From assembly GCA_013002885.1 (NCBI GenBank), contig JABDLS010000139.1, positions 1-64,000 of the forward strand: 64,000 nucleotides of DNA, read 5' to 3'. The notes beneath the pieces are model-generated. The model saw only the letters and a program-made list of their open reading frames with translations. It was not told where the DNA came from and made no database searches. Below are positions 1 to 64,000 of the stretch, in pieces. Source of the stretch: Gemmatimonadota bacterium (GTDB taxonomy: Bacteria; Gemmatimonadota; Gemmatimonadetes; Longimicrobiales; Gaopeijiaceae). A program made the position numbers and the translations under genes. Each line of letters begins with the position of its first letter. Within the stretch, counting starts at the first letter, position 1.

Positions 1-429
1 GGCTTCGTCGGACAGGGTCTCCCAAACCGGCGCTCCCGCGAGGACTCCGTCGTCACTGAGCCAGAACTCGTCCTCTTCTTCGGCTTCGACCACCATCTCC
101 ACGCCGGCGTCCAGTCCCGAGTCAGGGCCCGGCCCGGCCGTGATACCGATCCCCAGAGCCAGCGCTGCGACAGCCGCCGCGGAAACACCCCACCACGGCT
201 TTGACACCATCCGAGGGGCCCTCCGGACCCGGCTCACCACCGCATGACTGAGGTCCATCGGGACCTCCGGGCGAGTCGCAAAGAGCATGCGCGCGAGCTC
301 CAACTCCCCGCCACACTCGAAGCAGCCCGCAGCGTGCGATTCGACGAGCGTCGTCGTCGCCTCGTCGGCCCGCGCCGCGCCGACATCGGGGATCAGCTCC
401 CTCACTGTGCCACACTCACTCTGACTCAT
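1..429 (-). CDS. Putative anti-sigma factor, C-terminus cut by window edge
   Basis: The first 143 codons are present and the gene continues past the left edge. Residues about 28-37 read HAAGCFECGG, an H-x3-C-x2-C arrangement like the zinc-binding anti-sigma domain (zf-HC2/ZAS). A hydrophobic segment follows at about residues 80-98 and then an acidic stretch, so the N-terminus should be cytoplasmic and the rest periplasmic. The ATG overlaps the TGA of the ECF sigma gene by 4 bp (ATGA, 426-429), implying coupled translation. By family logic it would sequester the sigma factor at the membrane. The role is inferred from the motif plus position. The inducing signal is not visible. Confidence 0.75.
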   Translation of the reverse strand, partial: MSQSECGTVRELIPDVGAARADEATTTLVESHAAGCFECGGELELARMLFATRPEVPMDLSHAVVSRVRRAPRMVSKPWWGVSAAAVAALALGIGITAGPGPDSGLDAGVEMVVEAEEEDEFWLSDDGVLAGAPVWETLSDEA

Positions 430-983
430 TGCATCAACTCCCTGAGGCGCCGGATTCCGTGAAAGTAGTTCACGCGGGCCGCGCCTTCGCTGGACCCGAT
501 CAGCTCTCCGATCTCGCGGAAGCTGAGTCCTTCATCGATCCGCAACGCCACCGAAAGACGCTGCTTCTCCGGCAACTGCTCCATCATTCGTCTCGCTCTG
601 CTCGACTCATCGATGATCTCCACGGCCTCCGACACGTCTTTCTCGTCCGAAGCCACCGGTCCGACCTCGTCCAGTGCGCTTTCCCTTCGTCGCTTCGCAG
701 ACCGGAGGGCGCCTCGTGCCTCGTTGGCTACAATCGTCCCCAACCAGGTACGGAAGGCCGCGTCTCCTCGAAATCCGTCCAGTGCTCGAAACGCCTTCAG
801 GAAGCCGTCCTGCACGACGTCCATTGCTGTGTCTTCGTTCCTCGTGATGGAAAGTGCCACACGATACGCCATGTCCTGGTGACGTCGAACGAGCGCGCCC
901 AGAGCGGCTTCGTCTCCCGAGCGGCCTCGCTCGACCAGCTCCGAGTCGGAGAGCTCCGGGTCAATCCGCGCGAACTCTGTCAC
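426..983 (-). CDS. ECF-type RNA polymerase sigma factor
   Basis: A 185-residue protein of normal ECF length with a GTG start. Region 2 is recognisable at about residues 20-90 (DMAYRVALSITRNEDTAMDV, then FLKAFRALDGF, then FRTWLGTIVANEARG). Region 4 lies at about 130-183 (LPEKQRLSVALRIDEGLSFR, then EIGELIGSSEGAARVNYFHG), the helix-turn-helix that contacts the -35 element. It would direct RNA polymerase to a small stress or envelope regulon. The 4-bp overlap with the downstream anti-sigma gene makes this a classical sigma/anti-sigma operon. No autoregulatory promoter could be identified with confidence in the short gap to the HU gene. Confidence 0.93.
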   Translation of the reverse strand: MTEFARIDPELSDSELVERGRSGDEAALGALVRRHQDMAYRVALSITRNEDTAMDVVQDGFLKAFRALDGFRGDAAFRTWLGTIVANEARGALRSAKRRRESALDEVGPVASDEKDVSEAVEIIDESSRARRMMEQLPEKQRLSVALRIDEGLSFREIGELIGSSEGAARVNYFHGIRRLRELMQ

Positions 984-1048
984 CGGAGAGTAGATGCGTC
1001 CCGGGGCGGAACGTTAAAGCCCGGCGGCAGGCGCCGCGCGGGGCAAGA

Positions 1049-1348
1049 TCAAAGGTCGGACTCGTCGAGCTTTTCGACTTTGGCCCGGAGGTGCTTGGAC
1101 GGCTTGAACACCGGTACCAGGCGCGAAGGGACTTCCACGGGCTCGCCGGTCCTGGGATTGCGCGCCATACGGGTCTTCCGCTTCCGCACCTTGAACGTGC
1201 CGAAACCACGGATCTCGATGTTCTCGCCGCTGGCCAGGGCCAGCTTGATGGCGTTGAGAAACCCGTCCACAACCAGCGCGCAGTCCTTCTTGGTGACCCC
1301 GGGCCCAATGGCCTCTGCCACCTGCTCGACCAGATCTGCCTTCGTCAT
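1049..1348 (-). CDS. HU/IHF-family nucleoid DNA-binding protein
   Basis: A 99-residue basic protein matching the whole HU fold. The N-terminus MTKADLVEQVAEAIG is the helical dimerisation part. Residues 45-75 carry the GFGTFKVRKRKTRMARNPRT signature, and the arm ends in RNPRTGEPVEVP, where the Arg-Asn-Pro tip intercalates in DNA. It bends DNA and compacts the nucleoid. The family signature (G-F-G-x-F near residue 48, then R-N-P) is intact. It lies downstream of carA on the same strand with about 155 bp between them, so it probably has its own promoter. HU and IHF subunits cannot be separated by eye here. Confidence 0.93.
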   Translation of the reverse strand: MTKADLVEQVAEAIGPGVTKKDCALVVDGFLNAIKLALASGENIEIRGFGTFKVRKRKTRMARNPRTGEPVEVPSRLVPVFKPSKHLRAKVEKLDESDL

Positions 1349-1503
1349 TCAACCTCCAAAAGGGTCCTCGGATCAGCGCGCACAGCCTGGATTCGGTCCG
1401 GACGGTAACGAGGCCCGACAAGTGCCGCAAGGTTATCGCAGATAGACACTTGCAACGATCCGCACAATGTGGCGAGAGAAGACGCAGGAGTGACCTTCAA
1501 CCC

Positions 1504-2616
1504 TCAGGAGTCGGTCCGAGCCTCCATGAGCTCGATGAAGCGGTCGAAGAGATAGCGGCTATCGTGGGGTCCAGGAGCTGCCTCGGGGTGGTACTGCACG
1601 GCGAAGACCGGTTGCTCCCGGTGCTCTACACCTTCGATCGTCCCGTCGTACAGGTTCACGTGTGTCACCCGCAGATCGGGGGCCCCTGGCACCTCGTCGC
1701 CTTCGCCGCCTCGGACTGCGAAGCCGTGGTTTTGCGAGGTGATCTCCACCGTCTCCCGGCCCAGGTTCTTGACCGGGTGGTTCGCCCCGTGGTGTCCGAA
1801 AGGCAGCTTGTACGTTTCGGCGCCGAAGGCACGAGATATGAGCTGGTGGCCCAGGCATATCCCGAAGACGGGCACGCCCTTCTCGGAAAGCCGACGAATC
1901 GCATCCTGGGCCTGCTCCACCGCGGCTGGATCGCCGGGGCCGTTGGAGACGAAGAGACCGTCTGGTGCCTCCGCCAGGATCTCCTCCGACGTCGTCTCCG
2001 CCGGGATGACCGTCACCCGGCAGCCCCTTTCGGCCAGCAGTTTCGGCGAGTGCGCCTTCACCCCGAAGTCGTATGCGAAAACCGTAAACCGCTCTTCGCC
2101 TACTGCGGGAACGTCGTATCGCTCCGAGGTAGACACACCGCACGCCAGATCCAGCCCCTCCATCTGAGGCTGCGCGAGGATCTGCTCCAGGACCGAGTCG
2201 GCGTCGAGGTTCGACGGCACGATGGCGCCGCGCATTGCACCTCTCGACCGGATATGGCGGGTCAGGGCACGGGTATCGATATCGGCGATGCCCGAAATCC
2301 CGTGATCCCCGAGGTAGCCGTCGAGGTCGTCCTGGGACCTCCAATTCGAGGTGATCCGGCTCGATTCGCGGACGATGAAGCCCGACACCTGCGGGACCGG
2401 CGACTCCCGGTCCTCGTCGTTGACACCGTAGTTCCCGATGAGCGGATAGGTCATGGTCACCAACTGACCCGTGTACGAGGGGTCGGTGAGGATTTCCTGG
2501 TACCCGGTCATTGCGGTGTTGAAGACGACCTCGCCGAAAGCGGGCCCGGTGGCGCCGAGGTGGATGCCGTCGAAGCGTCGTCCGTCCTCGAGGAGGAGGT
2601 AGGCGTCGTAGTCCAG
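1504..2616 (-). CDS. carA: Carbamoyl-phosphate synthase small (glutaminase) subunit, probable CTG start
   Basis: CarA hydrolyses glutamine and channels ammonia to CarB for carbamoyl phosphate, which feeds arginine and pyrimidine synthesis. Class I glutamine amidotransferase residues are visible: the nucleophile Cys in FGICLGHQL and the His/Glu pair in VQYHPEAAPG. The first ATG (2511) falls inside the family-conserved FNTAMTGYQEILTDPSYTG block. In frame upstream the sequence still reads as CarA (LLLEDGRRFDG, then FGEVVFNT). The only usable codon after the in-frame TAG at 2632-2634 is CTG at 2616, giving 370 aa, normal for the family. A weak purine stretch lies upstream. carB is not adjacent. 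Confidence 0.9.
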   Translation of the reverse strand: MDYDAYLLLEDGRRFDGIHLGATGPAFGEVVFNTAMTGYQEILTDPSYTGQLVTMTYPLIGNYGVNDEDRESPVPQVSGFIVRESSRITSNWRSQDDLDGYLGDHGISGIADIDTRALTRHIRSRGAMRGAIVPSNLDADSVLEQILAQPQMEGLDLACGVSTSERYDVPAVGEERFTVFAYDFGVKAHSPKLLAERGCRVTVIPAETTSEEILAEAPDGLFVSNGPGDPAAVEQAQDAIRRLSEKGVPVFGICLGHQLISRAFGAETYKLPFGHHGANHPVKNLGRETVEITSQNHGFAVRGGEGDEVPGAPDLRVTHVNLYDGTIEGVEHREQPVFAVQYHPEAAPGPHDSRYLFDRFIELMEARTDS

Positions 2617-2832
2617 AAGTGACTCGCTTGTCTACGCAGGATCTCGAGCCCGACGGCGGGCTGCTGGTCCCCACACGGGCTGGCTTCGGCCGAAAGCTAC
2701 CCCGGCCCGGACCCCGGTCAACCCGTCGCGCCTGCCGACCGTACGCCTCGGCATAGCGCGTCGTTAGCTTCCTGCCGAAGCTGGAATCCTGACGCCTGAG
2801 GTACCCCCTCCCCCGAGTTGAGAGAGCCCGCT

Positions 2833-3411
2833 TTGGATACGGTCTATGTCCACGCCGACGAATCCTGCCTCGGCAACCAGCATCAGAAGAAGGCCAGCCC
2901 CGGCGGTGCCGGCGGGCTCGTGGAGGTCTGGGCCGATGGGAGCTGGAAAAGGCGTGACTATTGGCTGTCCGAAACCGACACCACGAACAACCGCATGGCC
3001 CTCCGGAGCGCCATCGCCCCTCTCCGCCTCCTGCGGCGCCGCTGCCGTGTCGTCTTCACTTCGGACAGCCAGTATCTGGTGAAGGGTATCAACGAGTGGC
3101 GTCACGGATGGAAGCGCGCCAACTGGAAGAGGAAGACCGGGGCCATCAAGAATCTCGAGCTCTGGAAAGAGCTCGACGGCCTACTCGACCGTCACGATCT
3201 CATGGCCCGGTGGGTCCGAGGGCACGATGGTCATCCGGAAAACGAGTACGTCGATTTCCTCGCCACGACAGCCGCAGCCGAGCAGAGCCGCTCGAAAGGA
3301 CTCGTCGACTCCCGCTTCAGCGACTGGCTCGACGAAGAGCGCGAAAAGGGCATGTACCTCGACTACATGGAGTTCGAGGCACCCGAGACGCGGTACCCTT
3401 ACACCACCTGA
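2833..3411 (+). CDS. RNase HI-like protein lacking the catalytic Glu
   Basis: A 192-residue protein with clear RNase HI layout. D9 lies in HADESCLGN, the core block is TTNNRMAL at 51-57, D78 is in TSDSQYLVKG, H131 in GHDGHPENE and D141 in EYVDFLA. RNase HI needs D10, E48, D70 and D134 (E. coli numbering). The equivalent of E48 is Ala56 here, and the usual DG after the first Asp is DE. It may be inactive, a binder of RNA/DNA hybrids, or may use Glu10 instead. TTG 2833 is chosen because GAGAGAG precedes it. TTG 2818 is an alternative. A C-terminal extension of about 40 residues is acidic and aromatic. Confidence 0.8.
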   Translation: MDTVYVHADESCLGNQHQKKASPGGAGGLVEVWADGSWKRRDYWLSETDTTNNRMALRSAIAPLRLLRRRCRVVFTSDSQYLVKGINEWRHGWKRANWKRKTGAIKNLELWKELDGLLDRHDLMARWVRGHDGHPENEYVDFLATTAAAEQSRSKGLVDSRFSDWLDEEREKGMYLDYMEFEAPETRYPYTT

Positions 3412-3490
3412 TAGCAGCGCTATTTCGAGGAGGAGAAACGACGGCGGCGTGGATGCATCCCATCTCGAATGCAGCGGACCTGTCCAATGG
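3411..3490 (+). repeat. 80-bp direct repeat, copy 1
   Basis: This copy starts inside the stop codon of the RNase HI-like gene. It begins with the near-palindrome ATAGCAGCGCTAT and runs to CCAATGG. A second copy starts 162 bp later with only a few mismatches (CATCTCG versus CACCTCG, TGTCC versus TGCCG). No reading frame with coding character crosses it. Function unknown. Confidence 0.85.
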
Positions 3491-3497
3491 ACTCCCA

Positions 3498-3658
3498 GCA
3501 TCCCCGTTCGGCAGGTCCGCGTCAGCACCGAGAGGCGGGAGGCGCCGCGCCGCCTAGGAACGACGACGAGGAATAGCAGCGCTATTTCGAGGAGGAGAAA
3601 CGACGGCGGCGTGGATGCATCCCACCTCGAATGCAGCGGACCTGCCGAATGGGGATGC
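3498..3658. repeat. 23-bp inverted repeat arms flanking repeat copy 2
   Basis: The arm at 3498-3520 (GCATCCCCGTTCGGCAGG...) is the reverse complement of 3636-3658 with one mismatch. The arms enclose repeat copy 2, so a transcript could form a long stem-loop of about 160 nt. The tail of repeat copy 1 can pair with the first arm less perfectly. This could be a mobile palindromic element or part of an RNA structure. Confidence 0.75.
3573..3652 (+). repeat. 80-bp direct repeat, copy 2
   Basis: Second copy of the element that begins at 3411. Its last 17 bp form the start of the right arm of the 23-bp inverted repeat. It ends immediately before the T-tract side of the minus-strand terminator at 3663-3710. 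Confidence 0.85.
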
Positions 3659-3662
3659 AAAT

Positions 3663-3710
3663 AAAAAAAGAAGGGGCCTGAGTCGCAGCGAACTGCTTCC
3701 CAGGCCCCTT
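3663..3710 (-). terminator. Rho-independent terminator of the minus-strand RNA
   Basis: On the minus strand a 10-bp stem (AAGGGGCCTG paired with CAGGCCCCTT) encloses an inner GCAG-TTCG-CTGC hairpin with a UUCG tetraloop. It is followed by CTTTTTTTATTT. This is the best intrinsic terminator in the window and faces no protein gene directly. Confidence 0.88.
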
Positions 3711-4037
3711 CCGCGGCAGAAACTCGTCGGGCTCACGAGCCCACTCCGTTCCCACTGCGCTGGCGGAAGTCCGGTTCTTACTTGGGTCCGCCTTCGTGAA
3801 GGCGGCTGAACCTGTCTTCCTTCTACTCCGTAGTGTCGCGCGGTCCGCGACCGGAGCTGCCCCGAGCTCTCAGGGCTTTTCGGCGGGGGCCAGCGACCTC
3901 CCCCGTCGGACTTCCCAGCCATCCCAAGGACCGAGTAGTCTCATCTTCGCTACACCGTCGCGCCCGAAGACTCACTTTTCAGATTCACACGAGGGATGAC
4001 CAACGCCATCGATCTCGATGAGCCGCATCTGAAACGC
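3663..4037 (-). ncRNA. Candidate structured non-coding RNA of about 375 nt
   Basis: The unit runs from a sigma70-like promoter (4044-4072) to a strong terminator. No reading frame inside has coding character. Several stems are visible: a 9-bp long-range pairing of 3765-3773 with 3907-3915, an 8-bp hairpin at 3788-3805 (CCGCCTTC/GAAGGCGG), a 6-bp hairpin at 3729-3742 (GGGCTC/GAGCCC), and an 8-bp pairing TTTCAGAT/ATCTGAAA near the 5' end. I looked for RNase P, tmRNA, SRP and 6S signatures and did not find their conserved blocks. The family is unknown. Boundaries are estimated from the promoter and terminator only. Confidence 0.5.
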
Positions 4038-4043
4038 GATGGA

Positions 4044-4072
4044 TAGATACACACTGCCAACGCCTTGAGCAA
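4044..4072 (-). promoter_or_regulatory. Sigma70-like promoter for the minus-strand RNA
   Basis: On the minus strand TTGCTC (4072-4067) is followed by exactly 17 bp and then TATCTA (4049-4044). The flanking DNA (about 4080-4250) is clearly more AT-rich than the rest of the window. Predicted transcription start is near 4037. Inference from consensus only. Confidence 0.5.
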
Positions 4073-4245
4073 GGGCAGAAGAAACAAACGTGGCCGTTGC
4101 AGGCATCACGCCATAAACCATTGCCTTACAACAATATAGATGAACTACAGACGTTTACATCACGAGGGACCGAAGCCGCGCGGGAACAGATGATTTTTCG
4201 CCCAAAGAGGTCCGTGCCGCAGCCATCATCGCGCACGACAATGTG

Positions 4246-4284
4246 AAAAAGATGAAGACCAGAAGGGCCTCATCGACGGCCCTT
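4246..4284 (-). terminator. Probable terminator downstream of lipB
   Basis: A 7-bp stem AAGGGCC/GGCCCTT (4263-4269 and 4278-4284) with an 8-nt loop is followed on the minus strand, after about 12 nt, by TTTTT (4250-4246). It sits 31 bp after the lipB stop and would end the central-carbon transcript before the RNA unit. Confidence 0.55.
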
Positions 4285-4314
4285 CGCCCCCTCCGATACG
4301 TCGATTTATGTTGT

Positions 4315-4980
4315 TCATACGACGACAATATCGCGCTCAAAGACCCTCGCGAAGTGCCGTACGAACCGATCGGCCACCTCGGACGGGTCCGGTGCCGCTC
4401 CCAGTTCTCGCTCGATAGAGGTCACCCCGCCCTCCGCGATCCCGCAGGGCACGATGGTCTCGAAGTACGACAGGTCGGCACGAACGTTCAGAGCGATGCC
4501 GTGAGAGGTGATCCAGCCAGAAGAGACCCGGATGCCGATGGCGGCCAGCTTTCCGCCTGTGGTCCACACACCGGTACCGGCATCGCTTCGCTTGGCCTCG
4601 ATTCCATAGTCGGCGGCCAGGCCAATGAGGACGGTCTCGAGATCGCGGAGGTATCGATGGAGGTCCTTCCGATCGGGCTTCAGGTCGAGGATCGGGTAGG
4701 CGACGAGTTGGCCCGGACCGTGGTACGTGACGTCGCCACCCCGCCCGGCCTCGAAAAGCTCGATTCCCAGGCGAGTCCGCTCGGCGTCGTCTACGAGTAC
4801 GTGAGCGGGATCGGAACTGGAGCCCAGGGTGATGACGTGAGGGTGCTCTAGCAGCACCAGGGTGTCGGGGATGGTCCCCGTCCTCCGCTGCCCTACCAGG
4901 TCTGCCTGTAGTTCGAGACTCTCGGCGTACGGCACCGTGCCGAGCTCGAGCACCTTCAAGGGACGCCCGAAGCCTTCCAT
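4315..4980 (-). CDS. lipB: Octanoyl-[acyl-carrier-protein]:protein N-octanoyltransferase
   Basis: LipB moves octanoyl groups from acyl-ACP to lipoyl domains, the first step of lipoate attachment. The 221-residue protein has the RGGDVTYHGPGQLV block at 80-93. It also has the catalytic pair Lys144 (in TTGGKLAAIGIR) and Cys179 (in IVPCGIAEGGVTS). Length and motifs are normal. It follows the E2 gene of a 2-oxoacid dehydrogenase on the same strand with a 24-bp gap. E2 carries a lipoyl domain, so the operon pairs the modifying enzyme with its substrate. lipA is not in the window. Confidence 0.96.
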   Translation of the reverse strand: MEGFGRPLKVLELGTVPYAESLELQADLVGQRRTGTIPDTLVLLEHPHVITLGSSSDPAHVLVDDAERTRLGIELFEAGRGGDVTYHGPGQLVAYPILDLKPDRKDLHRYLRDLETVLIGLAADYGIEAKRSDAGTGVWTTGGKLAAIGIRVSSGWITSHGIALNVRADLSYFETIVPCGIAEGGVTSIERELGAAPDPSEVADRFVRHFARVFERDIVVV

Positions 4981-5004
4981 GACGAGCGAGCCGCCCTCTG
5001 GCGG

Positions 5005-6405
5005 TCAGGCGTCCTCGGGGAAGTCCTCCAGCATCTCTTTCAGGCGCGAAAGAAAGCGCGCGGCGTCGGCACCGTCCACGATCCTGTGATCGTACCCGAG
5101 AGAGAAGAGCGAGCGCTTCCGGATGGCCATCGAGTCGGTGCCCGTGTCGGGATCGGTCACCACCACGACGCGCTTCTCGATAGCTCCCGTGCCCAGAATG
5201 GCCGACGTGCCCTTCGGGATCACCGGCATGCCCACCATCGTCCCTAGCACGCCCGGGTTGGTGATGGAGAACGTGGCGCCCTGAATCTCTGCGGGCTGGA
5301 GCTTCCGATCCCGTGCCCGGGTGGCGAGATCGACGATCTTGTTGCCGATTCCCACGAGGCCCAGATGGTCCGCGTCGTGGACGACTGGCACGATGAGCCC
5401 CGGATTGAGATCTACGGCCATGCCCAGGTTCACGTTGCCACGGTAGATGACGTTGTTCCCCGAGACCGTCGAGTTGACCGTGGGAAACTCATGGAGAACC
5501 CGAGAGACCGCCCACGCCACGAAGGCCGTGTAGCTGACCCTCGCCCCCTGGGCCTGCCAACGGGGCTTGTTTGCGGCCCTGATGCGGTCGATGACCGAGA
5601 AGTCGATCTCGATGAACGAATGCACGTGCGGAGCGATCCGTTTGGCGATCACCATGTGCTCGGCGGTGAGGCGCCGGATCTTGTCCATGGGCTCCACCTG
5701 GTCGGCGGACCGCACCGGGAACTCGGGGTGTTGGACTTCCTTGTAGAACGTCGTCCAGAGGTCCGAAGGCGCAGAAGCAGCCGCCGGCTTCTGGGCCGTC
5801 CTGGACTTGGCAGGCTGCGCCGGTGCGGCAGCTGCCTGGTCGGCGGGACCTCCGTCCTCGATGAAGTGGAGGATGTCCTGCTTGGTCACCCGGCCCGCAT
5901 GGCCCGTGCCGGGGACGGAGCCGATGTCCACGCCGTGCTCCTCGGCAATCTTCCGGACCACGGGTGTCGAGCGTGTCCGAAGTCGCTCCTCGGCCGTCTG
6001 AGCGCCGTCGGTCGAGCTCGTGGAAGAGGCCGCGGCAGTTGGCGGGGTGTCTGGTGCCTGGGCAGCGTCATCCTCGACGGCATCGTCCGTCGTCGCTTCA
6101 GCGGCCTTGGCCTCCGCCTCCGGTGTATCGGCGTCCGAGTCCACGTCGGAGACGGCAGCGCCGCCCTCGGTGTCGATGTAGGCGACGATGGTGCCGACCT
6201 CGACAGTCTCACCCTCCTCGACGGCGATCTCCACCAAAGTGCCCGACGCCGGTGCAGGAATCTCCGCATCGACCTTGTCGGTGGAGATCTCCAAGATGGG
6301 CTCGTCACGCTCGACGGCGTCGCCTACGGACTTGAGCCACTGCGAAACGGTCCCCTCGGCGATGGACTCGCCCATCTGGGGCATCGGGACGTCAATACGA
6401 GACAC
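5005..6405 (-). CDS. 2-oxoacid dehydrogenase E2 (dihydrolipoamide acyltransferase)
   Basis: A 466-residue core subunit that passes acyl groups from E1 to CoA. An N-terminal lipoyl domain (about 1-78) has the modified Lys44 in the STDKVDAEI turn. An Ala/Thr/Glu-rich linker follows, then the E1/E3-binding domain at 145-181 (RSTPVVRKIAEEHGVDI...) and the catalytic domain at about 235-460 with SLGYDHRIVDG (His440). Start is GTG. It lies directly after E1 alpha and E1 beta. The separate alpha and beta E1 chains suggest the branched-chain or pyruvate type rather than the single-chain E1 of E. coli. No E3 gene is nearby. Substrate cannot be decided from sequence alone. Confidence 0.92.
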   Translation of the reverse strand: MSRIDVPMPQMGESIAEGTVSQWLKSVGDAVERDEPILEISTDKVDAEIPAPASGTLVEIAVEEGETVEVGTIVAYIDTEGGAAVSDVDSDADTPEAEAKAAEATTDDAVEDDAAQAPDTPPTAAASSTSSTDGAQTAEERLRTRSTPVVRKIAEEHGVDIGSVPGTGHAGRVTKQDILHFIEDGGPADQAAAAPAQPAKSRTAQKPAAASAPSDLWTTFYKEVQHPEFPVRSADQVEPMDKIRRLTAEHMVIAKRIAPHVHSFIEIDFSVIDRIRAANKPRWQAQGARVSYTAFVAWAVSRVLHEFPTVNSTVSGNNVIYRGNVNLGMAVDLNPGLIVPVVHDADHLGLVGIGNKIVDLATRARDRKLQPAEIQGATFSITNPGVLGTMVGMPVIPKGTSAILGTGAIEKRVVVVTDPDTGTDSMAIRKRSLFSLGYDHRIVDGADAARFLSRLKEMLEDFPEDA

Positions 6406-6452
6406 GCTCGATCACTCCGTTTTCTTGTTGAGGAGGCCGACTTCTCGGCCTT

Positions 6453-7490
6453 CTAGTACGCAGCCAGGTAGCGAGCCGCCTTCACGACATCGTCCACCTG
6501 AGGTAGAAAGTAATCCTCCAGCGACCCTGAGTAAGGCACCGGAGCGTCGATGGCCGTCACGCGGAGCATCGGCGCGTCGAGCCACTCGAAGGCCTTCTCG
6601 CTCACCCGCATGGCGATTTCGCCGGCGATTCCACCCGTTCGGGTGTCTTCGTGGACGATGAGGAGGCGATTGGTCTTCTTGACACTATCGACGATTGCGT
6701 CGTCGTCCATCGGCAGGAGCGTGCGAAGGTCGATGATGTCCACCGACAGGCCATCCTCGGCGTCGAGGATATCGGCTGCCTCCACGCTCTTGTGGACCAT
6801 GGCGCCATAGGTGACCACGGTGAGGTCCTGCCCCTCCCGGACTGTACGGGCCTTGCCCAGTGGCACGACGAAGTCTTCGTCGGGCAGTACTTCCCGGAGG
6901 GCCGGAGCCCGATAGAGGCCTTTGTGCTCTTCGAACAGAACTGGATTGTCGTCGCGGATGGCCGCCTTCAGGAGGCCCTTGGCGTCGTATGCGGTGCTCG
7001 GATAGACGATCTTGAGCCCCGGGGTGTGGAAGAATGCCATCTCCACGTTCTGGGAGTGAAAGGGCCCGCCGCGGTTGCCGCCGCCCACAGGACCGCGGAT
7101 GACAAGAGGCATCGGCCCCGCACCCCGATACAGCGAAGTCGCGATGTAGTTGGTGATGACGTCGTATGCCGGGGAGATGAAGTCCATGAACTGGATTTCC
7201 ACCACCGGCCGGAGGCCCATGTGGGCGGCGCCGGCAGCCGCTCCGGTAAAACCACCCTCCGCGATGGGGGTGTCGATGACCCGGTTCGCACCGAAATGCT
7301 CGAGGAATCCGCGGGTGACCTTGAAGGCTCCGCCGTAGACGCCGATGTCCTCGCCGAGGAGGAAGACCGACTCGTCGGCGGTCATCTCCTCGAACAAGGC
7401 CTCACTGATGGCCTCCAGCAGGGTGACGGCCTCGCCACGCGAGGTTTTTGTGAGGTGTTCGGGGGCTGACGTCTCCATGGTCGTCGTCAT
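6453..7490 (-). CDS. 2-oxoacid dehydrogenase E1 beta subunit
   Basis: A 345-residue transketolase-like pyrimidine domain that completes the ThDP site of the E1 heterotetramer. Recognisable blocks are RVIDTPIAEGGFTGAAAGAA, GPVGGGNRGGPFHSQNVE and HTPGLKIVYPSTAYDAKGLL, which resemble branched-chain and pyruvate E1 beta. The reading frame is open further upstream, but MTTTMETS at 7490 is chosen. It gives a 4-bp ATGA overlap with the E1 alpha stop, and upstream codons do not look like protein. Expected to act with the adjacent E1 alpha and E2. Confidence 0.93.
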   Translation of the reverse strand: MTTTMETSAPEHLTKTSRGEAVTLLEAISEALFEEMTADESVFLLGEDIGVYGGAFKVTRGFLEHFGANRVIDTPIAEGGFTGAAAGAAHMGLRPVVEIQFMDFISPAYDVITNYIATSLYRGAGPMPLVIRGPVGGGNRGGPFHSQNVEMAFFHTPGLKIVYPSTAYDAKGLLKAAIRDDNPVLFEEHKGLYRAPALREVLPDEDFVVPLGKARTVREGQDLTVVTYGAMVHKSVEAADILDAEDGLSVDIIDLRTLLPMDDDAIVDSVKKTNRLLIVHEDTRTGGIAGEIAMRVSEKAFEWLDAPMLRVTAIDAPVPYSGSLEDYFLPQVDDVVKAARYLAAY

Positions 7491-8542
7491 GTGCGGGCGG
7501 CAGCTGGGTTGGGGGCTTCGCTCCGCGTCCAGGGGTACGCTACGCGGACGTCGGTATACACGTCGTCGACGGCATCCGGACCGTGGGGCTTCGGCTCGTC
7601 GATGACCTTCTCTGCCGCGACCCGACACGCTTCGAAGACCTCGGAGTCGATGGCGTCGAGCTCTGACTCCGTCGCCCATTCGTTGTTGATGAGACGGCGG
7701 CGGTACTGGTCGAGGGGGTCCTTCTTCTCCCACTCGGCGATGAGGGCGGGGTCCACATAGTCCTGGGGATCGTGCTGGGCGTGGCCAAGACGCCGGAAGT
7801 ACCGGAGCTCCACCATTCGGGTCCCCTCACCCGATCTCACGAGGGTGGCGGCCCGTCGGACGGTGTCGAAGACCTCGAGAACGTCGGTGCCGTCCACCGA
7901 ATCGGCGCCGATGCCGTACCCGGGCCCCTTGTCCGCGAAGCTCGCAACCCGCGTGTTCTTGTGCGTGGGAGTGGAGAAGGCCCACTGGTTGTTCTCCACC
8001 ATCAAGATCATGGGGCAGCGCTGGACGGCGGCGAAGTTGAGCCCCTCATGCCACGCACCGGTGGAGGAGGCCCCGTCGCCGTAGAAGACCATGCCGATCC
8101 GTTCTTCCCCACGGAGTCGAAAACTCAGCGTGATGCCCGCCATGATCTCGATCATGGTGCCCAAGGGCGACACCGGGCCGACAAAGCCCTTCTGGAAATC
8201 GAACCAGTGCACGTTGGCTTCCCGGCCTCGGGTAGGCCCCGACCCCTTGGCCATGTATTGGCGGAAGAAGTCCTCGAGGTCTCCCCCGAAGAGGAACAGA
8301 GCACCGGCAGCGCGAACGGTGTGCGCGAGGAAGTCCCCGGTCCCGTCGTCGCGACGCCTCAGAGCGAAAGCCGCGCCCACGGCTCCCGCCTCCTGCCCAA
8401 GGGAGCGGTAGAGTCCGCCGGTGACATGACCCTGCTTCTGCAGAATCTCGAGCCGCTCCTCCGCCGTGCGTGTCAGGCGGAGGGCGCGATAGAGCTCATG
8501 GAGCTCCTTTCGACCGAGACCGTAGGAGTCGCGGTCAGACAT
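7487..8542 (-). CDS. 2-oxoacid dehydrogenase E1 alpha subunit
   Basis: A 351-residue subunit binding thiamine diphosphate. The ThDP motif is complete: YGDGASSTGAWHEGLN, then MILMVENNQW (GDG...NN). The regulatory/active-site loop RRLGHAQHDPQDY, normally holding catalytic His and substrate contacts, is present. The first 15 residues are polar and charged. It starts 44 bp after secG and overlaps E1 beta by 4 bp. It decarboxylates a 2-oxoacid and reductively acylates the lipoyl group of E2. Context with pgk and tpiA favours pyruvate, but the branched-chain type remains possible. Confidence 0.93.
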   Translation of the reverse strand: MSDRDSYGLGRKELHELYRALRLTRTAEERLEILQKQGHVTGGLYRSLGQEAGAVGAAFALRRRDDGTGDFLAHTVRAAGALFLFGGDLEDFFRQYMAKGSGPTRGREANVHWFDFQKGFVGPVSPLGTMIEIMAGITLSFRLRGEERIGMVFYGDGASSTGAWHEGLNFAAVQRCPMILMVENNQWAFSTPTHKNTRVASFADKGPGYGIGADSVDGTDVLEVFDTVRRAATLVRSGEGTRMVELRYFRRLGHAQHDPQDYVDPALIAEWEKKDPLDQYRRRLINNEWATESELDAIDSEVFEACRVAAEKVIDEPKPHGPDAVDDVYTDVRVAYPWTRSEAPNPAAART

Positions 8543-8586
8543 GAAGACCCGATGGCATGAAGACCGCGCGGTGGCGGATCAAGGGG

Positions 8587-8958
8587 TCAGTTGCCCTCGT
8601 TCCCGGAATTGCCCTCGTTGCCCGCCGGGGGTGGCGTCTCTCCGGTGGTTCCAGGTATCACCGGTTCCGGTGCGGTCTGAACCGCCGGCGCATCCACCTG
8701 GATGATCGACTGCGGAGCAGCCGAACGGGACGACATGATGGAAAGCACGAGGGCCAGAATCATGAATGCTGCGCCAGCTGTCCACGTCGCGCGGGTCAGG
8801 ACCGTTTGCGCCTGCCGCCCACCGAGGACGCCGTCGGCCATTGTCCCGCCGCCGCCACCGACGGCGGCGAGACCGCCGCCCTTTCCGGCTTGCAGGAGGA
8901 TCACCACCGACAAAAACAAGCCGTCGAGCACCATCACGGCCAACAAGAATCCATACAT
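8587..8958 (-). CDS. secG: Preprotein translocase subunit SecG
   Basis: A 123-residue inner-membrane protein with two helices: residues 4-22 (FLLAVMVLDGLFLSVVILLQ) and about 58-78. They are joined by the family's Gly-rich loop (QAGKGGGLAAVGGGGGTMAD), followed by the conserved ATWTAGAAFMILALVLS. A Pro/Gln/Asn-rich tail ends in repeats of GNEGN. SecG assists SecYE in protein export. Position between tpiA and the next operon genes is the order seen in many bacteria (pgk-tpiA-secG). Confidence 0.95.
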   Translation of the reverse strand: MYGFLLAVMVLDGLFLSVVILLQAGKGGGLAAVGGGGGTMADGVLGGRQAQTVLTRATWTAGAAFMILALVLSIMSSRSAAPQSIIQVDAPAVQTAPEPVIPGTTGETPPPAGNEGNSGNEGN

Positions 8959-9015
8959 CGGAACCGTATTCCCTTCAGAATGAGTCGTTAAACGTCGATG
9001 AGGCTCGAAACAGTG

Positions 9016-9774
9016 TCAACGGGGCTTCCCTGCCGCCCGCACGATGGCCGCGAAGGAGACCGGATCCAGGCTGGCCCCTCCGACCAGTACACCGTCGACG
9101 TTCTCCGCGGCCATGAGCTCTTCAGCGTTCTCCGGCTTGACCGACCCTCCATAAAGAATCGGGACGCGGCTCGCCCGTTCCGCGCCGACGGCATCCGAAA
9201 GTCGAGCCCGAAGCGTCGCGTGGGCGGCGCTGGCATCGTCTGGGGTGGCCGTCTCCCCGGTACCGATGGCCCAAACGGGCTCATATGCGACGAGAAAACG
9301 CTTGTCTTCGACGTCCAGGTCTCCGAGGGCAGCGTCGAGCTGCCGGAGAATCACCTCGTCGACCCGCCCGGCCCGGCGCTCGGCCAGCGTCTCGCCGACG
9401 CACAGGACGGGCACCAGTCCGTGCCGCCGGGCCGCAGCGACCTTCCTGGTCGTCTCCTCGTCGGTCTCCCCGAACACATGCCGTCGCTCCGAGTGGCCTA
9501 TCAGAGCAAACTCCGCTCCGGCGTTGGCGGCGATGGGGGCAGACGTTTCCCCCGTGAACGCCCCGGCGTCCTCCCAGTGGATGTTCTGAACGCCGAGTCC
9601 GATGCCCTTCACAGCCTCTCCCCGAGCCAAAAACGCGGCCCCGAGTGAAGCCGTCGAGGGGAAGAGGATCAGCTCGTGGCCGGTTTCAAGGACGGAGGTG
9701 TCGAAGTCCTTGAAGAAGCCGCGCGTCTCGTGAGGCCCCAGGTGCATCTTCCAGTTGCCGGCGATGACCGCCAT
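9016..9774 (-). CDS. tpiA: Triosephosphate isomerase
   Basis: Interconverts dihydroxyacetone phosphate and glyceraldehyde 3-phosphate. The 252-residue protein starts MAVIAGNWKMHLGP (Asn7, Lys9 of the active site). It carries the catalytic His in FALIGHSERR and the catalytic Glu in LVAYEPVWAIGTG, followed by the phosphate-binding loop and PILYGGSVKPENAEELM. An ATG at 9774 with GAGGAG upstream is preferred over the longer open frame, whose extra residues do not match the family. It follows pgk by about 50 bp on the same strand. Confidence 0.97.
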   Translation of the reverse strand: MAVIAGNWKMHLGPHETRGFFKDFDTSVLETGHELILFPSTASLGAAFLARGEAVKGIGLGVQNIHWEDAGAFTGETSAPIAANAGAEFALIGHSERRHVFGETDEETTRKVAAARRHGLVPVLCVGETLAERRAGRVDEVILRQLDAALGDLDVEDKRFLVAYEPVWAIGTGETATPDDASAAHATLRARLSDAVGAERASRVPILYGGSVKPENAEELMAAENVDGVLVGGASLDPVSFAAIVRAAGKPR

Positions 9775-9823
9775 GCGTACTCCTCGTTGTGCTGCGTCTA
9801 TTGAGATGGATGGTGACGCGTAA

Positions 9824-11038
9824 CTATTCGTTCTCCACGCCGCTGAGTGACGCCACCCCCGGTAGCTCGGCCCCGGCGATGAGCTCAAGTGACGCCCCGC
9901 CTCCGGTGGACACGTGGGTCAGGCGGTGAGCGACGCCAGCCTGCTGCGCCGCCGCTGCCGAGTCCCCGCCGCCGAGCACGCCCATCGCCCCCGAGTCACA
10001 AGCATCGGCCACCGCCTCGGCAACGGAGATGGTCCCCTGAGCAAAGGGCGCCATCTCGAAGACCCCCATGGGCCCGTTCCAGAAGATCACCCTCGCCTCA
10101 CCAATCATGTCGGCGAAGCGGGATCGTGTCCGGGGGCCAATATCTACGATCTTGTCCACCCCTTTCACGGCGTCACGGTCCACGATCCGTGCCGGAGCGC
10201 CCTCGTGGACTTCGGGAGCCACGACGCAGTCGACAGGCAAGACGATGGTCTCCCCGCCCTCCTCGACGAGCTCGCGGGCCAGGTCGATGGCATCCTCTTC
10301 CACCAGCGACTCGCCGGTGTCGAGACCGAGGGCACGGAAAAAGGTGTTGGCCATGGCTCCCCCGATGAGAAGTCGGTCCACGAGCGGCAGCAGGGCAGAA
10401 ATCACCCCGATCTTGGTGGAGATCTTGGCGCCGCCGATGATGGCCAGAAAAGGACGCTCCGGCATCCGCAGGACACCCTCGAGGTAGCGTAGCTCGCGGG
10501 CCATGAGAATACCCGCGACGGCTTCATGGCCGCGGGAACGCATCGCCTGAGCGAGTCCCGCCGTCGAAGCATGAGCGCGGTGAGCCGTGCCGAAGGCGTC
10601 GTTGACGAAGATGTCCCCGAGGTCGGCCCAGGATGCCGACAACTCCGGGTCATTCTCTGTCTCACCCGGGTGGAAGCGCGTGTTCTCCAGAAGCACGACC
10701 TGCCCCATAGCGGTGTCGGCTACCGCGTGAGCCACCGCCTCGCCGTGGGTCTCGCCGACGAACCGCACCGGGTACTCGAGGAGGTCACCCAGCCGTCGTG
10801 CCACGGGTGCGAGGGAGAACTCGGGCTGAGCCCGGCCCTTCGGGCGTCCCAGGTGGGACAGGAGAACGACCTTCGCTCCCGCGTCACAAAGGATTCGCAG
10901 CGTGGGCAGCGACGCCCGGATTCTCTGATCGTCTGAGACGTCGTCGTCGTCGAGTGGGACGTTGAGGTCCGCCCGCACGAGAACGGTGCGGCCTTCGAGC
11001 CGCGCTGGTTCGAGGTCCGTCAGGCTTTTTTTGATCAA
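9824..11038 (-). CDS. pgk: Phosphoglycerate kinase
   Basis: Makes ATP from 1,3-bisphosphoglycerate. The 404-residue, two-domain enzyme has the N-terminal substrate block VLVRADLNVPL, LLSHLGRPKG, the basic patch LLENTRFHPGE, the hinge block IGGAKISTKIGVI, and the nucleotide end IFWNGPMGVFE with GGGDSAAA. Length is normal. It begins only 7 bp after the stop of the TonB/GWxTD gene and continues into tpiA and secG, so glycolytic genes and the envelope regulator may share a transcript. Confidence 0.97.
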   Translation of the reverse strand: MIKKSLTDLEPARLEGRTVLVRADLNVPLDDDDVSDDQRIRASLPTLRILCDAGAKVVLLSHLGRPKGRAQPEFSLAPVARRLGDLLEYPVRFVGETHGEAVAHAVADTAMGQVVLLENTRFHPGETENDPELSASWADLGDIFVNDAFGTAHRAHASTAGLAQAMRSRGHEAVAGILMARELRYLEGVLRMPERPFLAIIGGAKISTKIGVISALLPLVDRLLIGGAMANTFFRALGLDTGESLVEEDAIDLARELVEEGGETIVLPVDCVVAPEVHEGAPARIVDRDAVKGVDKIVDIGPRTRSRFADMIGEARVIFWNGPMGVFEMAPFAQGTISVAEAVADACDSGAMGVLGGGDSAAAAQQAGVAHRLTHVSTGGGASLELIAGAELPGVASLSGVENE

Positions 11039-11045
11039 TGGTCGA

Positions 11046-13148
11046 CTACTCGGGTGAGAAGATTCTCCCCAGGTCGTCGACGTAGGCGCGCCCTTCCGGT
11101 GTCAGGTCCGTCCGATCACTCGATACCCAGCGGACGAACGTGATGTCGGGACCGCTCCCGTAGTCCCAGAACTCGGTAAGCCGCCCGGAGCCACCGTCGA
11201 CGATGTGGATGGTCTCTGGTCCTCCGAAACGTACCCACACCTCGCCGGCATCACCAACCACCCCTCCAAGGGCCAGGTCGGCGTATACCGCCCTGCTGAG
11301 GTGCTCCACCCATCTTTCGTTCACCGCCGTCTCGGGCTCCCGATCTTTCGTCACCCAGTAGTTCTCCTCCCACGCCCGTCGTTCCGCCGCCGTGAGGCGA
11401 CGATAGTGCTCTCGATCGTCGGGCCCGAGGAGCGCGGCCACGTTGGACAACTCGTCCCGACGCGCCGCGTCCATCCTTTCGAGCGCGGCGCTGAACAGCG
11501 GTGCGGCCTCCGCCGAGCGATCGAGGCGGTGAAGCGCCATGCCCGCGAGCAGAATACCGTCCGGGTGTCCACCCGAAACCCGGGTGAAGCGCCGGGCGGC
11601 CTGGAGCAGCGTCTCCCAGCGACCACCCTCGGCGAGGGTGACGAGGAAACCGACGTTGGCACGAGTGTGAGGCGCATACGCCTCGATCGCCGTCCGGAAC
11701 GACGCCATCATCAGCGTGAGGTCGGCTGAGCTGTTCTCGCGAAGCTCGAATCCGGCGTCGAAGACACCCTCCATCTCCGACGGGCACAGGTAGTTCCAGG
11801 CGATGAGGCGCTCGACCGACGCATAGCCGGTACCGGTCCCGCCGGAATAACGCGCGGCACGGCACGCGGCGTCGCCGAATGCCTCGGCGCGCACGCTTCC
11901 TACCCCATGGGAGGCTGTCCAGTTGTCCCGCACCAGGGAGCCCCGCTCATAGTGAAGTTCGGCCACCACCCAGTCGCTCGGGGCCGCTTCTTCTCGGATG
12001 GCCATCTGAAGCCCACGCTCGAAAAGCTGTCGTGCCTCTGCACGCACACCTTGCCGGAGGCGGATGCGGCCGAGCGCCAGGAGAGATGCAGGTGTTTCCG
12101 AGCCCCGGTCCAAGGCGGCGCTCAGAGCGTCGCCCACGGCGGTGCGCCACTCGGTCGGCGTCACCGAAGCAGGTGCCACGCCTTCCAGGATCGCAGAAAC
12201 CGGTCCGTACCGCTCGATGACGGTGGGATCGTCGAGAGCCTGTTCCAGGCTCGCCGCCGCTGCGGCCAACTCGTCCTCCACCGCGGTCCCACCCCATTGG
12301 ATCTCGGCCACCGTCTCGAGGTCGAGAGGCGTACTGAGGTGCCACCATTCGCTCTGGTCGATCGTGGGCAGGCTCATGGGGTCGACCACAGGAGCCAGTG
12401 AGCGGGGCGCGGCCCGGGCCGGGTCGGGTTGGAAGAGGACGGGGAACTCGATCCACAAGGCGACGGGTTGTCCGCTCTGAAGGGCAGGCACGAACCGGAA
12501 TCTGGGGGCGACCCTGACGGCGACCCGATCGAGAGACTCGAAGCCCGACGACTCGATCACCGACGACTCGCTGACCCGTCCCTGCTCATCCACTCGCATC
12601 CGCAACCTCACGACCCCACCGATCTGGCCAAGCTGGAGAGCGTCAGGATACTCGTCCTGAAGCATCTCCTCGGCGCCTTCCCGGTCGAGCATCTGAGGGG
12701 GAATCCTCGAGGCGTCGGGCAGCAGCGAGGGCTGCGGCTCCTCGACAGGCGCGGTCTCGACCTCTGCCGGCTCCAGAGGAGCTGCCGGAGGCTGGACAGG
12801 GCTGAGCTCGACAGAGCGGATGGGCTCGCGCACCTCCTCCTCCACTGGCTCTACCACCACTGGTTGCTCCTCGGGCCCGAGCACCCCCATGAGGCGCACC
12901 AGGGAAGCACGCGCCGAGGGAACGGCGGCACCGCCGAGGAGAAGGGTGATGAGCGCAGCGGCGGCGATGTGCCGCCGCCGGCTCGAACGCAGCCGAAGGG
13001 GCTCTTCGGTCCAGGCCCGCGCCAACTCGGCCCGGAGCTCCGGGACGAAGGAAGCGCGCTCCTCGTAGCGGATGGACGAGAGCTCCGCATCCAGCGACTT
13101 CAGGTCGTCGGGCAGGTTGCCGTCGGGGAAATCGAAAAGGTCGGTCAT
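11046..13148 (-). CDS. Membrane-anchored TonB-C / TPR-like / GWxTD-type protein, possible anti-sigma
   Basis: A 700-residue protein. Residues 1-58 are charged and cytoplasmic, 60-78 form a membrane helix (HIAAAALITLLLGGAAVP), and 90-150 are rich in Pro/Glu/Val. About 165-240 look like a TonB C-terminal domain (GGVVRLRMRVDEQGRVSESS...). About 300-600 are helical and repeat-like, and 600-700 resemble the GWxTD domain (YWVTKDREPETAVNERWVEH, then VWVRFGGPETI). Its ATG overlaps the upstream ECF sigma gene by 4 bp, the usual place for an anti-sigma factor. That role and any periplasmic signal are inference. No zinc motif is seen in the cytoplasmic part. Confidence 0.7.
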   Translation of the reverse strand: MTDLFDFPDGNLPDDLKSLDAELSSIRYEERASFVPELRAELARAWTEEPLRLRSSRRRHIAAAALITLLLGGAAVPSARASLVRLMGVLGPEEQPVVVEPVEEEVREPIRSVELSPVQPPAAPLEPAEVETAPVEEPQPSLLPDASRIPPQMLDREGAEEMLQDEYPDALQLGQIGGVVRLRMRVDEQGRVSESSVIESSGFESLDRVAVRVAPRFRFVPALQSGQPVALWIEFPVLFQPDPARAAPRSLAPVVDPMSLPTIDQSEWWHLSTPLDLETVAEIQWGGTAVEDELAAAAASLEQALDDPTVIERYGPVSAILEGVAPASVTPTEWRTAVGDALSAALDRGSETPASLLALGRIRLRQGVRAEARQLFERGLQMAIREEAAPSDWVVAELHYERGSLVRDNWTASHGVGSVRAEAFGDAACRAARYSGGTGTGYASVERLIAWNYLCPSEMEGVFDAGFELRENSSADLTLMMASFRTAIEAYAPHTRANVGFLVTLAEGGRWETLLQAARRFTRVSGGHPDGILLAGMALHRLDRSAEAAPLFSAALERMDAARRDELSNVAALLGPDDREHYRRLTAAERRAWEENYWVTKDREPETAVNERWVEHLSRAVYADLALGGVVGDAGEVWVRFGGPETIHIVDGGSGRLTEFWDYGSGPDITFVRWVSSDRTDLTPEGRAYVDDLGRIFSPE

Positions 13149-13735
13149 TGATCTATGGTTTCGGCCTCTTCCGCCTCGATGGACGCCTTCAATCGCTTGA
13201 GGGCGCGGTGGAGACGGACGGCGACCGCGTTATTGCTGATGCCGAGGTGCTCGGCGATCTCTGCGTTGTCGAGTCCTGCGCCGTACCGGAGGCTCAAGAC
13301 CTCCTGGTCGGCTTTTCTGAGGGTCCGAGCTCCGTTGAGGAGGCGTTGGATCCTCTCCTGCTTGATCACCCGTTCCTCGTGGGATGGTATGTCCGCAACG
13401 AGGTCCGGGATGCGGTCCAGCGATACGTGGAGCGAACCCCGTCGCTGGAGAGAACGGAGGTGGTCCGTGACCGCGTTCCTGGCGATGCGCAAGAGCCAGG
13501 TCTTCGGCGAAGCCCGCCCGGGATCGTACCGGTGGAAAGCCCTGAGCGCCTTCATGAAGACCGTGGACGTGACGTCCTCGGCGACTTCGCGCGTCGCGAC
13601 CCTGAAGCGCACATACCGATAAACGGCGCTCTGGTACTCGACGTACCACTCCTCGAAGTCCCCCGGGAGCGAATCTTCCGTGCGCGTAGCGCGCTTCACG
13701 GGCCCTCGGCGGGCTACCTCCGACTCGGTTGGCAT
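13145..13735 (-). CDS. ECF-type RNA polymerase sigma factor
   Basis: A 196-residue sigma factor. Region 2 spans about 30-95 (WYVEYQSAVYRYVRFRVATR, VFMKALRAFHRYDP, PKTWLLRIARNAVTDHL) and region 4 about 135-185 (LRKADQEVLSLRYGAGLDNA, then EIAEHLGISNNAVAVRLHRA). ATG 13735 is chosen because AGGAGAG lies just upstream. An ATG 24 bp earlier is possible. It overlaps the TonB/GWxTD gene by 4 bp. The gap gene lies immediately upstream. Probably regulates envelope functions together with its neighbour. Confidence 0.93.
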   Translation of the reverse strand: MPTESEVARRGPVKRATRTEDSLPGDFEEWYVEYQSAVYRYVRFRVATREVAEDVTSTVFMKALRAFHRYDPGRASPKTWLLRIARNAVTDHLRSLQRRGSLHVSLDRIPDLVADIPSHEERVIKQERIQRLLNGARTLRKADQEVLSLRYGAGLDNAEIAEHLGISNNAVAVRLHRALKRLKASIEAEEAETIDQ

Positions 13736-13835
13736 CGCTCTCCTGTACGTAGGCCCCAACCGGAAGTTACACCCCCGGGCGGGGCCTACGCCACGCAGAG
13801 ATCGAGGGCCTGAATAGCCCCCTGATGAGAGCTCC

Positions 13836-14927
<1,092 letters not shown>

Positions 14928-15010
14928 TCATCTGGAAACGCTTCCCACGTGCGTCACCGGTGCGACCTTCGTCGCGCCACCAGACCACACTCTGTCGCCC
15001 AACAGGGTGG

Positions 15011-15868
15011 TCAGGCGGCCTCCTCGCCCAGCTCCCGACCGGGGAGTGCGCGTCCGAAGGTCAGAAGGCGAACCTCCCCCGCGCCACCGGCTCGGAGAGT
15101 CGCCGCTGCTTCCAGTGCGGTGGCGCCGGTGGTCAATACGTCGTCGACCAGCAGCACACTCCTCCCCGCCAACGTCGGGGTAGAGGCTCCACTCGAAAAG
15201 GCGCCTCGTACGTTCTCCCGACGGCGCTCAGGCGAGAGCTGCGTCTGCGAGGCCGCCGCTCCCTTTCGAACGAGGGCCTCGCGTGCGGCGGGGCGGTCGA
15301 GCCGAGCCGCGACGACCTCGGCCAGAAGGGCGGCCTGATTGTATCCACGAGACCGGAGCCGCGCCGAGGTCGTTGCTATCGGCACGACCACCGCAGACGC
15401 GACGAAAACCGGCCACGGCACCGGCCCGCACTCCGAAGCCACTCCGAGTGGCTGCTCCCCCTCGCAGCCCGGACCAGGATTCGGCTTCGAGGCCATTGTG
15501 GCAGACGCCATCAACTGACCCATGAAGGCGGCTAGTTCCCGCCAGCCTTCATACTTCAACGCGTGGACCAGATCGGTCGCCGGAGGCTCGAGCGCGCACG
15601 CGTAACGTGCCGCGGCCAGAGCGGCCGGCCACCCTCGGCACTCGAGACACACCTCGATGGAAGACGGGACCGTCCGGTCGCGTCCGGTGCCCCGGGGCGC
15701 ATGGCAGCGTCGGCAACGCGGCCAGGTGCCACCTCGCAGTCGGGCTCGGCACCGGAAGCAGACGAGAGCGGGAGCCCCACCCACGACCTCCCCCGCCGGG
15801 ATCCAGCGCCTGCACGACATGCATCCGGTGGGAAGGAGGAAGTCGACCAGCCCGCTTCCGAAGGTCAC
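15011..15868 (-). CDS. comF: ComF-family phosphoribosyltransferase-like protein
   Basis: A 285-residue protein. The N-terminal part holds four Cys pairs (CMSC at 16-19, CFRC at 38-41, CRRC at 53-56 followed by His, CLEC at about 75-78), a zinc-ribbon-like module typical of ComF. The C-terminal phosphoribosyltransferase fold shows RSRGYNQAALLA and the PRPP loop VLLVDDVLTTGATALEA. ComF is linked to DNA uptake in competent bacteria, but many non-competent genomes carry it. Start is GTG, and 44 bp separate it from aroE. No other competence gene is nearby. Confidence 0.9.
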   Translation of the reverse strand: MTFGSGLVDFLLPTGCMSCRRWIPAGEVVGGAPALVCFRCRARLRGGTWPRCRRCHAPRGTGRDRTVPSSIEVCLECRGWPAALAAARYACALEPPATDLVHALKYEGWRELAAFMGQLMASATMASKPNPGPGCEGEQPLGVASECGPVPWPVFVASAVVVPIATTSARLRSRGYNQAALLAEVVAARLDRPAAREALVRKGAAASQTQLSPERRRENVRGAFSSGASTPTLAGRSVLLVDDVLTTGATALEAAATLRAGGAGEVRLLTFGRALPGRELGEEAA

Positions 15869-15912
15869 GTCGTCATCCCGACGGTCAGGTCGTCGTTCCT
15901 GGTCGCCATGGG

Positions 15913-16743
15913 TCAGCGCAGGGCCAGGACAGCCCGCATGGCCTCCACCGGTGCCTCATGGCCCCACCAACGCTCGAACGATACCGCCCCTTGGTGTACG
16001 AGCATCTCGAGCCCGTCGGTGGCCCGAATGCCGGCCTTCTCCGCCGCCTTCACGAAGGAGGTCGTGTGGCGGCCGTAGACGACATCCATGGCCGCACCGG
16101 CCCTGTTGAGCATATGGAAGTCGATGGGACTCGCGTCTCCCTCGTGCAAGCCGAGGCTGGTCGCATTGACCACCAGATCGAAGTCTTCTCCCTCCAGACC
16201 CCTCAGAATGGGTACCACTCGGGCCCTCTGACCCCCGATGCGGCGAGCCACCGCGCGTGCCCGTTCCTGCGTCCGGTTGTAGATGCACACTTCGGCGGCG
16301 TCTTCCTGCAGAAGCCCGAGGAGAGCAGCCCGAGCCGCACCTCCCCCTCCGAGTAGCAACGCACGAAGGCCAACCACGGGAACGTCGAGGAAGTCCCGAA
16401 GCGCCCGGCGAAAGCCCTCCACGTCGGTGTTGTCTCCGTGAACCCTACCCGCCTCGTCTCCCCAGAAGGTGTTGCAGGCACCGGTGCGCCGAACTGCCTC
16501 GGATCGCACGTCGAGGAACGTCGCCGCCTTCTCTTTGTGGGGGATGGTGACGTTGCCTCCTCCCCCCGCCTTGGCGAGACCGCGCATGAAGCCGGCCAGG
16601 TCTTCGGGGCCGCAGCGTACGGCCCCGTACACCCCGTCGACACCCGCCGCCTCAAAGGCGGCATTTTGCAGCTCAGGGGAAGCCGAATGAGCGACGGGAT
16701 CACCCAGGAGGGTAAGCACCCGCGTCCGGGCGGTGATGGTCAT
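15913..16743 (-). CDS. aroE: Shikimate dehydrogenase
   Basis: Reduces 3-dehydroshikimate with NADPH in aromatic amino-acid synthesis. The 276-residue protein has substrate block GDPVAHSASPELQNAAFEAA, catalytic Lys in NVTIPHKEKA, catalytic Asp in HGDNTDVEGF, and the Rossmann loop LLGGGGAARAAL followed by NRTQERA. The C-terminal QGAVSFERWWG also fits. Its ATG overlaps the phosphatase gene by 4 bp, so it belongs to the tightly coupled chain from dnaB. Confidence 0.95.
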   Translation of the reverse strand: MTITARTRVLTLLGDPVAHSASPELQNAAFEAAGVDGVYGAVRCGPEDLAGFMRGLAKAGGGGNVTIPHKEKAATFLDVRSEAVRRTGACNTFWGDEAGRVHGDNTDVEGFRRALRDFLDVPVVGLRALLLGGGGAARAALLGLLQEDAAEVCIYNRTQERARAVARRIGGQRARVVPILRGLEGEDFDLVVNATSLGLHEGDASPIDFHMLNRAGAAMDVVYGRHTTSFVKAAEKAGIRATDGLEMLVHQGAVSFERWWGHEAPVEAMRAVLALR

Positions 16744-17240
16744 GGCTCGACCACGGGCGCAATCCGGTCGAGGGCGCGTGTGACGAGGTCGTCGAGGACA
16801 TCGAACGTCTCCAGGTACTCCTCATCAGAGCCACCGATGGGATCAGGAACGCCCGTCAGGTCCAATGTCGCGTCCTCTCCCTCGGCGAAGGAGGTGATTA
16901 CCGCCGCTCGCTCCCCTGCCCCCATCTCGACAACGCGTACCAGATGACTGGCCGACATGGTGAGGATCAGGTCGGCGCTTTCGGCGAGCGCCGGGGTGAG
17001 GAGCGTCGAGCGATGGTCCGTAAGATCGAGCCCGCGCTGGGAGGCAGCCCGCACGGCACCTCCGGAGGGCTCCCCCCCGTCGTACGCAGACACCCCTGCC
17101 GATGCGACTTCGACCTGACCCCAGCCCCGTTCCGCCACCTGGCCGCGGGCGATGGCAGCGGCCATGGGGCTTCGACACGTGTTGCCGGTGCAGACGAAGA
17201 GTAGCCTGAAAGGGCCGGTTTCAGTCGATTCGGGTTCCAT
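16740..17240 (-). CDS. Low-molecular-weight protein phosphatase (Tyr or Arg type)
   Basis: A 166-residue protein with the P-loop Cys17-x5-Arg23 (LLFVCTGNTCRSPMAAAI) near the N-terminus and the general-acid Asp in GVPDPIGGSDEEY near residue 134. Family members remove phosphate from tyrosine or, in the YwlE branch, from arginine. The Thr in CTGNTCRS and the neighbouring Sua5-type gene are typical of the YwlE branch, so protein-arginine phosphatase is a fair alternative. It overlaps tsaC by 20 bp and aroE by 4 bp. Confidence 0.88.
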   Translation of the reverse strand: MEPESTETGPFRLLFVCTGNTCRSPMAAAIARGQVAERGWGQVEVASAGVSAYDGGEPSGGAVRAASQRGLDLTDHRSTLLTPALAESADLILTMSASHLVRVVEMGAGERAAVITSFAEGEDATLDLTGVPDPIGGSDEEYLETFDVLDDLVTRALDRIAPVVEP

Positions 17241-17883
17241 GGATCTCCGGGATCACACATCGTAGTCGGTCGGTGGGGATCGCCCCTTCCCGCAGGACCA
17301 CCGGGGTCGGTCCAGAGCAGTCCACCACCGTCGATGGGGCCGACTCGGGTAGCGTGCCCACGTCCAGGAGCAGCACCCCGTCGGCGCCGAGTCGTCCGAG
17401 AAGCTCGCGCGCCTCCCCGCCTGAGGAAACCGGCGCCTCGCCCGGCGCGTTGAGGCTCGTCGAGGTCAGCGGTCGTCCATACCCTGCGAGCAGGGCCGCT
17501 ACGAGCGGATGCGGGCTCACACGCACGCCGACGGTGCCTCGGGCACTCCTCACTCCCGCGGGGAAGGTACCCTGCGGGTCATCGAGGACGAGCGTCACTG
17601 ACCCAGGCCAGAAAAGACCTGCCAGCTCCCGGGCCTCGTCGGTCCAGACCAACCCCGACGCCCCGTCCGCCGATGGGACGAGGGCGAGAAGCGGCTTGCC
17701 TTCAGCCCTGCCCTTTAACCGCCGCACGGCATCCACCGCTTCGGGTGTGCACGGTCCGCCGAGCCCATAGACGGTCTCCGTCGGATACGCGAGGAGCCCC
17801 CCGGCCTGAAGGTGCTCCACGGCGAGGGTCAGATCCGGTTTCACCTCCCCCCGCAGATCCAAGAGCCTCGGCGCCCCCGTCAT
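17221..17883 (-). CDS. tsaC: L-threonylcarbamoyladenylate synthase
   Basis: Makes threonylcarbamoyl-AMP for the t6A modification at position 37 of ANN-decoding tRNAs. The 220-residue protein is the short YrdC form. It has the basic/ATP pocket GGLLAYPTETVYGLGG, KGRAEGKPLLALVP, WPGSVTLVLDD, and RPLTSTSLNAPGEAPV followed by PSTVVDC near the end. The C-terminal Sua5 domain is absent. The ATG overlaps the ispD stop by 4 bp. Confidence 0.94.
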   Translation of the reverse strand: MTGAPRLLDLRGEVKPDLTLAVEHLQAGGLLAYPTETVYGLGGPCTPEAVDAVRRLKGRAEGKPLLALVPSADGASGLVWTDEARELAGLFWPGSVTLVLDDPQGTFPAGVRSARGTVGVRVSPHPLVAALLAGYGRPLTSTSLNAPGEAPVSSGGEARELLGRLGADGVLLLDVGTLPESAPSTVVDCSGPTPVVLREGAIPTDRLRCVIPEIHGTRID

Positions 17884-18587
17884 CCTCCGACCTCACTGGA
17901 ATCCCCTCCACGGCCCCCGAGAATCGCTTCGCCGATGGCGAGGTCACCCGGCCGGGTGATCTTCGGGTTCTGCCCCCCGTCGTCGATCATGCGAACCCGC
18001 ATGCCTGTGGCCTCCACCAGAGCCGCATCATCCGTGGCGCCCTCTTCGAGGTCGGCGTAGGCCGCGCGAAGTACCCTCGCCGGAAAGGTCTGCGGGGTGT
18101 GCGCATGCCAGAGCCTGGACCGGTCGGGCGTCGACTGGATGTAGGCCTCGCTGTCCACCCGCTTCATGGTGTCCACCGCCGGGCATCCGGCGACCGCCCC
18201 GACTCCTGTGTCAGCCACATCGATACAGCGGCGGACCACCGCCTCCGTCACGAGCGGACGAGCGGCGTCGTGGACGGCAATGACATGGAGGTCCTCGGGG
18301 AGGGCATCGAGGCACCGGGCGACAGACTCACCCCTGGTCTGCCCTCCCGCCACGACCTGGATCCGGGCGTCCAACGCTGTGAGCCACGGCGGTGGATCGG
18401 CGGCGTCATCGGAAGCCAGCGCCACAGCGACAGAAACGACACGATCGTCGGCGAGGAAAGGACGGAGGGACCGGACGAGGACGTACTCCCCGGCGAGCCT
18501 CAAGAAGGGCTTTCGTACCCCCCCCATCCGACGCCCGGATCCTGCCGCCGGGATCGCTACCCCCACTCGGGTTGCCGCTTCGGTCAC
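17880..18587 (-). CDS. ispD: 2-C-methyl-D-erythritol 4-phosphate cytidylyltransferase
   Basis: Third step of the MEP isoprenoid pathway, activating methylerythritol phosphate with CTP. The 235-residue protein has the CTP-binding loop AIPAAGSGRRMGGVRKPFL and the substrate block VIAVHDAARPLVTEAVV, with TPQTFPARVLRAAY near the end. Arg and Lys of the catalytic pair are both present in the first loop. It overlaps dnaB and tsaC by 4 bp on each side. ispF is not adjacent. Confidence 0.94.
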   Translation of the reverse strand: MTEAATRVGVAIPAAGSGRRMGGVRKPFLRLAGEYVLVRSLRPFLADDRVVSVAVALASDDAADPPPWLTALDARIQVVAGGQTRGESVARCLDALPEDLHVIAVHDAARPLVTEAVVRRCIDVADTGVGAVAGCPAVDTMKRVDSEAYIQSTPDRSRLWHAHTPQTFPARVLRAAYADLEEGATDDAALVEATGMRVRMIDDGGQNPKITRPGDLAIGEAILGGRGGDSSEVGG

Positions 18588-20005
18588 GGACCGAAGCCGC
18601 CATTACCCTCCGGGCCCGCGCCTCCATGGGCCGACGGCATCACCGACTCGAATCGGGTGTGGGCCTTGTGGAAATACAGGGAGACGACACCTGTGGGTCC
18701 GTTGCGCTGCTTGGCCACGATCAACTCCGCCTTGCCTTCGAGCTCTTGTCGATTCTCCGCTGAAGCGTAGTACTCGGGTCGGAACAGGAACATGACGACA
18801 TCGGCATCCTGCTCGATGGAGCCCGATTCACGTAGATCCGAGAGCATGGGTCGCTTGTCGGTGCGCTGTTCGGGGCCCCGGCTGAGCTGCGACAGAGCAA
18901 TGAGCGGGACCTCCAATTCCCTTGCCAAGGCCTTCAAGCTGCGGGAGATCTGACTGACCTCCTGGACTCGGCTTTCCGACTGACCGGTTCCCGACATGAG
19001 CTGCATGTAGTCGATGACGAGCATTCCCAGATCTTTGCCATCGGAACGGAGGTCGGACTGGATGCGGCGCGCCTTCGCTCGGATCTCCAGAACGTTGCTT
19101 CCCGGCTGATCGTCGATCCAGATGGGCGCCGTGTTGAGATGGCCCGCCGCGGCGCCAAGCCGCTGGTGCTCCTCGGGCGACATGCGCCCCCGCCGCAGCT
19201 TCTGGGCGTCGATCCGGCCCTCTGAACAGAGGAGACGCTGAACCAGCTGCTGCGACGACATCTCCAGCGAGAAGATGGCCACGGGATGGCTGTGCTTGAT
19301 GGCGGCCTCGGCCGCGACGTTCAGCGCGAAGGCCGTTTTCCCCATGGAGGGTCGGGCCGCGATGATGCACAGGTCGCCCTTCTGAAGTCCGGTGGTCATC
19401 CGATCCAGATCCGCGAAGCCGGTGGCGACGCCGGTTATCCCGCCCTTGGAGTGTTGGAGCTCGTCGATGTGCTCCATCGTCTCCCACAGGATCTCCTTGA
19501 TCCAGACGAAGCCCTCACGCTTGTGGCTCTCCGCTACCTGGAAGATCCGGGCTTCGGCCTGATCGAGGATCTCGTCGACCTGGAGCTCACCCTGGTCGTA
19601 GACGTCTCGGATGATCTGGGACGCCTGCTCGACGAGACGCCGGAGAAGCGCCTTCTCGCGTACGATATTGGCGTGGTACTCGATGTTCGCCGCCGTGGGG
19701 ACGGCGTCGACCAGGCGGCCGAGGTAGTCCAGCCCGCCCGAAGACTCGAGCTCGCCGGTCTTCTTGAGCTCCTCGGCGATGGTGATGACGTCGATGACGT
19801 CGCCCCGCTCGAACAGGCGGATCATCGCGCGGAAGATCCGACGGTTGCCCTCCCGGTACATCATTCCGTCGGAGAGGACCTCGATGACGCGCGTGACGGC
19901 GTCCCGATCGATGAGCATCCCACCGAGGACGGCGGTCTCGGCCCGTTCGGAGAACGGCGGCTGCCGGTCGAAGACCGTGTCGGCGAAGGTGGGGGAAGCT
20001 TCCAT
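18584..20005 (-). CDS. dnaB: Replicative DNA helicase
   Basis: A 473-residue hexameric helicase that unwinds DNA at the fork and binds primase. The N-terminal helical domain (about 15-120) starts PFSERAETAVLGGMLIDRDA. The RecA-like domain has Walker A IIAARPSMGKTAFALNVA, Walker B LGMLVIDYMQLMSG, and the Arg-finger and H4 blocks (SRSLKALARELEVPLIALSQ). No intein is seen and length is normal. It leads a chain of overlapping genes (ispD, tsaC, phosphatase, aroE). Confidence 0.97.
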   Translation of the reverse strand: MEASPTFADTVFDRQPPFSERAETAVLGGMLIDRDAVTRVIEVLSDGMMYREGNRRIFRAMIRLFERGDVIDVITIAEELKKTGELESSGGLDYLGRLVDAVPTAANIEYHANIVREKALLRRLVEQASQIIRDVYDQGELQVDEILDQAEARIFQVAESHKREGFVWIKEILWETMEHIDELQHSKGGITGVATGFADLDRMTTGLQKGDLCIIAARPSMGKTAFALNVAAEAAIKHSHPVAIFSLEMSSQQLVQRLLCSEGRIDAQKLRRGRMSPEEHQRLGAAAGHLNTAPIWIDDQPGSNVLEIRAKARRIQSDLRSDGKDLGMLVIDYMQLMSGTGQSESRVQEVSQISRSLKALARELEVPLIALSQLSRGPEQRTDKRPMLSDLRESGSIEQDADVVMFLFRPEYYASAENRQELEGKAELIVAKQRNGPTGVVSLYFHKAHTRFESVMPSAHGGAGPEGNGGFGP

Positions 20006-20083
20006 CAGGCGTGGGCGGCGGGACGTCGGGAGCCGAAGAACAGGAAAGTTAGCGGGGCGATGGGATGACGAAAGCGGCCCCCC

Positions 20084-21580
20084 TCAGCCGTCGGGTCGGC
20101 GCTGGACGGCGATCTCGCCGCCCGTCCCTTCGGGGCGGGCATAGACGATCTCGTAGCCACTCGCCTCCCCCTCGCCAGGAAGCGTCTCTCCGGCCGATGT
20201 CGCCGTCGACGGCCCCTGACCGTCTCCTCGAGCGTGGAGTCTACGGAGTACTCGGATGGCCTGGGGGAAAAGGCGTGGGTGGTGCGCGGGGCTGGGGGGC
20301 GCATCCTCCACACCCAGTCGGTCGAGTTCAGCGGCCACCGCCATCTGATTGCCCAACGTCGGTCCGTAGTGCAGAGACCGGGTCCCGCCGTTGACGTGAA
20401 GCCAGACCGCCAGGCCCACGAGGAAAGCGGCCATGGTGGCCGCCTGGCACACCAGCACCCGCCGGGCCCAGAGGCGACTTACCAGATCACTCATTCCCCA
20501 CCACCAGAGGGCGAAGAAGGCGATCCACACCCCGCTGTAGTAGTGAGGATGCTCGACCAGCCGCTTACCGTTGGCGACGATGACGAAGAAGACCAGGGTC
20601 AGCGCGACCACCCCTGCCACCGCGGCTTCGGCATCGCCGGTCTCCTTGGCGTCCTTGCCATCTGCGGCCCCTTTCGCCTCCCACACGTCGCCCTGCCTAA
20701 GCACGCGGTTCAGGAGAACGGCCCCCCACGCCCCCACGCCGTAGCTCACCGACGAGATGACGACGAGAGCCGGGGCAAAGCCAGCAGCGGTCCAGTCGCC
20801 AATGACGTAGTCGAAGCCTCTCAAGGTGAAGATCCGAAAGCCATCGAGGGCGAAGAGGAGGGCTCGGGGCGACGGCGACCACAGCAGATCGGTGGCCGGC
20901 CCAGCGGAGACGGTACGTAGATAGGGCGCGAGCGCCGCCGCCGCCGCCGCGCCCAACCCACCAGCGGCGAAGGCGAAGCGACGGTCGTGGGCGAGCCGTC
21001 TGCGCTGGCTCCAGACCAGATGGACGAGCACCGCACCCACCAAGGGAGTCGTCATCAGGTGGGTCATGACGCAGAGGACGGCGAACAGCGCCGTGCCGAC
21101 GAGCCATCTCGTCCGCTTCGAGGCATGAAAGGCGGCATACGTCGCCACGAGCATGGCCGTGAAGGGAATGGCGAAGCTGTTATCCCAGAGGTCCCGGGCG
21201 TAGAACCAGAGGTAGGGGCTCAGGAATGCGAACGCCCCCAGAGGCGTGGACAGGCGAGGGACACTGCGGCCGAGGAGGAGCAGGCCGTACCCGGTGAGTA
21301 GCGTGACGAAGACGACCTTCACCAACGCCACGATCCTGAGATCCGAGGTCAGAAGCAGCATGGCCTGATAGAACCAGGTCGGAGCGGCACCATACGCGGC
21401 GCCGCGCGTCCCCTGGAGCCCAGCCATTGCCACTTCCTTCGACTCGAGGGCGTCCAAAGCCCCCTGGATCAACAAGGGTTCGTCCGCGATGAAGGGCACG
21501 TCGCCGGGGAAGAGGAGGCGTACGACCCCCAATGCCATCAGTAGGGCGACGGCCGCCCGGGTATCGGGATCGTCTCTCAG
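20084..21580 (-). CDS. Polytopic membrane protein, GT39/PMT-like, probable CTG start
   Basis: About ten hydrophobic helices can be read. A short loop near the start (FPGDVPFIADEPLLIQGALD) contains an Asp-Glu pair like the first periplasmic loop of GT-C glycosyltransferases. By that resemblance it may add sugars from lipid carriers, but no family signature is decisive. ATG 21538 would cut the first helix after about ten residues. CTG 21580 restores it (RAAVALLMALGVVRLLF) and gives a 4-bp CTGA overlap with the glycosylase stop, like the other couplings here. About 75 C-terminal residues are soluble. Confidence 0.65.
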   Translation of the reverse strand: MRDDPDTRAAVALLMALGVVRLLFPGDVPFIADEPLLIQGALDALESKEVAMAGLQGTRGAAYGAAPTWFYQAMLLLTSDLRIVALVKVVFVTLLTGYGLLLLGRSVPRLSTPLGAFAFLSPYLWFYARDLWDNSFAIPFTAMLVATYAAFHASKRTRWLVGTALFAVLCVMTHLMTTPLVGAVLVHLVWSQRRRLAHDRRFAFAAGGLGAAAAAALAPYLRTVSAGPATDLLWSPSPRALLFALDGFRIFTLRGFDYVIGDWTAAGFAPALVVISSVSYGVGAWGAVLLNRVLRQGDVWEAKGAADGKDAKETGDAEAAVAGVVALTLVFFVIVANGKRLVEHPHYYSGVWIAFFALWWWGMSDLVSRLWARRVLVCQAATMAAFLVGLAVWLHVNGGTRSLHYGPTLGNQMAVAAELDRLGVEDAPPSPAHHPRLFPQAIRVLRRLHARGDGQGPSTATSAGETLPGEGEASGYEIVYARPEGTGGEIAVQRRPDG

Positions 21581-22383
21581 GGGTCCTCGCCCGCTCCCGC
21601 CAGGACCTCGCGCAGGAGCTGAAGGTCATCCCAGAAAGGACGCACCCAGCGCGGGTTTCGAAGGAGGGCCGCCGGGTGATAGGTCACGACCAGGGGCACC
21701 CCATGGTAGCTGTGAACCGCGCCGCGAAGCTTGCCCAGAGAGACCTTCTCACGTCGGGTCAGGAGCTTGCCCGAGAACGATCCCACGGCCAGAAGAGCGT
21801 GCGGTCGGACCAGGTCGATCTGTTTCTTGAGGAAGGGTGAACACGTTTCGATCTCGTCGGGCTTGGGGTCCCGGTTCCCCGGGGGGCGGCACTTGAGGAC
21901 GTTGGCGATGTAGACGCTTTCCTCGCGACTGAGTCCCACCGTCGCAAGGAGGAGGTCCAGGTACTGACCCGCTGCTCCAACGAAGGGTACGCCCGTCTGG
22001 TCCTCGTTGGCCCCCGGCGCTTCCCCCACGACCATGAGGCGGGCGTCCCGCGGCCCATCGGAGAAGACGACCTGGGTCCTGCCCTCGCAAAGGCGACAGC
22101 GGGTGCATTGGAGGGCTTCCTGTCGGAGGGCATCGTAGTCGTCGGGAAGGGTCGGGTCGGTGCCCGGTTCGCCGTTCGGCGGCTGGGTCACCGCGGAGTG
22201 AGATGCCGGGGCGGGCCGAGACGCCGTAGGCTGCGACGGCCCGCCGGCCGCGCGTGCCGCCGTCACCAGGCGCAGCGCCTGCTCCCGGGTGAGTCCTTCG
22301 AGGAAGATCTCTCCTGCCCCCATCTCCAGGCGCTGCCGGAGGAGCCGCGCGATTTCGGCCGGCAAGGGACGATCTTCGGTCAC
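21577..22383 (-). CDS. Uracil-DNA glycosylase, family 4 (Fe-S)
   Basis: Removes uracil from DNA. The C-terminal 190 residues have the family 4 features. Motif A is VVGEAPGANEDQTGVPFVG and motif B is VTYHPAALLRNP. Cluster cysteines are C-x2-C in LQCTRCRLC and C-x16-C between KCRPPGNRDP and IETCSP. An N-terminal stretch of about 80 residues, rich in Pro/Ala/Thr, precedes it. The frame is open further upstream, but GTG 22383 is chosen. It overlaps the coaBC stop as GTGA, and the codons upstream belong to coaBC in another frame. 268 aa. Confidence 0.92.
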   Translation of the reverse strand: MTEDRPLPAEIARLLRQRLEMGAGEIFLEGLTREQALRLVTAARAAGGPSQPTASRPAPASHSAVTQPPNGEPGTDPTLPDDYDALRQEALQCTRCRLCEGRTQVVFSDGPRDARLMVVGEAPGANEDQTGVPFVGAAGQYLDLLLATVGLSREESVYIANVLKCRPPGNRDPKPDEIETCSPFLKKQIDLVRPHALLAVGSFSGKLLTRREKVSLGKLRGAVHSYHGVPLVVTYHPAALLRNPRWVRPFWDDLQLLREVLAGAGEDP

Positions 22384-23648
22384 CGCGCCGCCCCGTCGGA
22401 CGTCGAGCCGTCCCCGATGTCGCCCCGAAGCACGGACACCCGGTCCAGGATCTCCTCGGCCACGTCGTCCTTGGACATGAGCGGCATCGGCTCTCGCTCG
22501 CCGGAGGCGTGGAAAAGGGTCACTCGGTTCGTGTCCACCTCGAAACCGGCTCCGTCCTCGGTGGCGTCGTTGGCCACGAGCAGATCGAATTTCTTTCCTT
22601 CGAGCTTGGCCAGGGCGTTGGACTCGAGGTCGTCGGTTTCCAGAGCGAAACCCACACACACGCTCCCAGCCTTCCGTGACGACAGCGTACCGAGGGCGAT
22701 GTCCGGGTTTTCCACGAGCGACAAGGTGAGGTCGTCACCCACATCACGACGCTTCATCTTCCGCTCCTTCGGCTCCGACGGCCTGTAATCGGCCACCGCG
22801 GCGGCAAAGACCGTAACGTCGGCTTCTTCGATCCGGGCGGCGACCACGTCGTCCATCTCACGAGCCGTCTCCACTCGTACCACCTCGACACCGAAGGGAA
22901 CCTCCAGAGGGGACGGACCCGAGACGAGGGTCACGTCGGCTCCGCGACGCCAGGCGGCGGCTGCCAGGGCGTACCCCATCCGACCCGAGGAGCGGTTGCC
23001 GACGTAGCGGACGGCGTCGATGGCCTCCCGGGTGGGGCCAGCCGTGACGAGGACGCGAGTTCCCGACAGCGCCGTCATCCCGGTGAGGGCCCGGCCCACA
23101 GCTTCCTCGATCTGCCAGGGCTCGAGCATCCGACCCGGTCCCTGACCCTCACCGACGGCGAGCGCACCCTCGGCTGGACCCACGACCTGATAGCACAACT
23201 CCTCGCTGAGGTGACGGAGGTTCGCCTGCACCTGGGCATGTGCGAACATGCGGTCGTTCATGGCCGGGCACACCAGAACCGGAGCGCGGGTGGCGAGGAG
23301 GGTGGTGCAGATGAGGTCGTCGGCACGCCCCTGGGCGGCGCGCGCGATGAAGTCGGCGCCGGCCGGGGCAACGCATACGACGTCGGCTTCGCGGCCGAGT
23401 CGGATATGCAGCGCGGCCCCTTCGGCGGAGAAGAGGTGGGTGAGCGCCGGACGCCCCGTCACGCCCTCGAAAGAGAGTGGCGCCACGAACTTCTGTGCGG
23501 CTCGGGTGAGGGCGACGTCGACGATAGCCCCCAGACGGGTCAGATCGCGGGCGATCTGAACGGACTTGTAGGCGGCGATGCCGCCGGTCACCCCGAGAAC
23601 GACGCGGCGGTCCTTCCAGGGGCGGCGCGGGACGAGAGCGGCTGCCAC
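22380..23648 (-). CDS. coaBC: Bifunctional phosphopantothenoylcysteine decarboxylase/synthetase
   Basis: Two steps of CoA synthesis. The CoaC half (1-185) has FMN/substrate residues GVTGGIAAYKSVQ, His81 in HIRLG and PAMNDRM. The CoaB half (190-422) has VTAGPTREAIDAVRYVGNRS, AAVADYRP and the Lys-rich loop KERKMKR. Odd point: the flexible loop usually carries a catalytic Cys in an LACG-x-G-x-GRM context. Here it reads ALAVGEGQGPGRM, with Val165 at that position. Whether another residue takes over is not known. Start is GTG. It follows rpoZ by 20 bp. Confidence 0.92.
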   Translation of the reverse strand: MAAALVPRRPWKDRRVVLGVTGGIAAYKSVQIARDLTRLGAIVDVALTRAAQKFVAPLSFEGVTGRPALTHLFSAEGAALHIRLGREADVVCVAPAGADFIARAAQGRADDLICTTLLATRAPVLVCPAMNDRMFAHAQVQANLRHLSEELCYQVVGPAEGALAVGEGQGPGRMLEPWQIEEAVGRALTGMTALSGTRVLVTAGPTREAIDAVRYVGNRSSGRMGYALAAAAWRRGADVTLVSGPSPLEVPFGVEVVRVETAREMDDVVAARIEEADVTVFAAAVADYRPSEPKERKMKRRDVGDDLTLSLVENPDIALGTLSSRKAGSVCVGFALETDDLESNALAKLEGKKFDLLVANDATEDGAGFEVDTNRVTLFHASGEREPMPLMSKDDVAEEILDRVSVLRGDIGDGSTSDGAAR

Positions 23649-23668
23649 CGAACGTCCCGGAGAACCTG

Positions 23669-23887
23669 CTAGAGCTCTTCGCGGCGCCGGCGCTTCACGA
23701 GCCGGAACTCGATCTGACCCGACGTCAGTGCCTCGAGGGCTCGTGTGGTGAGCTTCTTCTCCTCACCGAGTGGCATGGCCTCACTCGGGAGAGAGTTGAG
23801 TTCGCGCGCGTATTTCGCCGCGACGAGCACACCGAGGTACTTGCTCTCGGTGCCCGAGGCGACCTGATCAGGGGTGAAGACCCGCAT
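23669..23887 (-). CDS. rpoZ: RNA polymerase omega subunit
   Basis: A 72-residue protein with the omega core GTESKYLGVLVAAKYAREL followed by KKLTTRALEALTSGQI, matching the family's short version. It helps fold and assemble beta' and can mediate ppGpp effects. The gmk-rpoZ-coaBC order is a common bacterial arrangement and supports the call. The C-terminus is strongly basic (KRRRREEL). Confidence 0.93.
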   Translation of the reverse strand: MRVFTPDQVASGTESKYLGVLVAAKYARELNSLPSEAMPLGEEKKLTTRALEALTSGQIEFRLVKRRRREEL

Positions 23888-23896
23888 CGGTACTCC

Positions 23897-24616
23897 TTAT
23901 TGTTGGTCCTGCACGTATGGGCTGTATTCGGAATCCAGAATCCTGGCGACCTGCTCCCGGAAGTGGTCGGCGTCCAACTCGGGGGCTTCCGGCTCCACCC
24001 CCTCCTCCACGATGCCCCGGATTTCTGCAAGGCATTGGTCCAGATCGTCGTTTACAACGACGTGATCGAAGTCCGGCACCGCCTGGAGTTCATCGAGGGC
24101 CGAGATCAGCCTCCGGGCGATCGTCTCAGGCGGCTCCGTTCCTCGCCGCTTGAGCCGAACCATCATTATATCAACAGAGGGCGGCAGAACGAAGATCAAC
24201 ACCGCGTCGGGAATGGCGTCCTTGATCTGCCGCGCCCCCTGAACGTCGATGTCGAGGACGACGTGACGGCCGCGGTTCGCTTCCGACTCGATCTCCGAGA
24301 GGGGTGTCCCATAGAGGCGATCATGCACTCGGGCCCACTCTACGAAGTCCCCGGCCTCGATGCGTCGTTCGAACTCCTCCGTTCCGAGGAAGTGGTAGTC
24401 GACCCCGTCGCGTTCACCATGTCGTGGAGGCCGGGTCGTCGCGGAAATGGAGAATACATAGCGATCGGAGTTCTCCACCAGGCGACGCGCGATGGTCGTC
24501 TTCCCTGTGCCGCTCGTCGCTGCGAGGACGACGGGTCGAGCCCGCGGATATCGGCTTCGGGGCCCGGCGGCGCCACCCCGTGCTGCCTCTCTACCCGCTC
24601 CGTCGGTCGAGCTCAT
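23897..24616 (-). CDS. gmk: Guanylate kinase
   Basis: Phosphorylates GMP to GDP. The P-loop reads LAATSGTGKTTIARRL (the usual form is GPSGAGK). GMP-binding blocks ISATTRPPRHGERDGVDYHF and VLDIDVQGARQIK are intact, and FVLPPSVDIMMVRLKRRGTE forms the lid. At 239 aa it is longer than usual because of about 25 polar residues at the N-terminus and an acidic C-terminal tail. It overlaps yicC by 4 bp and precedes rpoZ by 9 bp. Confidence 0.95.
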   Translation of the reverse strand: MSSTDGAGREAARGGAAGPRSRYPRARPVVLAATSGTGKTTIARRLVENSDRYVFSISATTRPPRHGERDGVDYHFLGTEEFERRIEAGDFVEWARVHDRLYGTPLSEIESEANRGRHVVLDIDVQGARQIKDAIPDAVLIFVLPPSVDIMMVRLKRRGTEPPETIARRLISALDELQAVPDFDHVVVNDDLDQCLAEIRGIVEEGVEPEAPELDADHFREQVARILDSEYSPYVQDQQ

Positions 24617-25500
24617 TCCACGTTCTCGATCTGCTCGCGAAGACGCTCGATCTCCTCTTTGATGGCGACCGCGGCCTCGGCGATCTCCGCATCGTTCGCC
24701 TTGGAGCCGATGGTGTTCGCCTCCCGATGCATCTCCTGGACGAGGAAGCCGAGCCGCTTCCCTACCGGCTCGGCACTGTCGCCGGCCAGGGCCTCTCGAA
24801 AGAGCTCGATGTGGGAGCGGAAGCGGACCACCTCTTCGTTGATGTCCCAGCGCTCCGCGGTGTAGGCGATCTCCCGGGCTAGACGCTCTTCATCCACGTC
24901 GACTTGCTCGGCCAACTCCCGCACGGCTTCCCGGAGACGGTCCCGATGCTCGAGGAGCCGCCCCGGCGCCCTTGCCTCAACGGTGTCGAGTTGGCTCGCC
25001 ATGACGGCGAGGCGTCCGTTCAGGTCCTCCTCCAATCGCTCGCCTTCGGAAATCCTCATGACGAGACACGCCTCGGCGGCCGTGCTGGTCAGGCCGACGA
25101 GGAGCTCCTCCTCGACCCCCTCGGTCCGGTCGATTTCAGGTGCCCGGAACACATCGGAGAAACGCGCGATCAGCGCCAGATCCGGTTCGCCGGCCACCCC
25201 GAGTTCGTCGCGGAGTCGGCGCAGAGCGGCCACAAGACCACGAGCCTTTTCTACATCCACCGCGACCTCTTGTTCGCCGGCGGAAGCCGAACGATCCACC
25301 GTAAGAGAGACGGAGATGTGCCCCCTTGTCAGATGCGCCTTCAGCGCGTCGCTGATCGCCTTCTCGAAGCGGTCGAAACCCGAGGGCGTTCGGATGTTCG
25401 CGTTGAAGAACCGATGATTGACGGATTTCACCTCTACGCGAACCCGCCCGGCCGGGCAATCTACCTCGGCATCACCGTAGCCTGTCATGCTCCGGATCAC
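24613..25500 (-). CDS. yicC: YicC-family protein (endoribonuclease-type)
   Basis: A 295-residue member of the YicC family. It starts MIRSMTGYGDAEVDCP, has VEVKSVNHRFFNANIRTPSG, and a C-terminal block RSHIELFREAL ending in KRLGFLVQEMHREANTIGSK with TIGSKANDAEI. E. coli YicC is reported to cleave or adapt small RNA turnover, and the active residues here look conserved. Start is GTG 25500. An ATG four codons later is the alternative. Gene order yicC-gmk-rpoZ-coaBC is a widespread arrangement. Confidence 0.92.
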   Translation of the reverse strand: MIRSMTGYGDAEVDCPAGRVRVEVKSVNHRFFNANIRTPSGFDRFEKAISDALKAHLTRGHISVSLTVDRSASAGEQEVAVDVEKARGLVAALRRLRDELGVAGEPDLALIARFSDVFRAPEIDRTEGVEEELLVGLTSTAAEACLVMRISEGERLEEDLNGRLAVMASQLDTVEARAPGRLLEHRDRLREAVRELAEQVDVDEERLAREIAYTAERWDINEEVVRFRSHIELFREALAGDSAEPVGKRLGFLVQEMHREANTIGSKANDAEIAEAAVAIKEEIERLREQIENVE

Positions 25501-25537
25501 TCGTCACCTCCGTGGGTGGGGAAGAAGCTAACCGTCC

Positions 25538-27442
25538 TCAATTCCACATGTCCCAACGGAGGGCGAAAAAGGTCCGGGCGAACGGTAGCGCTCTGCCCGG
25601 ATACGTCTGCAGGTTGCGACGGAACGTCATGTTCTCCATGCCGAGCCATAGTCGGACGGTCACCACGCGAACTTGCGCGTGGGCGTACCAGCTCTGAAAA
25701 AACGGCACGCGCTCGATGGCACCGTCGTCCTCGTCCGTGGGAGAAGCGAAGGTGAGCATGGGGTCGTGTCCGCGAACGCCGAGGGAGGCCCACAGCTCGA
25801 GGTTGCCCGAATCCATGAAGACCCGGTGAAACTCGAACGAGCCGCGGTAGATCTGGTCGGGAAGGTAGGGCCCCTCTTCATCCCACCACTGGTACGAGCC
25901 CTCCAGGGTGAGTCCCTCCATGGGCATGGGCAGCACGGCCATGGATTCATAGCCGTTCCGATGCACGCCAGCCGCGGTTGGAGCTCCTTCGTCGAGCTCC
26001 ATGCCGAGGGGAGACACCTCATTGGCGTAGCTGTAGAGGGCGGCGCCTCCAAGGGTGATGCCCCACCTCGACGCGGTGGCGCCCACCCGAAGCGCTTCGC
26101 GTTCCTGGATGAGCCCGACGCCAGGGACGCCACCGGTGTCGAGGAGTGGCGGGCGAGGGGGACCGTCGGACACCGGGCCCTGACGGAAACCGTAATCTCC
26201 CCTCTCGTACTGCCCGAAGACGCTGATGTCCGACACCGGGTGCACCCACACCCTCGCACTCGCGTGGCCGGCGCCCTCGCTCTGCCATGACGAACGCTCC
26301 AACTCGGCGCTGAGTCCTCCCCATCGGAGGTCCGTCATCCCCCCGGCCACACCGAAGCGCCGGGTCGGCAGTTCCCCCTCGAAGAGCCGGTACGAGCCCC
26401 TGGCCCAGGCGCCGGAACGGGAGAACCCCACGGTCAACGCGTGCTGGGTCCGGGAGCCTCCGACACGAGTCGCCCCCTCCTCCACCGTAGCTTCCCGCTC
26501 TAAGGTGGACCGGCCAGTCACGGCTTGAATGACGACGCTCTCCGTCGGTCGCCACGCGGCATGGAGAGTCACGTCGTTGCGGCTGGCCTCCGGCGCGTAA
26601 TCGGGGACCTGCGTCTGCGAGGCGACCCGCCGATAGTTCAGTGCGACCCCACCACGGTCTCCGAAATGGAACTGATAGCGAGCCCAACTCCCGGTCCGGT
26701 TCCCACCCTCCGTCTGGGTGGCACCGATACCCCGTGTGTCGACGCGCTCGAGCCCCACCGCCACGCTGCCGCCGAGTGCGGTGGGATCGGCATATACGCC
26801 ACGGAACATGTTGGTGTCGAGATCGCCCGTCCCCGCCTCCACCACGGAAAAGGGGCGACCGTCGTCGTGCTGGTGAGACGTCAGCTCCACGCGCATCTGA
26901 CCGCTGGAGCGATCGAGGCGGACCTCGTGAACGCCGGCCAGGGCGATGTGCTGGAGGTCAGCGACGCTTCCGTCCAATGGATAAAGCTCGAAGCCGTCGC
27001 GCACGATCCGGTACCCGCCCCCGCCCCTTCCAAAGGCTGTCATGGCCAACGGCGTCCCGTAGTCCCCTCCGAGAAGGGGGATGAGTCCCGGCACCTCCTC
27101 GAAGAGCTCCGCCAACGTGTTGGCACCGGAGGCCATGATGGCGTGGCGGTCCCACGTCCAGACGCCGGTGGCGAAACCTGCGGGCACGGGGTCCCGGACG
27201 CGGGGAAGGTTGTAGAAGATCGTATCGGCTGACACCGAATCGGCGAGTTGGGCGAGAACCGAATCCGCCAGGGCAGCGCTGTCAGCCACGACCGCCGAGT
27301 CCGCCACCGCGAGTGAGTCGGCGACCGCGAGCGAGTCGACCCTCACCGAATCCGGTGGCTCCTGCGCCTCGACGGGCGTCCACCCCACCCAGAGGAAGAG
27401 CAACGAAAGACCCAGGGACCTACGAATCATGAACAGCAACAC
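25538..27442 (-). CDS. Outer-membrane plug-barrel protein with Ala-Asp-Ser repeat linker
   Basis: A 634-residue protein with a signal peptide (residues 6-26, ending VEAQ). It continues with a low-complexity linker (about 30-70) built on a degenerate ADSLAVADS unit. A plug-like region (about 95-180) has ANTLAELFEEVPGLIPLLGG, GGGYRIVRDGF and HIALAGVHEVRLDRSSG. The remainder is rich in alternating aromatic strands typical of a barrel and ends FFALRWDMWN with a terminal aromatic signature. It resembles TonB-dependent receptors without a clear TonB box, and no ligand can be named. It sits between pepA and yicC. Confidence 0.72.
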   Translation of the reverse strand: MLLFMIRRSLGLSLLFLWVGWTPVEAQEPPDSVRVDSLAVADSLAVADSAVVADSAALADSVLAQLADSVSADTIFYNLPRVRDPVPAGFATGVWTWDRHAIMASGANTLAELFEEVPGLIPLLGGDYGTPLAMTAFGRGGGGYRIVRDGFELYPLDGSVADLQHIALAGVHEVRLDRSSGQMRVELTSHQHDDGRPFSVVEAGTGDLDTNMFRGVYADPTALGGSVAVGLERVDTRGIGATQTEGGNRTGSWARYQFHFGDRGGVALNYRRVASQTQVPDYAPEASRNDVTLHAAWRPTESVVIQAVTGRSTLEREATVEEGATRVGGSRTQHALTVGFSRSGAWARGSYRLFEGELPTRRFGVAGGMTDLRWGGLSAELERSSWQSEGAGHASARVWVHPVSDISVFGQYERGDYGFRQGPVSDGPPRPPLLDTGGVPGVGLIQEREALRVGATASRWGITLGGAALYSYANEVSPLGMELDEGAPTAAGVHRNGYESMAVLPMPMEGLTLEGSYQWWDEEGPYLPDQIYRGSFEFHRVFMDSGNLELWASLGVRGHDPMLTFASPTDEDDGAIERVPFFQSWYAHAQVRVVTVRLWLGMENMTFRRNLQTYPGRALPFARTFFALRWDMWN

Positions 27443-27485
27443 CCCGAGCGACTGCCCGCGGGCCCGTCCACGGACCGACCCGAGA

Positions 27486-28979
27486 TCAACCCGTGCGACT
27501 CCGAACCCACTCCACGAGGAGTCGCGTCGGGTGTCCGAGAGCGCCCTTGCCCCGGTTGTACGGCAGCTTGCTTTCGCCGAATGCCGTCCCCGCTATATCT
27601 AGATGTGCCCACGTTGTATCGCCGACGAACTCCGAGAGGAAGCACCCGGCCGTGATGGATCCGCCGGGACGTCCACCGACGTTCTTCAGGTCGGCGGTAT
27701 CGCTTTCGAGTTGCTTCTTGTACTCGTCCCAGAGCGGAAGTTGCCAGCAACGCTCGCCGGACGCGGTCCCGGCGTCGATGAGCTCCCGGACGAGTTCGTC
27801 ATCATTTCCCATGACCGCCGCGGCGTGATGGCCGAGTGCGATGATCACCGACCCCGTCAAGGTCGCGCAGTCCACCATGGCCGCCGGCTTCATCCGGGCG
27901 CCCCAAGCCAGAGCATCGGCCAGAATGAGTCGGCCCTCGGCGTCGGTGTTGATGACCTCGATGGTCTTCCCGGCCAGGCTCCCGATGACGTCACCGGGCT
28001 TCGTGGCCGTCCCCGAAGGCAGGTTCTCCGACGATGGCACGATGCCGACGACGTTGATGGCAAGCCCGAGCTCGGCGATGGCCTGCATGGCACCCATGAC
28101 TGCGGCTCCGCCGGACATGTCGAACTTCATGTCTTCCATTCCCGCAGGCGGCTTCAAGGAAATGCCACCTGCATCGAACGTGAGCCCCTTTCCAACGAGA
28201 ATCAGGGCCGGATCACCCTCGCTGCCTCCGTTGTGCTCGAGGATGATGAGACGAGCCTCTTCCGCTGAGCCTCGGGAGACCGAGAGCAGTGCGTCCATGC
28301 CCTCCTTTCGCATGCGGTCCTCGTCGAAGATCGTCACCTCCAGCCCCACACTCCCGGCAATCCGCCGCGCCTCCTCGGCCAGATGGGTAGGCGTGGCCAC
28401 GTTACCCGGTCGGGCCTGCAGCGTCCGGGTGAGGTTGGAGCCCCGAGCGATGGCTGCGCCGGCGAGGGTGCCCCGAGCCAGGGCGTCTGCGTTCCCCGTG
28501 CCCAGAACGTCTCCGCCCGTCACCGTCACCGGTCCGTCATCGTCGTCGTCCTTCTTCTTCAGCTCGGTGAATCGCCACGCCGCAAGCGCCAGACCCTCGG
28601 CGGCGGCCTGAGCCGCCGTGCCATCTTCGACTCCGTCGAGGCCATCCAGGACGACCGCCACAGAGGTCACGCGAAGGCGCTCGGCCACCCGAACGGCGCG
28701 GGCGGCGAAGCTACGGACCTTCTCGGCATCGAGCTTGGCAACGTCGCCTACGCCGAGGAGGACGATCCGTCGGGGGCCGCTGGAGCCGTACAAGACGACA
28801 TCTTCGGCCTCGGCGCCTCGCATCTCGCCGGAATCCAGAACCCGGACCACCGCACCGCCCAGGCTCGCGTCGAGTGCTGCCAGAACGCCCTTCGACCCGT
28901 CGGCACCCTTGGACACGGGCACCGCCAGAAGGGGCGTTTCGTGCGTGGTAGCGTCGGTATCGACGAATCGGAGCTGCAT
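27486..28979 (-). CDS. pepA: Leucyl aminopeptidase (M17)
   Basis: A 497-residue hexameric zinc/manganese aminopeptidase. The catalytic C-terminal domain shows LVGKGLTFDAGGISLKPP (metal and catalytic Lys), MKFDMSGGAAVMGAMQAI and EVINTDAEGRLILADAL (metal Asp/Glu and catalytic Arg). The N-terminal domain of about 170 residues is variable. It releases N-terminal residues from peptides and in some bacteria also binds DNA. ATG at 28979. A gap of 43 bp leads to the barrel-protein gene. Confidence 0.95.
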   Translation of the reverse strand: MQLRFVDTDATTHETPLLAVPVSKGADGSKGVLAALDASLGGAVVRVLDSGEMRGAEAEDVVLYGSSGPRRIVLLGVGDVAKLDAEKVRSFAARAVRVAERLRVTSVAVVLDGLDGVEDGTAAQAAAEGLALAAWRFTELKKKDDDDDGPVTVTGGDVLGTGNADALARGTLAGAAIARGSNLTRTLQARPGNVATPTHLAEEARRIAGSVGLEVTIFDEDRMRKEGMDALLSVSRGSAEEARLIILEHNGGSEGDPALILVGKGLTFDAGGISLKPPAGMEDMKFDMSGGAAVMGAMQAIAELGLAINVVGIVPSSENLPSGTATKPGDVIGSLAGKTIEVINTDAEGRLILADALAWGARMKPAAMVDCATLTGSVIIALGHHAAAVMGNDDELVRELIDAGTASGERCWQLPLWDEYKKQLESDTADLKNVGGRPGGSITAGCFLSEFVGDTTWAHLDIAGTAFGESKLPYNRGKGALGHPTRLLVEWVRSRTG

Positions 28980-29071
28980 CGGGCGGTGTCCTTGCTGGGA
29001 TTGGAGACGCTGGATTCTGGGCCGGGAACTCGAGGCGCTGGATGATCGCGTGAACGGTGGTACAGGTCCAT

Positions 29072-30190
29072 CTACCCGCTCTCCGGAAGCCCCTCGTAGG
29101 TCTCGCCGACGAGGCGATCCACCACGGACTTCAACTCGCCGGTCTCCTCGAAAGTCTCGATCTGCCGATCGGCGCTCGTCCCGTGCTCCAGGATCGTGTA
29201 GGCGTACTCGACCTCTCTGCGAGTCCCCAGATCGTCGAGAACATCGTCGAGGAACCAGCCGATGAGCTCTTCGATGAGCTCCTTCGCCGGCCGTGGCCTC
29301 TCCCGACCCAGGTCGAGAAGATCACCCGACACTCCGTACCGTACCGCCCTCCACTTGTTCTCCTCGATGAGTGACAGGGGATAGACCCGAAACGTCATGT
29401 TGTCTCGTCGGAGCCTCCACAGCTTGGCCACGATGGCCTGGATGAGGGCAGCGATGCAGACGGCCTCTTCCACTCGTGTGCAGATGTCGCAGAGCCGAAA
29501 CTCGAGGGTCGGGTAGAGGTGATGCGGCCGGAGATCCCACCAGATCTTGGACGGATCCTGAATAGCGTCGGCGTTCACCAGGGCCCGAACGATGTGCTCA
29601 TACTCCGAATAGGTATTGAACGTCGGAGGGATGCCGGTCCGGGGGAAATTCCGCCACTGGACGCTGCGATAGGACTTGAGTCCAGTCCTGCGGCCCATCC
29701 AGAAAGGCGAGCTCGTGGAAAGAGCGAGAAGGTGAGGAATGAAGTAACGCGCGACCTTCATGGCATCGATGAGGAACTCCTTGTCCTCGATGCCGACATG
29801 GACGTGCATCCCGAAGATGAGGTTCTTCCGGGCCAGGTCCTGGAGGTCCTGTTCGACCCCCAGGTACCGCTCGAGGGGCGTGATCTCCTGGTCCATCCAG
29901 GACGAAAAAGGGTGCGTCCCGGCGGCTAAAATGCGAAGCCCATCGGATGCCGCCAGGTCCGCCACCGCCCTTCGCAATCGAACGACCTCCGACCGGATCT
30001 CGGCGGGCGTTTCGCACACACCGCTACCCACCTCGATCACCGACTGATGGAGCTCGGGCTTCACGCCCTCCACCGTGATCTGGCCTTCTGCGTCCAGGAT
30101 CTGGGTGATGTACGAGCTCAGCTCACCCGACTCCGGGTCGACGACCTGATATTCCTCCTCGATGCCGAGAGTCAGCGACGGGTCCTTCAT
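29072..30190 (-). CDS. YbdK-type carboxylate-amine ligase (GCS2 family)
   Basis: A 372-residue ATP-grasp-like enzyme of the glutamate-cysteine ligase 2 family. Diagnostic blocks are TLGIEEEYQVVDPESGEL, EVGSGVCETPAEIR, GTHPFSSW and FGMHVHVGIEDKE (HVHVG), and PHHLYPTLEFRLCDICT. YbdK of E. coli has weak gamma-glutamylcysteine ligase activity, but the in vivo substrate is uncertain. Length is normal. It lies 2 bp after icd, so the two genes are probably co-transcribed. Confidence 0.9.
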   Translation of the reverse strand: MKDPSLTLGIEEEYQVVDPESGELSSYITQILDAEGQITVEGVKPELHQSVIEVGSGVCETPAEIRSEVVRLRRAVADLAASDGLRILAAGTHPFSSWMDQEITPLERYLGVEQDLQDLARKNLIFGMHVHVGIEDKEFLIDAMKVARYFIPHLLALSTSSPFWMGRRTGLKSYRSVQWRNFPRTGIPPTFNTYSEYEHIVRALVNADAIQDPSKIWWDLRPHHLYPTLEFRLCDICTRVEEAVCIAALIQAIVAKLWRLRRDNMTFRVYPLSLIEENKWRAVRYGVSGDLLDLGRERPRPAKELIEELIGWFLDDVLDDLGTRREVEYAYTILEHGTSADRQIETFEETGELKSVVDRLVGETYEGLPESG

Positions 30191-30192
30191 GA

Positions 30193-32421
30193 CTACCCCC
30201 CCACCCTCGCGAGTATCTCGTTGAGCGTTCCACTAGGACACATGGCGTCCCGGGTCTTCTCACGATCGAAGAGGAAGTAGCCGCCCAGGTCCTCCCCGGA
30301 GCCCTGGGCATCGTTGAGCTCGGCCACGATTCGTTCTTCGTTCCCGGTCAGAGCCTGGCCAATAGGCTCGAAGTGACGGGCCAGCGCGAGATCCCGATGC
30401 TGTTCGGCCAGCGCCCGGGCCCAATACAGAGCCAGATAGAACGTGCTGCCGCGATTGTCGAGCTCTCCGACCTTCCGCGACGGGGATCGAGCGTGCTCGA
30501 GGTATCGGGACGTGGCGTCGTCGAGAGCGTCGCCGAGGACGATGGCTCCCGGGTTGTCGAAGTGCTCACCGAGATGCTGGAGCGAGGCCGCGAGCGCCAT
30601 GTACTCGCCGAGGGAGTCCCACCGCAGGTGGCCCTCCTTCTGGAACTGCTGCACGTGCTTGGGCGCCGTCCCCCCCGCCCCGGTCTCGAACAGGCCCCCA
30701 CCCTCCAGTAGCGGCACGATGGAAAGCATCCGCGCGCTGGTTCCGATCTCGAGGATTGGGAAGAGATCGGTCAGGTAGTCCCGCAGCACGTTTCCCGTGA
30801 CGGAGACCGTATCCTCTCCTCGACGGATCCGCTCGAGGGTGAAACGCATGGCGTCCACGGGTGCCAGGATCTCGATCTGGACCCCGTCGGTGTCGAGGGT
30901 CGTCAGGTGGTCCTCGACCTTGCGAATGACCTCGGCGTCGTGGGCTCGCAGCGAATCGAGCCAGAATACGGCAGGAACGCCCGTGGCCCGCCCCCGTCGG
31001 ACCGCGAGTTCAACCCAATCTCGGATGGCGATGTCCTTGGTCTGGCATCCCCGCCAGATGTCTCCAACGTCCACCTCGCGCTCGAGTAGCACGCCGCCTT
31101 CGGCATCGACGACCCTCACCGTGCCGGGAGCGTCGATCTCGTAGGTCTTGTCGTGAGAGCCGTACTCCTCGGCCTTCATCGCCATGAGCCCGACGTTCGA
31201 GACGCTTCCCATGGTTGCCGGGTCGAACTGGCCGTTGGCCTTGCAGTCGTCTACGACGACCGAGTAGATGCCCGCATAGCTCGAGTCCGGGATCACCGCC
31301 TTGGTGTCCTGGAGCTCTCCGTCGGGACTCCACATGCGGCCCGAGTCACGGATCATGGGTGGCATGGAGGCGTCGATGATGACGTCGCTCGGCACGTGCA
31401 GATTCGTGATGCCCTTGTCAGAATCCACCATGGCCACTTCGGGGCCCGACGCCAGGGCCGAGTCGATGGCCGCGCGGACAGCCGACGCCTGGTCCTTCGG
31501 GAGTTCGGCCAGCTTCGAGAGCACGTCGCCGAGGCCGTTGCTCGGATCGGCGCCCACCCGACTCAGGGCCTCGCCGTACTTCTCGAATACGTCCTTGAAA
31601 TACGTACGAACGGCGTGGCCGAAGATGATGGGGTCCTGAACCTTCATCATCGTCGCCTTGAGGTGGAGCGAGAAGAGCACCCCGCGCTCCTTGGCATCGT
31701 TCACCTGCTCGTCGAGAAAGGCCACCAGGGGCGCCCGACGCATGACTGCGCCGTCGATGACCTCTCCGGCCTCCAATGCCAGCCCCTCCTTGAGTACCCG
31801 GACACCGCCGTCTGCTGACACGTGCTCGATCCGGGCCACGGTTTCGACCTTCAGGGTCGTGGACGTCTCGGTGTGCCGGAAATCGCCGGAGTCCATGGTG
31901 GCCACGTGGGTAGACGACTCTTCGGGCCAAGGAAGCATCCTGGGGGGATGATTGCGTGCGAACTCCTTGACGGCTCTCGGGGCGCGACGGTCCGAGTTGC
32001 CCTGGCGGAGAACCGGATTGACCGCACTGCCCTTCACTCCGTCGTAGCGCTTCTGCACCGCCGTCTCCTCGGCGGTCGTCGGCTCCTCCGGGTAGTCCGG
32101 AACGTCGAAACCAGCCTTCTGAAGCTCGGCAATGCACGCCTTCAACTGGGGAATGGACGCGCTGATGTTGGGGAGCTTGATGACGTTCGCCTCGGGCGTC
32201 TTCACGAGGCGGCCGAGCTCGGCGAGGTCGTCGGACACGCGCTGGTCACCCAGGCGCTCTGGAAACACCGCCAGGATGCGACCAGCCAACGAAATATCAC
32301 GGACCTCCACGGGCACACCAGCGACCCCGGCGAACGCACGGATCACCGGAAGGAAGGCCTCGGTGGCGAGGGCCGGGGCCTCGTCGGTCCAGGTATAGAT
32401 GATGGGCGGAGAGTGGGTCAT
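30193..32421 (-). CDS. icd: Monomeric NADP-dependent isocitrate dehydrogenase
   Basis: A 742-residue enzyme of the monomeric type (Azotobacter or Corynebacterium style), unrelated in length to the 415-residue dimeric form. Signature blocks are [14 protein letters not shown] at the start, [50 protein letters not shown], and [13 protein letters not shown]. It converts isocitrate to 2-oxoglutarate and CO2 while making NADPH. The frame is open well upstream, but [11 protein letters not shown] at 32421 matches the family start. Divergent from the diguanylate cyclase with a 263-bp gap. Confidence 0.95.
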
Positions 32422-32684
32422 GGGGCTGAATGAGGGTGTGAGGTTTGGCCGCGACGAGGGTGCGGGTCTGTGCCGCCCATGGCTCGGCGCGTCCGAGTCG
32501 GCGAACGGGGCACGCGCGTCTCCATGAATCGGCGTGCCAGTATAGAGCGGATAGCCGCCTTCTGCGAAGGGCCGGCCCGAAAACCTGTCGCCACGGCTTC
32601 GCTTACCCGATGTTGCGAGTTGATCCCGTCGACCTTCCCCGGGGGTGTGCGCTGAACCAGACCGAAGAGGCTCGCCCAAGACCG

Positions 32685-34310
32685 ATGACGCCGTCGGGCT
32701 TCGGAAGCATCCGCGCCAAGATCCTTCTCCTGGCCACGGCAGCCACACTCGTGCCAGCCGTAAGTACGGCGGCCCTTTCCTACGTGCGCGCTCGAGCAGC
32801 GCTCACCGAGACCCTCGAAGGTGAGCTCCAGGGAATCGGAGCCCAAACGGCGCGAGAGCTCGATCTCTGGCTCAAGGAGCGTCAATATGACCTCCGGGTC
32901 TTCGTCGGGTCGTTCGAGGTCATCGAGAATCTTGAGCGCGCCTCCGCCGCCCCCGACGGCCAGGCCGCCGCCCGTGTGTCCGATTATCTCTCGGTACTCC
33001 AACAGCGGTTCCCCGAATACGCCGGTCTCCTGGTCGTGGACGACCGCGGCGAGCTCGTCGCCGAGGGCGCAGGTGCGGTGCACCCTCGAGAGATGGAGGG
33101 GGAATGGCTGGACGGACTCGCACGCGGGGAATCCCACGTAGGCGATCCGTATCGGCATACGACCCTCGGAGCCGTGGCGACAACGCTGGCGGTGCCCATT
33201 CAGGACCCTCAGGGCGGCTTTCCAGGAGGGCTGGTGGCGACCCTCACCTTCGACGGGCTCGGTGAGCTTCTCGGTGAGCTCGCTCCGCCGGATGGCGGAT
33301 CCATCGAAGTCCTCGGCCCCGAAGGCCGGGTGGTGGTCTCATCCGAAGGAGGCACACCCTTCGAAACCGTGCTCGGCGCCGACGCCCGTGCGCAGCTCGA
33401 GGCCGCCGACGGGGGTACCGTCGAGTACGCCGATCAAGCCGGACAGGCCATGGTCGGCACCCTCACGCTGCTCGCTGGTACGGAATGGTCGGTGCTCTCG
33501 CATCTCCCCACCCGCCGGGCGTACGCCCAGGTCTCCGACCTCACCCGGTCCACCGTCCTCCTTGTCGCCGTGCTCCTCCTCTTCGTAGGAAGTGCCGCCT
33601 GGGGGATCGGCCTCCTCATCACCCGCCCCCTCGCACGACTGACCGAGGCGGCAGGGGCCGTTTCCCAGGGTGACCTTTCGGTGAGACTCCCGGTGACGGG
33701 CCGGGACGAAGTGAGCTACCTCACCGAGGTGTTCAACAGTATGGTGACCCGGCTGGACGGGGCCGCATCCACCCTTCAGGCACAGAACGACGAACTCGAT
33801 CAACTCGCCCGAACCGACGCTCTCACCACGCTCTACAACCGTCGACACGTGCTGGAGGTCCTCAAGCTGGAAGTATCCCGCGCCGGCCGGTACAAACGTC
33901 ACGTCGGTGTGCTCATGCTCGATGTCGACAAGTTCAAGCACTACAACGACACGTACGGCCACCAGGCAGGTGACGAAGTCCTCGAGGGAATGGGAGAAGT
34001 GCTCCGCGATGCCACCCGGGACACCGACATCCCGGCTCGCTACGGAGGGGAGGAGTTCATTGTCGTCCTTCCCGACACCGACCTCTCAGGCGCCGTGGAA
34101 GCCGGCGAGCGGATCCGCGAGCGATTGGCCCGAGAAGTCTTCGATGGGGGCAAGGTCACCGTGAGTATCGGTGCAGCCGAGTTTCCCGCTCAAGGGCCGG
34201 AGCCCGGCGACGTCATCGCCGCCGCGGACCTGGCCCTCTATGCGGCGAAGGAGGCCGGACGCGACCGCGTGCTTCCAGCCGAACCCAAACAACCGGTGGA
34301 CGGCGCGTAG
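32685..34310 (+). CDS. Membrane diguanylate cyclase (sensor-HAMP-GGDEF)
   Basis: A 541-residue protein. TM1 lies at about 10-30, a periplasmic sensor of about 240 residues follows ([15 protein letters not shown] looks like Cache/PAS core), TM2 is at about 290-312, a HAMP follows ([20 protein letters not shown]), then a GGDEF domain with active site [12 protein letters not shown]. The product-inhibition site RxxD lies exactly five residues before GGEEF ([14 protein letters not shown]), so feedback control is likely. It makes cyclic di-GMP. ATG 32685 is chosen over the longer open frame because upstream residues lack protein character. It ends 4 bp from the converging lipoprotein gene. Confidence 0.93.
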
Positions 34311-34314
34311 CGCG

Positions 34315-35076
34315 TCAGGGTGAGCGCGCCATGACCAGCGTGTGGAAGATCCACCCTTCGCGGCCTTCGTCGTCCTCGATGCGCACCCACTCATCGGTGT
34401 AGGACTGCCCGACCACCGGCGTGGCGGCATCCAAGGTCGCCACGACGCCATGCTCGAGGCCGGGACCCTGACGGACGTTGGCTCGCTGGTCGATGGTGCG
34501 AAGGGGCACCCTCGTCGCGAAAACCGTCTCTCCCGGTCTCAGCTCGCCTGCACTCCCGGGGTCGAGTCGAGACCGGGCGCTGGCCGCCAACGACCTTGCC
34601 TGAGTCGCCAGATAGAGCGCTCCGCCGAAGTTCTCTGCCGCGAACGCCTGAGAGCCCTCCTCCAGGGCGGCAGTTGCTTCGGAATAGGAGGGCAGCTCCT
34701 GAGCGCCGGACATCCGCGCAATGCTCTGAAGGGCGATCTCCGCCTCGGCCAATCCCGACGCCGCCTCGGCACGACTGGCCTGACTCTGGAGCTTCGCCAG
34801 GTTACGAACCACTTCCTGACGGGTCTCGGCGAGGGTGCCGGTGAGATCGACGATCCGGGCGTTTCGCTCGAGGAGCATGATCTCCAATCGGGCGACCCTG
34901 GCTTCGAGCTCAGTGTTCTGCCTTTCCACGACGATCGTGTCGGTCTGGACTACCGTATCGACGGCAGCGGTGACCGTGGTGGCAGTGGTTGGCTGCACCG
35001 CCGGCGGGGAACCGGTTGAAGCGCACGCCAGCGTGCTCAATGACAGTCCGATGAAAAGTGTACGTCCAACGAGCAT
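34315..35076 (-). CDS. Lipoprotein with coiled coil and C-terminal SH3-like domain
   Basis: A 253-residue protein. The signal peptide ends in a lipobox (LSTLAC, Cys18). A Thr/Val-rich linker and a long helical, heptad-like region (about 50-130, ERQNTELEARVARLEIMLLE...) follow. Residues about 185-250 read as a bacterial SH3 module (DQRANVRQGPGLEHGVVATL, then WVRIEDDEGREGWIFHTLV). It should be anchored in the outer or inner membrane and face the periplasm. Such domains often bind peptidoglycan. No catalytic motif is seen. Specific function unknown. Confidence 0.82.
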   Translation of the reverse strand: MLVGRTLFIGLSLSTLACASTGSPPAVQPTTATTVTAAVDTVVQTDTIVVERQNTELEARVARLEIMLLERNARIVDLTGTLAETRQEVVRNLAKLQSQASRAEAASGLAEAEIALQSIARMSGAQELPSYSEATAALEEGSQAFAAENFGGALYLATQARSLAASARSRLDPGSAGELRPGETVFATRVPLRTIDQRANVRQGPGLEHGVVATLDAATPVVGQSYTDEWVRIEDDEGREGWIFHTLVMARSP

Positions 35077-35185
35077 GGAAAGCCTCCCGGGAGGGCCGTA
35101 GAGTCACCCTCAATCTATGGGCCGGCGGGCGGGCGATCCAAGCATAAATGATGCGCTACTCAGTCGCACTGAAGGGGCAGCAGGC

Positions 35186-35218
35186 GCAGGGAGGGCTGCC
35201 CGGGGCGGCCCTCCCTGC
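35186..35218 (-). terminator. Strong GC hairpin after infC
   Basis: An 11-bp perfect stem (GCAGGGAGGGC with GCCCTCCCTGC) and an 11-nt loop begin 6 bp past the infC stop. There is no long T-tract, so it may be a weak intrinsic terminator or a 3'-end stabiliser. Confidence 0.5.
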
Positions 35219-35223
35219 TGACC

Positions 35224-35730
35224 CTACATGGGTTCGACCAGGGCGACCAACCGTCGACCCTGGATCGTGTTCGAGCGCTGCTCCACGCGTCCGATGTCGG
35301 ACAACTCGTCGAGCATGCGGTCGAGGGTCTTCACGCCGACCTCGGCTTGCCTGAGTTCGCGGCCTCGGAAGCGGAGAACAACGCGCACGACGTTACCCTC
35401 CTCGAGGAACCTGCGGGCCCGCTTCAGTTTCACGTCGAAATCGTGATCGTCGGTGCGGGGCCGGAGCTGAACTTCCTTGAGCTCCACCGTGTGTTGGTTC
35501 TTCTTCGCTTCTCTCTTGGCCTTCTGGCGCTCGTAGCGCTCCTTGCCCCAGTCCATCATCCGGACGACGGGTGGTCTGGCCTGGGCCGCTACTTCAACGA
35601 GATCGAGCTCGGCTTCGGCGGCCTTTTCCTTCGCCGCCTGGAGTGAGACGACGCCGATCTGCTCTCCGTCTTCGCCAACCAATCGGACGGGGCTGATGCG
35701 GATGTCTTCGTTGACCCTTGGATTGTCGAT
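35224..35730 (-). CDS. infC: Translation initiation factor IF-3, probable ATC start
   Basis: IF-3 binds the 30S subunit and checks the start codon. The N-domain reads RLVGEDGEQIGVVSLQAAKE and PPVVRMMDWGKERYERQKA. The C-domain reads LKEVQLRPRTDDHDFDVKL and VVRVVLRFRGRE. GTG 35784 would add 18 residues unlike IF-3 and has no ribosome-binding site. ATC 35730 has GAGGAG exactly 8 nt upstream (35739-35744) and gives 168 aa starting (M)DNPRVNEDIRI, normal for the family. E. coli infC uses AUU, and a rare start allows IF-3 to repress itself, so ATC makes biological sense. rpmI and rplT do not follow. Confidence 0.9.
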   Translation of the reverse strand: MDNPRVNEDIRISPVRLVGEDGEQIGVVSLQAAKEKAAEAELDLVEVAAQARPPVVRMMDWGKERYERQKAKREAKKNQHTVELKEVQLRPRTDDHDFDVKLKRARRFLEEGNVVRVVLRFRGRELRQAEVGVKTLDRMLDELSDIGRVEQRSNTIQGRRLVALVEPM

Positions 35731-35842
35731 GGGTTCTTCTCCTCGAGTGATGGAGTGTCGTTTCGAAGGACTCTGAAGATACACGAATCACGCTACCGCG
35801 TGACCACGTGCACTCGGCGACGTCCCGTTGCCCCGGCGCGTA

Positions 35843-36712
35843 TCACCCCTCTGTGGCGGCGATCGCCTCGAGTCCCTCCCGATACGTCGGATACGTGAGC
35901 CGGTATCCGAGATCGGCTTTCAGCCGGTGATTCGACACCCGCTTGTTTTCCTCGTAGAAGCTGCGAGCGGTGGAGGACAGACCGGCTTCGTCGAGCGCCA
36001 CGGCCCGAGGAGGATCGATACCCAAGAGCTTCGCACCATACTCGACGACCGCCGCGGGTGGGGCCGGCTCGTCGTCCGAGAGATTGAAGACGCCCGACGG
36101 CCCTCCCTGGTCCATGCCAGCGATCACGGCCCCGACGATGTCGGCTACGTGGATCCGGTTGAAGACCAGCCCCCTGCCCATGATTCGTTTGGCTGATCCG
36201 TCACGGAGGCGGTCCAGCACGCTCCGGCCAGGCCCGTAGATTCCCGCGAGTCGGAAGATCTGGAGGGGCGTCTCTCGACCCTCGGCAAGCGCCTGCCAGG
36301 CCGACTCGGCCACGACCCTGCGTCGGCTACGGTCCGTCCCCGGGCGAGGCTCGGCAGACTCGTCCACCGTCCCGCCTCCACGATCCCCGTACACTCCCGT
36401 GGTGGAGAGGTAGGCCATCATTCGAAGTTCCGGTGCCTGCTCCAGATCCCGCCGGTGGTGTCGAAGAACCGGGTCCCCGGCTTCAGCGGGCGCGATGGTA
36501 CTGAGCACGTGGGTCGCTCGCCGGAGAGCCTCGCCCACCTCCGCCGAGGCGCGGGTCCCGTCGAACACGGCCCCGGCGAAACCCTCGTCGCGAAGCTCCG
36601 ACGTCCGGGCTTCCGTGGTCCGCGTCCCGGTGACGTGCCATCCACGTTCCAGGATACGTAAGCCCATCCGGCGACCGGTATAGCCGAGGCCGAATATCAT
36701 GAGACGATTCAT
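35843..36712 (-). CDS. NAD(P)-dependent epimerase/dehydratase-like SDR (YeeZ-like)
   Basis: A 289-residue extended short-chain dehydrogenase. The nucleotide loop is MIFGLGYTGRRMGLRILERG, a G-x-G-x2-G-like variant. The catalytic region reads MAYLSTTGVYGDRGGG, giving a Ser/Thr-Tyr, with Arg and Lys replaced around YxxxK, so the classical catalytic Lys is not obvious. RLAGIYGPGRSVLDRLRDG and IHVADIVGAVIAGM are typical of YeeZ-type proteins. Substrate unknown. It starts 3 bp from the divergent REC/HD-GYP frame, so one of the two starts may be mis-set. Confidence 0.8.
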   Translation of the reverse strand: MNRLMIFGLGYTGRRMGLRILERGWHVTGTRTTEARTSELRDEGFAGAVFDGTRASAEVGEALRRATHVLSTIAPAEAGDPVLRHHRRDLEQAPELRMMAYLSTTGVYGDRGGGTVDESAEPRPGTDRSRRRVVAESAWQALAEGRETPLQIFRLAGIYGPGRSVLDRLRDGSAKRIMGRGLVFNRIHVADIVGAVIAGMDQGGPSGVFNLSDDEPAPPAAVVEYGAKLLGIDPPRAVALDEAGLSSTARSFYEENKRVSNHRLKADLGYRLTYPTYREGLEAIAATEG

Positions 36713-36715
36713 GGA

Positions 36716-37969
36716 GTGAATGACCCGACGGCGCCGGCAGCGTTCCGGATCGGGTGCGATGGGTGGCTCCTTACCTCAGCGGCCGCGGCTATCCTTGAGG
36801 TGGAGCCACCGGCCTTCGTACCTTTCGGGTGCCCGATCCCGGACGCCCCCCCACGGCATCGATCGGGCCATCGAGAGGTCATCCTGAATACCATATCGAT
36901 CGGGGGAGGCGGGGCGCCATCGAGGCAGAGTCTCGAGCCCGGCTTCACCTTTCACATACCCGAAGTCGACGACGTCGAGGTATTCGTCGTCGATGACGAG
37001 CGTGTGGCCCTGACCGCCATGCGGGCCTTCCTGGAACAGGAGGGCCATCCGGTGAGGAGCTTCGAGGACCCAGCCATGGCCCTTGACGCCATGAGGACCC
37101 GTCCGCCGGAGGTTCTCGTGACGGATCTTCTCATGCCCGGCCTCAGCGGCGTGGATCTCGCCCGCGAGGCTCGAAATCTCGATCCGGAGATCGGGGTCGT
37201 TCTCGTCACCGGCGCCGGTGAGGAGGAAGGTGTCACCGCGACCCAACGTCTGGACATCTCGTCGTATCTGTCGAAGCCGGTCGAACCACGTGAGTTGGCC
37301 AAGGCGACCCGCCAAGCCTTTCTGGCCCGGGCAGCGAGGCAACATCACCAGGCAATGACGAGTTGGATGCACACCGCCATGGATCGCAACGCCGACGCGA
37401 TTCGCGAAGTGACGCTCGGCACCCTCAGCTCCCTCATGAACGCTCTGGATGCCCGGAGCGACTACTTCCAGGGTCACAGCCGGGCCGTGGCCATGCAGGC
37501 CGCCGCCGTGGCCCAGTCGCTGGGCTTGGACGAGGACGAGGTGGAGGAGATCCGCATTGCCGCATTGCTGCATGACATCGGCATGATCGGCATCCCCGAT
37601 TCCATCGTCGACAAGCCTGATACACTGACCGCGGAAGAAGCCGCACGCATCCGCTCCCACTGCTCGGCGGGAGCGGCGATCATCGAGCCCATGCGACATC
37701 TTGCATCGGCTCCGAGGTTCATTCTGGAGCACCACGAGCGGCTGGACGGTTCGGGATACCCCGCGGGCAAGAAAGGGGACGAGATCTCGAGAGGGGGCCA
37801 GATCGTCGGTGTCGCCGAGGCCTGGACGGGCATTTTGGAAGGTCGGGCCTATCGCGAGGGTCGGAAGCGGGAGGAGGGCATGGAGATCCTGCTCCTCCAC
37901 CAGGGGCGCTGGTTCTCCAACGAGATCACCGAAGCTCTCATCGAGTCGGATGTGGGGGTCATCGGCTGA
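36716..37969 (+). CDS. Response regulator with REC and HD-GYP domains
   Basis: A receiver domain (about residues 85-205) has the acidic pair VFVVDDERVAL, phosphor-acceptor Asp in EVLVTDLLMPGLSG, and conserved Lys in YLSKPVEPRE. A helical linker leads to an HD-GYP domain (about 235-415) with ALLHDIGMIGIPDSIVDKP and ILEHHERLDGSGYPAGKKGD, which indicate an active cyclic di-GMP phosphodiesterase. The GTG at 36716 sits only 3 bp from the divergent gene, and the first 80 residues are unlike protein. GTG 36800 or an unrecognised start before residue 85 is possible. No partner kinase is adjacent. Confidence 0.85.
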   Translation: MNDPTAPAAFRIGCDGWLLTSAAAAILEVEPPAFVPFGCPIPDAPPRHRSGHREVILNTISIGGGGAPSRQSLEPGFTFHIPEVDDVEVFVVDDERVALTAMRAFLEQEGHPVRSFEDPAMALDAMRTRPPEVLVTDLLMPGLSGVDLAREARNLDPEIGVVLVTGAGEEEGVTATQRLDISSYLSKPVEPRELAKATRQAFLARAARQHHQAMTSWMHTAMDRNADAIREVTLGTLSSLMNALDARSDYFQGHSRAVAMQAAAVAQSLGLDEDEVEEIRIAALLHDIGMIGIPDSIVDKPDTLTAEEAARIRSHCSAGAAIIEPMRHLASAPRFILEHHERLDGSGYPAGKKGDEISRGGQIVGVAEAWTGILEGRAYREGRKREEGMEILLLHQGRWFSNEITEALIESDVGVIG

Positions 37970-38108
37970 TAGGCCGGACTCTCATGGTCGGATGAAGACG
38001 CCTCCACCCTGCGGGTGATCCGGGCACTCCTGGAGGTCCTGACCGTCTGAAGGTCGCACTTCTCCCTTCTCGAAAACCTTCTTCAGATCGACTTGCACAC
38101 CCTCCGTC

Positions 38109-38145
38109 TTCGGTCTATCTTCGGTTTATTCGGTGTCTATTCGGG
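38109..38145 (+). promoter_or_regulatory. Four phased TTCGGT direct repeats upstream of imuB
   Basis: TTCGGT occurs at 38109, 38120 and 38129, and TTCGGG at 38140, spaced 11, 9 and 11 bp. The flanks are AT-rich compared with the rest of the window. The helical spacing suggests a protein-binding array, perhaps a damage-responsive operator. It is not an E. coli-type LexA box. Regulator unknown. Confidence 0.45.
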
Positions 38146-38187
38146 TCGATCCCCGGTTCCGGTTCGCGGCGTGGTGGTGGTGTCGAG

Positions 38188-39699
38188 GTGATTCGGGAGC
38201 CGGGGATCGTCGTCCCTGAACCTTCTAGAACGTCGTCCCTTTTCGTCATGGCCAAGCCCGTTTCCAGCGCGCAGGGTGTTCCCACCCACCAGGGACGTGG
38301 GTGGGCTCATGAGAGCAGGAACCCGACCCTCCCCTCCCTTGATTGGCTCGCCACTACTTCGAGCGACATCGAATGGGCGACACGTCAGAAATCCCGGGCA
38401 ACGACTTCGACGTCTCCCCACCGCTCCTCCAGGAGCTCGACCCAGAGTCGCCGAGCCCTCTGCCTCTGGCTCCCGACCTTCGAGCTCCGCCTCGAACTCG
38501 TCCGATCCCCCGAACTCGACAGCACCTCCGTCGCCCTCCTTTCACCGGGAGAGAGCACGCGGCGCACCGTCTGGCAGGTTTCGGAGCGGGCTCACGCCTC
38601 AGGCGTGAGACCAGGCCAGCTCGTCTCCCAGGCGGTCTCGCTCTGCACCTCTCTTACCCTCCTGGAGCCCGATCCGGCTCACTACGACGCCGCCGTCGAC
38701 ACCATGTTGGAGGTCCTCACCGAGATCACGCCTGTGGTCGAGCCCGCCGGTCGGGGGAGAGTCTTCCTGGGCATGGATGGTCTGGAGCGTCTCTTCGGCT
38801 CTCCGCACCGACAGATACGGCGGGCCCTGCAGTCTCTCTTCCGGGTCTTTCCCTCCCCTCTCGTCGCCGCCACACGAGCGGGCATGGCTCCTGGCAAATT
38901 CGGGGCATGGGTAGCAGCCGCTTCCGCTCGTTCCGGGTCTCCGGTCGTCATTCCCGAAAAAGGCCTCCGGGACTTCTTCGCCCGCTGCCCTGTCGGTGCT
39001 CTCCCCGTCAACCCCCTGGTCATCGGTCGTCTGGAGCGCCTGGGCATCCGGACCCTGGGCGAACTCCGGCGCTTCCCCGAGCCGTCCCTGGTCGCCCAGT
39101 TCGGGGAGGACGGCAAAAACGCCCTCGCCTGGGCGACGGCCCGGCGCATCGACCCGGTACGCCCACAGCACCGTCCCCGTCCCATCCGTGTCTCCCTCGA
39201 GTTTCCCAATCCCGTGGGCATGGTGGGCACACTTCATGGCGCTCTTCATCGACTCGCCGAGCGTGCTCTCGCACGGCCGGCGCGAAGAGGACGCAGCGTG
39301 ACGGGCGTTCGCATGGGAGCGCACCTCGAAGGAGGAGGCTCCTGGTTCGTCGAAACGGTACTGCGCGAGCCCACCTCCGATCGTGAGCGCATCGCGGCTC
39401 CCCTTCGGTCGAAGATGGAAATCTCGCCTCCCCCGAAAGCTGTGGAGACCCTCATCCTCGAGCTCACCGATTTCGGAGCGGCGAGCGCCCAGACGGGGCT
39501 GTTCGATCGGAAGATCGAGTCGGGACGAGCGACATCTTCCCTGGACTTCAATGAAGGTGAAGTGCCTGTCACGCTGAAAGATGCGGTCCAAGAGCTAAAG
39601 TTGCGTCTAGGTCACTCTCCCCTCTACCGCGTCGTCGAGGTCGATCCCTGGTCGCGGATTCCCGAGCGGCGACACGCCCTCCTCAGTTTCGACCCCTGA
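38188..39699 (+). CDS. imuB: ImuB-like Y-family polymerase paralogue (translesion accessory)
   Basis: The body from about residue 90 matches the Y-family layout. The usual acidic metal site is gone: the first motif reads LCLWLPTFELRLELV and the second GRVFLGMDGLERLFGSP. This is how ImuB differs from active DinB/UmuC polymerases. It also has NPLVIGRLERLGIRTLGELR (helix-hairpin-helix). ImuB bridges the clamp, ImuA and DnaE2 during damage-induced mutagenesis. imuA and dnaE2 are not present here. The first 88 residues are Ser/Arg-rich and may be non-coding. GTG 38188 and ATG 38248 are the usable starts, and the true start is unclear. Followed by a DUF6504-like gene and recX. Confidence 0.82.
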   Translation: MIREPGIVVPEPSRTSSLFVMAKPVSSAQGVPTHQGRGWAHESRNPTLPSLDWLATTSSDIEWATRQKSRATTSTSPHRSSRSSTQSRRALCLWLPTFELRLELVRSPELDSTSVALLSPGESTRRTVWQVSERAHASGVRPGQLVSQAVSLCTSLTLLEPDPAHYDAAVDTMLEVLTEITPVVEPAGRGRVFLGMDGLERLFGSPHRQIRRALQSLFRVFPSPLVAATRAGMAPGKFGAWVAAASARSGSPVVIPEKGLRDFFARCPVGALPVNPLVIGRLERLGIRTLGELRRFPEPSLVAQFGEDGKNALAWATARRIDPVRPQHRPRPIRVSLEFPNPVGMVGTLHGALHRLAERALARPARRGRSVTGVRMGAHLEGGGSWFVETVLREPTSDRERIAAPLRSKMEISPPPKAVETLILELTDFGAASAQTGLFDRKIESGRATSSLDFNEGEVPVTLKDAVQELKLRLGHSPLYRVVEVDPWSRIPERRHALLSFDP

Positions 39700-39708
39700 C
39701 CCGGACCC

Positions 39709-39975
39709 ATGAGCTCTCGCCCTCGCCTCAAGCCCCTGGCCCGCCCCAAGACCGTGACCGTCCGCATCGACGACGACGGAGACCCCCTCTTCGTGCGTCT
39801 TCCCGGCAAGACGGCTCGACGTGTCGCAGCGGTTCGCGAGCGTTGGCGCATCGACGATGAATGGTGGCGTCAGGCCATCTCCAGAGAATACCGGACCATC
39901 GTCCTCGACGACGGGGCGGTCCTGACGCTATATCACGACCTTCTTGACGATTCGTGGTACGTCCAACGTGGCTAG
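39709..39975 (+). CDS. Small DUF6504-like protein next to imuB
   Basis: An 88-residue basic, Trp-rich protein (AVRERWRIDDEWWRQAISRE, then VLTLYHDLLDDSWYVQR). The tail pattern of paired tryptophans and a final beta-strand matches small proteins encoded beside imuB in actinobacteria and others. The similarity is judged by eye. It starts 9 bp after imuB, so the two are co-translated, and it may assist the mutagenesis complex. No catalytic motif is visible. Confidence 0.7.
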   Translation: MSSRPRLKPLARPKTVTVRIDDDGDPLFVRLPGKTARRVAAVRERWRIDDEWWRQAISREYRTIVLDDGAVLTLYHDLLDDSWYVQRG

Positions 39976-40035
39976 CCACCAAGTCCCTGGCGCCAATGGG
40001 ACATTCCGGCGCCCTACCCACATCGGTAGGTTTTT

Positions 40036-40788
40036 GTGGACTGGTCCGACGCGTTCGCATCCGCGAACGACATCACACCTCCCATCCCAGTGCAGCGCGT
40101 GTCGTCCCCTCCCCTCATAAGGCGAATCGAGCCCCTCCGGCCTCGGGGGCTGAAGGTTCGGGTCCACCTCGACCCGGGACAGCCATTCGAAGTGATGCTC
40201 GAGACCCTCGAGCAGCACCGTCTGGGCGTCGGCGACGAGCTTCCCCCGGACCGACACCACCATCTTCTCAACGACGACGCCGATATCAGGGTCCGCCACG
40301 CCGCACTCAATCTCCTGTCGTACAGCGCACGGACCCGGGCCGAGCTTCGTATGCGACTGAGCCGGAAGGGGTTTCGCCCGGCGCGCATCGACCCGTGCCT
40401 GGACCGCCTGGAGGAGAAGGGCTTCATCGATGACGAAGCGGTGGCAGCGTCCTTCGTCCGCGACCGACTGCGGCACCGCCCCAGAGGCAAGGTGGCGCTG
40501 TCGTCGGAGCTTCGGGCCAAGGGGGTGGCACGCGACGTCATCGACCGAGCCATCGACGACGTCTTCGACACGGAGGAGACCGACGACGTCCACATCGCCA
40601 GGATCGTCGCCGAGAAGTGGACCGCCCGCCAGCCCCGAGAGGTCCTGGACGCGCTGGTGTCGGACCATCGGCACGAAGAGCGCGCCAAAGCACGCCGTCG
40701 CCTCGTCGGCTACCTCGCTCGCAGAGGCCTGCGAGGAGAGCCCTTGAGCGCCGGGGTCGATCGGGCGGTCGAACTTGCCCGGACATAG
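40036..40788 (+). CDS. recX: RecX-family regulator of RecA
   Basis: A 250-residue protein. The core from about residue 85 has the three tandem three-helix modules of RecX: HAALNLLSYSARTRAELRMR, LEEKGFIDDEAVAASFVRDR and GKVALSSELRAKGVARDVID, ending in RRRLVGYLARRGL. The N-terminal half (about 30-70) has a beta-rich RecX-like preface (RVHLDPGQPFEV). RecX caps or inhibits RecA filaments. It follows imuB and its small partner by 60 bp, fitting a repair cassette. The start GTG 40036 is uncertain because the first 25 residues are unlike the family. Confidence 0.9.
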   Translation: MDWSDAFASANDITPPIPVQRVSSPPLIRRIEPLRPRGLKVRVHLDPGQPFEVMLETLEQHRLGVGDELPPDRHHHLLNDDADIRVRHAALNLLSYSARTRAELRMRLSRKGFRPARIDPCLDRLEEKGFIDDEAVAASFVRDRLRHRPRGKVALSSELRAKGVARDVIDRAIDDVFDTEETDDVHIARIVAEKWTARQPREVLDALVSDHRHEERAKARRRLVGYLARRGLRGEPLSAGVDRAVELART

Positions 40789-40841
40789 GGCCAGCACAGG
40801 ACCGGGCCGCGGCCGGGCGCCGGGCGTGTGAGCAGTTCCGT

Positions 40842-41417
40842 TCAGCTTGCCGCGGTCCGAGTCGCCCTTCGACGTCGTTCCCACCACACGGCGAGCACGA
40901 CCGCACCCAGCACGAACGCAGCCGCGACAGGAGGTGAGCGCCGCCAGATGGCACTCAGCCCGACACCCGAGGTGGTGAAGAGCACGACCCCAGGAGCGAT
41001 TCCCAGCGCCGTCGTCCAGAGGAACCGCCTGCGTGGGACGTCACACAGACCGGCACCCCAGTTGAGCGCCGTGAAGGCTACGACGGGCACGAAACGCAGG
41101 GCTAGCAGCCCCCACCATCCGGCCTGATCGGCAGCATTGTCGAGGCGCTCCAACGACTCCTGGCGGACCATCCGACGGGCGAGCGAGCGGCCCCAGCTCC
41201 GAGCGATCTCGTAGCTGATCCAGGCCCCCGCCATGGCACCCAGCCACGTGATGAGCGAACCCACCACCGCCCCGAAGAGCATTCCGTTGACCATGGCCGG
41301 GGCCTCGGCGGGTACGGGCAAGATGGAAACCGCCGCCATGACCAGCGGAGCGACGACGTACGCCCAGACACCCATGGCGGCAAGCCACGTTTCGACGTTC
41401 GCGAAGATGTCGGCCAC
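40842..41417 (-). CDS. TVP38/TMEM64 (VTT) family membrane protein
   Basis: A 191-residue inner-membrane protein with four to five helices. The conserved VTT block appears as MVNGMLFGAVVGSLITWLGA, followed by GAWISYEIARSWGRSLARRM and the FVPVVAFTALNWGAGLCDVP re-entrant segment. DedA/VTT proteins are linked to undecaprenyl-phosphate or phospholipid handling. The exact role here is unknown. GTG 41417 is chosen over an earlier ATG because GGGAGG lies just upstream and the extra 30 residues are not family-like. Confidence 0.82.
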   Translation of the reverse strand: MADIFANVETWLAAMGVWAYVVAPLVMAAVSILPVPAEAPAMVNGMLFGAVVGSLITWLGAMAGAWISYEIARSWGRSLARRMVRQESLERLDNAADQAGWWGLLALRFVPVVAFTALNWGAGLCDVPRRRFLWTTALGIAPGVVLFTTSGVGLSAIWRRSPPVAAAFVLGAVVLAVWWERRRRATRTAAS

Positions 41418-41587
41418 GGCGCCTCCCCTTGAATTCCCCTCCGCCCGAATCTTCCTACGAGACCTGAGCGGCGAAAGGGTTCGAAAGCTCCACCCCGAGG
41501 CTCCCAACCGCCATGGAGTGGATCACGCGCGCTCGGGTTGAACCCCGACGAGGCGTTCCTCCGTAGGTTCTTCCAGGAGGGAGAACC

Positions 41588-41746
41588 ATGGGAAAGAAGA
41601 AGTCACCGAAGTTCGAAGTACCCGAGGGGCCGTGCGATCCCAAGCCGCCGAGACGCCCCCCGGAGCCCACTCCGTCGAAGCCTTTCGATCGGCTGGGACC
41701 CGATCCACTGAAGTGGCTGAAGATCGGGAAGAAGAAAGAGAAGTAG
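41588..41746 (+). CDS. Small Lys/Pro-rich protein, 52 residues
   Basis: The ATG at 41588 follows a strong AGGAGGGAG site. The protein is bracketed by Lys clusters (MGKKKSPKFEV at the start, LKWLKIGKKKEK at the end) and has a Pro-rich centre (PKPPRRPPEPTPSKPFDRL) with one Cys. It has no membrane segment. The combination of an ideal ribosome-binding site, codon use in keeping with neighbours and an intact stop suggests a real gene. Function unknown. It lies alone between the divergent TVP38 gene and the convergent response-regulator gene. Confidence 0.6.
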   Translation: MGKKKSPKFEVPEGPCDPKPPRRPPEPTPSKPFDRLGPDPLKWLKIGKKKEK

Positions 41747-41773
41747 GCACGGGTCTTCCGCGCGACTGAGCGT

Positions 41774-42439
41774 TCAGTCTTGAGCCTGATCCAATCCGTT
41801 TTCGACGACGAAACGAGTCAGGCCGGCCACGGTGCGGATGCGCAATTTGTCCATCACCCGCTCACGGTGGGTCTCCACGGTTCTCGGTGAGATCTCGAGC
41901 TTCCCGCCGATCTCGCGGTTCGTCAGGCCTTCGGCTACGTGGAGGAGGACCTCTGTCTCGCGAGGCGTGAGGGATTCGAGGCGAGCCTTGAGCTGCTCTT
42001 CCTCGATCTCCTGACGTAGTCCGACACTGAGTTGTTGGGTGACCCGGGCGGTGAAGTACTCCCGCCCTTCGTGGACGGCTACCACGGCTTCCCTGAGCTC
42101 GGATGGCGGGGCGTCCTTCAGCACATACCCGTCGGCACCGGATCGCACGGCCTGGAGTACGTACTCGGGGTCGTCGTGCATGGAGAGGATGAGCACTCGA
42201 ACCGGGTGCCCCCCCTCCCGCAGGTCACTGGTCACCTCGAGCCCCGTCTTTCGCGGCATGTTCACGTCGAGAATGACGACGTCGGGATGCAGCTCCCTCA
42301 CCATCTGCAGGGCCTCGTCACCGTCGGGGGCTTCGCCCACGACCTCGAGCCCCTCGACGCCCTCCAGGACTCCCCGGATGCCCTGGCGTACGACACTGTG
42401 GTCGTCGGCTATCACCACCCGCATTGGGTTTCCACTCAT
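41774..42439 (-). CDS. NarL/LuxR-family response regulator
   Basis: A 221-residue regulator. The receiver domain (1-120) has VVIADDHSVVRQGIRGVLEG, phosphor-acceptor Asp in VVILDVNMPRKTGLEV and Lys in GYVLKDAPPSE. The C-terminal LuxR helix-turn-helix (about 150-215) reads LTPRETEVLLHVAEGLTNRE and ISPRTVETHRERVMDKL. Its ATG overlaps the histidine kinase stop by 4 bp, so the two form a two-component pair. Target genes cannot be named. Confidence 0.95.
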   Translation of the reverse strand: MSGNPMRVVIADDHSVVRQGIRGVLEGVEGLEVVGEAPDGDEALQMVRELHPDVVILDVNMPRKTGLEVTSDLREGGHPVRVLILSMHDDPEYVLQAVRSGADGYVLKDAPPSELREAVVAVHEGREYFTARVTQQLSVGLRQEIEEEQLKARLESLTPRETEVLLHVAEGLTNREIGGKLEISPRTVETHRERVMDKLRIRTVAGLTRFVVENGLDQAQD

Positions 42440-44202
42440 TGCACCACCTCTGCCGGTTCTGGCGCCTGCATGGTCTCGCGAAGCCGGACCTGGATTCTGG
42501 CTCCCCCACCTTCGGCGTTGTCCATTGAGAAGTCACCCCCCAGCGAGGTGACCCGTTCCCGGATGCCGGCGAGCCCGCCTCGGCTCCGCAGTCGGCTGGC
42601 CGCGTCTTCCGGGAACCCCGGGCCATCGTCGATGACCGTGAGTACGACGCCTTCGTCGCGGGTCTCGAAAACGACCTCTACCCGCTCCCGTGCCCCGTGG
42701 CGAAACGCGTTGGAGAGGGCCTCCTGCATGGCCCGATACACGGCGGCTTCACCCTCGGCGCTGAGCCTCGGAGCTCGTGCCGGCGGCTGAAAGACGACCC
42801 TGACGTCCCCATCTCCCGAAAAGTCACGGGCGAGGGCCCTGAGAGACGACAGGAGACCCAGGTCATCGAGGGCTACGGGCCGAAGATCGCGGGTCACGCT
42901 CCGAATCCCTTTGATTCCCTCGCCGAGGAGGGTGCGTGCACGCTCGAGGGCCGGGGCGAGAGCCTCGTCGCTCCGTTCGGCGATGACACCCAACTGGAGG
43001 TTGAGCGCAGCCAGAACCTGGGCCGTCTCGTCATGAAGCTCTCGCCATAGTCGATTCCGCTCCTCCTCGTGCTGATGGATCATTCGAGCCTGAAGCCGCT
43101 CCAACTCCTCGGTCCGAGCCTGGAGGTCGCCATGAAGCTCTTCGGTCGCGAGGGCAGCGCCGACCTGCTGACCGAAGGCGAGGAGGAACCGGTTGTCCAG
43201 AACCGTGAATGGATCACGGGCCTCGCCCACGAGCACGAGGGCACCCACCACGCCCTCCTCACCGATCACGGGGAGCGCCGCCGTGTACGCATGGTCTTCG
43301 CCCGAGGGGGCAACGTGCGGGACCCCCTCGCCCCGAACCCATTCGGCCACTGTGCGAGCCGTGGAGGGCGCTCCTTCGAAGGGCCATAGCGCAGCCACGC
43401 CAGCTCCCTGGACGAAGTGCCCACCCGATGGTGTTGCGATCCACAGGGCGCTTCCGTGGACTCCCCGAAGGGACAGCGCACGGCGGAGCATGGCCTCGGC
43501 CATGGGCTCGTCACCTGCGAGCCCTCCCTGCACCTCGCCGGAGAGGGCCGTCAGTGTACTCAGTCCCTGATCGAGATCCTCGAGCACGAGGAAGAGGATG
43601 CCCAGGCCGACCGCTACCTCGAAGGTGATGTCGATGTAGTAGCCCCACGGATTCCACGTGCCCTGGGCCCTCAGGAGAGGATAGTCCAGGTGATGCAGGG
43701 CCCACAGCAGAAGAACGGCGGCCAGGAAACGAGACGCCGGGGAGCGAACCAGCCGATGGTAGCGGAAGAACGCCCAACCCGCCGCCGCTGTCGTCACACT
43801 GAGAAACGCGATCATCGGGCCGGCGGCCCAGAGGAAGCTGTCGAGGACGTAGATGGCGACGAACGACCACACCACCGGGAAGACGATGAGTCCACCATAG
43901 GCCGGTCGCCATTCCACACGACGGACGAAGACCAGCGACGCCCACAGGAGTGCGGCCGCTGTCCACCCGGTTGCGACCTGGTGCCAGAAGAGCCACACGC
44001 GGGCGCCGGAGGACAGGAACGTGATGATGGCGAGGAGGCGCAGCGAGTACAGGGCCCACGCCACTGCCCAGAGCCCGAAGTACTGCCTTCGGTATCGACG
44101 CTGGAGGACGACACAGAGGAGCACCAGCCCGAGGGTGACAACGAGCTGAAGGTAAGCAGCGGCGAGCTCCGACACCGGGGCCGGGAGGACGGTAGGCTCC
44201 AT
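42436..44202 (-). CDS. Membrane sensor histidine kinase (7TM-like, GAF, HisKA_3)
   Basis: A 588-residue kinase. About seven hydrophobic helices occupy residues 10-215. A GAF-like region (about 260-400) follows, then a coiled segment (LQARTEELERLQARMIHQHE), the phosphor-acceptor His in WRELHDETAQVLAALNLQLG (HisKA_3), and an ATPase domain with N box YRAMQEALSNAFRHG, then VLTVIDDGPGFPEDA and GGLAGIRERVTSLGG. MEPTVLPAPV at 44202 is the chosen start, as codons upstream look non-coding. It transfers phosphate to the overlapping NarL-type regulator. Signal unknown. Divergent from the aminotransferase gene. Confidence 0.93.
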   Translation of the reverse strand: MEPTVLPAPVSELAAAYLQLVVTLGLVLLCVVLQRRYRRQYFGLWAVAWALYSLRLLAIITFLSSGARVWLFWHQVATGWTAAALLWASLVFVRRVEWRPAYGGLIVFPVVWSFVAIYVLDSFLWAAGPMIAFLSVTTAAAGWAFFRYHRLVRSPASRFLAAVLLLWALHHLDYPLLRAQGTWNPWGYYIDITFEVAVGLGILFLVLEDLDQGLSTLTALSGEVQGGLAGDEPMAEAMLRRALSLRGVHGSALWIATPSGGHFVQGAGVAALWPFEGAPSTARTVAEWVRGEGVPHVAPSGEDHAYTAALPVIGEEGVVGALVLVGEARDPFTVLDNRFLLAFGQQVGAALATEELHGDLQARTEELERLQARMIHQHEEERNRLWRELHDETAQVLAALNLQLGVIAERSDEALAPALERARTLLGEGIKGIRSVTRDLRPVALDDLGLLSSLRALARDFSGDGDVRVVFQPPARAPRLSAEGEAAVYRAMQEALSNAFRHGARERVEVVFETRDEGVVLTVIDDGPGFPEDAASRLRSRGGLAGIRERVTSLGGDFSMDNAEGGGARIQVRLRETMQAPEPAEVVQ

Positions 44203-44378
44203 GGCCCGAAGATCCCGCGCCCGTCGGTGGAGGGCAACGGCTCCGAAGACCGCCGAGCGCCGTGTTCGTCCCCCCATGCATCTTGCGACCTCCGCGCGCG
44301 TCCACGATTCTGCCTCGCCTGCCGGGGGCCGCTGGTGCATATCTTGGTAGGGACACTCCATACTTCGACCAGGGTCAC

Positions 44379-45701
44379 ATGACGACAGCCGCTCCCCCAA
44401 AACGACTGTTCGCCAATCGCGTCGAACGCATTGGCACCGAAGCCGCCTTTGCCCTCGGCGGACTCATACGTGAGGTCGAGGCGCGAGGTGAGCGCGTCAT
44501 CCGGTGCAACCTGGGTCAGCCCGACTTCCCGCTACCGAAGCACATCGCCGAGGCCGTGAAGCGGAGCATCGACGACGGGCTGACGACCTACTGCGATCCC
44601 CAGGGAATCCCCGAGCTGAGGCGGGCGGTAGCTGATTCCATGTCCGCGAAGCACGGCCTCGACATCGACCCTGAACGCGTAGTCGTCTACCCTGGGGGCC
44701 GCCCGCCCATCGGCTTTGCCCATATGAGCTACAGTGAGGCTGGCGAGGAGGTCATCTACCCCTCCCCAGGCTACCCGCTCTTCGAGTCGTTCATTCCGTA
44801 CTTTCGCTGCATGCCGGTCCCGGTGGTGCTTCAGGAGGAGGAGGGCTTCGGCCTTACGCGAAGCCGGTTGGAGCCGCTGCTGTCCGACAGAACAGGCCTC
44901 ATCTTCCTGAACTTTCCGTCGAACCCCACCGGAGGCGTGGCCACCCGCGAGCAGCTCGAAGGTCTGGCCGAGCTCATCCTGGAGAAGACGGATCCTTCGG
45001 TCCGCGTCTACTCCGACGAGTCCTACGAGGCCATCACCTTCGACGGTGACGAACACATCAGCATCGCATCGATGCCGGGCATGGAAGCGCGGACGATCAT
45101 CGCCTCCGGGGTGTCCAAGACATACTCCTGGACCGGCGGGCGCGTGGGATGGGCCGTGTATCCTACCGTCGCGGAAGCCAAGGTCCACCGGAAGCTCGTC
45201 ATCAACTACATGGCCTCGATCCCCCCCTACAACCAGTGGGGAGCCATCGAAGCGCTCACGTCACCTGAAAGCGATGTCGCCATCGCACAGATGGTCGAGG
45301 CGTTCCAGCGCCGCCGCGATGTGGTCGTGGACGCCCTGAATGGCATCGATGGCGTCTCGTGCCAGAACCCGAAGGGTGCCTTCTATGCCTTCCCGAACGT
45401 GGCCGGCATCCTCGAGGGGATCGGCGCCCTCGACGCCTATGAAGCTCTCGACGAAGGGGTGAAGTCCGAGACGAGTCCGTCGACCCTCTTCCAGCTCTTC
45501 CTCATCCACCACTACAGGGTGGCGACCATGGATCGCCGCTCGTTCAGCGTTCTGGGGAGCGAGGGCCAGCACTATCTGCGCCTCTCCACCGCAAACGCCG
45601 ACGGAGAGCTCGTCGAGGCCGTGAAGAGAATCGGCGACGCATCGACGGACGCCGCGGGCTTCGAGACCTTCCTCCAGTCCGGGCTGAGCCTCACCTTGTA
45701 G
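44379..45701 (+). CDS. PLP-dependent aminotransferase, class I/II
   Basis: A 440-residue enzyme. The PLP Lys lies in SGVSKTYSWTGGRVGWAV. The substrate and cofactor blocks VIRCNLGQPDFPLP, FLNFPSNPTGGVATREQLEG and YSDESYEAITFD are present. The extra stretch of about 40 residues (KSETSPSTLFQLFLIHHYRV) makes it longer than usual. ATG 44379 after AGGG is preferred to a longer frame. The class covers aspartate, alanine and aromatic aminotransferases, and the substrate is not decidable. It is the first gene of a plus-strand series with transketolase-like and PEP synthase genes. Confidence 0.88.
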   Translation: MTTAAPPKRLFANRVERIGTEAAFALGGLIREVEARGERVIRCNLGQPDFPLPKHIAEAVKRSIDDGLTTYCDPQGIPELRRAVADSMSAKHGLDIDPERVVVYPGGRPPIGFAHMSYSEAGEEVIYPSPGYPLFESFIPYFRCMPVPVVLQEEEGFGLTRSRLEPLLSDRTGLIFLNFPSNPTGGVATREQLEGLAELILEKTDPSVRVYSDESYEAITFDGDEHISIASMPGMEARTIIASGVSKTYSWTGGRVGWAVYPTVAEAKVHRKLVINYMASIPPYNQWGAIEALTSPESDVAIAQMVEAFQRRRDVVVDALNGIDGVSCQNPKGAFYAFPNVAGILEGIGALDAYEALDEGVKSETSPSTLFQLFLIHHYRVATMDRRSFSVLGSEGQHYLRLSTANADGELVEAVKRIGDASTDAAGFETFLQSGLSLTL

Positions 45702-45778
45702 CCTGCCCCAAGCACGTTCGCAGCCCCGGAGCCTCGGCGTCCGGGCTCCCCCACATCGCAACCAGGAACACCCCCGGC

Positions 45779-48346
45779 ATGACCCCAGACGTCGCGACCG
45801 GCCCTCGCACGGCCACGGTGACCACCGTCGAATCCGAACGCAGAACCTCTTCCCGCGCGGTGGAGCTACCCTCGTACCCGCGGGAGTACTACGACGACGT
45901 CGCCTTCATGACGTCCATGATCCTTGTGCTCATGGGCAACTACCGGGGCTCGGGCCATTTCGGAGGGCCTCTCGCCTACACGCCCTACAACGTCGCGCTG
46001 CACCTGGGTGGCAGGGAGCTCGGTGGCCTGTCCTACGACATCCGGGAGCCGAAGCACCCCTACACCGACAAGTTCATGCTCGCCGGCGGCCACTGCATCC
46101 CCACCTGTTACGCCCTCTGGATCGTCCTATACGAAGCGATGGCCCGTCGCCACGCAGCCACCGGCGACGATCGGTTCGCGGTGGACCCCGAGGTTGCCAT
46201 GCTGGGGGTCGACGCCATCGGCTTCCGCCGCAGCCACGGCGCCATGAGCGACATCCTTCAGAAGAACGATCTGGCCGACCACCCTCTCTTCGCCCAGGCG
46301 AAGCTCCGGGGGATCCGACCCCTCATGGGTCACGCCGAGAGCACGGACGTCACCAACGACGTCAACGGTGGCCCCTCGGGCATCGGTATAGCCACGGCTG
46401 CCGGCAAAGCGATGTTCTGGGACTTCGCCGGAGCCCCGAAGAGCCTGAAGGTGTTCGCCCTCGAGGGCGAGTTCGCCATGACCGAAGGACACGCCCAGGA
46501 ACTGAAGACGGCGGCGCTCTCCCAGCAGGTGGGGAAGCGCCTACGCGTGCTCATGAGCGAGAACAACGCCGGCATCGACGACTCCCTCATCGGTGGCGTC
46601 ATCAAGCCCGAATACCAGGGCTACGACCTGGCCCAGCAGTGGAGCTCGTACGGATGGAACGTGCTGGGAATCGACAACGGCAACGACTTCGACGACGTCT
46701 TCGCCGCCTTGAAGACGATGGAAGAGTGGCCGGAGGACGACCTCCGCCCGATGATCCTCGTCGGGCCGACGGTCAAAGGATGGTGGCCCGCCGCGGAGAA
46801 CGGGAAGCTCCCGGGTTTCGGCGACCAGATCACCGGATTCCCGAGTCACCCCTACGGTTTCGGAATCAACTCCGAGTACTTCGTCGCCCTCGCCGAGACG
46901 TTCGAGGAACGCTACGGCATCGAGTTCGACGGGATCCGGGACGGGGCTCCGAAGTCGGAGCGGGAGCGACTCATCCAGTTCAAGACGAACATCGACATCG
47001 CCCTCTCGGTCATGGAGGAGAAGGCGGGGCTGGGCGAGTGGATCTCCGACCGCCTCGTCTCCGTCGCCGACGATCTGGCCAGGGACCTGCCCCTTTCCAT
47101 CGACATCGACCGGGATCCATTTCTTGACGAACGCCTGACCCCTGCCGGGCTCCCGGTGGACTCCCCCACTGTGGAGGTCACCGACCCGCACAGCGGCCAG
47201 ACCGTGACCGGCACCATCGACCTCTTCCTGCCGGCGGGCGAGAAGAAAGGTGCGCGCCGGGCCATAAGTGAGGTCGGACGGTGGCTGAACTACGTCACGG
47301 AGAACCGCTTCCTCACCATGGCCGCCGACCTCTCGGGTTCCATCAACGTCGAAAAGGCCCACTTCTTCGGTCATTACGACCCGGTGGAGAACCCGGCGGG
47401 CACTCGCCTCAAGGCGCCTATCCAGGAGGCGGTGAACGCCTCGACCATCATCGGCCTCATCAACCAGTCGGCGTCAAAGGACCCTGAGATGCACGCGGGC
47501 GTCTGGGGCCTGTCGGGCACGTATGGGGCCTTCACCCCACTCATGTACACGCCCGCTCGCGTGTACAGTCAGCAGAATCAGGACAGCCTCTTCCGAATGG
47601 GTGTCTTGACGATCCTGGCAGGCCACTCGGGCCCGGAGACCGCTGCCGATGCGCGAACCCACTTCGGCATCTTCGCCCCGCAGGTGTGGACGCTCTTTCC
47701 CCGAAATCAGGTCATCAACCTGTATCTGTGGGACTACAACGACGCAGCCCCGGCCTACTTTGCCGCCGTATCGAAGGCGGCGCGCACCAAGGAGGTGGGA
47801 ATCATCATCATCCACGTCGCGCGTCCCGACGCTCCGGTCGCCGACCGTGGCACCTTCGCGGACACCGACCTGAAATCAGCCGCCAAGGGCATCTACCTCA
47901 TCCGGGACTACGATGACGGCGCACCCCCCATGGGCACGGTCTGGGTCCAGGGCTCCAGCGCCACCGTCAACCTGGTTTCCATCCTGGATCGCCTGAACGC
48001 CGACGGGCTGAACGTTCGTGTCGCGTCCGTCATCAGCCCGGAGCTCTTCGCCGACCAGTCTGCCGAGTACCGCGACCACGTGTACCCCGATGCGGCGCGC
48101 TACGACAGCATGGTGGTGAGTACCATGACGAAGCGAGTACCTCCCCTGCCCGACCTCGGCCCTCTCACCGAAGAATACTCCCTTTACGCCGACCAGAACG
48201 ATCGTTGGCTCTCGGGTGGCACGGAGGACGACGTTATCAGGGAGGCAGGCCTGGACGAAGAGTCCATCTATAGGGCCATCGTCCGCTTCGCCAAGGAGCG
48301 GGATGAGCGGCTGGACCGGCAGAGGAGCGCGCTGGCTGGGCTCTAG
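45779..48346 (+). CDS. Transketolase/E1-like thiamine-diphosphate enzyme, atypical, 855 aa
   Basis: The protein has transketolase layout: an N-terminal ThDP half (about 35-440), a pyrimidine half (about 490-700) and a C-terminal third domain (about 700-850). The cofactor motif reads FALEGEFAMTEGHAQELKTA and ends SENNAGIDDS, with Glu-Gly-Glu replacing the usual Gly-Asp-Gly. Other blocks are NYRGSGHFGGPLAYTPYNVA and LMYTPARVYSQQNQDSLFR. At 855 aa it is about 190 longer than ordinary transketolase and similar in size to homodimeric pyruvate dehydrogenase E1. Reaction unassigned. It lies between the aminotransferase and ppsA genes. Confidence 0.75.
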   Translation: MTPDVATGPRTATVTTVESERRTSSRAVELPSYPREYYDDVAFMTSMILVLMGNYRGSGHFGGPLAYTPYNVALHLGGRELGGLSYDIREPKHPYTDKFMLAGGHCIPTCYALWIVLYEAMARRHAATGDDRFAVDPEVAMLGVDAIGFRRSHGAMSDILQKNDLADHPLFAQAKLRGIRPLMGHAESTDVTNDVNGGPSGIGIATAAGKAMFWDFAGAPKSLKVFALEGEFAMTEGHAQELKTAALSQQVGKRLRVLMSENNAGIDDSLIGGVIKPEYQGYDLAQQWSSYGWNVLGIDNGNDFDDVFAALKTMEEWPEDDLRPMILVGPTVKGWWPAAENGKLPGFGDQITGFPSHPYGFGINSEYFVALAETFEERYGIEFDGIRDGAPKSERERLIQFKTNIDIALSVMEEKAGLGEWISDRLVSVADDLARDLPLSIDIDRDPFLDERLTPAGLPVDSPTVEVTDPHSGQTVTGTIDLFLPAGEKKGARRAISEVGRWLNYVTENRFLTMAADLSGSINVEKAHFFGHYDPVENPAGTRLKAPIQEAVNASTIIGLINQSASKDPEMHAGVWGLSGTYGAFTPLMYTPARVYSQQNQDSLFRMGVLTILAGHSGPETAADARTHFGIFAPQVWTLFPRNQVINLYLWDYNDAAPAYFAAVSKAARTKEVGIIIIHVARPDAPVADRGTFADTDLKSAAKGIYLIRDYDDGAPPMGTVWVQGSSATVNLVSILDRLNADGLNVRVASVISPELFADQSAEYRDHVYPDAARYDSMVVSTMTKRVPPLPDLGPLTEEYSLYADQNDRWLSGGTEDDVIREAGLDEESIYRAIVRFAKERDERLDRQRSALAGL

Positions 48347-48641
48347 CCGTAACACCTCCACGTCCTGAAAAAATGTCGCGGCGGCGGCACACTTTTCGGG
48401 ACGCAGAGTGGACCTCAGATGAGCGTTTCCGCCAGCCTTCGCGGGTTCGCGTTCTCCTCTCATTTCGGCACGATTCGTGCTCCGGCGGGGTCAGAAGACT
48501 TCGTGCGACGGGCCGTCCACGGCCACGCGTTCGGCGGCGCTCTCGCGAGTCCCCGACGGTCGTGGGCGGACCCCCCACGGGGTCTTCGACCTGCGGACCC
48601 AATATGTCGGGACGCGGCTTCCCCCCACCGAACAGCGCGCA

Positions 48642-51392
48642 ATGGCCAACCCTTCGCGGACCTCCGTCGCCCCCGCCCCCGCCTACTCCGCCGACGCTCC
48701 GCCGAACGGCCCCGAATCTGCGGCTGCTACGCCCGTCCAGACCTTGGTGCGCTGGTTCGAGGATCTCGCCGCTGGCGACGTCGACTCGGTAGGCGGAAAA
48801 GCCGCCTCCCTCGGCGAGATGTTCGGTGCTCTCACCCAGAAGGGCGTTCGCATTCCCGACGGTTTCGCCACGACGGTCACCGCCTACGATCGGTTTCTCG
48901 ACGCCGACGTGGCCATCGAGCATTGGGCGTCCGTCATCGAAGAGGCCCGTTCGCTGTCGCCTGCAGTCGTGAAAGCCGGCTCTCTCCGCGAAGCGCTGAC
49001 GATCCTCTTCGAAGACGTCGCCGACGACGATCCCGTCGACCTACACGCTCGAGCGTCACTCGCTCGCGGGCTGGTGCGCGCTACGCCCGTCCCGAATGAT
49101 GTGGCGCGCTCTCTGCGGATCGCGCACACCCGCCTCTCCGACCAATACGACGGCGAAGTGGACCTGGCGGTCCGTTCGTCGGCTACGTGTGAGGACTCCG
49201 AGATGGCGTCCTTCGCGGGGCAGTACGAGTCCTATCTGAACGTCCGGGGTGCCGAGGGCGTCATCGACGCCTGGAGGAAGTGCTGTGCGTCGGCCTTTAC
49301 CGAGCGGGCAATCGGGTACCAGCTCCGCCGCGACATGGACCCCATGGAATGCCGTCTCGGGGTCGTGGTCATGAAGATGGTGCGCTCCGACATTGCCACC
49401 TCGGGCGTGCTCTTCACCCTCGACCCCGACTCGGGGAACCGGAACGTGATTCACATCACGTCGGCGTATGGTCTCGGCGAACTCGTCGTGCAGGGAAGCG
49501 TGTCGCCCGACACCTACGTCGTGTGGAAGGAGGGCGTCCGGCGTGGAAAGCCGTCCGTCGTGCAGGAACAGTTGGGTGCCAAAGACCGCAAGCTCGTCTA
49601 CTCCCTCCAGGGGGGCACGTCCACCGAGAGCGTGGACGTCCACGCCAGCCGCCAGCGCCAGTGGTCACTCACCCGCGATGAGGCACTCGAACTGGCGCGG
49701 ATGGCGCTCACGATCGAGGAGCACTACCAGCGGCCCGTCGATGTGGAGTGGGCCAAGGATGGGTACAGCGGCGAGCTCTTCATCGTTCAGGCTCGCCCGG
49801 AGACGGTACACGCCAACGCCTCTACCGAGACCACGTTCCAGCGTTTTCGCATGGCCCCGTCGGTCGTCGAAGAGCTTATCGAGACCGGCAAGGTACTCCT
49901 CCGCGGCCACGCCGTCGGCAGCCGGATCGGAGCCGGTCGGGTTCGCCGGTACAGGGACTACGAGGAGGTCATCGTTCGGAAACGGGAAATGCGAAACCGC
50001 CTCGCGGCTGGTGAGCGCATCGAGGACATCCCGGTGGGTGAACGGGTGTTCGACCCGGGTGACGTCCTCGTCACGGAGCTCACCACTCCGGATTGGGAGC
50101 CTCTCATGAAGGAGGCGTCGCTGATCGTCACGGAGAAGGGTGGCCGTACGTCTCACGCGGCGATCGTCGCCCGCGAGTTCGGCATCCCCGCCATTGTGGG
50201 GTGCCACGAAGCCACGAAGATCCTGCGCCCCCTTCAGGAGGTGACGGGTACGTGCGCGGAAGGCGACGAGGGGCTCGTCTTCGAAGGCATTCAGCCATTC
50301 GAGGTCATGGAGATCGACGCCGGCGCAATCGCCGACACCCGGACGGGCATCAAGCTCAACGTCGGCTTTCCCGGAAAGGCGCTGCAGGATGCCATGCTTC
50401 CATCCGACGGTGTGGGGCTGGCCCGCCTCGAGTTCATCCTCACCGCCCAGGTCGGCATCCACCCGCTGGCACTGGCTTACTACGACGAGCTCCGCGACTA
50501 CACGGCCGACGGGACCCTGGCCACCGAGCTGGAGCCCTTCGCCGACGCTCTCGCCGCGGAAGATCCCCACGAACTGGTCACCCTTCTGGGCGCCATCGAA
50601 CGCCGCACTCCGGGCTACGGCGATCGCCGGCAGTTCTTCGTGGATCAGGTGGCCCACGGTGTCGGCCTCATTTGCGCGGCGTTCCACCCCCGCCCCGTCC
50701 TCGTCAGGCTGTCGGACCTGAAGTCCAACGAATACCGGGAGCTACTGGGCGGCCGGATCTTCGAACCCCACGAGGAGAACCCGATGATCGCGTGGCGAGG
50801 TGCCTCCCGCTACGTGGACAGTCGGTTCGCCGACGCCTTCGACATGGAGCTCGACGCGCTCCGGATGGTTCGCCAGACGCTGGGCCTCGACAATCTCCAG
50901 CTCATGGTCCCCTTCTGCCGCACCCCGGAAGAGGGCGAGCGAGTGGTGCGGATTCTGGATCAGCACGGCCTCTCACCTCAGGCCGGAGTTCCCCTCTTCC
51001 TCATGGTCGAGTTGCCGTCCAACGTCATCGAAGCGGAGCGCTTCATCCACAAGATGGAGCTCACAGGCGGATCCATCGGTTCGAATGACCTCGTCCAAAC
51101 GGTGTACGCGGTCTCCAGGGACGACCTGGAACGCTACGAGACACCGGTCGACGCACGTTCGCCCGCCGTCAAGGCGATGATCGCTCACGCCGTGAGTGCT
51201 TTCAAAGCTCGGGACCTGGAGATCGGCATCTGCGGCCAGGCGCCCTCGGACTATCCTGACGAGGTGCCACGCTTCCTCGTGGGATGCGGGATCACGTCCA
51301 TCTCGGTTACGCCGGATACCGTGCTCGAGGTGCGGCGGAACGTGGCGGCCACCGAAGCCGAATTCGTAGAGCGGGACGAAGCAGCGGAATAG
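48642..51392 (+). CDS. ppsA: Phosphoenolpyruvate synthase (pyruvate, water dikinase)
   Basis: A 916-residue enzyme making PEP from pyruvate and ATP for gluconeogenesis. The ATP-binding domain holds SVGGKAASLGEMFGAL and VRSSATCEDSEMASFAGQYE. The phosphohistidine domain has GGRTSHAAIVAREFGIPAIVG (catalytic His). The PEP-binding barrel has VLVRLSDLKSNEYRELLGG, ENPMIAWRGASRY and EIGICGQAPSDYPDEVPRFL, with Cys in the last block. ATG 48642 is chosen. The frame is open further upstream but the residues there are not family-like. An N-terminal stretch of about 35 residues is Ala/Pro-rich. 295 bp upstream are free of genes and of anything I can name. Confidence 0.95.
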   Translation: MANPSRTSVAPAPAYSADAPPNGPESAAATPVQTLVRWFEDLAAGDVDSVGGKAASLGEMFGALTQKGVRIPDGFATTVTAYDRFLDADVAIEHWASVIEEARSLSPAVVKAGSLREALTILFEDVADDDPVDLHARASLARGLVRATPVPNDVARSLRIAHTRLSDQYDGEVDLAVRSSATCEDSEMASFAGQYESYLNVRGAEGVIDAWRKCCASAFTERAIGYQLRRDMDPMECRLGVVVMKMVRSDIATSGVLFTLDPDSGNRNVIHITSAYGLGELVVQGSVSPDTYVVWKEGVRRGKPSVVQEQLGAKDRKLVYSLQGGTSTESVDVHASRQRQWSLTRDEALELARMALTIEEHYQRPVDVEWAKDGYSGELFIVQARPETVHANASTETTFQRFRMAPSVVEELIETGKVLLRGHAVGSRIGAGRVRRYRDYEEVIVRKREMRNRLAAGERIEDIPVGERVFDPGDVLVTELTTPDWEPLMKEASLIVTEKGGRTSHAAIVAREFGIPAIVGCHEATKILRPLQEVTGTCAEGDEGLVFEGIQPFEVMEIDAGAIADTRTGIKLNVGFPGKALQDAMLPSDGVGLARLEFILTAQVGIHPLALAYYDELRDYTADGTLATELEPFADALAAEDPHELVTLLGAIERRTPGYGDRRQFFVDQVAHGVGLICAAFHPRPVLVRLSDLKSNEYRELLGGRIFEPHEENPMIAWRGASRYVDSRFADAFDMELDALRMVRQTLGLDNLQLMVPFCRTPEEGERVVRILDQHGLSPQAGVPLFLMVELPSNVIEAERFIHKMELTGGSIGSNDLVQTVYAVSRDDLERYETPVDARSPAVKAMIAHAVSAFKARDLEIGICGQAPSDYPDEVPRFLVGCGITSISVTPDTVLEVRRNVAATEAEFVERDEAAE

Positions 51393-51509
51393 GGAACCCC
51401 ACGCCGTCGCGCGGGCGACAGGACCGCCGGCGAGGGGGCAGGCTGGTGTGATCGTCCGGCGCCCTCTAACCTCTTCGGGCGCCCAGATTCCGCCTACGGA
51501 GTGTGAGAA

Positions 51510-52778
51510 GTGAGCCCCTCGCTATCCCCATCGTTCGCGACCCGCACCGCGTCGACCCTTTCCCTGCTCTGCCTCCTGGCCTCACAGCCGGTTGTCGGAG
51601 AGGCGCAGGACGTCGTCCTCACCAACGCGAACGTCGTCGACGTCGCCAATGGTACCGTCATCCGGGATGCGACGGTCACCATCACGGACGGGATCATCCA
51701 ATCGGTCGATGACGGAGAAGCGACCTCGAGCGGAGCGACCGTCATCGATCTCGGGGGACGCTACCTCGCCCCGGGTCTCATGGATGCCCACGTGCACATC
51801 GGCTCGGCGGCCGACGCCCGCCGCGCCCTACTCACCGGCGTCACCACGATGCGGAGCATGGGCGCCGACCACTACGCCGACGTCGGCATGCGACAGCTCC
51901 AGCGGGACGGTCATGCCGAAACGCCCGAGTACCTGGCGGCCGGATATCACGTCCGGCCTCAAATGGCCGAGGGGTTCTTCCAGGATCATCCCGACCTCGG
52001 CGCGCTGGACGACGGAAACGTCAACAATGCCGGCGCCGTTCGATCGGTGGTGCGCGCCCTCCTGTCCCGAGGGGTGGACTTCATCAAGACGAACGCCACG
52101 GAGCGAGCCGGCCTTCCCGACACCGACCCGCGCAAGCAGCTCTTCGGCGAAGCAGAGATCGCCGTCATGGTTGAAGAGGCCGAGCGGGCCGGGACCCTCG
52201 GAGTCGCGGCCCATGCCCACGGCGACGAGGGCGGACGCGCCGCCGTGGCCGCGGGGGTACGGAGCATCGAACATGGCACGTATCTCAGCGAGGAGACCCT
52301 CGCCATGATGGCCGACCGAGGGACGTTTCTGGTGCCGACCATTGCCATCGTTCGCGACCTCACCATCCCTGGTGGCGACTACGACAACGCCGTCCTCAAC
52401 ATCCGTGGCCGGCACATGCTCCCCCGCGTCCAGCAAATGGCCGCCAACGCCCACCGCCTCGGCGTGAAGATCGTCGCCGCGACTGACACCGGGTATGGAC
52501 CCAACAGCACCACGACCCTGGCCCATGAGCTCCTCGAGCTGGTCACTGTCGGACTCACGCCGGTCGAAGCGATGAGAGCCGCTACGATCAACGCCGCAGA
52601 GCTCTTCGGCGTGGAAGATCGGGTAGGGCGCGTGGAAGAGGGGCTCGAAGCCGACCTCATCGTGCTCGAGTTCGACCCGCTCCAGCGCATTGGAACGGTT
52701 CAGGACGTGCTCATGGTCATCAGCGACGGCGAGGTGATCGTGCAGCGGGGGGATTGGGCCAGCAGACCCATCTCCTGA
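51510..52778 (+). CDS. Secreted amidohydrolase (imidazolonepropionase/prolidase-like)
   Basis: A 422-residue metal-dependent hydrolase. A signal peptide (residues 1-32, ending VVGEAQ) suggests export. Metal ligands of the amidohydrolase barrel appear in GLMDAHVHIG (HxH), VDFIKTNATE (Lys site altered to a short Lys-Thr), VAAHAHGDEG and IEHGTYLSEE, and ATDTGYGPN (Asp). The C-terminal beta domain returns in GLEADLIVLEFDPL. This layout is common in secreted dipeptidase and nucleoside-type hydrolases of Gemmatimonadota-like bacteria. Substrate unknown. GTG 51510. Confidence 0.87.
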   Translation: MSPSLSPSFATRTASTLSLLCLLASQPVVGEAQDVVLTNANVVDVANGTVIRDATVTITDGIIQSVDDGEATSSGATVIDLGGRYLAPGLMDAHVHIGSAADARRALLTGVTTMRSMGADHYADVGMRQLQRDGHAETPEYLAAGYHVRPQMAEGFFQDHPDLGALDDGNVNNAGAVRSVVRALLSRGVDFIKTNATERAGLPDTDPRKQLFGEAEIAVMVEEAERAGTLGVAAHAHGDEGGRAAVAAGVRSIEHGTYLSEETLAMMADRGTFLVPTIAIVRDLTIPGGDYDNAVLNIRGRHMLPRVQQMAANAHRLGVKIVAATDTGYGPNSTTTLAHELLELVTVGLTPVEAMRAATINAAELFGVEDRVGRVEEGLEADLIVLEFDPLQRIGTVQDVLMVISDGEVIVQRGDWASRPIS

Positions 52779-52893
52779 GGTTTGCGTCGGGCCGCAGAGG
52801 GGAGGCAGCGAGCACGGGCCTCGCCGCGGGCGCCGCGCCTGCGCGCTCGACGAACCGGCCCCAGCGGTGGAACCCGGCAGGGTACTCCCCCGG

Positions 52894-53844
52894 ATGAGTG
52901 CTCGCCCTGGCAGCTCCGATCCCCCGACCCTCATGGTGCTCGGCGCCTTCGCGGCCGTCTACGTCATTTGGGGCTCCACATACCTGGCGATCCGCTTCGC
53001 CATCGAGACGCTGCCTCCCTTCGCCATGGCGTCCGTGCGCTTCCTCATCGCAGGCGGGCTCCTCTATGCCTTGGTGCGCCCCCGCGCCCCAAGCCCGACC
53101 AAAGCTCAGTGGCGCTCCGCCGCCGTCATCGGCGTACTGCTTCTGGGATGCGGCAACGGAGGCGTGGTCTGGGCTCAGCAGTGGGTGCCATCGGGGCTGG
53201 CGGCGCTCCTCGTGGCCTCCGTCCCGATCTGGATGGTCGTCATCGACTGGCTCTTCGGGGGTGGGCAACGCCCCAGCCCGAGCCTCTTGGCCGGGTTGGG
53301 CCTGGGCCTCATCGGTGTCGGGCTCCTGGTCAGTTCCGAGCAGATCGGCGCAGGCTCACGCGAGAGCCTCCTCGGAGGGCTTGCACTCCTCTTCGCCTCG
53401 TTCGCCTGGGCGTCGGGCTCAATCTACTCCCGTAGAGCCGAGCTCCCCGCTTCGCCCTTTCTCACCACGGCCATGCAGATGCTCGCCGGCAGCGCGGCTC
53501 TCGCGCTCATGTCCGTCGTCTCGGGTGAGGCCACCGGGTGGTCGGCCGGGACGATCTCCGCCAAATCCGTCCTGGCACTCCTCTACCTCATCGTGTTCGG
53601 AGCTCTCGTCGGCTACAGCGCCTACATCTGGCTCCTGCGTGTGAGCACCCCTGCCCGCGCCTCCACCTACGCCTACGTGAACCCCGTCGTCGCCGTCCTC
53701 CTCGGCGGGCTCTTCGCGGACGAACAGCTCGACGCCAGGGCCGCGGTCGCCATGGTCGTCATCCTCGTTTCGGTCATCGTGGTAACCGTCACCGGTGGCG
53801 CCCGCAGAGTCACCGAGGACCCTCGGGCCGTAGGAGCCGACTGA
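52894..53844 (+). CDS. EamA-family (DMT) transporter
   Basis: A 316-residue inner-membrane protein with ten helices in two repeated EamA halves. The first half begins VLGAFAAVYVIWGSTYLAIR, and the second begins GGLALLFASFAWASGSIYSR and has YVNPVVAVLLGGLFADEQL. DMT exporters of this kind move amino acids or metabolites out of the cell. No substrate motif is visible. ATG 52894 is preferred over GTG 52867. It lies just after the amidohydrolase gene, so export or import of its product is conceivable. Confidence 0.9.
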   Translation: MSARPGSSDPPTLMVLGAFAAVYVIWGSTYLAIRFAIETLPPFAMASVRFLIAGGLLYALVRPRAPSPTKAQWRSAAVIGVLLLGCGNGGVVWAQQWVPSGLAALLVASVPIWMVVIDWLFGGGQRPSPSLLAGLGLGLIGVGLLVSSEQIGAGSRESLLGGLALLFASFAWASGSIYSRRAELPASPFLTTAMQMLAGSAALALMSVVSGEATGWSAGTISAKSVLALLYLIVFGALVGYSAYIWLLRVSTPARASTYAYVNPVVAVLLGGLFADEQLDARAAVAMVVILVSVIVVTVTGGARRVTEDPRAVGAD

Positions 53845-53923
53845 CGTCCACGGCGCAACGGTCCGCCCCTCGCACGAACGCCCCTCAAATCAGCGACGCG
53901 GCCGGCAGAGGTAGCGCGGGCGG

Positions 53924-53957
53924 GGTTTGCGACACCGCCGCCGCGGTGTCGCAAACC
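53924..53957. terminator. 15-bp perfect hairpin between convergent genes
   Basis: GGTTTGCGACACCGC (53924-53938) pairs with 53943-53957 around a 4-nt loop. It lies between the EamA stop (53844) and the end of the minus-strand DUF1854 gene (53960). No T-tract is present, so it may be a bidirectional barrier rather than a classical intrinsic terminator. Confidence 0.6.
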
Positions 53958-53959
53958 TC

Positions 53960-54463
53960 CTAATCGACGAAGGCCCAGAGCCACTTCCGGCTCTTCCCGT
54001 CCAACCCCGTCGGATCCGCGACATGGTACAGGTCGCCCGCCACGTCCCGGATGACGATGCCGCCTCCGGGCACCGTCGTCGGCCAGTCGTCGAGGCGCGT
54101 CTGGAAGATTCGTGGACCCTGCCGGGTCTCCACCTCCCATGTGCGGATCTCGACCTCCTCTTCGACGTTCATGATCCTCGTCACCTCGAGAACGAACCCG
54201 GCCTCTGCAATCGCCGACTCCAGCACGCGACGCGACGGATCGTCCAGCTCGTCGAGGCCACCGACGAGGGCCACCTCACCGTCGTCGTCGCGGAGCGAAA
54301 GGAATCGCCCCGGCTCCGACCACGGGAAGCAGCGATGCACCCGCACGGGCTTGGCCCAATCGTCACCGCTGGCCCAAAGCTGGCCATCGGTGCGCCGCTC
54401 GAGCGTCAACTCGGCGAGCCCCTGGTACTTCTCCGATAATCTGATCACCTCATCACCTCCCAT
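53960..54463 (-). CDS. DUF1854 family protein
   Basis: A 167-residue soluble protein. The family pattern is clear: CFPWSEPGRFLSLRDDDGEV, VALVGGLDELDDPSRRVLES, AEAGFVLEVTRIMNVEEEVE and GPRIFQTRLDDWP, then PGGGIVIRDVAGDLYHV. It is encoded 65 bp after an ABC exporter gene on the same strand. This partnership is known in bacteria that make cyanophycin, where both are described as cyanophycin-associated, but no cyanophycin synthetase or cyanophycinase gene is in the window. The biochemical function is undefined. Confidence 0.88.
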   Translation of the reverse strand: MGGDEVIRLSEKYQGLAELTLERRTDGQLWASGDDWAKPVRVHRCFPWSEPGRFLSLRDDDGEVALVGGLDELDDPSRRVLESAIAEAGFVLEVTRIMNVEEEVEIRTWEVETRQGPRIFQTRLDDWPTTVPGGGIVIRDVAGDLYHVADPTGLDGKSRKWLWAFVD

Positions 54464-54528
54464 TCAGGGGCTGTTTGCCAACAAGCCCCGGTTCTCGTCA
54501 TTCCTCACTCTGATACCGCGCCTCAGCC

Positions 54529-56847
54529 TCATCCCACGGCGAGCTGCATCTGCAGCCCGTGGAGCTTGGCATAGACCCCGTCTGGTTCGGCCAGCAACTC
54601 CTCGTGGGTGCCCGATTCCACAAGCCTCCCCTCCTTCATCACGAACAGCCGCGACGCCTTGTGGAGCGTCGACAACCGGTGGGCGATGGCGAACACCGTC
54701 CGGCCGGCCACCAGGCGATCCATCGCCTCCTGGATGTTGCGCTCCGTCTCCGTATCCACGGCCGACGTCGCCTCGTCCAGAATCAGGATCCTCGGGTCGT
54801 GCAGGATCGCCCGGGCGATGGACACTCTCTGGCGCTCTCCTCCCGACAGGTTCTGGCCCCGCTCGCCCACGATCGTGTCGTAGCCCAGTGGCAATTTCAC
54901 GATGAAGTCGTGCGCGTTGGCGGCTTTCGCGGCCTCGATGACCCGCTCGGGCGTCGCTTCGGGATGTCCGTACCTGATGTTGTCCGTCACCGAACCATGA
55001 AAGAGGTACGGCTCCTGGAGCACGATCCCGATCTGCCGACGGAGGTGCCCTGTATCGAGCTCCCTGACGTCCACCCCGTCGATGGCTACGCGCCCCGCCG
55101 TGACGTCGTAGAAGCGCGCGATGAGGTTCGTGACCGTCGTCTTTCCACCTCCCGACGGCCCCACCAGCCCGATCATCTCCCCCGGCTTCACCGCGAACGA
55201 CACGCCCCGAAGGACCTGCCGCACGCCGTCGTAGCCGAAGCTCACGTCTTCGAACGCCACCTGCCCTTCGATCGGCTCCAACCGGACAGGATCCGGCCGG
55301 TCCACGATCTCGGGTTCGGTGTCGAGCACCTCGAACACACGGTGGGCAGACGTCGTCGCCCGCTGCACCGTCCGCGCGATCTGCCCGATGACCTCCATCG
55401 GCCCGATGAACATCGTCGTGTACAGCAGGAACGACACGAACGTCCCGGCCGACAAACTCGGCTCGGCATTCGGTTCGCCCAAAAGCCTTGGCATGGCGAA
55501 AGCCCACACGGCCACCGTCGTGGCATGCACGGCCAGCATCAGCACCGGCCAGAACGTGGTCCACGACTGATGGATCCGGTTGAACTCGTCCGTCACATCC
55601 ACGTTGCGCTCATTGAATCGTCCTGTCTCTCGCTCCTCCTGATTGAAGGCCTTCACCACCCGCATCCCCGGAATCGTGTCGGAAAGGATGTCCGTCACCC
55701 TCGACCACTTCCGCCAGGCGCGGATGAAGAAGCGGTTCATATGCTCGCCATGCTTGTAGATGGACCAGCAGAACAGGGGTACCGGCACGACCATGACCAG
55801 CCCCAGCTTCCAGTCCAGGCTCAGCAGCACGGCACTGAGTCCCATGAGCATCACCGCCGACAGCGAGGCGTCCACCACACCGAAGGCGAGGAAGTCCCAC
55901 AGCCGGTCGGTATCCGAGCTCACCCGCGTGATGAGACTTCCGGTCTTCTTCCGCGAGTAGAAACCCAGCGACAGGCGCTGGAGATGCTCGTACAGCTCCG
56001 TCCGCAGGTCCCGGGCGACCCACTCGCCGAGAATGGCCAGGTAGCGCAGCCGGATGAGGGCCGACGCTTGGCGCACCAGGTAGACCACGGCCATGGCCGC
56101 GACCATCAGCCAAGCAACGGTCGTGCCGTCTTCGACGGACATGACGCCGTCCTGGACCGGCCGCACCACCTCGTCGATGAGGTATCCGGCAAGCCACGGC
56201 GGAACGAGGCTCACCCCCGTGATGATCGTGGCCGCCACGAAGCCCAGTATCACCTGGCCCCGATACCGGCCCAGGTAGCTCAGCAGCCTCCAGAGCACGG
56301 CGCCCTGCTTGCCGGCCACCAACGCCTGAGCCTCTCTTATGGGAGCCGCGACACTGGCCGCGTAGGCATCGTCGGCATCGCCGGTGGGCACACTCCGCCC
56401 CTCCAGCTCCTGTTCGAGTACGAAGCGCACGTTCTCCACCGCTCGCCGCTGACGGTGCGTGTACCGCACCACGGCAAGCGCCGGTTCGTCCGGGACGCCC
56501 AGGAACGTCAGCGTGTTGCCCGACAGGCCCGGCGTCTCGCGGATGGCTTGGAGCCGCTCGCGGGGGAAGGTCTGCGCCTCCCACGTCTCATCGACCGAGT
56601 CGGACGCTCGAGGCGTGCCTCTCTGGGTCGGCCGACGCGCGATAGCTACCTGGCTCTCTCCCAGAGCCAACCATGCCTCGTCCAACCGCATGCCGGCGTC
56701 GAGATCGATGAGCGCATACAACTGGACCGGGCGGCCGCCCCAGGCACCCTCCACCGCCTCGCGGGCCGCAACCGGCATACGGGCCGGCTGGTCCGTGTAC
56801 CGCTCGACGATCCTGCGATCGATGGCGTTCTGTGTCTCTCTTTCCAT
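54529..56847 (-). CDS. ABC exporter with N-terminal domain, DUF1854 partner
   Basis: A 772-residue type IV (MsbA-like) exporter with fused domains. Residues 1-190 form an unusual soluble N-terminal part (LYALIDLDAGMRLDEAWLAL...). About 195-490 hold six membrane helices, and 510-772 are the nucleotide-binding domain. The latter has Walker A GLVGPSGGGKTTVTNL, Q-loop GIVLQEPYLFHG, signature NLSGGERQRVSIARAIL, Walker B RILILDEATSAVD and the H-loop in AIAHRLSTL. All are intact. Chosen start MERETQNAIDRRI at 56847. It exports lipid, peptide or drug-like substrates, and nothing here identifies which. Confidence 0.9.
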   Translation of the reverse strand: MERETQNAIDRRIVERYTDQPARMPVAAREAVEGAWGGRPVQLYALIDLDAGMRLDEAWLALGESQVAIARRPTQRGTPRASDSVDETWEAQTFPRERLQAIRETPGLSGNTLTFLGVPDEPALAVVRYTHRQRRAVENVRFVLEQELEGRSVPTGDADDAYAASVAAPIREAQALVAGKQGAVLWRLLSYLGRYRGQVILGFVAATIITGVSLVPPWLAGYLIDEVVRPVQDGVMSVEDGTTVAWLMVAAMAVVYLVRQASALIRLRYLAILGEWVARDLRTELYEHLQRLSLGFYSRKKTGSLITRVSSDTDRLWDFLAFGVVDASLSAVMLMGLSAVLLSLDWKLGLVMVVPVPLFCWSIYKHGEHMNRFFIRAWRKWSRVTDILSDTIPGMRVVKAFNQEERETGRFNERNVDVTDEFNRIHQSWTTFWPVLMLAVHATTVAVWAFAMPRLLGEPNAEPSLSAGTFVSFLLYTTMFIGPMEVIGQIARTVQRATTSAHRVFEVLDTEPEIVDRPDPVRLEPIEGQVAFEDVSFGYDGVRQVLRGVSFAVKPGEMIGLVGPSGGGKTTVTNLIARFYDVTAGRVAIDGVDVRELDTGHLRRQIGIVLQEPYLFHGSVTDNIRYGHPEATPERVIEAAKAANAHDFIVKLPLGYDTIVGERGQNLSGGERQRVSIARAILHDPRILILDEATSAVDTETERNIQEAMDRLVAGRTVFAIAHRLSTLHKASRLFVMKEGRLVESGTHEELLAEPDGVYAKLHGLQMQLAVG

Positions 56848-56893
56848 GATTCGTCTCGTTTGGTTCGGGCCCTCCGGCCCGATGCATGGGAAC

Positions 56894-56939
56894 AAAAAAA
56901 TCCGGGCTTCCCTGACCGCTTGGGGCGGCGGAAGACCGG
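56894..56939 (-). terminator. Intrinsic terminator within the ABC/DUF1854 leader
   Basis: On the minus strand a 10-bp stem with one mismatch (CCGGTCTTCC with GGAAGCCCGG, loop of 18 nt) is followed by T7. It lies 47 bp before the exporter ATG with no gene ending just upstream on this strand. It could be an attenuator in the leader or a terminator of an unseen transcript. Confidence 0.6.
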
Positions 56940-56986
56940 ATACTCTGCCTCTACTAGTTTTCTAGTTAGTTCAGGTATCAGCCTCC

Positions 56987-57005
56987 CGCCGATCAGAGAT
57001 CGGCG
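56987..57005. other. Perfect 8-bp hairpin upstream of the ABC leader
   Basis: CGCCGATC-AGA-GATCGGCG, a tight hairpin with a 3-nt loop, precedes on the minus strand a short ACTAG/CTAGT hairpin (about 56953-56967) and then the terminator. Together they could form a folded leader. The order hairpin, hairpin, terminator resembles a riboswitch arrangement, but I recognise no known aptamer. Confidence 0.45.
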
Positions 57006-57295
57006 CCTGGACCCACCGGCTCGCGAGGTACGACGCGCACGCACGCACCCGAACACGGTCCGCCATGAAGGCGACCGCGCCGAAGCCGGTTTCGTGTGTG
57101 AACAGTTGTCGCATCTCTCGGGTCCTCGAGAGTCGAATCGAAAGGGGACAGGGCACCCGTGCCGTCAGGATGCGCCTTCCCCGCGTTCCTGGTAGATACG
57201 TACGGGTCGGGCCTCGGTCAAGTTTCCGACGGATTTCGAGCTGCGGGGCACTACGTTGGAAGGACGAGTGCGAGAACGAACCCGGAGGAAGACGG

Positions 57296-58600
57296 ATGCG
57301 TCCGGCGAGCGAGGCACGGCCCTGGTTGGCACAGGAGTCCTGGTCCAACGGATCGGTCACCTCGGAGGGCCATAGGCAGCTTTTTGCGCACTGGTTCGGC
57401 GCCATCGTCTGGAATGCGATGGCCGTCCCCATCGTGCTCATCCTGGTCGGAGAGGGCGGGAGTGATCTCGTTCCCTTCCTGCGGTGGGTGCTGGCCGGCT
57501 TCGTCGCCCTGGGCGTGCTCATCCTCTTCAACGCCGTCGTCTACTCCGCACGTATCGCCCGCTTCCGGAACCTACGGCTCGAACTCGACCCCTTCCCCGG
57601 TTGCATCGGCGGCCATGTCGGCGGCGCCGTCGAGATCCCCGTTCGGCCAGACGACCAGACGCGCGTCCGAGCCACGCTCCACTGCATCCGTTCGTACATA
57701 CATGGAAGTGGCGAGAACCGGTCCCGGCGCGACGACGTCGTCTGGTCGGCGGAGGTGGCGCCCGAGGTGGCGCGCTCGGCGTCCGGGAGCCGACTCCGTT
57801 TCGGCTTCGACGTCCCCGACGTGGAGCAGCCGACCAGCGAGGAACGGGAGGGCGACCACCACTACTGGGCCATACACCTGGCCGCCGAGCTTCCGGGAGC
57901 CGACCTGGACCAGACGTTCGTGGTCCCCGTCTACCGGATCGATCCTCCTCTGGAGGCCTCTCACCCGTTCATCCCACCACCGGACGATCCGCGCGAGCTA
58001 TCCCGACACGGGATCGATGTCGAACCGACGGCCCGAGGCGTGCGAATCGTTTACCGCCGCGGCCGCTTCGGTGGGGCACCCTTCGGCCTGATCCCCTTCG
58101 GTGCCCTGTTCGTGGCCTCGGGTGGCTTCGTGTTCAGCCAGACCACCGGGGCCTTCGGACTCGGCATCGGCACGGCTTTCGGCGGCATCTTCCTGGTCGC
58201 GTTCAGCCTGGTGGGCCTGCTCCTGTTGGCGGTTGGGATCTCGATGCTCGTATCGTCCATGACCGTGGAGATCCAGGGCGGAATCGTCCGCTCGCGTCGC
58301 TCCTGGATCTTCTTCAGTTCGACCCAGGAGGTCCCGGTACGCGACCTCGAACGGATCGACGCCAAGGTCACCATGCAGTCGGGACAGGGGAGCGGCGCCA
58401 GGACCGGATACACCCTCCGAGGTACGACCCTGAACGGAGATCGCATACCCCTGGGGGACGGGATCCGCGGAGCCTACTTGGTCGACCGCGTCGCGGCGGT
58501 CTTGGAAGCGGCCACCGGCCTGCGGGTCGAATCGGGAGTCCGGAGGCGGCTCGGCGGACCGCCGGGGGAAAGCCTCGAGGCGAGTAGTCACGAGGAATGA
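57296..58600 (+). CDS. Unrecognised integral membrane protein, four predicted helices
   Basis: A 434-residue protein. Two helices near the N-terminus (about 34-52 and 60-78, WFGAIVWNAMAVPIVLILVG and LRWVLAGFVALGVLILFNAV) frame a soluble domain of about 165 residues. That domain has beta-like repeats and a His/Asp/Glu-rich patch (REGDHHYWAIHLAAELPGAD). Two further helices (about 260-305) follow, then a C-terminal soluble domain of about 125 residues. The start ATG 57296 follows GGAGGAAG. I cannot assign a family. The layout resembles DUF3592-like proteins only loosely. It is divergent from the ABC exporter and precedes the ADOP permease. Confidence 0.65.
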   Translation: MRPASEARPWLAQESWSNGSVTSEGHRQLFAHWFGAIVWNAMAVPIVLILVGEGGSDLVPFLRWVLAGFVALGVLILFNAVVYSARIARFRNLRLELDPFPGCIGGHVGGAVEIPVRPDDQTRVRATLHCIRSYIHGSGENRSRRDDVVWSAEVAPEVARSASGSRLRFGFDVPDVEQPTSEEREGDHHYWAIHLAAELPGADLDQTFVVPVYRIDPPLEASHPFIPPPDDPRELSRHGIDVEPTARGVRIVYRRGRFGGAPFGLIPFGALFVASGGFVFSQTTGAFGLGIGTAFGGIFLVAFSLVGLLLLAVGISMLVSSMTVEIQGGIVRSRRSWIFFSSTQEVPVRDLERIDAKVTMQSGQGSGARTGYTLRGTTLNGDRIPLGDGIRGAYLVDRVAAVLEAATGLRVESGVRRRLGGPPGESLEASSHEE

Positions 58601-58692
58601 GATCCGAAACCCCCGGCTGGCCACTCGACGTACTCGTCGTCGACCGATATCGTCTCTGACCTCGGCCGCGACCTACGAGTCAAGGAGGCTCC

Positions 58693-61119
58693 CTGCGGTA
58701 CGCGCTTCGCTCCCTCGCACGTTCGCCCGGATTCTCCGCGCTGGTAGTGCTGACGCTCGCACTGGGCATTGGAGCCAACACCGCCGTGTTCAGTGTGCTC
58801 CGAGGCGTGCTTCTTCGCCCGCTGCCGCACGACGACGGCGACCGGCTCATGTATGTCCGCCAGTCGGCGGAGCTTATCGGACTCGACAACGCATTGTTCA
58901 GCGTCCCCGAGATCGTCGACTACCGTGAGGCTTCGACGTCTCTCACGGGCTTTGCCGAGTTCTCCCAGATGCAGTTCAACATGCTCGGTGGCGAGCGCCC
59001 GGTGCAGGTTGAAGCAGGGATCGTCACTGGGAACTACTTCGAGGTGATGGGACTCGAAGCGGTCATCGGCCGCACCCTGACGCCTGACGACGACGGCCCC
59101 GAAGCCGACCCTGTCATGATGCTCACCTGGGACTACTGGCAGAACCAGTTCGGCGGCGATCCTGGCGTACTGGGCCAGGTGCTTCGAATGAACGGCCGGT
59201 CGGTGACTGTGGTGGGTGTTGCGGAGCCCGCGCCACCCTTCCCGGGCGACACCGACATCCTCGTGAACATGGTGACGAGCCCCCACCATCTGGACGCCAG
59301 CATGGTGCACGGCCGCTCCCACCGCATGACCGAGGTCTTCGCACGGCTGGCCCCGGGGGCAACGGTCGAGGGGGCCCAGGCCGAAGTCGATGCAATCGCC
59401 GCGCGGGTCCATGCGGACCACCGTGATGCGTACGATCCGGGGGCTGGCTATGAGCTGAGGGTCACTCCCCTGAGGGACGCGTTGACCGCCGAGGCTCGGC
59501 AGACGCTTTGGCTCCTCATGGCGATAGCCGCCCTCGTCCTTCTGACCGCGTGCGCCAACGTGGGTAACCTGGTGCTCGCCCGCTTCCTGGAGCGGGAGCG
59601 GGAAATCACCATGCGGTGGGCTCTCGGTGCAGGCCGTGCCCGACTGCGACGTCTCCTCCTCGGCGAGACCGCCATCCTCGCCGTGGCCGGTGCGGGCCTC
59701 GGCCTTGTCTTCGCATACGGCGGCCTCGACCTATTGGTGGGCTTCGCCCGTCGCTATACCGCCCGGGCCACCGAGATCCAAATCGACGGTACGGTCCTGG
59801 CCTTTACTCTCTTCGTCGCCACCGGATCGGCTTTGGCGTTCGCGTTTGCCCCGTCGTTGCGCTCCTCCGCCGGGGCGGGTCTCGCCCTCCTCCGGACCGG
59901 ATCCAAGGCGTCCAGCACCGGACAACGGCTCCAACGCGGCCTCATCGTGGCCCAGGTCGCAGCCGCCGTCACGGTGCTCACGGCAGGCGGTCTCCTTACC
60001 CGAACGCTTCTGGAGCTCAACGCCGTCGACACGGGCGTTCAGGTAGAGAACACCATCACCATGCAGGTGCCCGCCGATCAGGGCGGCGGCACCGCCATGG
60101 AGATCCTCCGCATGCAGGAAGGCATGCGCGATCGCATCGCCTCACTCCCCGGGGTGGAAGCCGTAGGCGTCGGGCTCAACGTGCCCCTCCGCCCCTCCGG
60201 CGTGCTCCTGGAAATCAAGGCCGAAGGCTACCCCGCCAGGCCCGGCACACCGCCGTTCCTCGCCGAGTACCGGACCGCCACGCCCCAGTACTTCGACGCC
60301 GCCGGCATGCACATCGTCGCCGGCCGTGGCATCGAGTCCACCGACGAGGCAGGAGGCGCTCCCGTGGCGGTCCTCAACGAAGCCCTCGCGGGTCGACTCT
60401 TCGGTGAGGACGATCCCCTGGGACAGCGCGTCGCGTGGACCGGAGACGTGCTCCAGTTCATCGGCATGGAAGGTGGTTGGATGAGGGTCGTCGGCGTGGT
60501 GAACAACACCAGCGACGACGGGCCCATGGAGGCGCCCCCGCCTGCCGTTTATCAGCCCCTTGCCCAGAACGAGATGGGCTACTTCCCGGGCGGCTTCGTG
60601 ATCCGGGCGAATGACGCGGCCTCCCTCGTACCCGACGCCGAACGCATCTTCATGGAGATGGCGCCCAACAGCCCCGTCGAGGACGTGGCCACTCTCCAAC
60701 AGATCCGCGACGAAACCATCGCCTCACAGCGACTCAACGCCTTCCTGGTGGGGGCCTTCGGACTCCTCGCACTCGTCATCGCCGCGGTCGGAATCGCCGG
60801 GGTGTTGGCGTTTCTCGTCACTCGCCGCACCACTGAGATCGGGATTCGAATGAGCCTTGGGGCCGCAAAGCGAGAGGTCGTGGGGATGGTGGTGGCCGAT
60901 GGTGGTCGCCTTCTCGCCGCCGGTGTCGGTGCCGGGTTGGTGGGCTCCCTCGTGGTAGCACGACTATTGGAAGGTCTCCTTTTCGGGATACCGCCCGTGG
61001 ACCCGGTGACCTTCGCGGTGGTTTCGGCACTCATGGTGGGTGTGGGGCTTGTGGCGTGCGCGGTGCCTGCCCGGCGGGCGGCCTCGGTCGACCCGTTGGT
61101 AGCGATGCGGGAGGAGTAG
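58693..61119 (+). CDS. ADOP/MacB-like FtsX-domain permease, probable CTG start
   Basis: An 808-residue permease. The N-terminal helix block reads RYALRSLARSPGFSALVVLT and continues LALGIGANTAVFSVLRGV, the known start of acidobacterial/gemmatimonad permeases of this family. Two MacB periplasmic domains alternate with FtsX blocks (LLTACANVGNLVLARFLERE, EITMRWALGAGRARLRRLLL, and EIGIRMSLGAAKREVVGMVV). GTG 58747 would delete the first helix. In frame upstream there is a stop at 58657 and then only CTG 58693, preceded by AAGGAGG 4 nt away. The ATPase partner is not present, so the system is probably encoded elsewhere or not energised by ABC. Confidence 0.88.
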   Translation: MRYALRSLARSPGFSALVVLTLALGIGANTAVFSVLRGVLLRPLPHDDGDRLMYVRQSAELIGLDNALFSVPEIVDYREASTSLTGFAEFSQMQFNMLGGERPVQVEAGIVTGNYFEVMGLEAVIGRTLTPDDDGPEADPVMMLTWDYWQNQFGGDPGVLGQVLRMNGRSVTVVGVAEPAPPFPGDTDILVNMVTSPHHLDASMVHGRSHRMTEVFARLAPGATVEGAQAEVDAIAARVHADHRDAYDPGAGYELRVTPLRDALTAEARQTLWLLMAIAALVLLTACANVGNLVLARFLEREREITMRWALGAGRARLRRLLLGETAILAVAGAGLGLVFAYGGLDLLVGFARRYTARATEIQIDGTVLAFTLFVATGSALAFAFAPSLRSSAGAGLALLRTGSKASSTGQRLQRGLIVAQVAAAVTVLTAGGLLTRTLLELNAVDTGVQVENTITMQVPADQGGGTAMEILRMQEGMRDRIASLPGVEAVGVGLNVPLRPSGVLLEIKAEGYPARPGTPPFLAEYRTATPQYFDAAGMHIVAGRGIESTDEAGGAPVAVLNEALAGRLFGEDDPLGQRVAWTGDVLQFIGMEGGWMRVVGVVNNTSDDGPMEAPPPAVYQPLAQNEMGYFPGGFVIRANDAASLVPDAERIFMEMAPNSPVEDVATLQQIRDETIASQRLNAFLVGAFGLLALVIAAVGIAGVLAFLVTRRTTEIGIRMSLGAAKREVVGMVVADGGRLLAAGVGAGLVGSLVVARLLEGLLFGIPPVDPVTFAVVSALMVGVGLVACAVPARRAASVDPLVAMREE

Positions 61120-61122
61120 CAC

Positions 61123-62094
61123 ATCAACTCCGCTGTCTGGCAGACCCTCCGTACCGCCGGCGGCTGCGCACTCGTTCTGCTGGGCGCCCTGGCTCTACTC
61201 GTCCTCCTACCCATCGTATACGACCCAGGTGTGCTCGCCGCTTTCACTGCCCTGGTGGGCGCCATCTTTGGCGGCCTTTGGTTCGCACCCCGGGTGATTG
61301 TGGCGCTGAAATGGCATCAGCCCATTCGGCTCATGTCCGAGCCCCCTCCCGCACACTGGGCCGCCATCGTGCGTGACCGCGTGCCCATCTCCAAGAAGCT
61401 TCGTTCAGAGGACTTCGAGCGCCTCCTCAAGCTGATCCAGGTCTTCCTGGCCAAGAAGAACATCGAAGGGGCCGGTGGCTTCGACGTGACGGAGGAGGCA
61501 GCGATCACCATCGCCGCCCAGGCATGCCTCCTCTTGATCTGGCGGAACACGGGAATGTACCCGGGCCTCAGGACGATCATCGTCTATCCCAGCGCCACGA
61601 TTCCGAAGATGCTCGACTCCAGCACGGGTGGCTTCGAGGAATCACTCTCCCCCATCGTCGGACAGTCCTGGGGTGCCGGGGTCGTGATCCTGTCTTGGGA
61701 CAGTGCCGACTTCGGCGCGTTCGATCCTCGGGACGGTAAGAACGTCGTCCTTCATGAGTTCGCGCACCAACTCGACCAGGAGACGGGTGAAGCCGACGGG
61801 ATGCCCGTGGGCCTACCTCTCTCGGCGGTGAAGCCTTGGGCCGAGGTGATGGAAAAGCACTTCCGACTACTGAGGGCAGCCGATCGGAAGGGCCGGAAGA
61901 CGGTGCTCGACGGGTACGGCGCCACGAACTACGCCGAGTTCTTCGCCGTGGCCACCGAGGCCTTCTTCGAGAAGCCTGAACGCTTGAGACACACGAAGCC
62001 GGACCTATACGGCTTGCTCACCGACTTCTACGGTGTGGACCCAGCCGATGGGATGCGAGGGATGGGGGATGGACTGGGTATGGAAGATGAGTGA
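61123..62094 (+). CDS. MtfA-like zinc peptidase with TM anchor, probable ATC start
   Basis: A 323-residue protein. The peptidase domain has zinc motif NVVLHEFAHQLDQETGEADG (HExxH) and a third ligand in NYAEFFAVATEAFFEKPE. E. coli MtfA (M90) binds Mlc and has peptidase activity. Family similarity is judged by the HEFAHQLD motif and the tail. GTG 61231 would lose the first helix. In frame after the ADOP stop (TAG 61117-61119), codons encode a TM helix (CALVLLGALALLVLLPIV) with no ATG, GTG or TTG. ATC 61123 has GGGAGGAG 6 nt upstream. The ADOP stop lies in the same frame. Confidence 0.82.
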   Translation: MNSAVWQTLRTAGGCALVLLGALALLVLLPIVYDPGVLAAFTALVGAIFGGLWFAPRVIVALKWHQPIRLMSEPPPAHWAAIVRDRVPISKKLRSEDFERLLKLIQVFLAKKNIEGAGGFDVTEEAAITIAAQACLLLIWRNTGMYPGLRTIIVYPSATIPKMLDSSTGGFEESLSPIVGQSWGAGVVILSWDSADFGAFDPRDGKNVVLHEFAHQLDQETGEADGMPVGLPLSAVKPWAEVMEKHFRLLRAADRKGRKTVLDGYGATNYAEFFAVATEAFFEKPERLRHTKPDLYGLLTDFYGVDPADGMRGMGDGLGMEDE

Positions 62095-62147
62095 TCGCTC
62101 CATCCAAAGGCGCACCCACTCGCAGGCGGGGCGCGAGGGGCAGCGTG

Positions 62148-62753
62148 TCATGGGGTCTCGGTGGGGCCCAGGGGTCCCGTCCTCCATCGCCATCCCACCC
62201 AGGCCGCCCCGCACAGCCAAAACACGATACCCAGGAACCCTCCCATGACCGGCCCCAACCCTGCGCCCGGGCCGGCCCCCCGGGTCTCGACGTCCGTCAG
62301 ACGCCCGCTGGCGTCGACGCGATAGCGGGTCCGGGTAAACGTCACGTCCCCCGACGAACGATGGACCACGACCCTCAATTCGGGAGCAGGGCTCTCGATC
62401 TCGAAACCGTACGCTTCGTAGGCCAGATCTCGTCCCGGCAGGGTGCGGGGCCAGCCTTCACGCCGGTCGTACGAGGCGAAGTCGGCGCGACAGCGCTCCA
62501 CGTCCGCTGGCGACAGCGCGAATCGGAGCGCGAGCGAGTCGCGATGCGGAAGGAGGTCCCGAAGAGTGAACGCCCGACACAGGGAACCACCGTCGAACTC
62601 CCACACCGCCATGACGGTGGCCATCCCCGACGGCTCGGCGGCGTCCTCAGAGCTGTACCCGCCGGTAAAGAACGATGCGACGAGGGCGCCGACGATCACG
62701 CATACGGGCAGGGCGGCGAGAATCAGAAGACCGCGGATGACGCCTCGCATCAT
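62148..62753 (-). CDS. Small membrane protein, unassigned
   Basis: A 201-residue protein with a TM helix at 5-26 (VIRGLLILAALPVCVIVGAL), a soluble middle of about 125 residues (DVERCRADFASYDRREG..., VHRSSGDVTFTRTRYRVD) and a second helix at about 168-190 (VMGGFLGIVFWLCGAAWVGW). No family is recognised. Its ATG overlaps the stop of the ornithine cyclodeaminase family gene by 4 bp, so it is translationally coupled. It converges with the MtfA-like gene, with 53 bp between their ends. Confidence 0.7.
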   Translation of the reverse strand: MMRGVIRGLLILAALPVCVIVGALVASFFTGGYSSEDAAEPSGMATVMAVWEFDGGSLCRAFTLRDLLPHRDSLALRFALSPADVERCRADFASYDRREGWPRTLPGRDLAYEAYGFEIESPAPELRVVVHRSSGDVTFTRTRYRVDASGRLTDVETRGAGPGAGLGPVMGGFLGIVFWLCGAAWVGWRWRTGPLGPTETP

Positions 62754-63748
62754 ACGACGGCGCGCTGCAGACCCAGCGCCTCTCGTACGATCTTCGCGAT
62801 CTGAATATCCTGAATAGCGACGCCGGTCAGGTCCGCCACCGTGATCTGATGGTCCCCGGCTCGACCCGGTGCGCTGTGGTCGATGACCTGCCCCAGTTCC
62901 ACGATCTGGTCCTCTTCGATGAGCCCGCCCTGCACCGCGTAGTGGCATTCGCCGTGATCGACGCACTGAGACCGGCTGTCCGCCACAACGACGTCCGCCC
63001 GCCTCAACAGCGCGGCATCCAGCTCCTGCTTGCCGTGGTCGTCCGAGCCCATGGCGGTGACGTGTGTGCCGAGTTGGACCAGGTCGGCATCGAACAGGGG
63101 CGCGCGGGCCGAAGTGGCCGTGACGATCAGATCGCACTGGGGCACCAGATTCTCGAGAGCCGCGGCGACGATCACCTCCAGCCCCCACTCCTGGATTCCG
63201 TCGTCGGCACGCATCTCCTCGACCATGACCGCCGCCTTGGCAGAATCGCGGCCCCAGACCAAGCATCGGGAGCAGTCCACGACGTGGCGTAGCATCTCGA
63301 GTTGCATACGCGCCTGAACACCCGTCCCGACGATTCCGATGCATTCGACGCTGTCGGGAGCGAGGTGCTTGGCAGCGACAGCACCGGCCGCGGCAGTCCG
63401 CATGTCGGTGAGCCAGCACCGATCGAGAAGCACGAGTTCCAGAGCTCCCGTCGTCTGACTGAAGACCAAGATCAGGCCGTCCCCCGCGGGGAGACCAAGC
63501 GATGGATTGTGATAGAAGCCCGAAGCGACCTTGAGCACGTACACGTCGTCACCCGGCACATATCCGTACTTGATGTGCACGTCGCCAGGCGGATCGTCGA
63601 AGTTCAAGAAGCCCACCGGGGGGACGGTGACCCTCCCCTGGGAGTACAGTACGAATCCTCGCTCTATGACCTCGATGAGTTCGAGAGGGTCGACCAGGGG
63701 CTCGATTTCGGAGAGCGGTAGAACGACGGGCTGGACCGGAGCAGACAT
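62750..63748 (-). CDS. Ornithine cyclodeaminase / mu-crystallin family protein
   Basis: A 332-residue NAD-binding protein. The chosen start at 63748 follows GAGGAG. The family block LTDMRTAAAGAVAAKHLA, dinucleotide loop GIVGTGVQARMQLEML, and VTATSARAPLFDADLVQLG with HVTAMGSDDHGKQELDA are present. Members include ornithine cyclodeaminase, alanine dehydrogenase and ketimine reductases, and which one cannot be read from the sequence. Note the Cys-rich QCVDHGECHYAVQGG segment near 265. It is followed, overlapping, by a small membrane protein gene. Confidence 0.88.
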   Translation of the reverse strand: MSAPVQPVVLPLSEIEPLVDPLELIEVIERGFVLYSQGRVTVPPVGFLNFDDPPGDVHIKYGYVPGDDVYVLKVASGFYHNPSLGLPAGDGLILVFSQTTGALELVLLDRCWLTDMRTAAAGAVAAKHLAPDSVECIGIVGTGVQARMQLEMLRHVVDCSRCLVWGRDSAKAAVMVEEMRADDGIQEWGLEVIVAAALENLVPQCDLIVTATSARAPLFDADLVQLGTHVTAMGSDDHGKQELDAALLRRADVVVADSRSQCVDHGECHYAVQGGLIEEDQIVELGQVIDHSAPGRAGDHQITVADLTGVAIQDIQIAKIVREALGLQRAVV

Positions 63749-63868
63749 CGAATCTCCTCGTGGGGAGTGGCAAGATCCACGGGGCGGCAGCCGGGCCGCA
63801 AGCAGATGCGCCGCAACAAGGGTACTTTTGGCCGCATCACCCAAGACCTGGAAGCGGGAGGCCCGCTG

Positions 63869-64000
63869 ATGAACCGCAAAGCGCTCGACGACTTTGCCAC
63901 CCACTACGGTCTTTCCGCCGAGGGCGTCGAACAGGCATTGGAGCTTGCTCGAGCACGGCCTTCGACGCCGGCCCTGATCGGCTTCTGCGTGCGCCTGCTT
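63869..64000 (+). CDS. Gene truncated at right window edge, unassigned
   Basis: The ATG at 63869 follows GGGAGG and opens a frame running past the window, starting MNRKALDDFATHYGLSAEGV. Only 44 residues are visible: mostly helical, with an amphipathic N-terminus and a hydrophobic beginning of a possible helix (ALIGFCVRLL). It could be a DUF2157-type membrane protein N-terminus, but this is a guess. The gap of 120 bp to the divergent cyclodeaminase gene may hold both promoters. Confidence 0.5.
   Translation, partial: MNRKALDDFATHYGLSAEGVEQALELARARPSTPALIGFCVRLL

Follow-up and report, generated by a model that had tools for sequence, protein, structure and literature searches.

Very few non-canonical start codons have been characterized in bacteria, according to the portions of one report drawn on here (PMC5472188). 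The same portions describe a class of infC genes, autoregulated by IF3 through AUU or AUC (ATT in Escherichia coli, ATC in Streptomyces); repression by IF3 of its own translation is known from other species, and in other bacteria non-canonical infC starts accompany working IF3 control (PMC5472188). Outside infC, sigR of Streptomyces has a GTC start repressed by IF3, an arrangement shown to set dosage (PMC5472188). Switches to CUG between closely related prokaryotes are rare, affecting 2/61,358 ancestral AUG, 1/5,080 GUG and 1/2,468 UUG codons in the portion of a second report used here (PMC5622118).

We compared these systems with a window of 64,000 nucleotides from a Gemmatimonadota bacterium. 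As far as the cited portions go, its infC copy looks like the autoregulated genes, whose non-canonical start is kept across a lineage; carA, in contrast, is a metabolic gene with CUG, to which autoregulation does not apply. Within the same source portions, sigR resembles carA as a non-infC gene whose non-canonical start is conserved in a bacterial group, but codon and gene differ, and sigR was established by experiment whereas the carA CUG is known here from comparison alone. The UUG of carA in E. coli and other bacteria is a weak NTG start in the same gene and at the same column, yet it is among the three usual start codons and CUG is outside them. The rare CUG switches, on the part of their source used, are AUG, GUG or UUG changes like that in the ADOP gene below and are isolated between close relatives, whereas the carA CUG spans eight genera. 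We found no report of a Gemmatimonad CUG start in the open-access literature, so this absence is no proof; searches there for carA UUG/TTG starts and a second infC gave nothing that we used.

A preliminary description of the window had listed five genes with CTG or ATC starts (carA, a membrane protein, infC, an ADOP permease and an mtfA-like gene) and read them as start-codon tolerance of the lineage or relaxed IF-3 discrimination. All five codons are present, at the positions and in the frames given (Table 1). They are unequal in worth, and sequence comparison supports the carA CTG well. Very probably, the five odd starts form a mixture rather than a single lineage trait, and the carA CUG is a true, evolutionarily stable start.

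Table 1. Candidate start codons and associated features of the window
Feature	Position	Strand	Basis
carA, carbamoyl-phosphate synthase small subunit, 370 codons from CTG	1504..2616	-	PF00988 from residue 7, TIGR01368 5-365
carA CTG start codon, conserved in 8 genera	2614..2616	-	column 0 CTG in 32/106 family genomes read
In-frame TAG, sixth codon upstream of carA CTG	2632..2634	-	sequence
ATG, first canonical codon of carA, 35 codons into conserved protein	2509..2511	-	sequence
Orphan membrane protein, candidate CTG start	20084..21580	-	0/58 relatives match at E<=0.001; no family
Alternative ATG start of membrane protein	21536..21538	-	sequence
infC paralogue (second IF3 of genome) from ATC	35224..35730	-	PF05198, PF00707, TIGR00168
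ATC start codon of infC paralogue	35728..35730	-	ATC/ATT/ATA best Shine-Dalgarno-placed start in 30/30 infC loci read
GAGGAG Shine-Dalgarno motif of infC paralogue	35739..35744	-	sequence
ADOP-family permease from CTG	58693..61119	+	TIGR03434 805 bits, residues 1-808 on profile 5-803
CTG at homologous start position of ADOP permease	58693..58695	+	aligned codon ATG in G045 (63% identity)
AAGGAGG Shine-Dalgarno motif of ADOP permease	58682..58688	+	sequence; ends four bases upstream of CTG
MtfA-like M90 peptidase, candidate ATC start	61123..62094	+	PF06167 residues 64-303
GGGAGGAG motif before ATC of mtfA-like gene	61109..61116	+	sequence
Alternative GTG start of mtfA-like gene	61231..61233	+	GTG within about two residues in G024, by eye

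Start-codon use across the lineage

Were CTG and ATC starts tolerated by the whole lineage, for instance via relaxed IF3 discrimination, the five cases would be samples of a general habit. Two well-supported cases (carA and infC) and a likely third (ADOP) speak for this, as do the two IF3 genes of the window's genome. A count on 1264 predicted genes from parts of nine genomes speaks against it: after Shine–Dalgarno motifs, ATG, GTG and TTG are enriched 2.74, 1.78 and 1.63 fold, whereas CTG is not (52 seen, where other in-frame codons predict 52.1). Behind a 5-base match, CTG is more frequent than the same codon out of frame (52 versus 38.4), and ATC is slightly high, near significance (67 versus 54.6, P 0.06); a genome-wide excess of CTG or ATC at Shine–Dalgarno-placed starts is not seen in this set. 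A non-canonical in-frame codon close to a gene front has a 5-base match in 5.6% of cases, so a Shine–Dalgarno motif alone is weak evidence here.

CTGA overlaps lie at background (58 in register versus 116 in the two other registers), carB starts canonically in 22/23 loci read, and 551/585 members of 114 orthologue groups have ATG, GTG or TTG no more than five codons from the consensus start. The orthologue-group test is blind to genes whose members all start non-canonically and left carA and infC unflagged; tests of coding signal, Shine–Dalgarno placement and CTGA overlap were hence added. Coding signal extends beyond the best canonical start by >6 nats in 29 of the 1264 genes: five carA, six infC and 18 others which, judged by their translations only, include shadow frames, two ImuB-like genes and unexplained ones. 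The 18 further include what look like a frameshift gene of the prfB type and a broken groEL. One or two percent of genes may still have a hidden CTG or ATC start.

The carA CTG also occurs where only one IF3 match was found (for example, G001, G003 and G006). The initiator tRNA anticodon stem, for which a G-C to C-G variant appears in the portion of a further report used here (PMC11497404), is ordinary: the variant was not seen, and the usual GGGCTCATAACCC occurs once, within a tRNA-Met gene, the tRNA to which this check applies. Lineage-wide start tolerance is not supported by these data, and we regard it as very unlikely.

Several approaches were set aside. An unconstrained 64-codon start EM took gene-front codon bias for start types and gave senseless results for G017 and G034; early homology flags, many of them raised by shadow frames of genes lying upstream or by alignments reaching upstream by chance, served only as lists for review by eye. 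A pattern search for the 16S tail gave one-mismatch hits only, which were not used.

Conservation, codon pattern and Shine–Dalgarno placement of the carA CTG

Between the CTG and the first canonical codon of the window's carA, comparison with homologues (full length in most of 59 genomes searched) reveals conserved CarA residues throughout, as the preliminary description had proposed. This extension has a coding signal of 0.66 bits per codon, against -0.47 and -0.73 in the other frames. The aligned start column (column 0) is CTG in 32 of the 106 family genomes read, spanning eight genera, and in those 32 genomes CTG fills the three Leu columns that follow only 10, 11 and 5 times. Among 36 genomes read from the eight genera, column 0 is CTG in 33 and GTG, TTG and ATG in one each, with no synonymous Leu codon; the 33 include G099, whose CTG sits one codon on, and the fraction is partly circular, the genera having been chosen for holding a CTG. 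Three of the genera are represented by one or two genomes only. Changes within genera so picked are confined to possible start codons. Outside them, G027 has a non-CTG Leu codon at this column (CTC), and a GTG lies five codons before it.

A GGAG, GAGG or AGGA motif precedes the CTG in 26/32 genomes, mostly 5–8 bases away; Shine–Dalgarno 4-mers also occur in 16/32 across a control stretch inside carA, and the window's own match is of 3 bases only. A 45-protein CarA tree places all 28 CTG rows within one 32-row group (support 80/92), which we take as moderate clade support; it leaves out G092, G096, G098, G138, G139 and G140 from the genomes read of the eight genera.

The CTG could instead be an ordinary internal Leu codon, with translation starting from some codon, canonical or not, that lies further upstream. 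Of the 32 CTG genomes, six have a possible start, an in-frame ATG or GTG, at most nine codons upstream, and four more have one 13 codons upstream. In the window, however, no canonical codon separates the CTG from the TAG at the sixth codon upstream; across the 32 CTG genomes, a search for conserved residues upstream found none beyond a Shine–Dalgarno-like GAG codon at -3 (19/32); and the only codons found instead of CTG within the eight genera are GTG, TTG and ATG. We hold an upstream start to be highly improbable. An internal canonical start would use ATG 2511, the first ATG, GTG or TTG after the in-frame TAG, and leave the conserved stretch before it untranslated or vestigial. Yet this stretch is still conserved as protein, still shows codon bias and is part of PF00988 (residues 7–132), and columns 6–13 have nearly invariant residues encoded by varying codons, making such a start extremely improbable. 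An error turning ATG into CTG or ATC in the window's assembly would need one base at the ADOP codon that aligns with ATG in G045, but has hardly any credibility given that the carA and infC starts recur across many separate assemblies (that of carA also in single-contig genomes G017 and G097), and for these two genes the preliminary description was right to set sequencing error aside.

The infC paralogue and three further candidates

The infC paralogue encodes an IF3 protein (TIGR00168, 198 bits) with an AUH start after a Shine–Dalgarno motif, and the window copy separates from the C103 copy in the infC tree. As with the carA CTG, several species share the same kind of non-ATG/GTG/TTG codon (ATC/ATT/ATA) at the aligned infC start. 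Comparison thus supports the ATC as a probably real start of a known class, and the AUC would belong to IF3 autoregulation.

The ADOP CTG is likely a start, to judge from the ATG that its closest homologue has at the aligned codon; it would be a sporadic switch from ATG to CTG, seen in a single genome. Coding signal in the 18-codon ADOP extension is not positive, at -0.05 bits per codon (-0.73 and -0.18 in the other frames). For the mtfA-like gene, coding-like codon use reaches the ATC (61123–61125, +), which has the GGGAGGAG motif before it, but the M90 domain starts at residue 64 and GTG 61231 would suffice. The membrane-protein CTG (21578–21580, -) has an ATG 14 codons downstream; with no match among 58 relatives (E≤0.001) and no Pfam or NCBIfam hit, family conservation cannot be claimed for it, and its 4-bp CTGA overlap is no evidence because such overlaps occur at the background rate. 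Both of these remain candidate starts.

The supporting claims of the preliminary description therefore divide by gene. Residues upstream of the first ATG, GTG or TTG are found in carA and do not apply to infC, which has an in-frame GTG at 35784, upstream of its ATC. Family conservation fits carA and cannot be claimed for the membrane protein; the motifs cited as support are present (AAGGAGG for ADOP, GAGGAG for infC), and the overlap falls away. Comparing start codons across relatives backs carA and infC well and leaves the membrane protein without any homologue match. ATG or GTG at aligned positions, which was to have counted against unusual starts, is likewise gene-dependent: the CTG is kept in carA, and the ADOP homologue has ATG. 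An ImuB-like gene of the window, considered as a sixth case, was rejected, as it shares an upstream in-frame ATG with G032.

Origin and possible role of the carA start

In sister families f2 and f3 (19 genomes read of 24 searched), carA starts with TTG in ten, GTG in seven, ATG in one and an ATG four codons upstream in one. Conserved genes of the lineage start with ATG (388), GTG (138) and TTG (25), which makes the TTG of carA in f2 and f3 an excess (Fisher P 1e-8). In other phyla TTG is the sole canonical codon near the carA column in 32/80 loci, and E. coli REL606 (NC_012967.1) has carA annotated from TTG. The best reading of these comparisons is that the carA start would be weak in many bacteria and CTG in the present clade. 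The simplest history would be a single change of UUG or GUG to CUG in the ancestor of a Gemmatimonadota-family clade, after which the CUG would have been mostly retained, with fMet-tRNA initiating at a codon positioned by an upstream GGAG-type Shine–Dalgarno sequence.

We infer that the CUG is translated with Met as first residue, that IF3 represses it and that selection favours low CarA. As one more weak start of a gene that starts weakly in many bacteria, it would likely act as a brake on CarA synthesis, open to modulation by IF3. A wider proposal, drawn by analogy and held tentatively at somewhat under even confidence, is that the weak carA start is a selected translational brake across bacteria, here fixed as CUG under IF3 control, CarA synthesis perhaps tracking the IF3 level in the manner of Streptomyces sigR.

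Several odd starts listed for one window need not imply a lineage trait. Gene finders limited to ATG, GTG and TTG would drop 35 CarA residues here or misplace the start. With its CUG retained through eight genera, carA, which belongs to the pyrimidine and arginine pathways, would give a comparative handle on the selection of weak starts and be a clear test gene.

CTG at the predicted carA start in eight genera of one family

All five candidate non-canonical start codons listed in the preliminary description are present at their stated places in the source genome (4.0 Mb, 156 contigs, 89% complete; the window is contig C70), and profile searches confirm the identities of carA, infC, the ADOP permease and the M90 peptidase.

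Candidate starts and associated features of the source genome
Feature	Contig	Position (strand)	Codon
carA start	C70	2614-2616 (-)	CTG
Membrane protein gene	C70	20084-21580 (-)	
Membrane protein start	C70	21578-21580 (-)	CTG
IF3 gene (infC), window copy	C70	35224-35730 (-)	
infC start	C70	35728-35730 (-)	ATC
infC, upstream in-frame codon	C70	35784	GTG
ImuB-like polymerase gene	C70	38242-39699 (+)	
ADOP permease start	C70	58693-58695 (+)	CTG
mtfA-like start	C70	61123-61125 (+)	ATC
mtfA-like, second candidate start	C70	61231	GTG
IF3 gene, second copy (L001)	C103	6422-6946	
Cut frame (L177)	C103	21530-21991	

Matches to carA were found in 59/59 genomes of the first search, some fragmentary or weak, and in 110/121 family genomes at E ≤ 1e-100. 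The carA start was inspected in 106 family genomes (G094 and G095 were not fetched; G109 and G121 lack the N-terminus) and in 19/24 sister-family genomes (leaving out G037, G039, G041, G042 and G053). At the aligned position of the window's codon (the column), CTG stands in 32 of the 106, spread over eight genera (g1, 11/12; g13, 2/2; g20, 2/2; g5, 3/6; g55, 5/5; g56, 5/5; g57, 3/3; g7, 1/1). The CTG of G099 (g5) lies one codon further on, and the remaining members have GTG (G009), TTG (G096) or ATG (G100). The 36 genomes of these genera thus give 33 CTG (including G099) and one each of GTG, TTG and ATG, a tally limited in meaning by the selection of genera for holding a CTG. The rest of the family starts carA elsewhere, mostly at ATG, GTG or TTG some codons upstream, with various codons at the column (CTC in one, G027). 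Two carA genes of genus g41 (G080 and G081; L354 and L355) are without ATG, GTG or TTG from −14 to +3 codons of the aligned start, possibly having longer N-termini or another odd start.

The next three leucine columns of the 32 genomes hold CTG in just 10/32, 11/32 and 5/32; at that frequency the chance of CTG in 8/8 genera is ~3e-5, an approximate value that leaves relatedness and the selection of genera out of account. Among the 32, no residues are conserved upstream of the CTG save GAG at −3 (19/32), which reads as a Shine–Dalgarno element. GGAG, GAGG or AGGA occurs upstream in 26/32, mostly 5–8 bases off, and also in 16/32 for a control stretch inside carA (presence only, positions not tallied). 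Counting against a CTG start are the three-base Shine–Dalgarno match of the window's own gene and an in-frame ATG or GTG within nine codons upstream in 6/32, or 13 codons upstream in four more. The alignments show a conserved CTG at the predicted carA start, with a putative Shine–Dalgarno sequence in most genomes.

History of the carA start

We built a CarA tree from 45 proteins with whole loci, a subset of the 125 genomes (G092, G096, G098 and three g57 genomes are absent; G099 is counted as CTG). All 28 CTG rows fall within one 32-row group (support 80/92), beside three GTG rows and one ATG row. The simplest history, of which the tree gives no proof, would be a single origin of CTG followed by a few reversions to another NTG codon.

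Already before CTG arose, carA seems to have had a weak start, because its TTG and GTG starts in the sister families differ from conserved-gene usage: the column (n = 19) holds TTG in 10, GTG in 7 and ATG in 1, with one further ATG four codons upstream, versus 388 ATG, 138 GTG and 25 TTG starts among the lineage's conserved genes (Fisher P = 1e-8 for TTG, 2e-7 for ATG). A weak start may even be a general carA feature. Among 80 loci collected for other phyla (L073–L152; many Gammaproteobacteria, and one record of the window's family, L073), the sole canonical codon (ATG, GTG or TTG) near the column is TTG in 32, ATG in 15 and GTG in 14, with several in 16 and none in 3; the annotated start in E. 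coli REL606 is TTG. carB, located elsewhere in the genome, has a canonical codon at a fixed position in 22 of 23 loci read (GTG 15, ATG 5, TTG 2), the 23rd running off its locus; seven of the 30 fetched, fragments or part-length matches, were set aside before the count.

The remaining candidate starts

The two IF3 genes of the source genome are 52% identical and are parted at 100/99 in a 31-row infC tree whose rooting is unsure. Choosing among ATG, GTG, TTG, CTG, ATC, ATT and ATA in one locus per genome, from 57 genomes with a match (the C103 copy was not counted), the best Shine–Dalgarno-placed start was ATC (20), ATT (8) or ATA (2) in 30/30 loci. Four of these also carry ATG, GTG or TTG no more than 12 codons upstream, where the Shine–Dalgarno match is weaker; in two, CTG adjoins ATT and is equally well matched. 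This preference supports the proposed ATC start; the accompanying claim that no canonical codon lies upstream is inexact, as a GTG is in frame. According to PMC5472188, infC is self-regulating, its start codon being ATT in E. coli but ATC in Streptomyces; the window's predicted ATC belongs to this known class. Relatives of the window copy occur in G005, G017, G021, G027, G028, G029, G030 and G033, with more distant ones in both sister families, and likewise favour ATC, ATT or ATA.

The ADOP permease CTG is likely a sporadic CTG start, since the closest homologue (G045, 63%) has ATG at the aligned codon and AAGGAGG lies four bases upstream. Among 30 loci fetched out of many more matches, 29 have a canonical codon at the column or within 16 codons upstream, the window's alone being without; against the CTG, the 18 codons that it adds show no positive coding signal (−0.05 bits per codon). 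Between the two mtfA-like candidates codon use is coding-like, at 0.11 bits per codon versus −0.36 and −0.82; GGGAGGAG stands before the ATC. Both candidates precede the M90 domain, and the furthest-reaching of eight relatives with a match has a GTG within about two residues of the window's GTG (aligned by eye); either codon may be the start.

For the membrane protein, neither a family nor a homologue among 58 relatives was found; its gene sits behind that for uracil-DNA glycosylase, its 14-codon extension has weak coding signal (0.09), and its candidate CTG is supported neither way. CTGA overlaps are at background, with 58 in register versus 116 in the two other registers (ATGA, 125 versus 14; GTGA, 107 versus 30; TTGA, 18 versus 18).

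Two other gene fronts were observed. The ImuB-like polymerase (PF00817) has an N-terminal extension with QGVPTHxGxGWA, common to G032. L177, which we take to be groEL-like, has conserved residues upstream of its first canonical start up to a stop; this cut frame may be a real frameshift or an assembly error.

Start-codon use in the lineage and the carA CUG

The five cases had suggested lineage-wide start-codon tolerance or relaxed IF3 discrimination, a reading left unsupported by a start census, orthologue groups and the initiator tRNA. The census covered 1264 genes predicted in parts of nine genomes and counted in-frame codons near the coding front after a five-base Shine–Dalgarno match, with expectations from other in-frame codons. 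ATG (163 versus 59.5 expected), GTG (96 versus 54.0) and TTG (30 versus 18.4) are raised, CTG shows no excess (52 versus 52.1), and ATC (67 versus 54.6, P = 0.06) and ATT (15 versus 15.8) complete the series. AAG (60 versus 32.0) and ACG (64 versus 45.7) are likewise raised, so the base rate is uneven. An out-of-frame control of the same codon leans the opposite way for CTG (52 versus 38.4); with a six-base match CTG stands at 10 versus 12.6 expected and 11.0 out of frame, and ATC at 19 versus 13.2 and 19.7. carA and infC are presumably within the CTG and ATC counts, and were not subtracted. The 114 orthologue groups contain 585 members. In 551 of them a canonical codon coincides with the consensus start or lies no more than five codons from it, 20 have one elsewhere in the searched range and 14 have none; by eye, these last are mostly truncated or wrong frames, and in two ATG, GTG or TTG follows a few codons downstream. 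The anticodon stem of the initiator tRNA is of the ordinary type. Hidden non-canonical starts may exist at one or two percent.

At the carA CUG, fMet-tRNA would pair at a low rate in spite of the mismatched first base. IF3 would disfavour this codon, by analogy with the sigR GTC start, which PMC5472188 describes as disfavoured by IF3, with dosage set by IF3 level; the amount of CarA would thereby be held low. Prokaryotic switches to CUG are rare (2/61,358 AUG, 1/5,080 GUG and 1/2,468 UUG ancestral starts; PMC5622118), and long retention of the predicted carA CUG is therefore notable.
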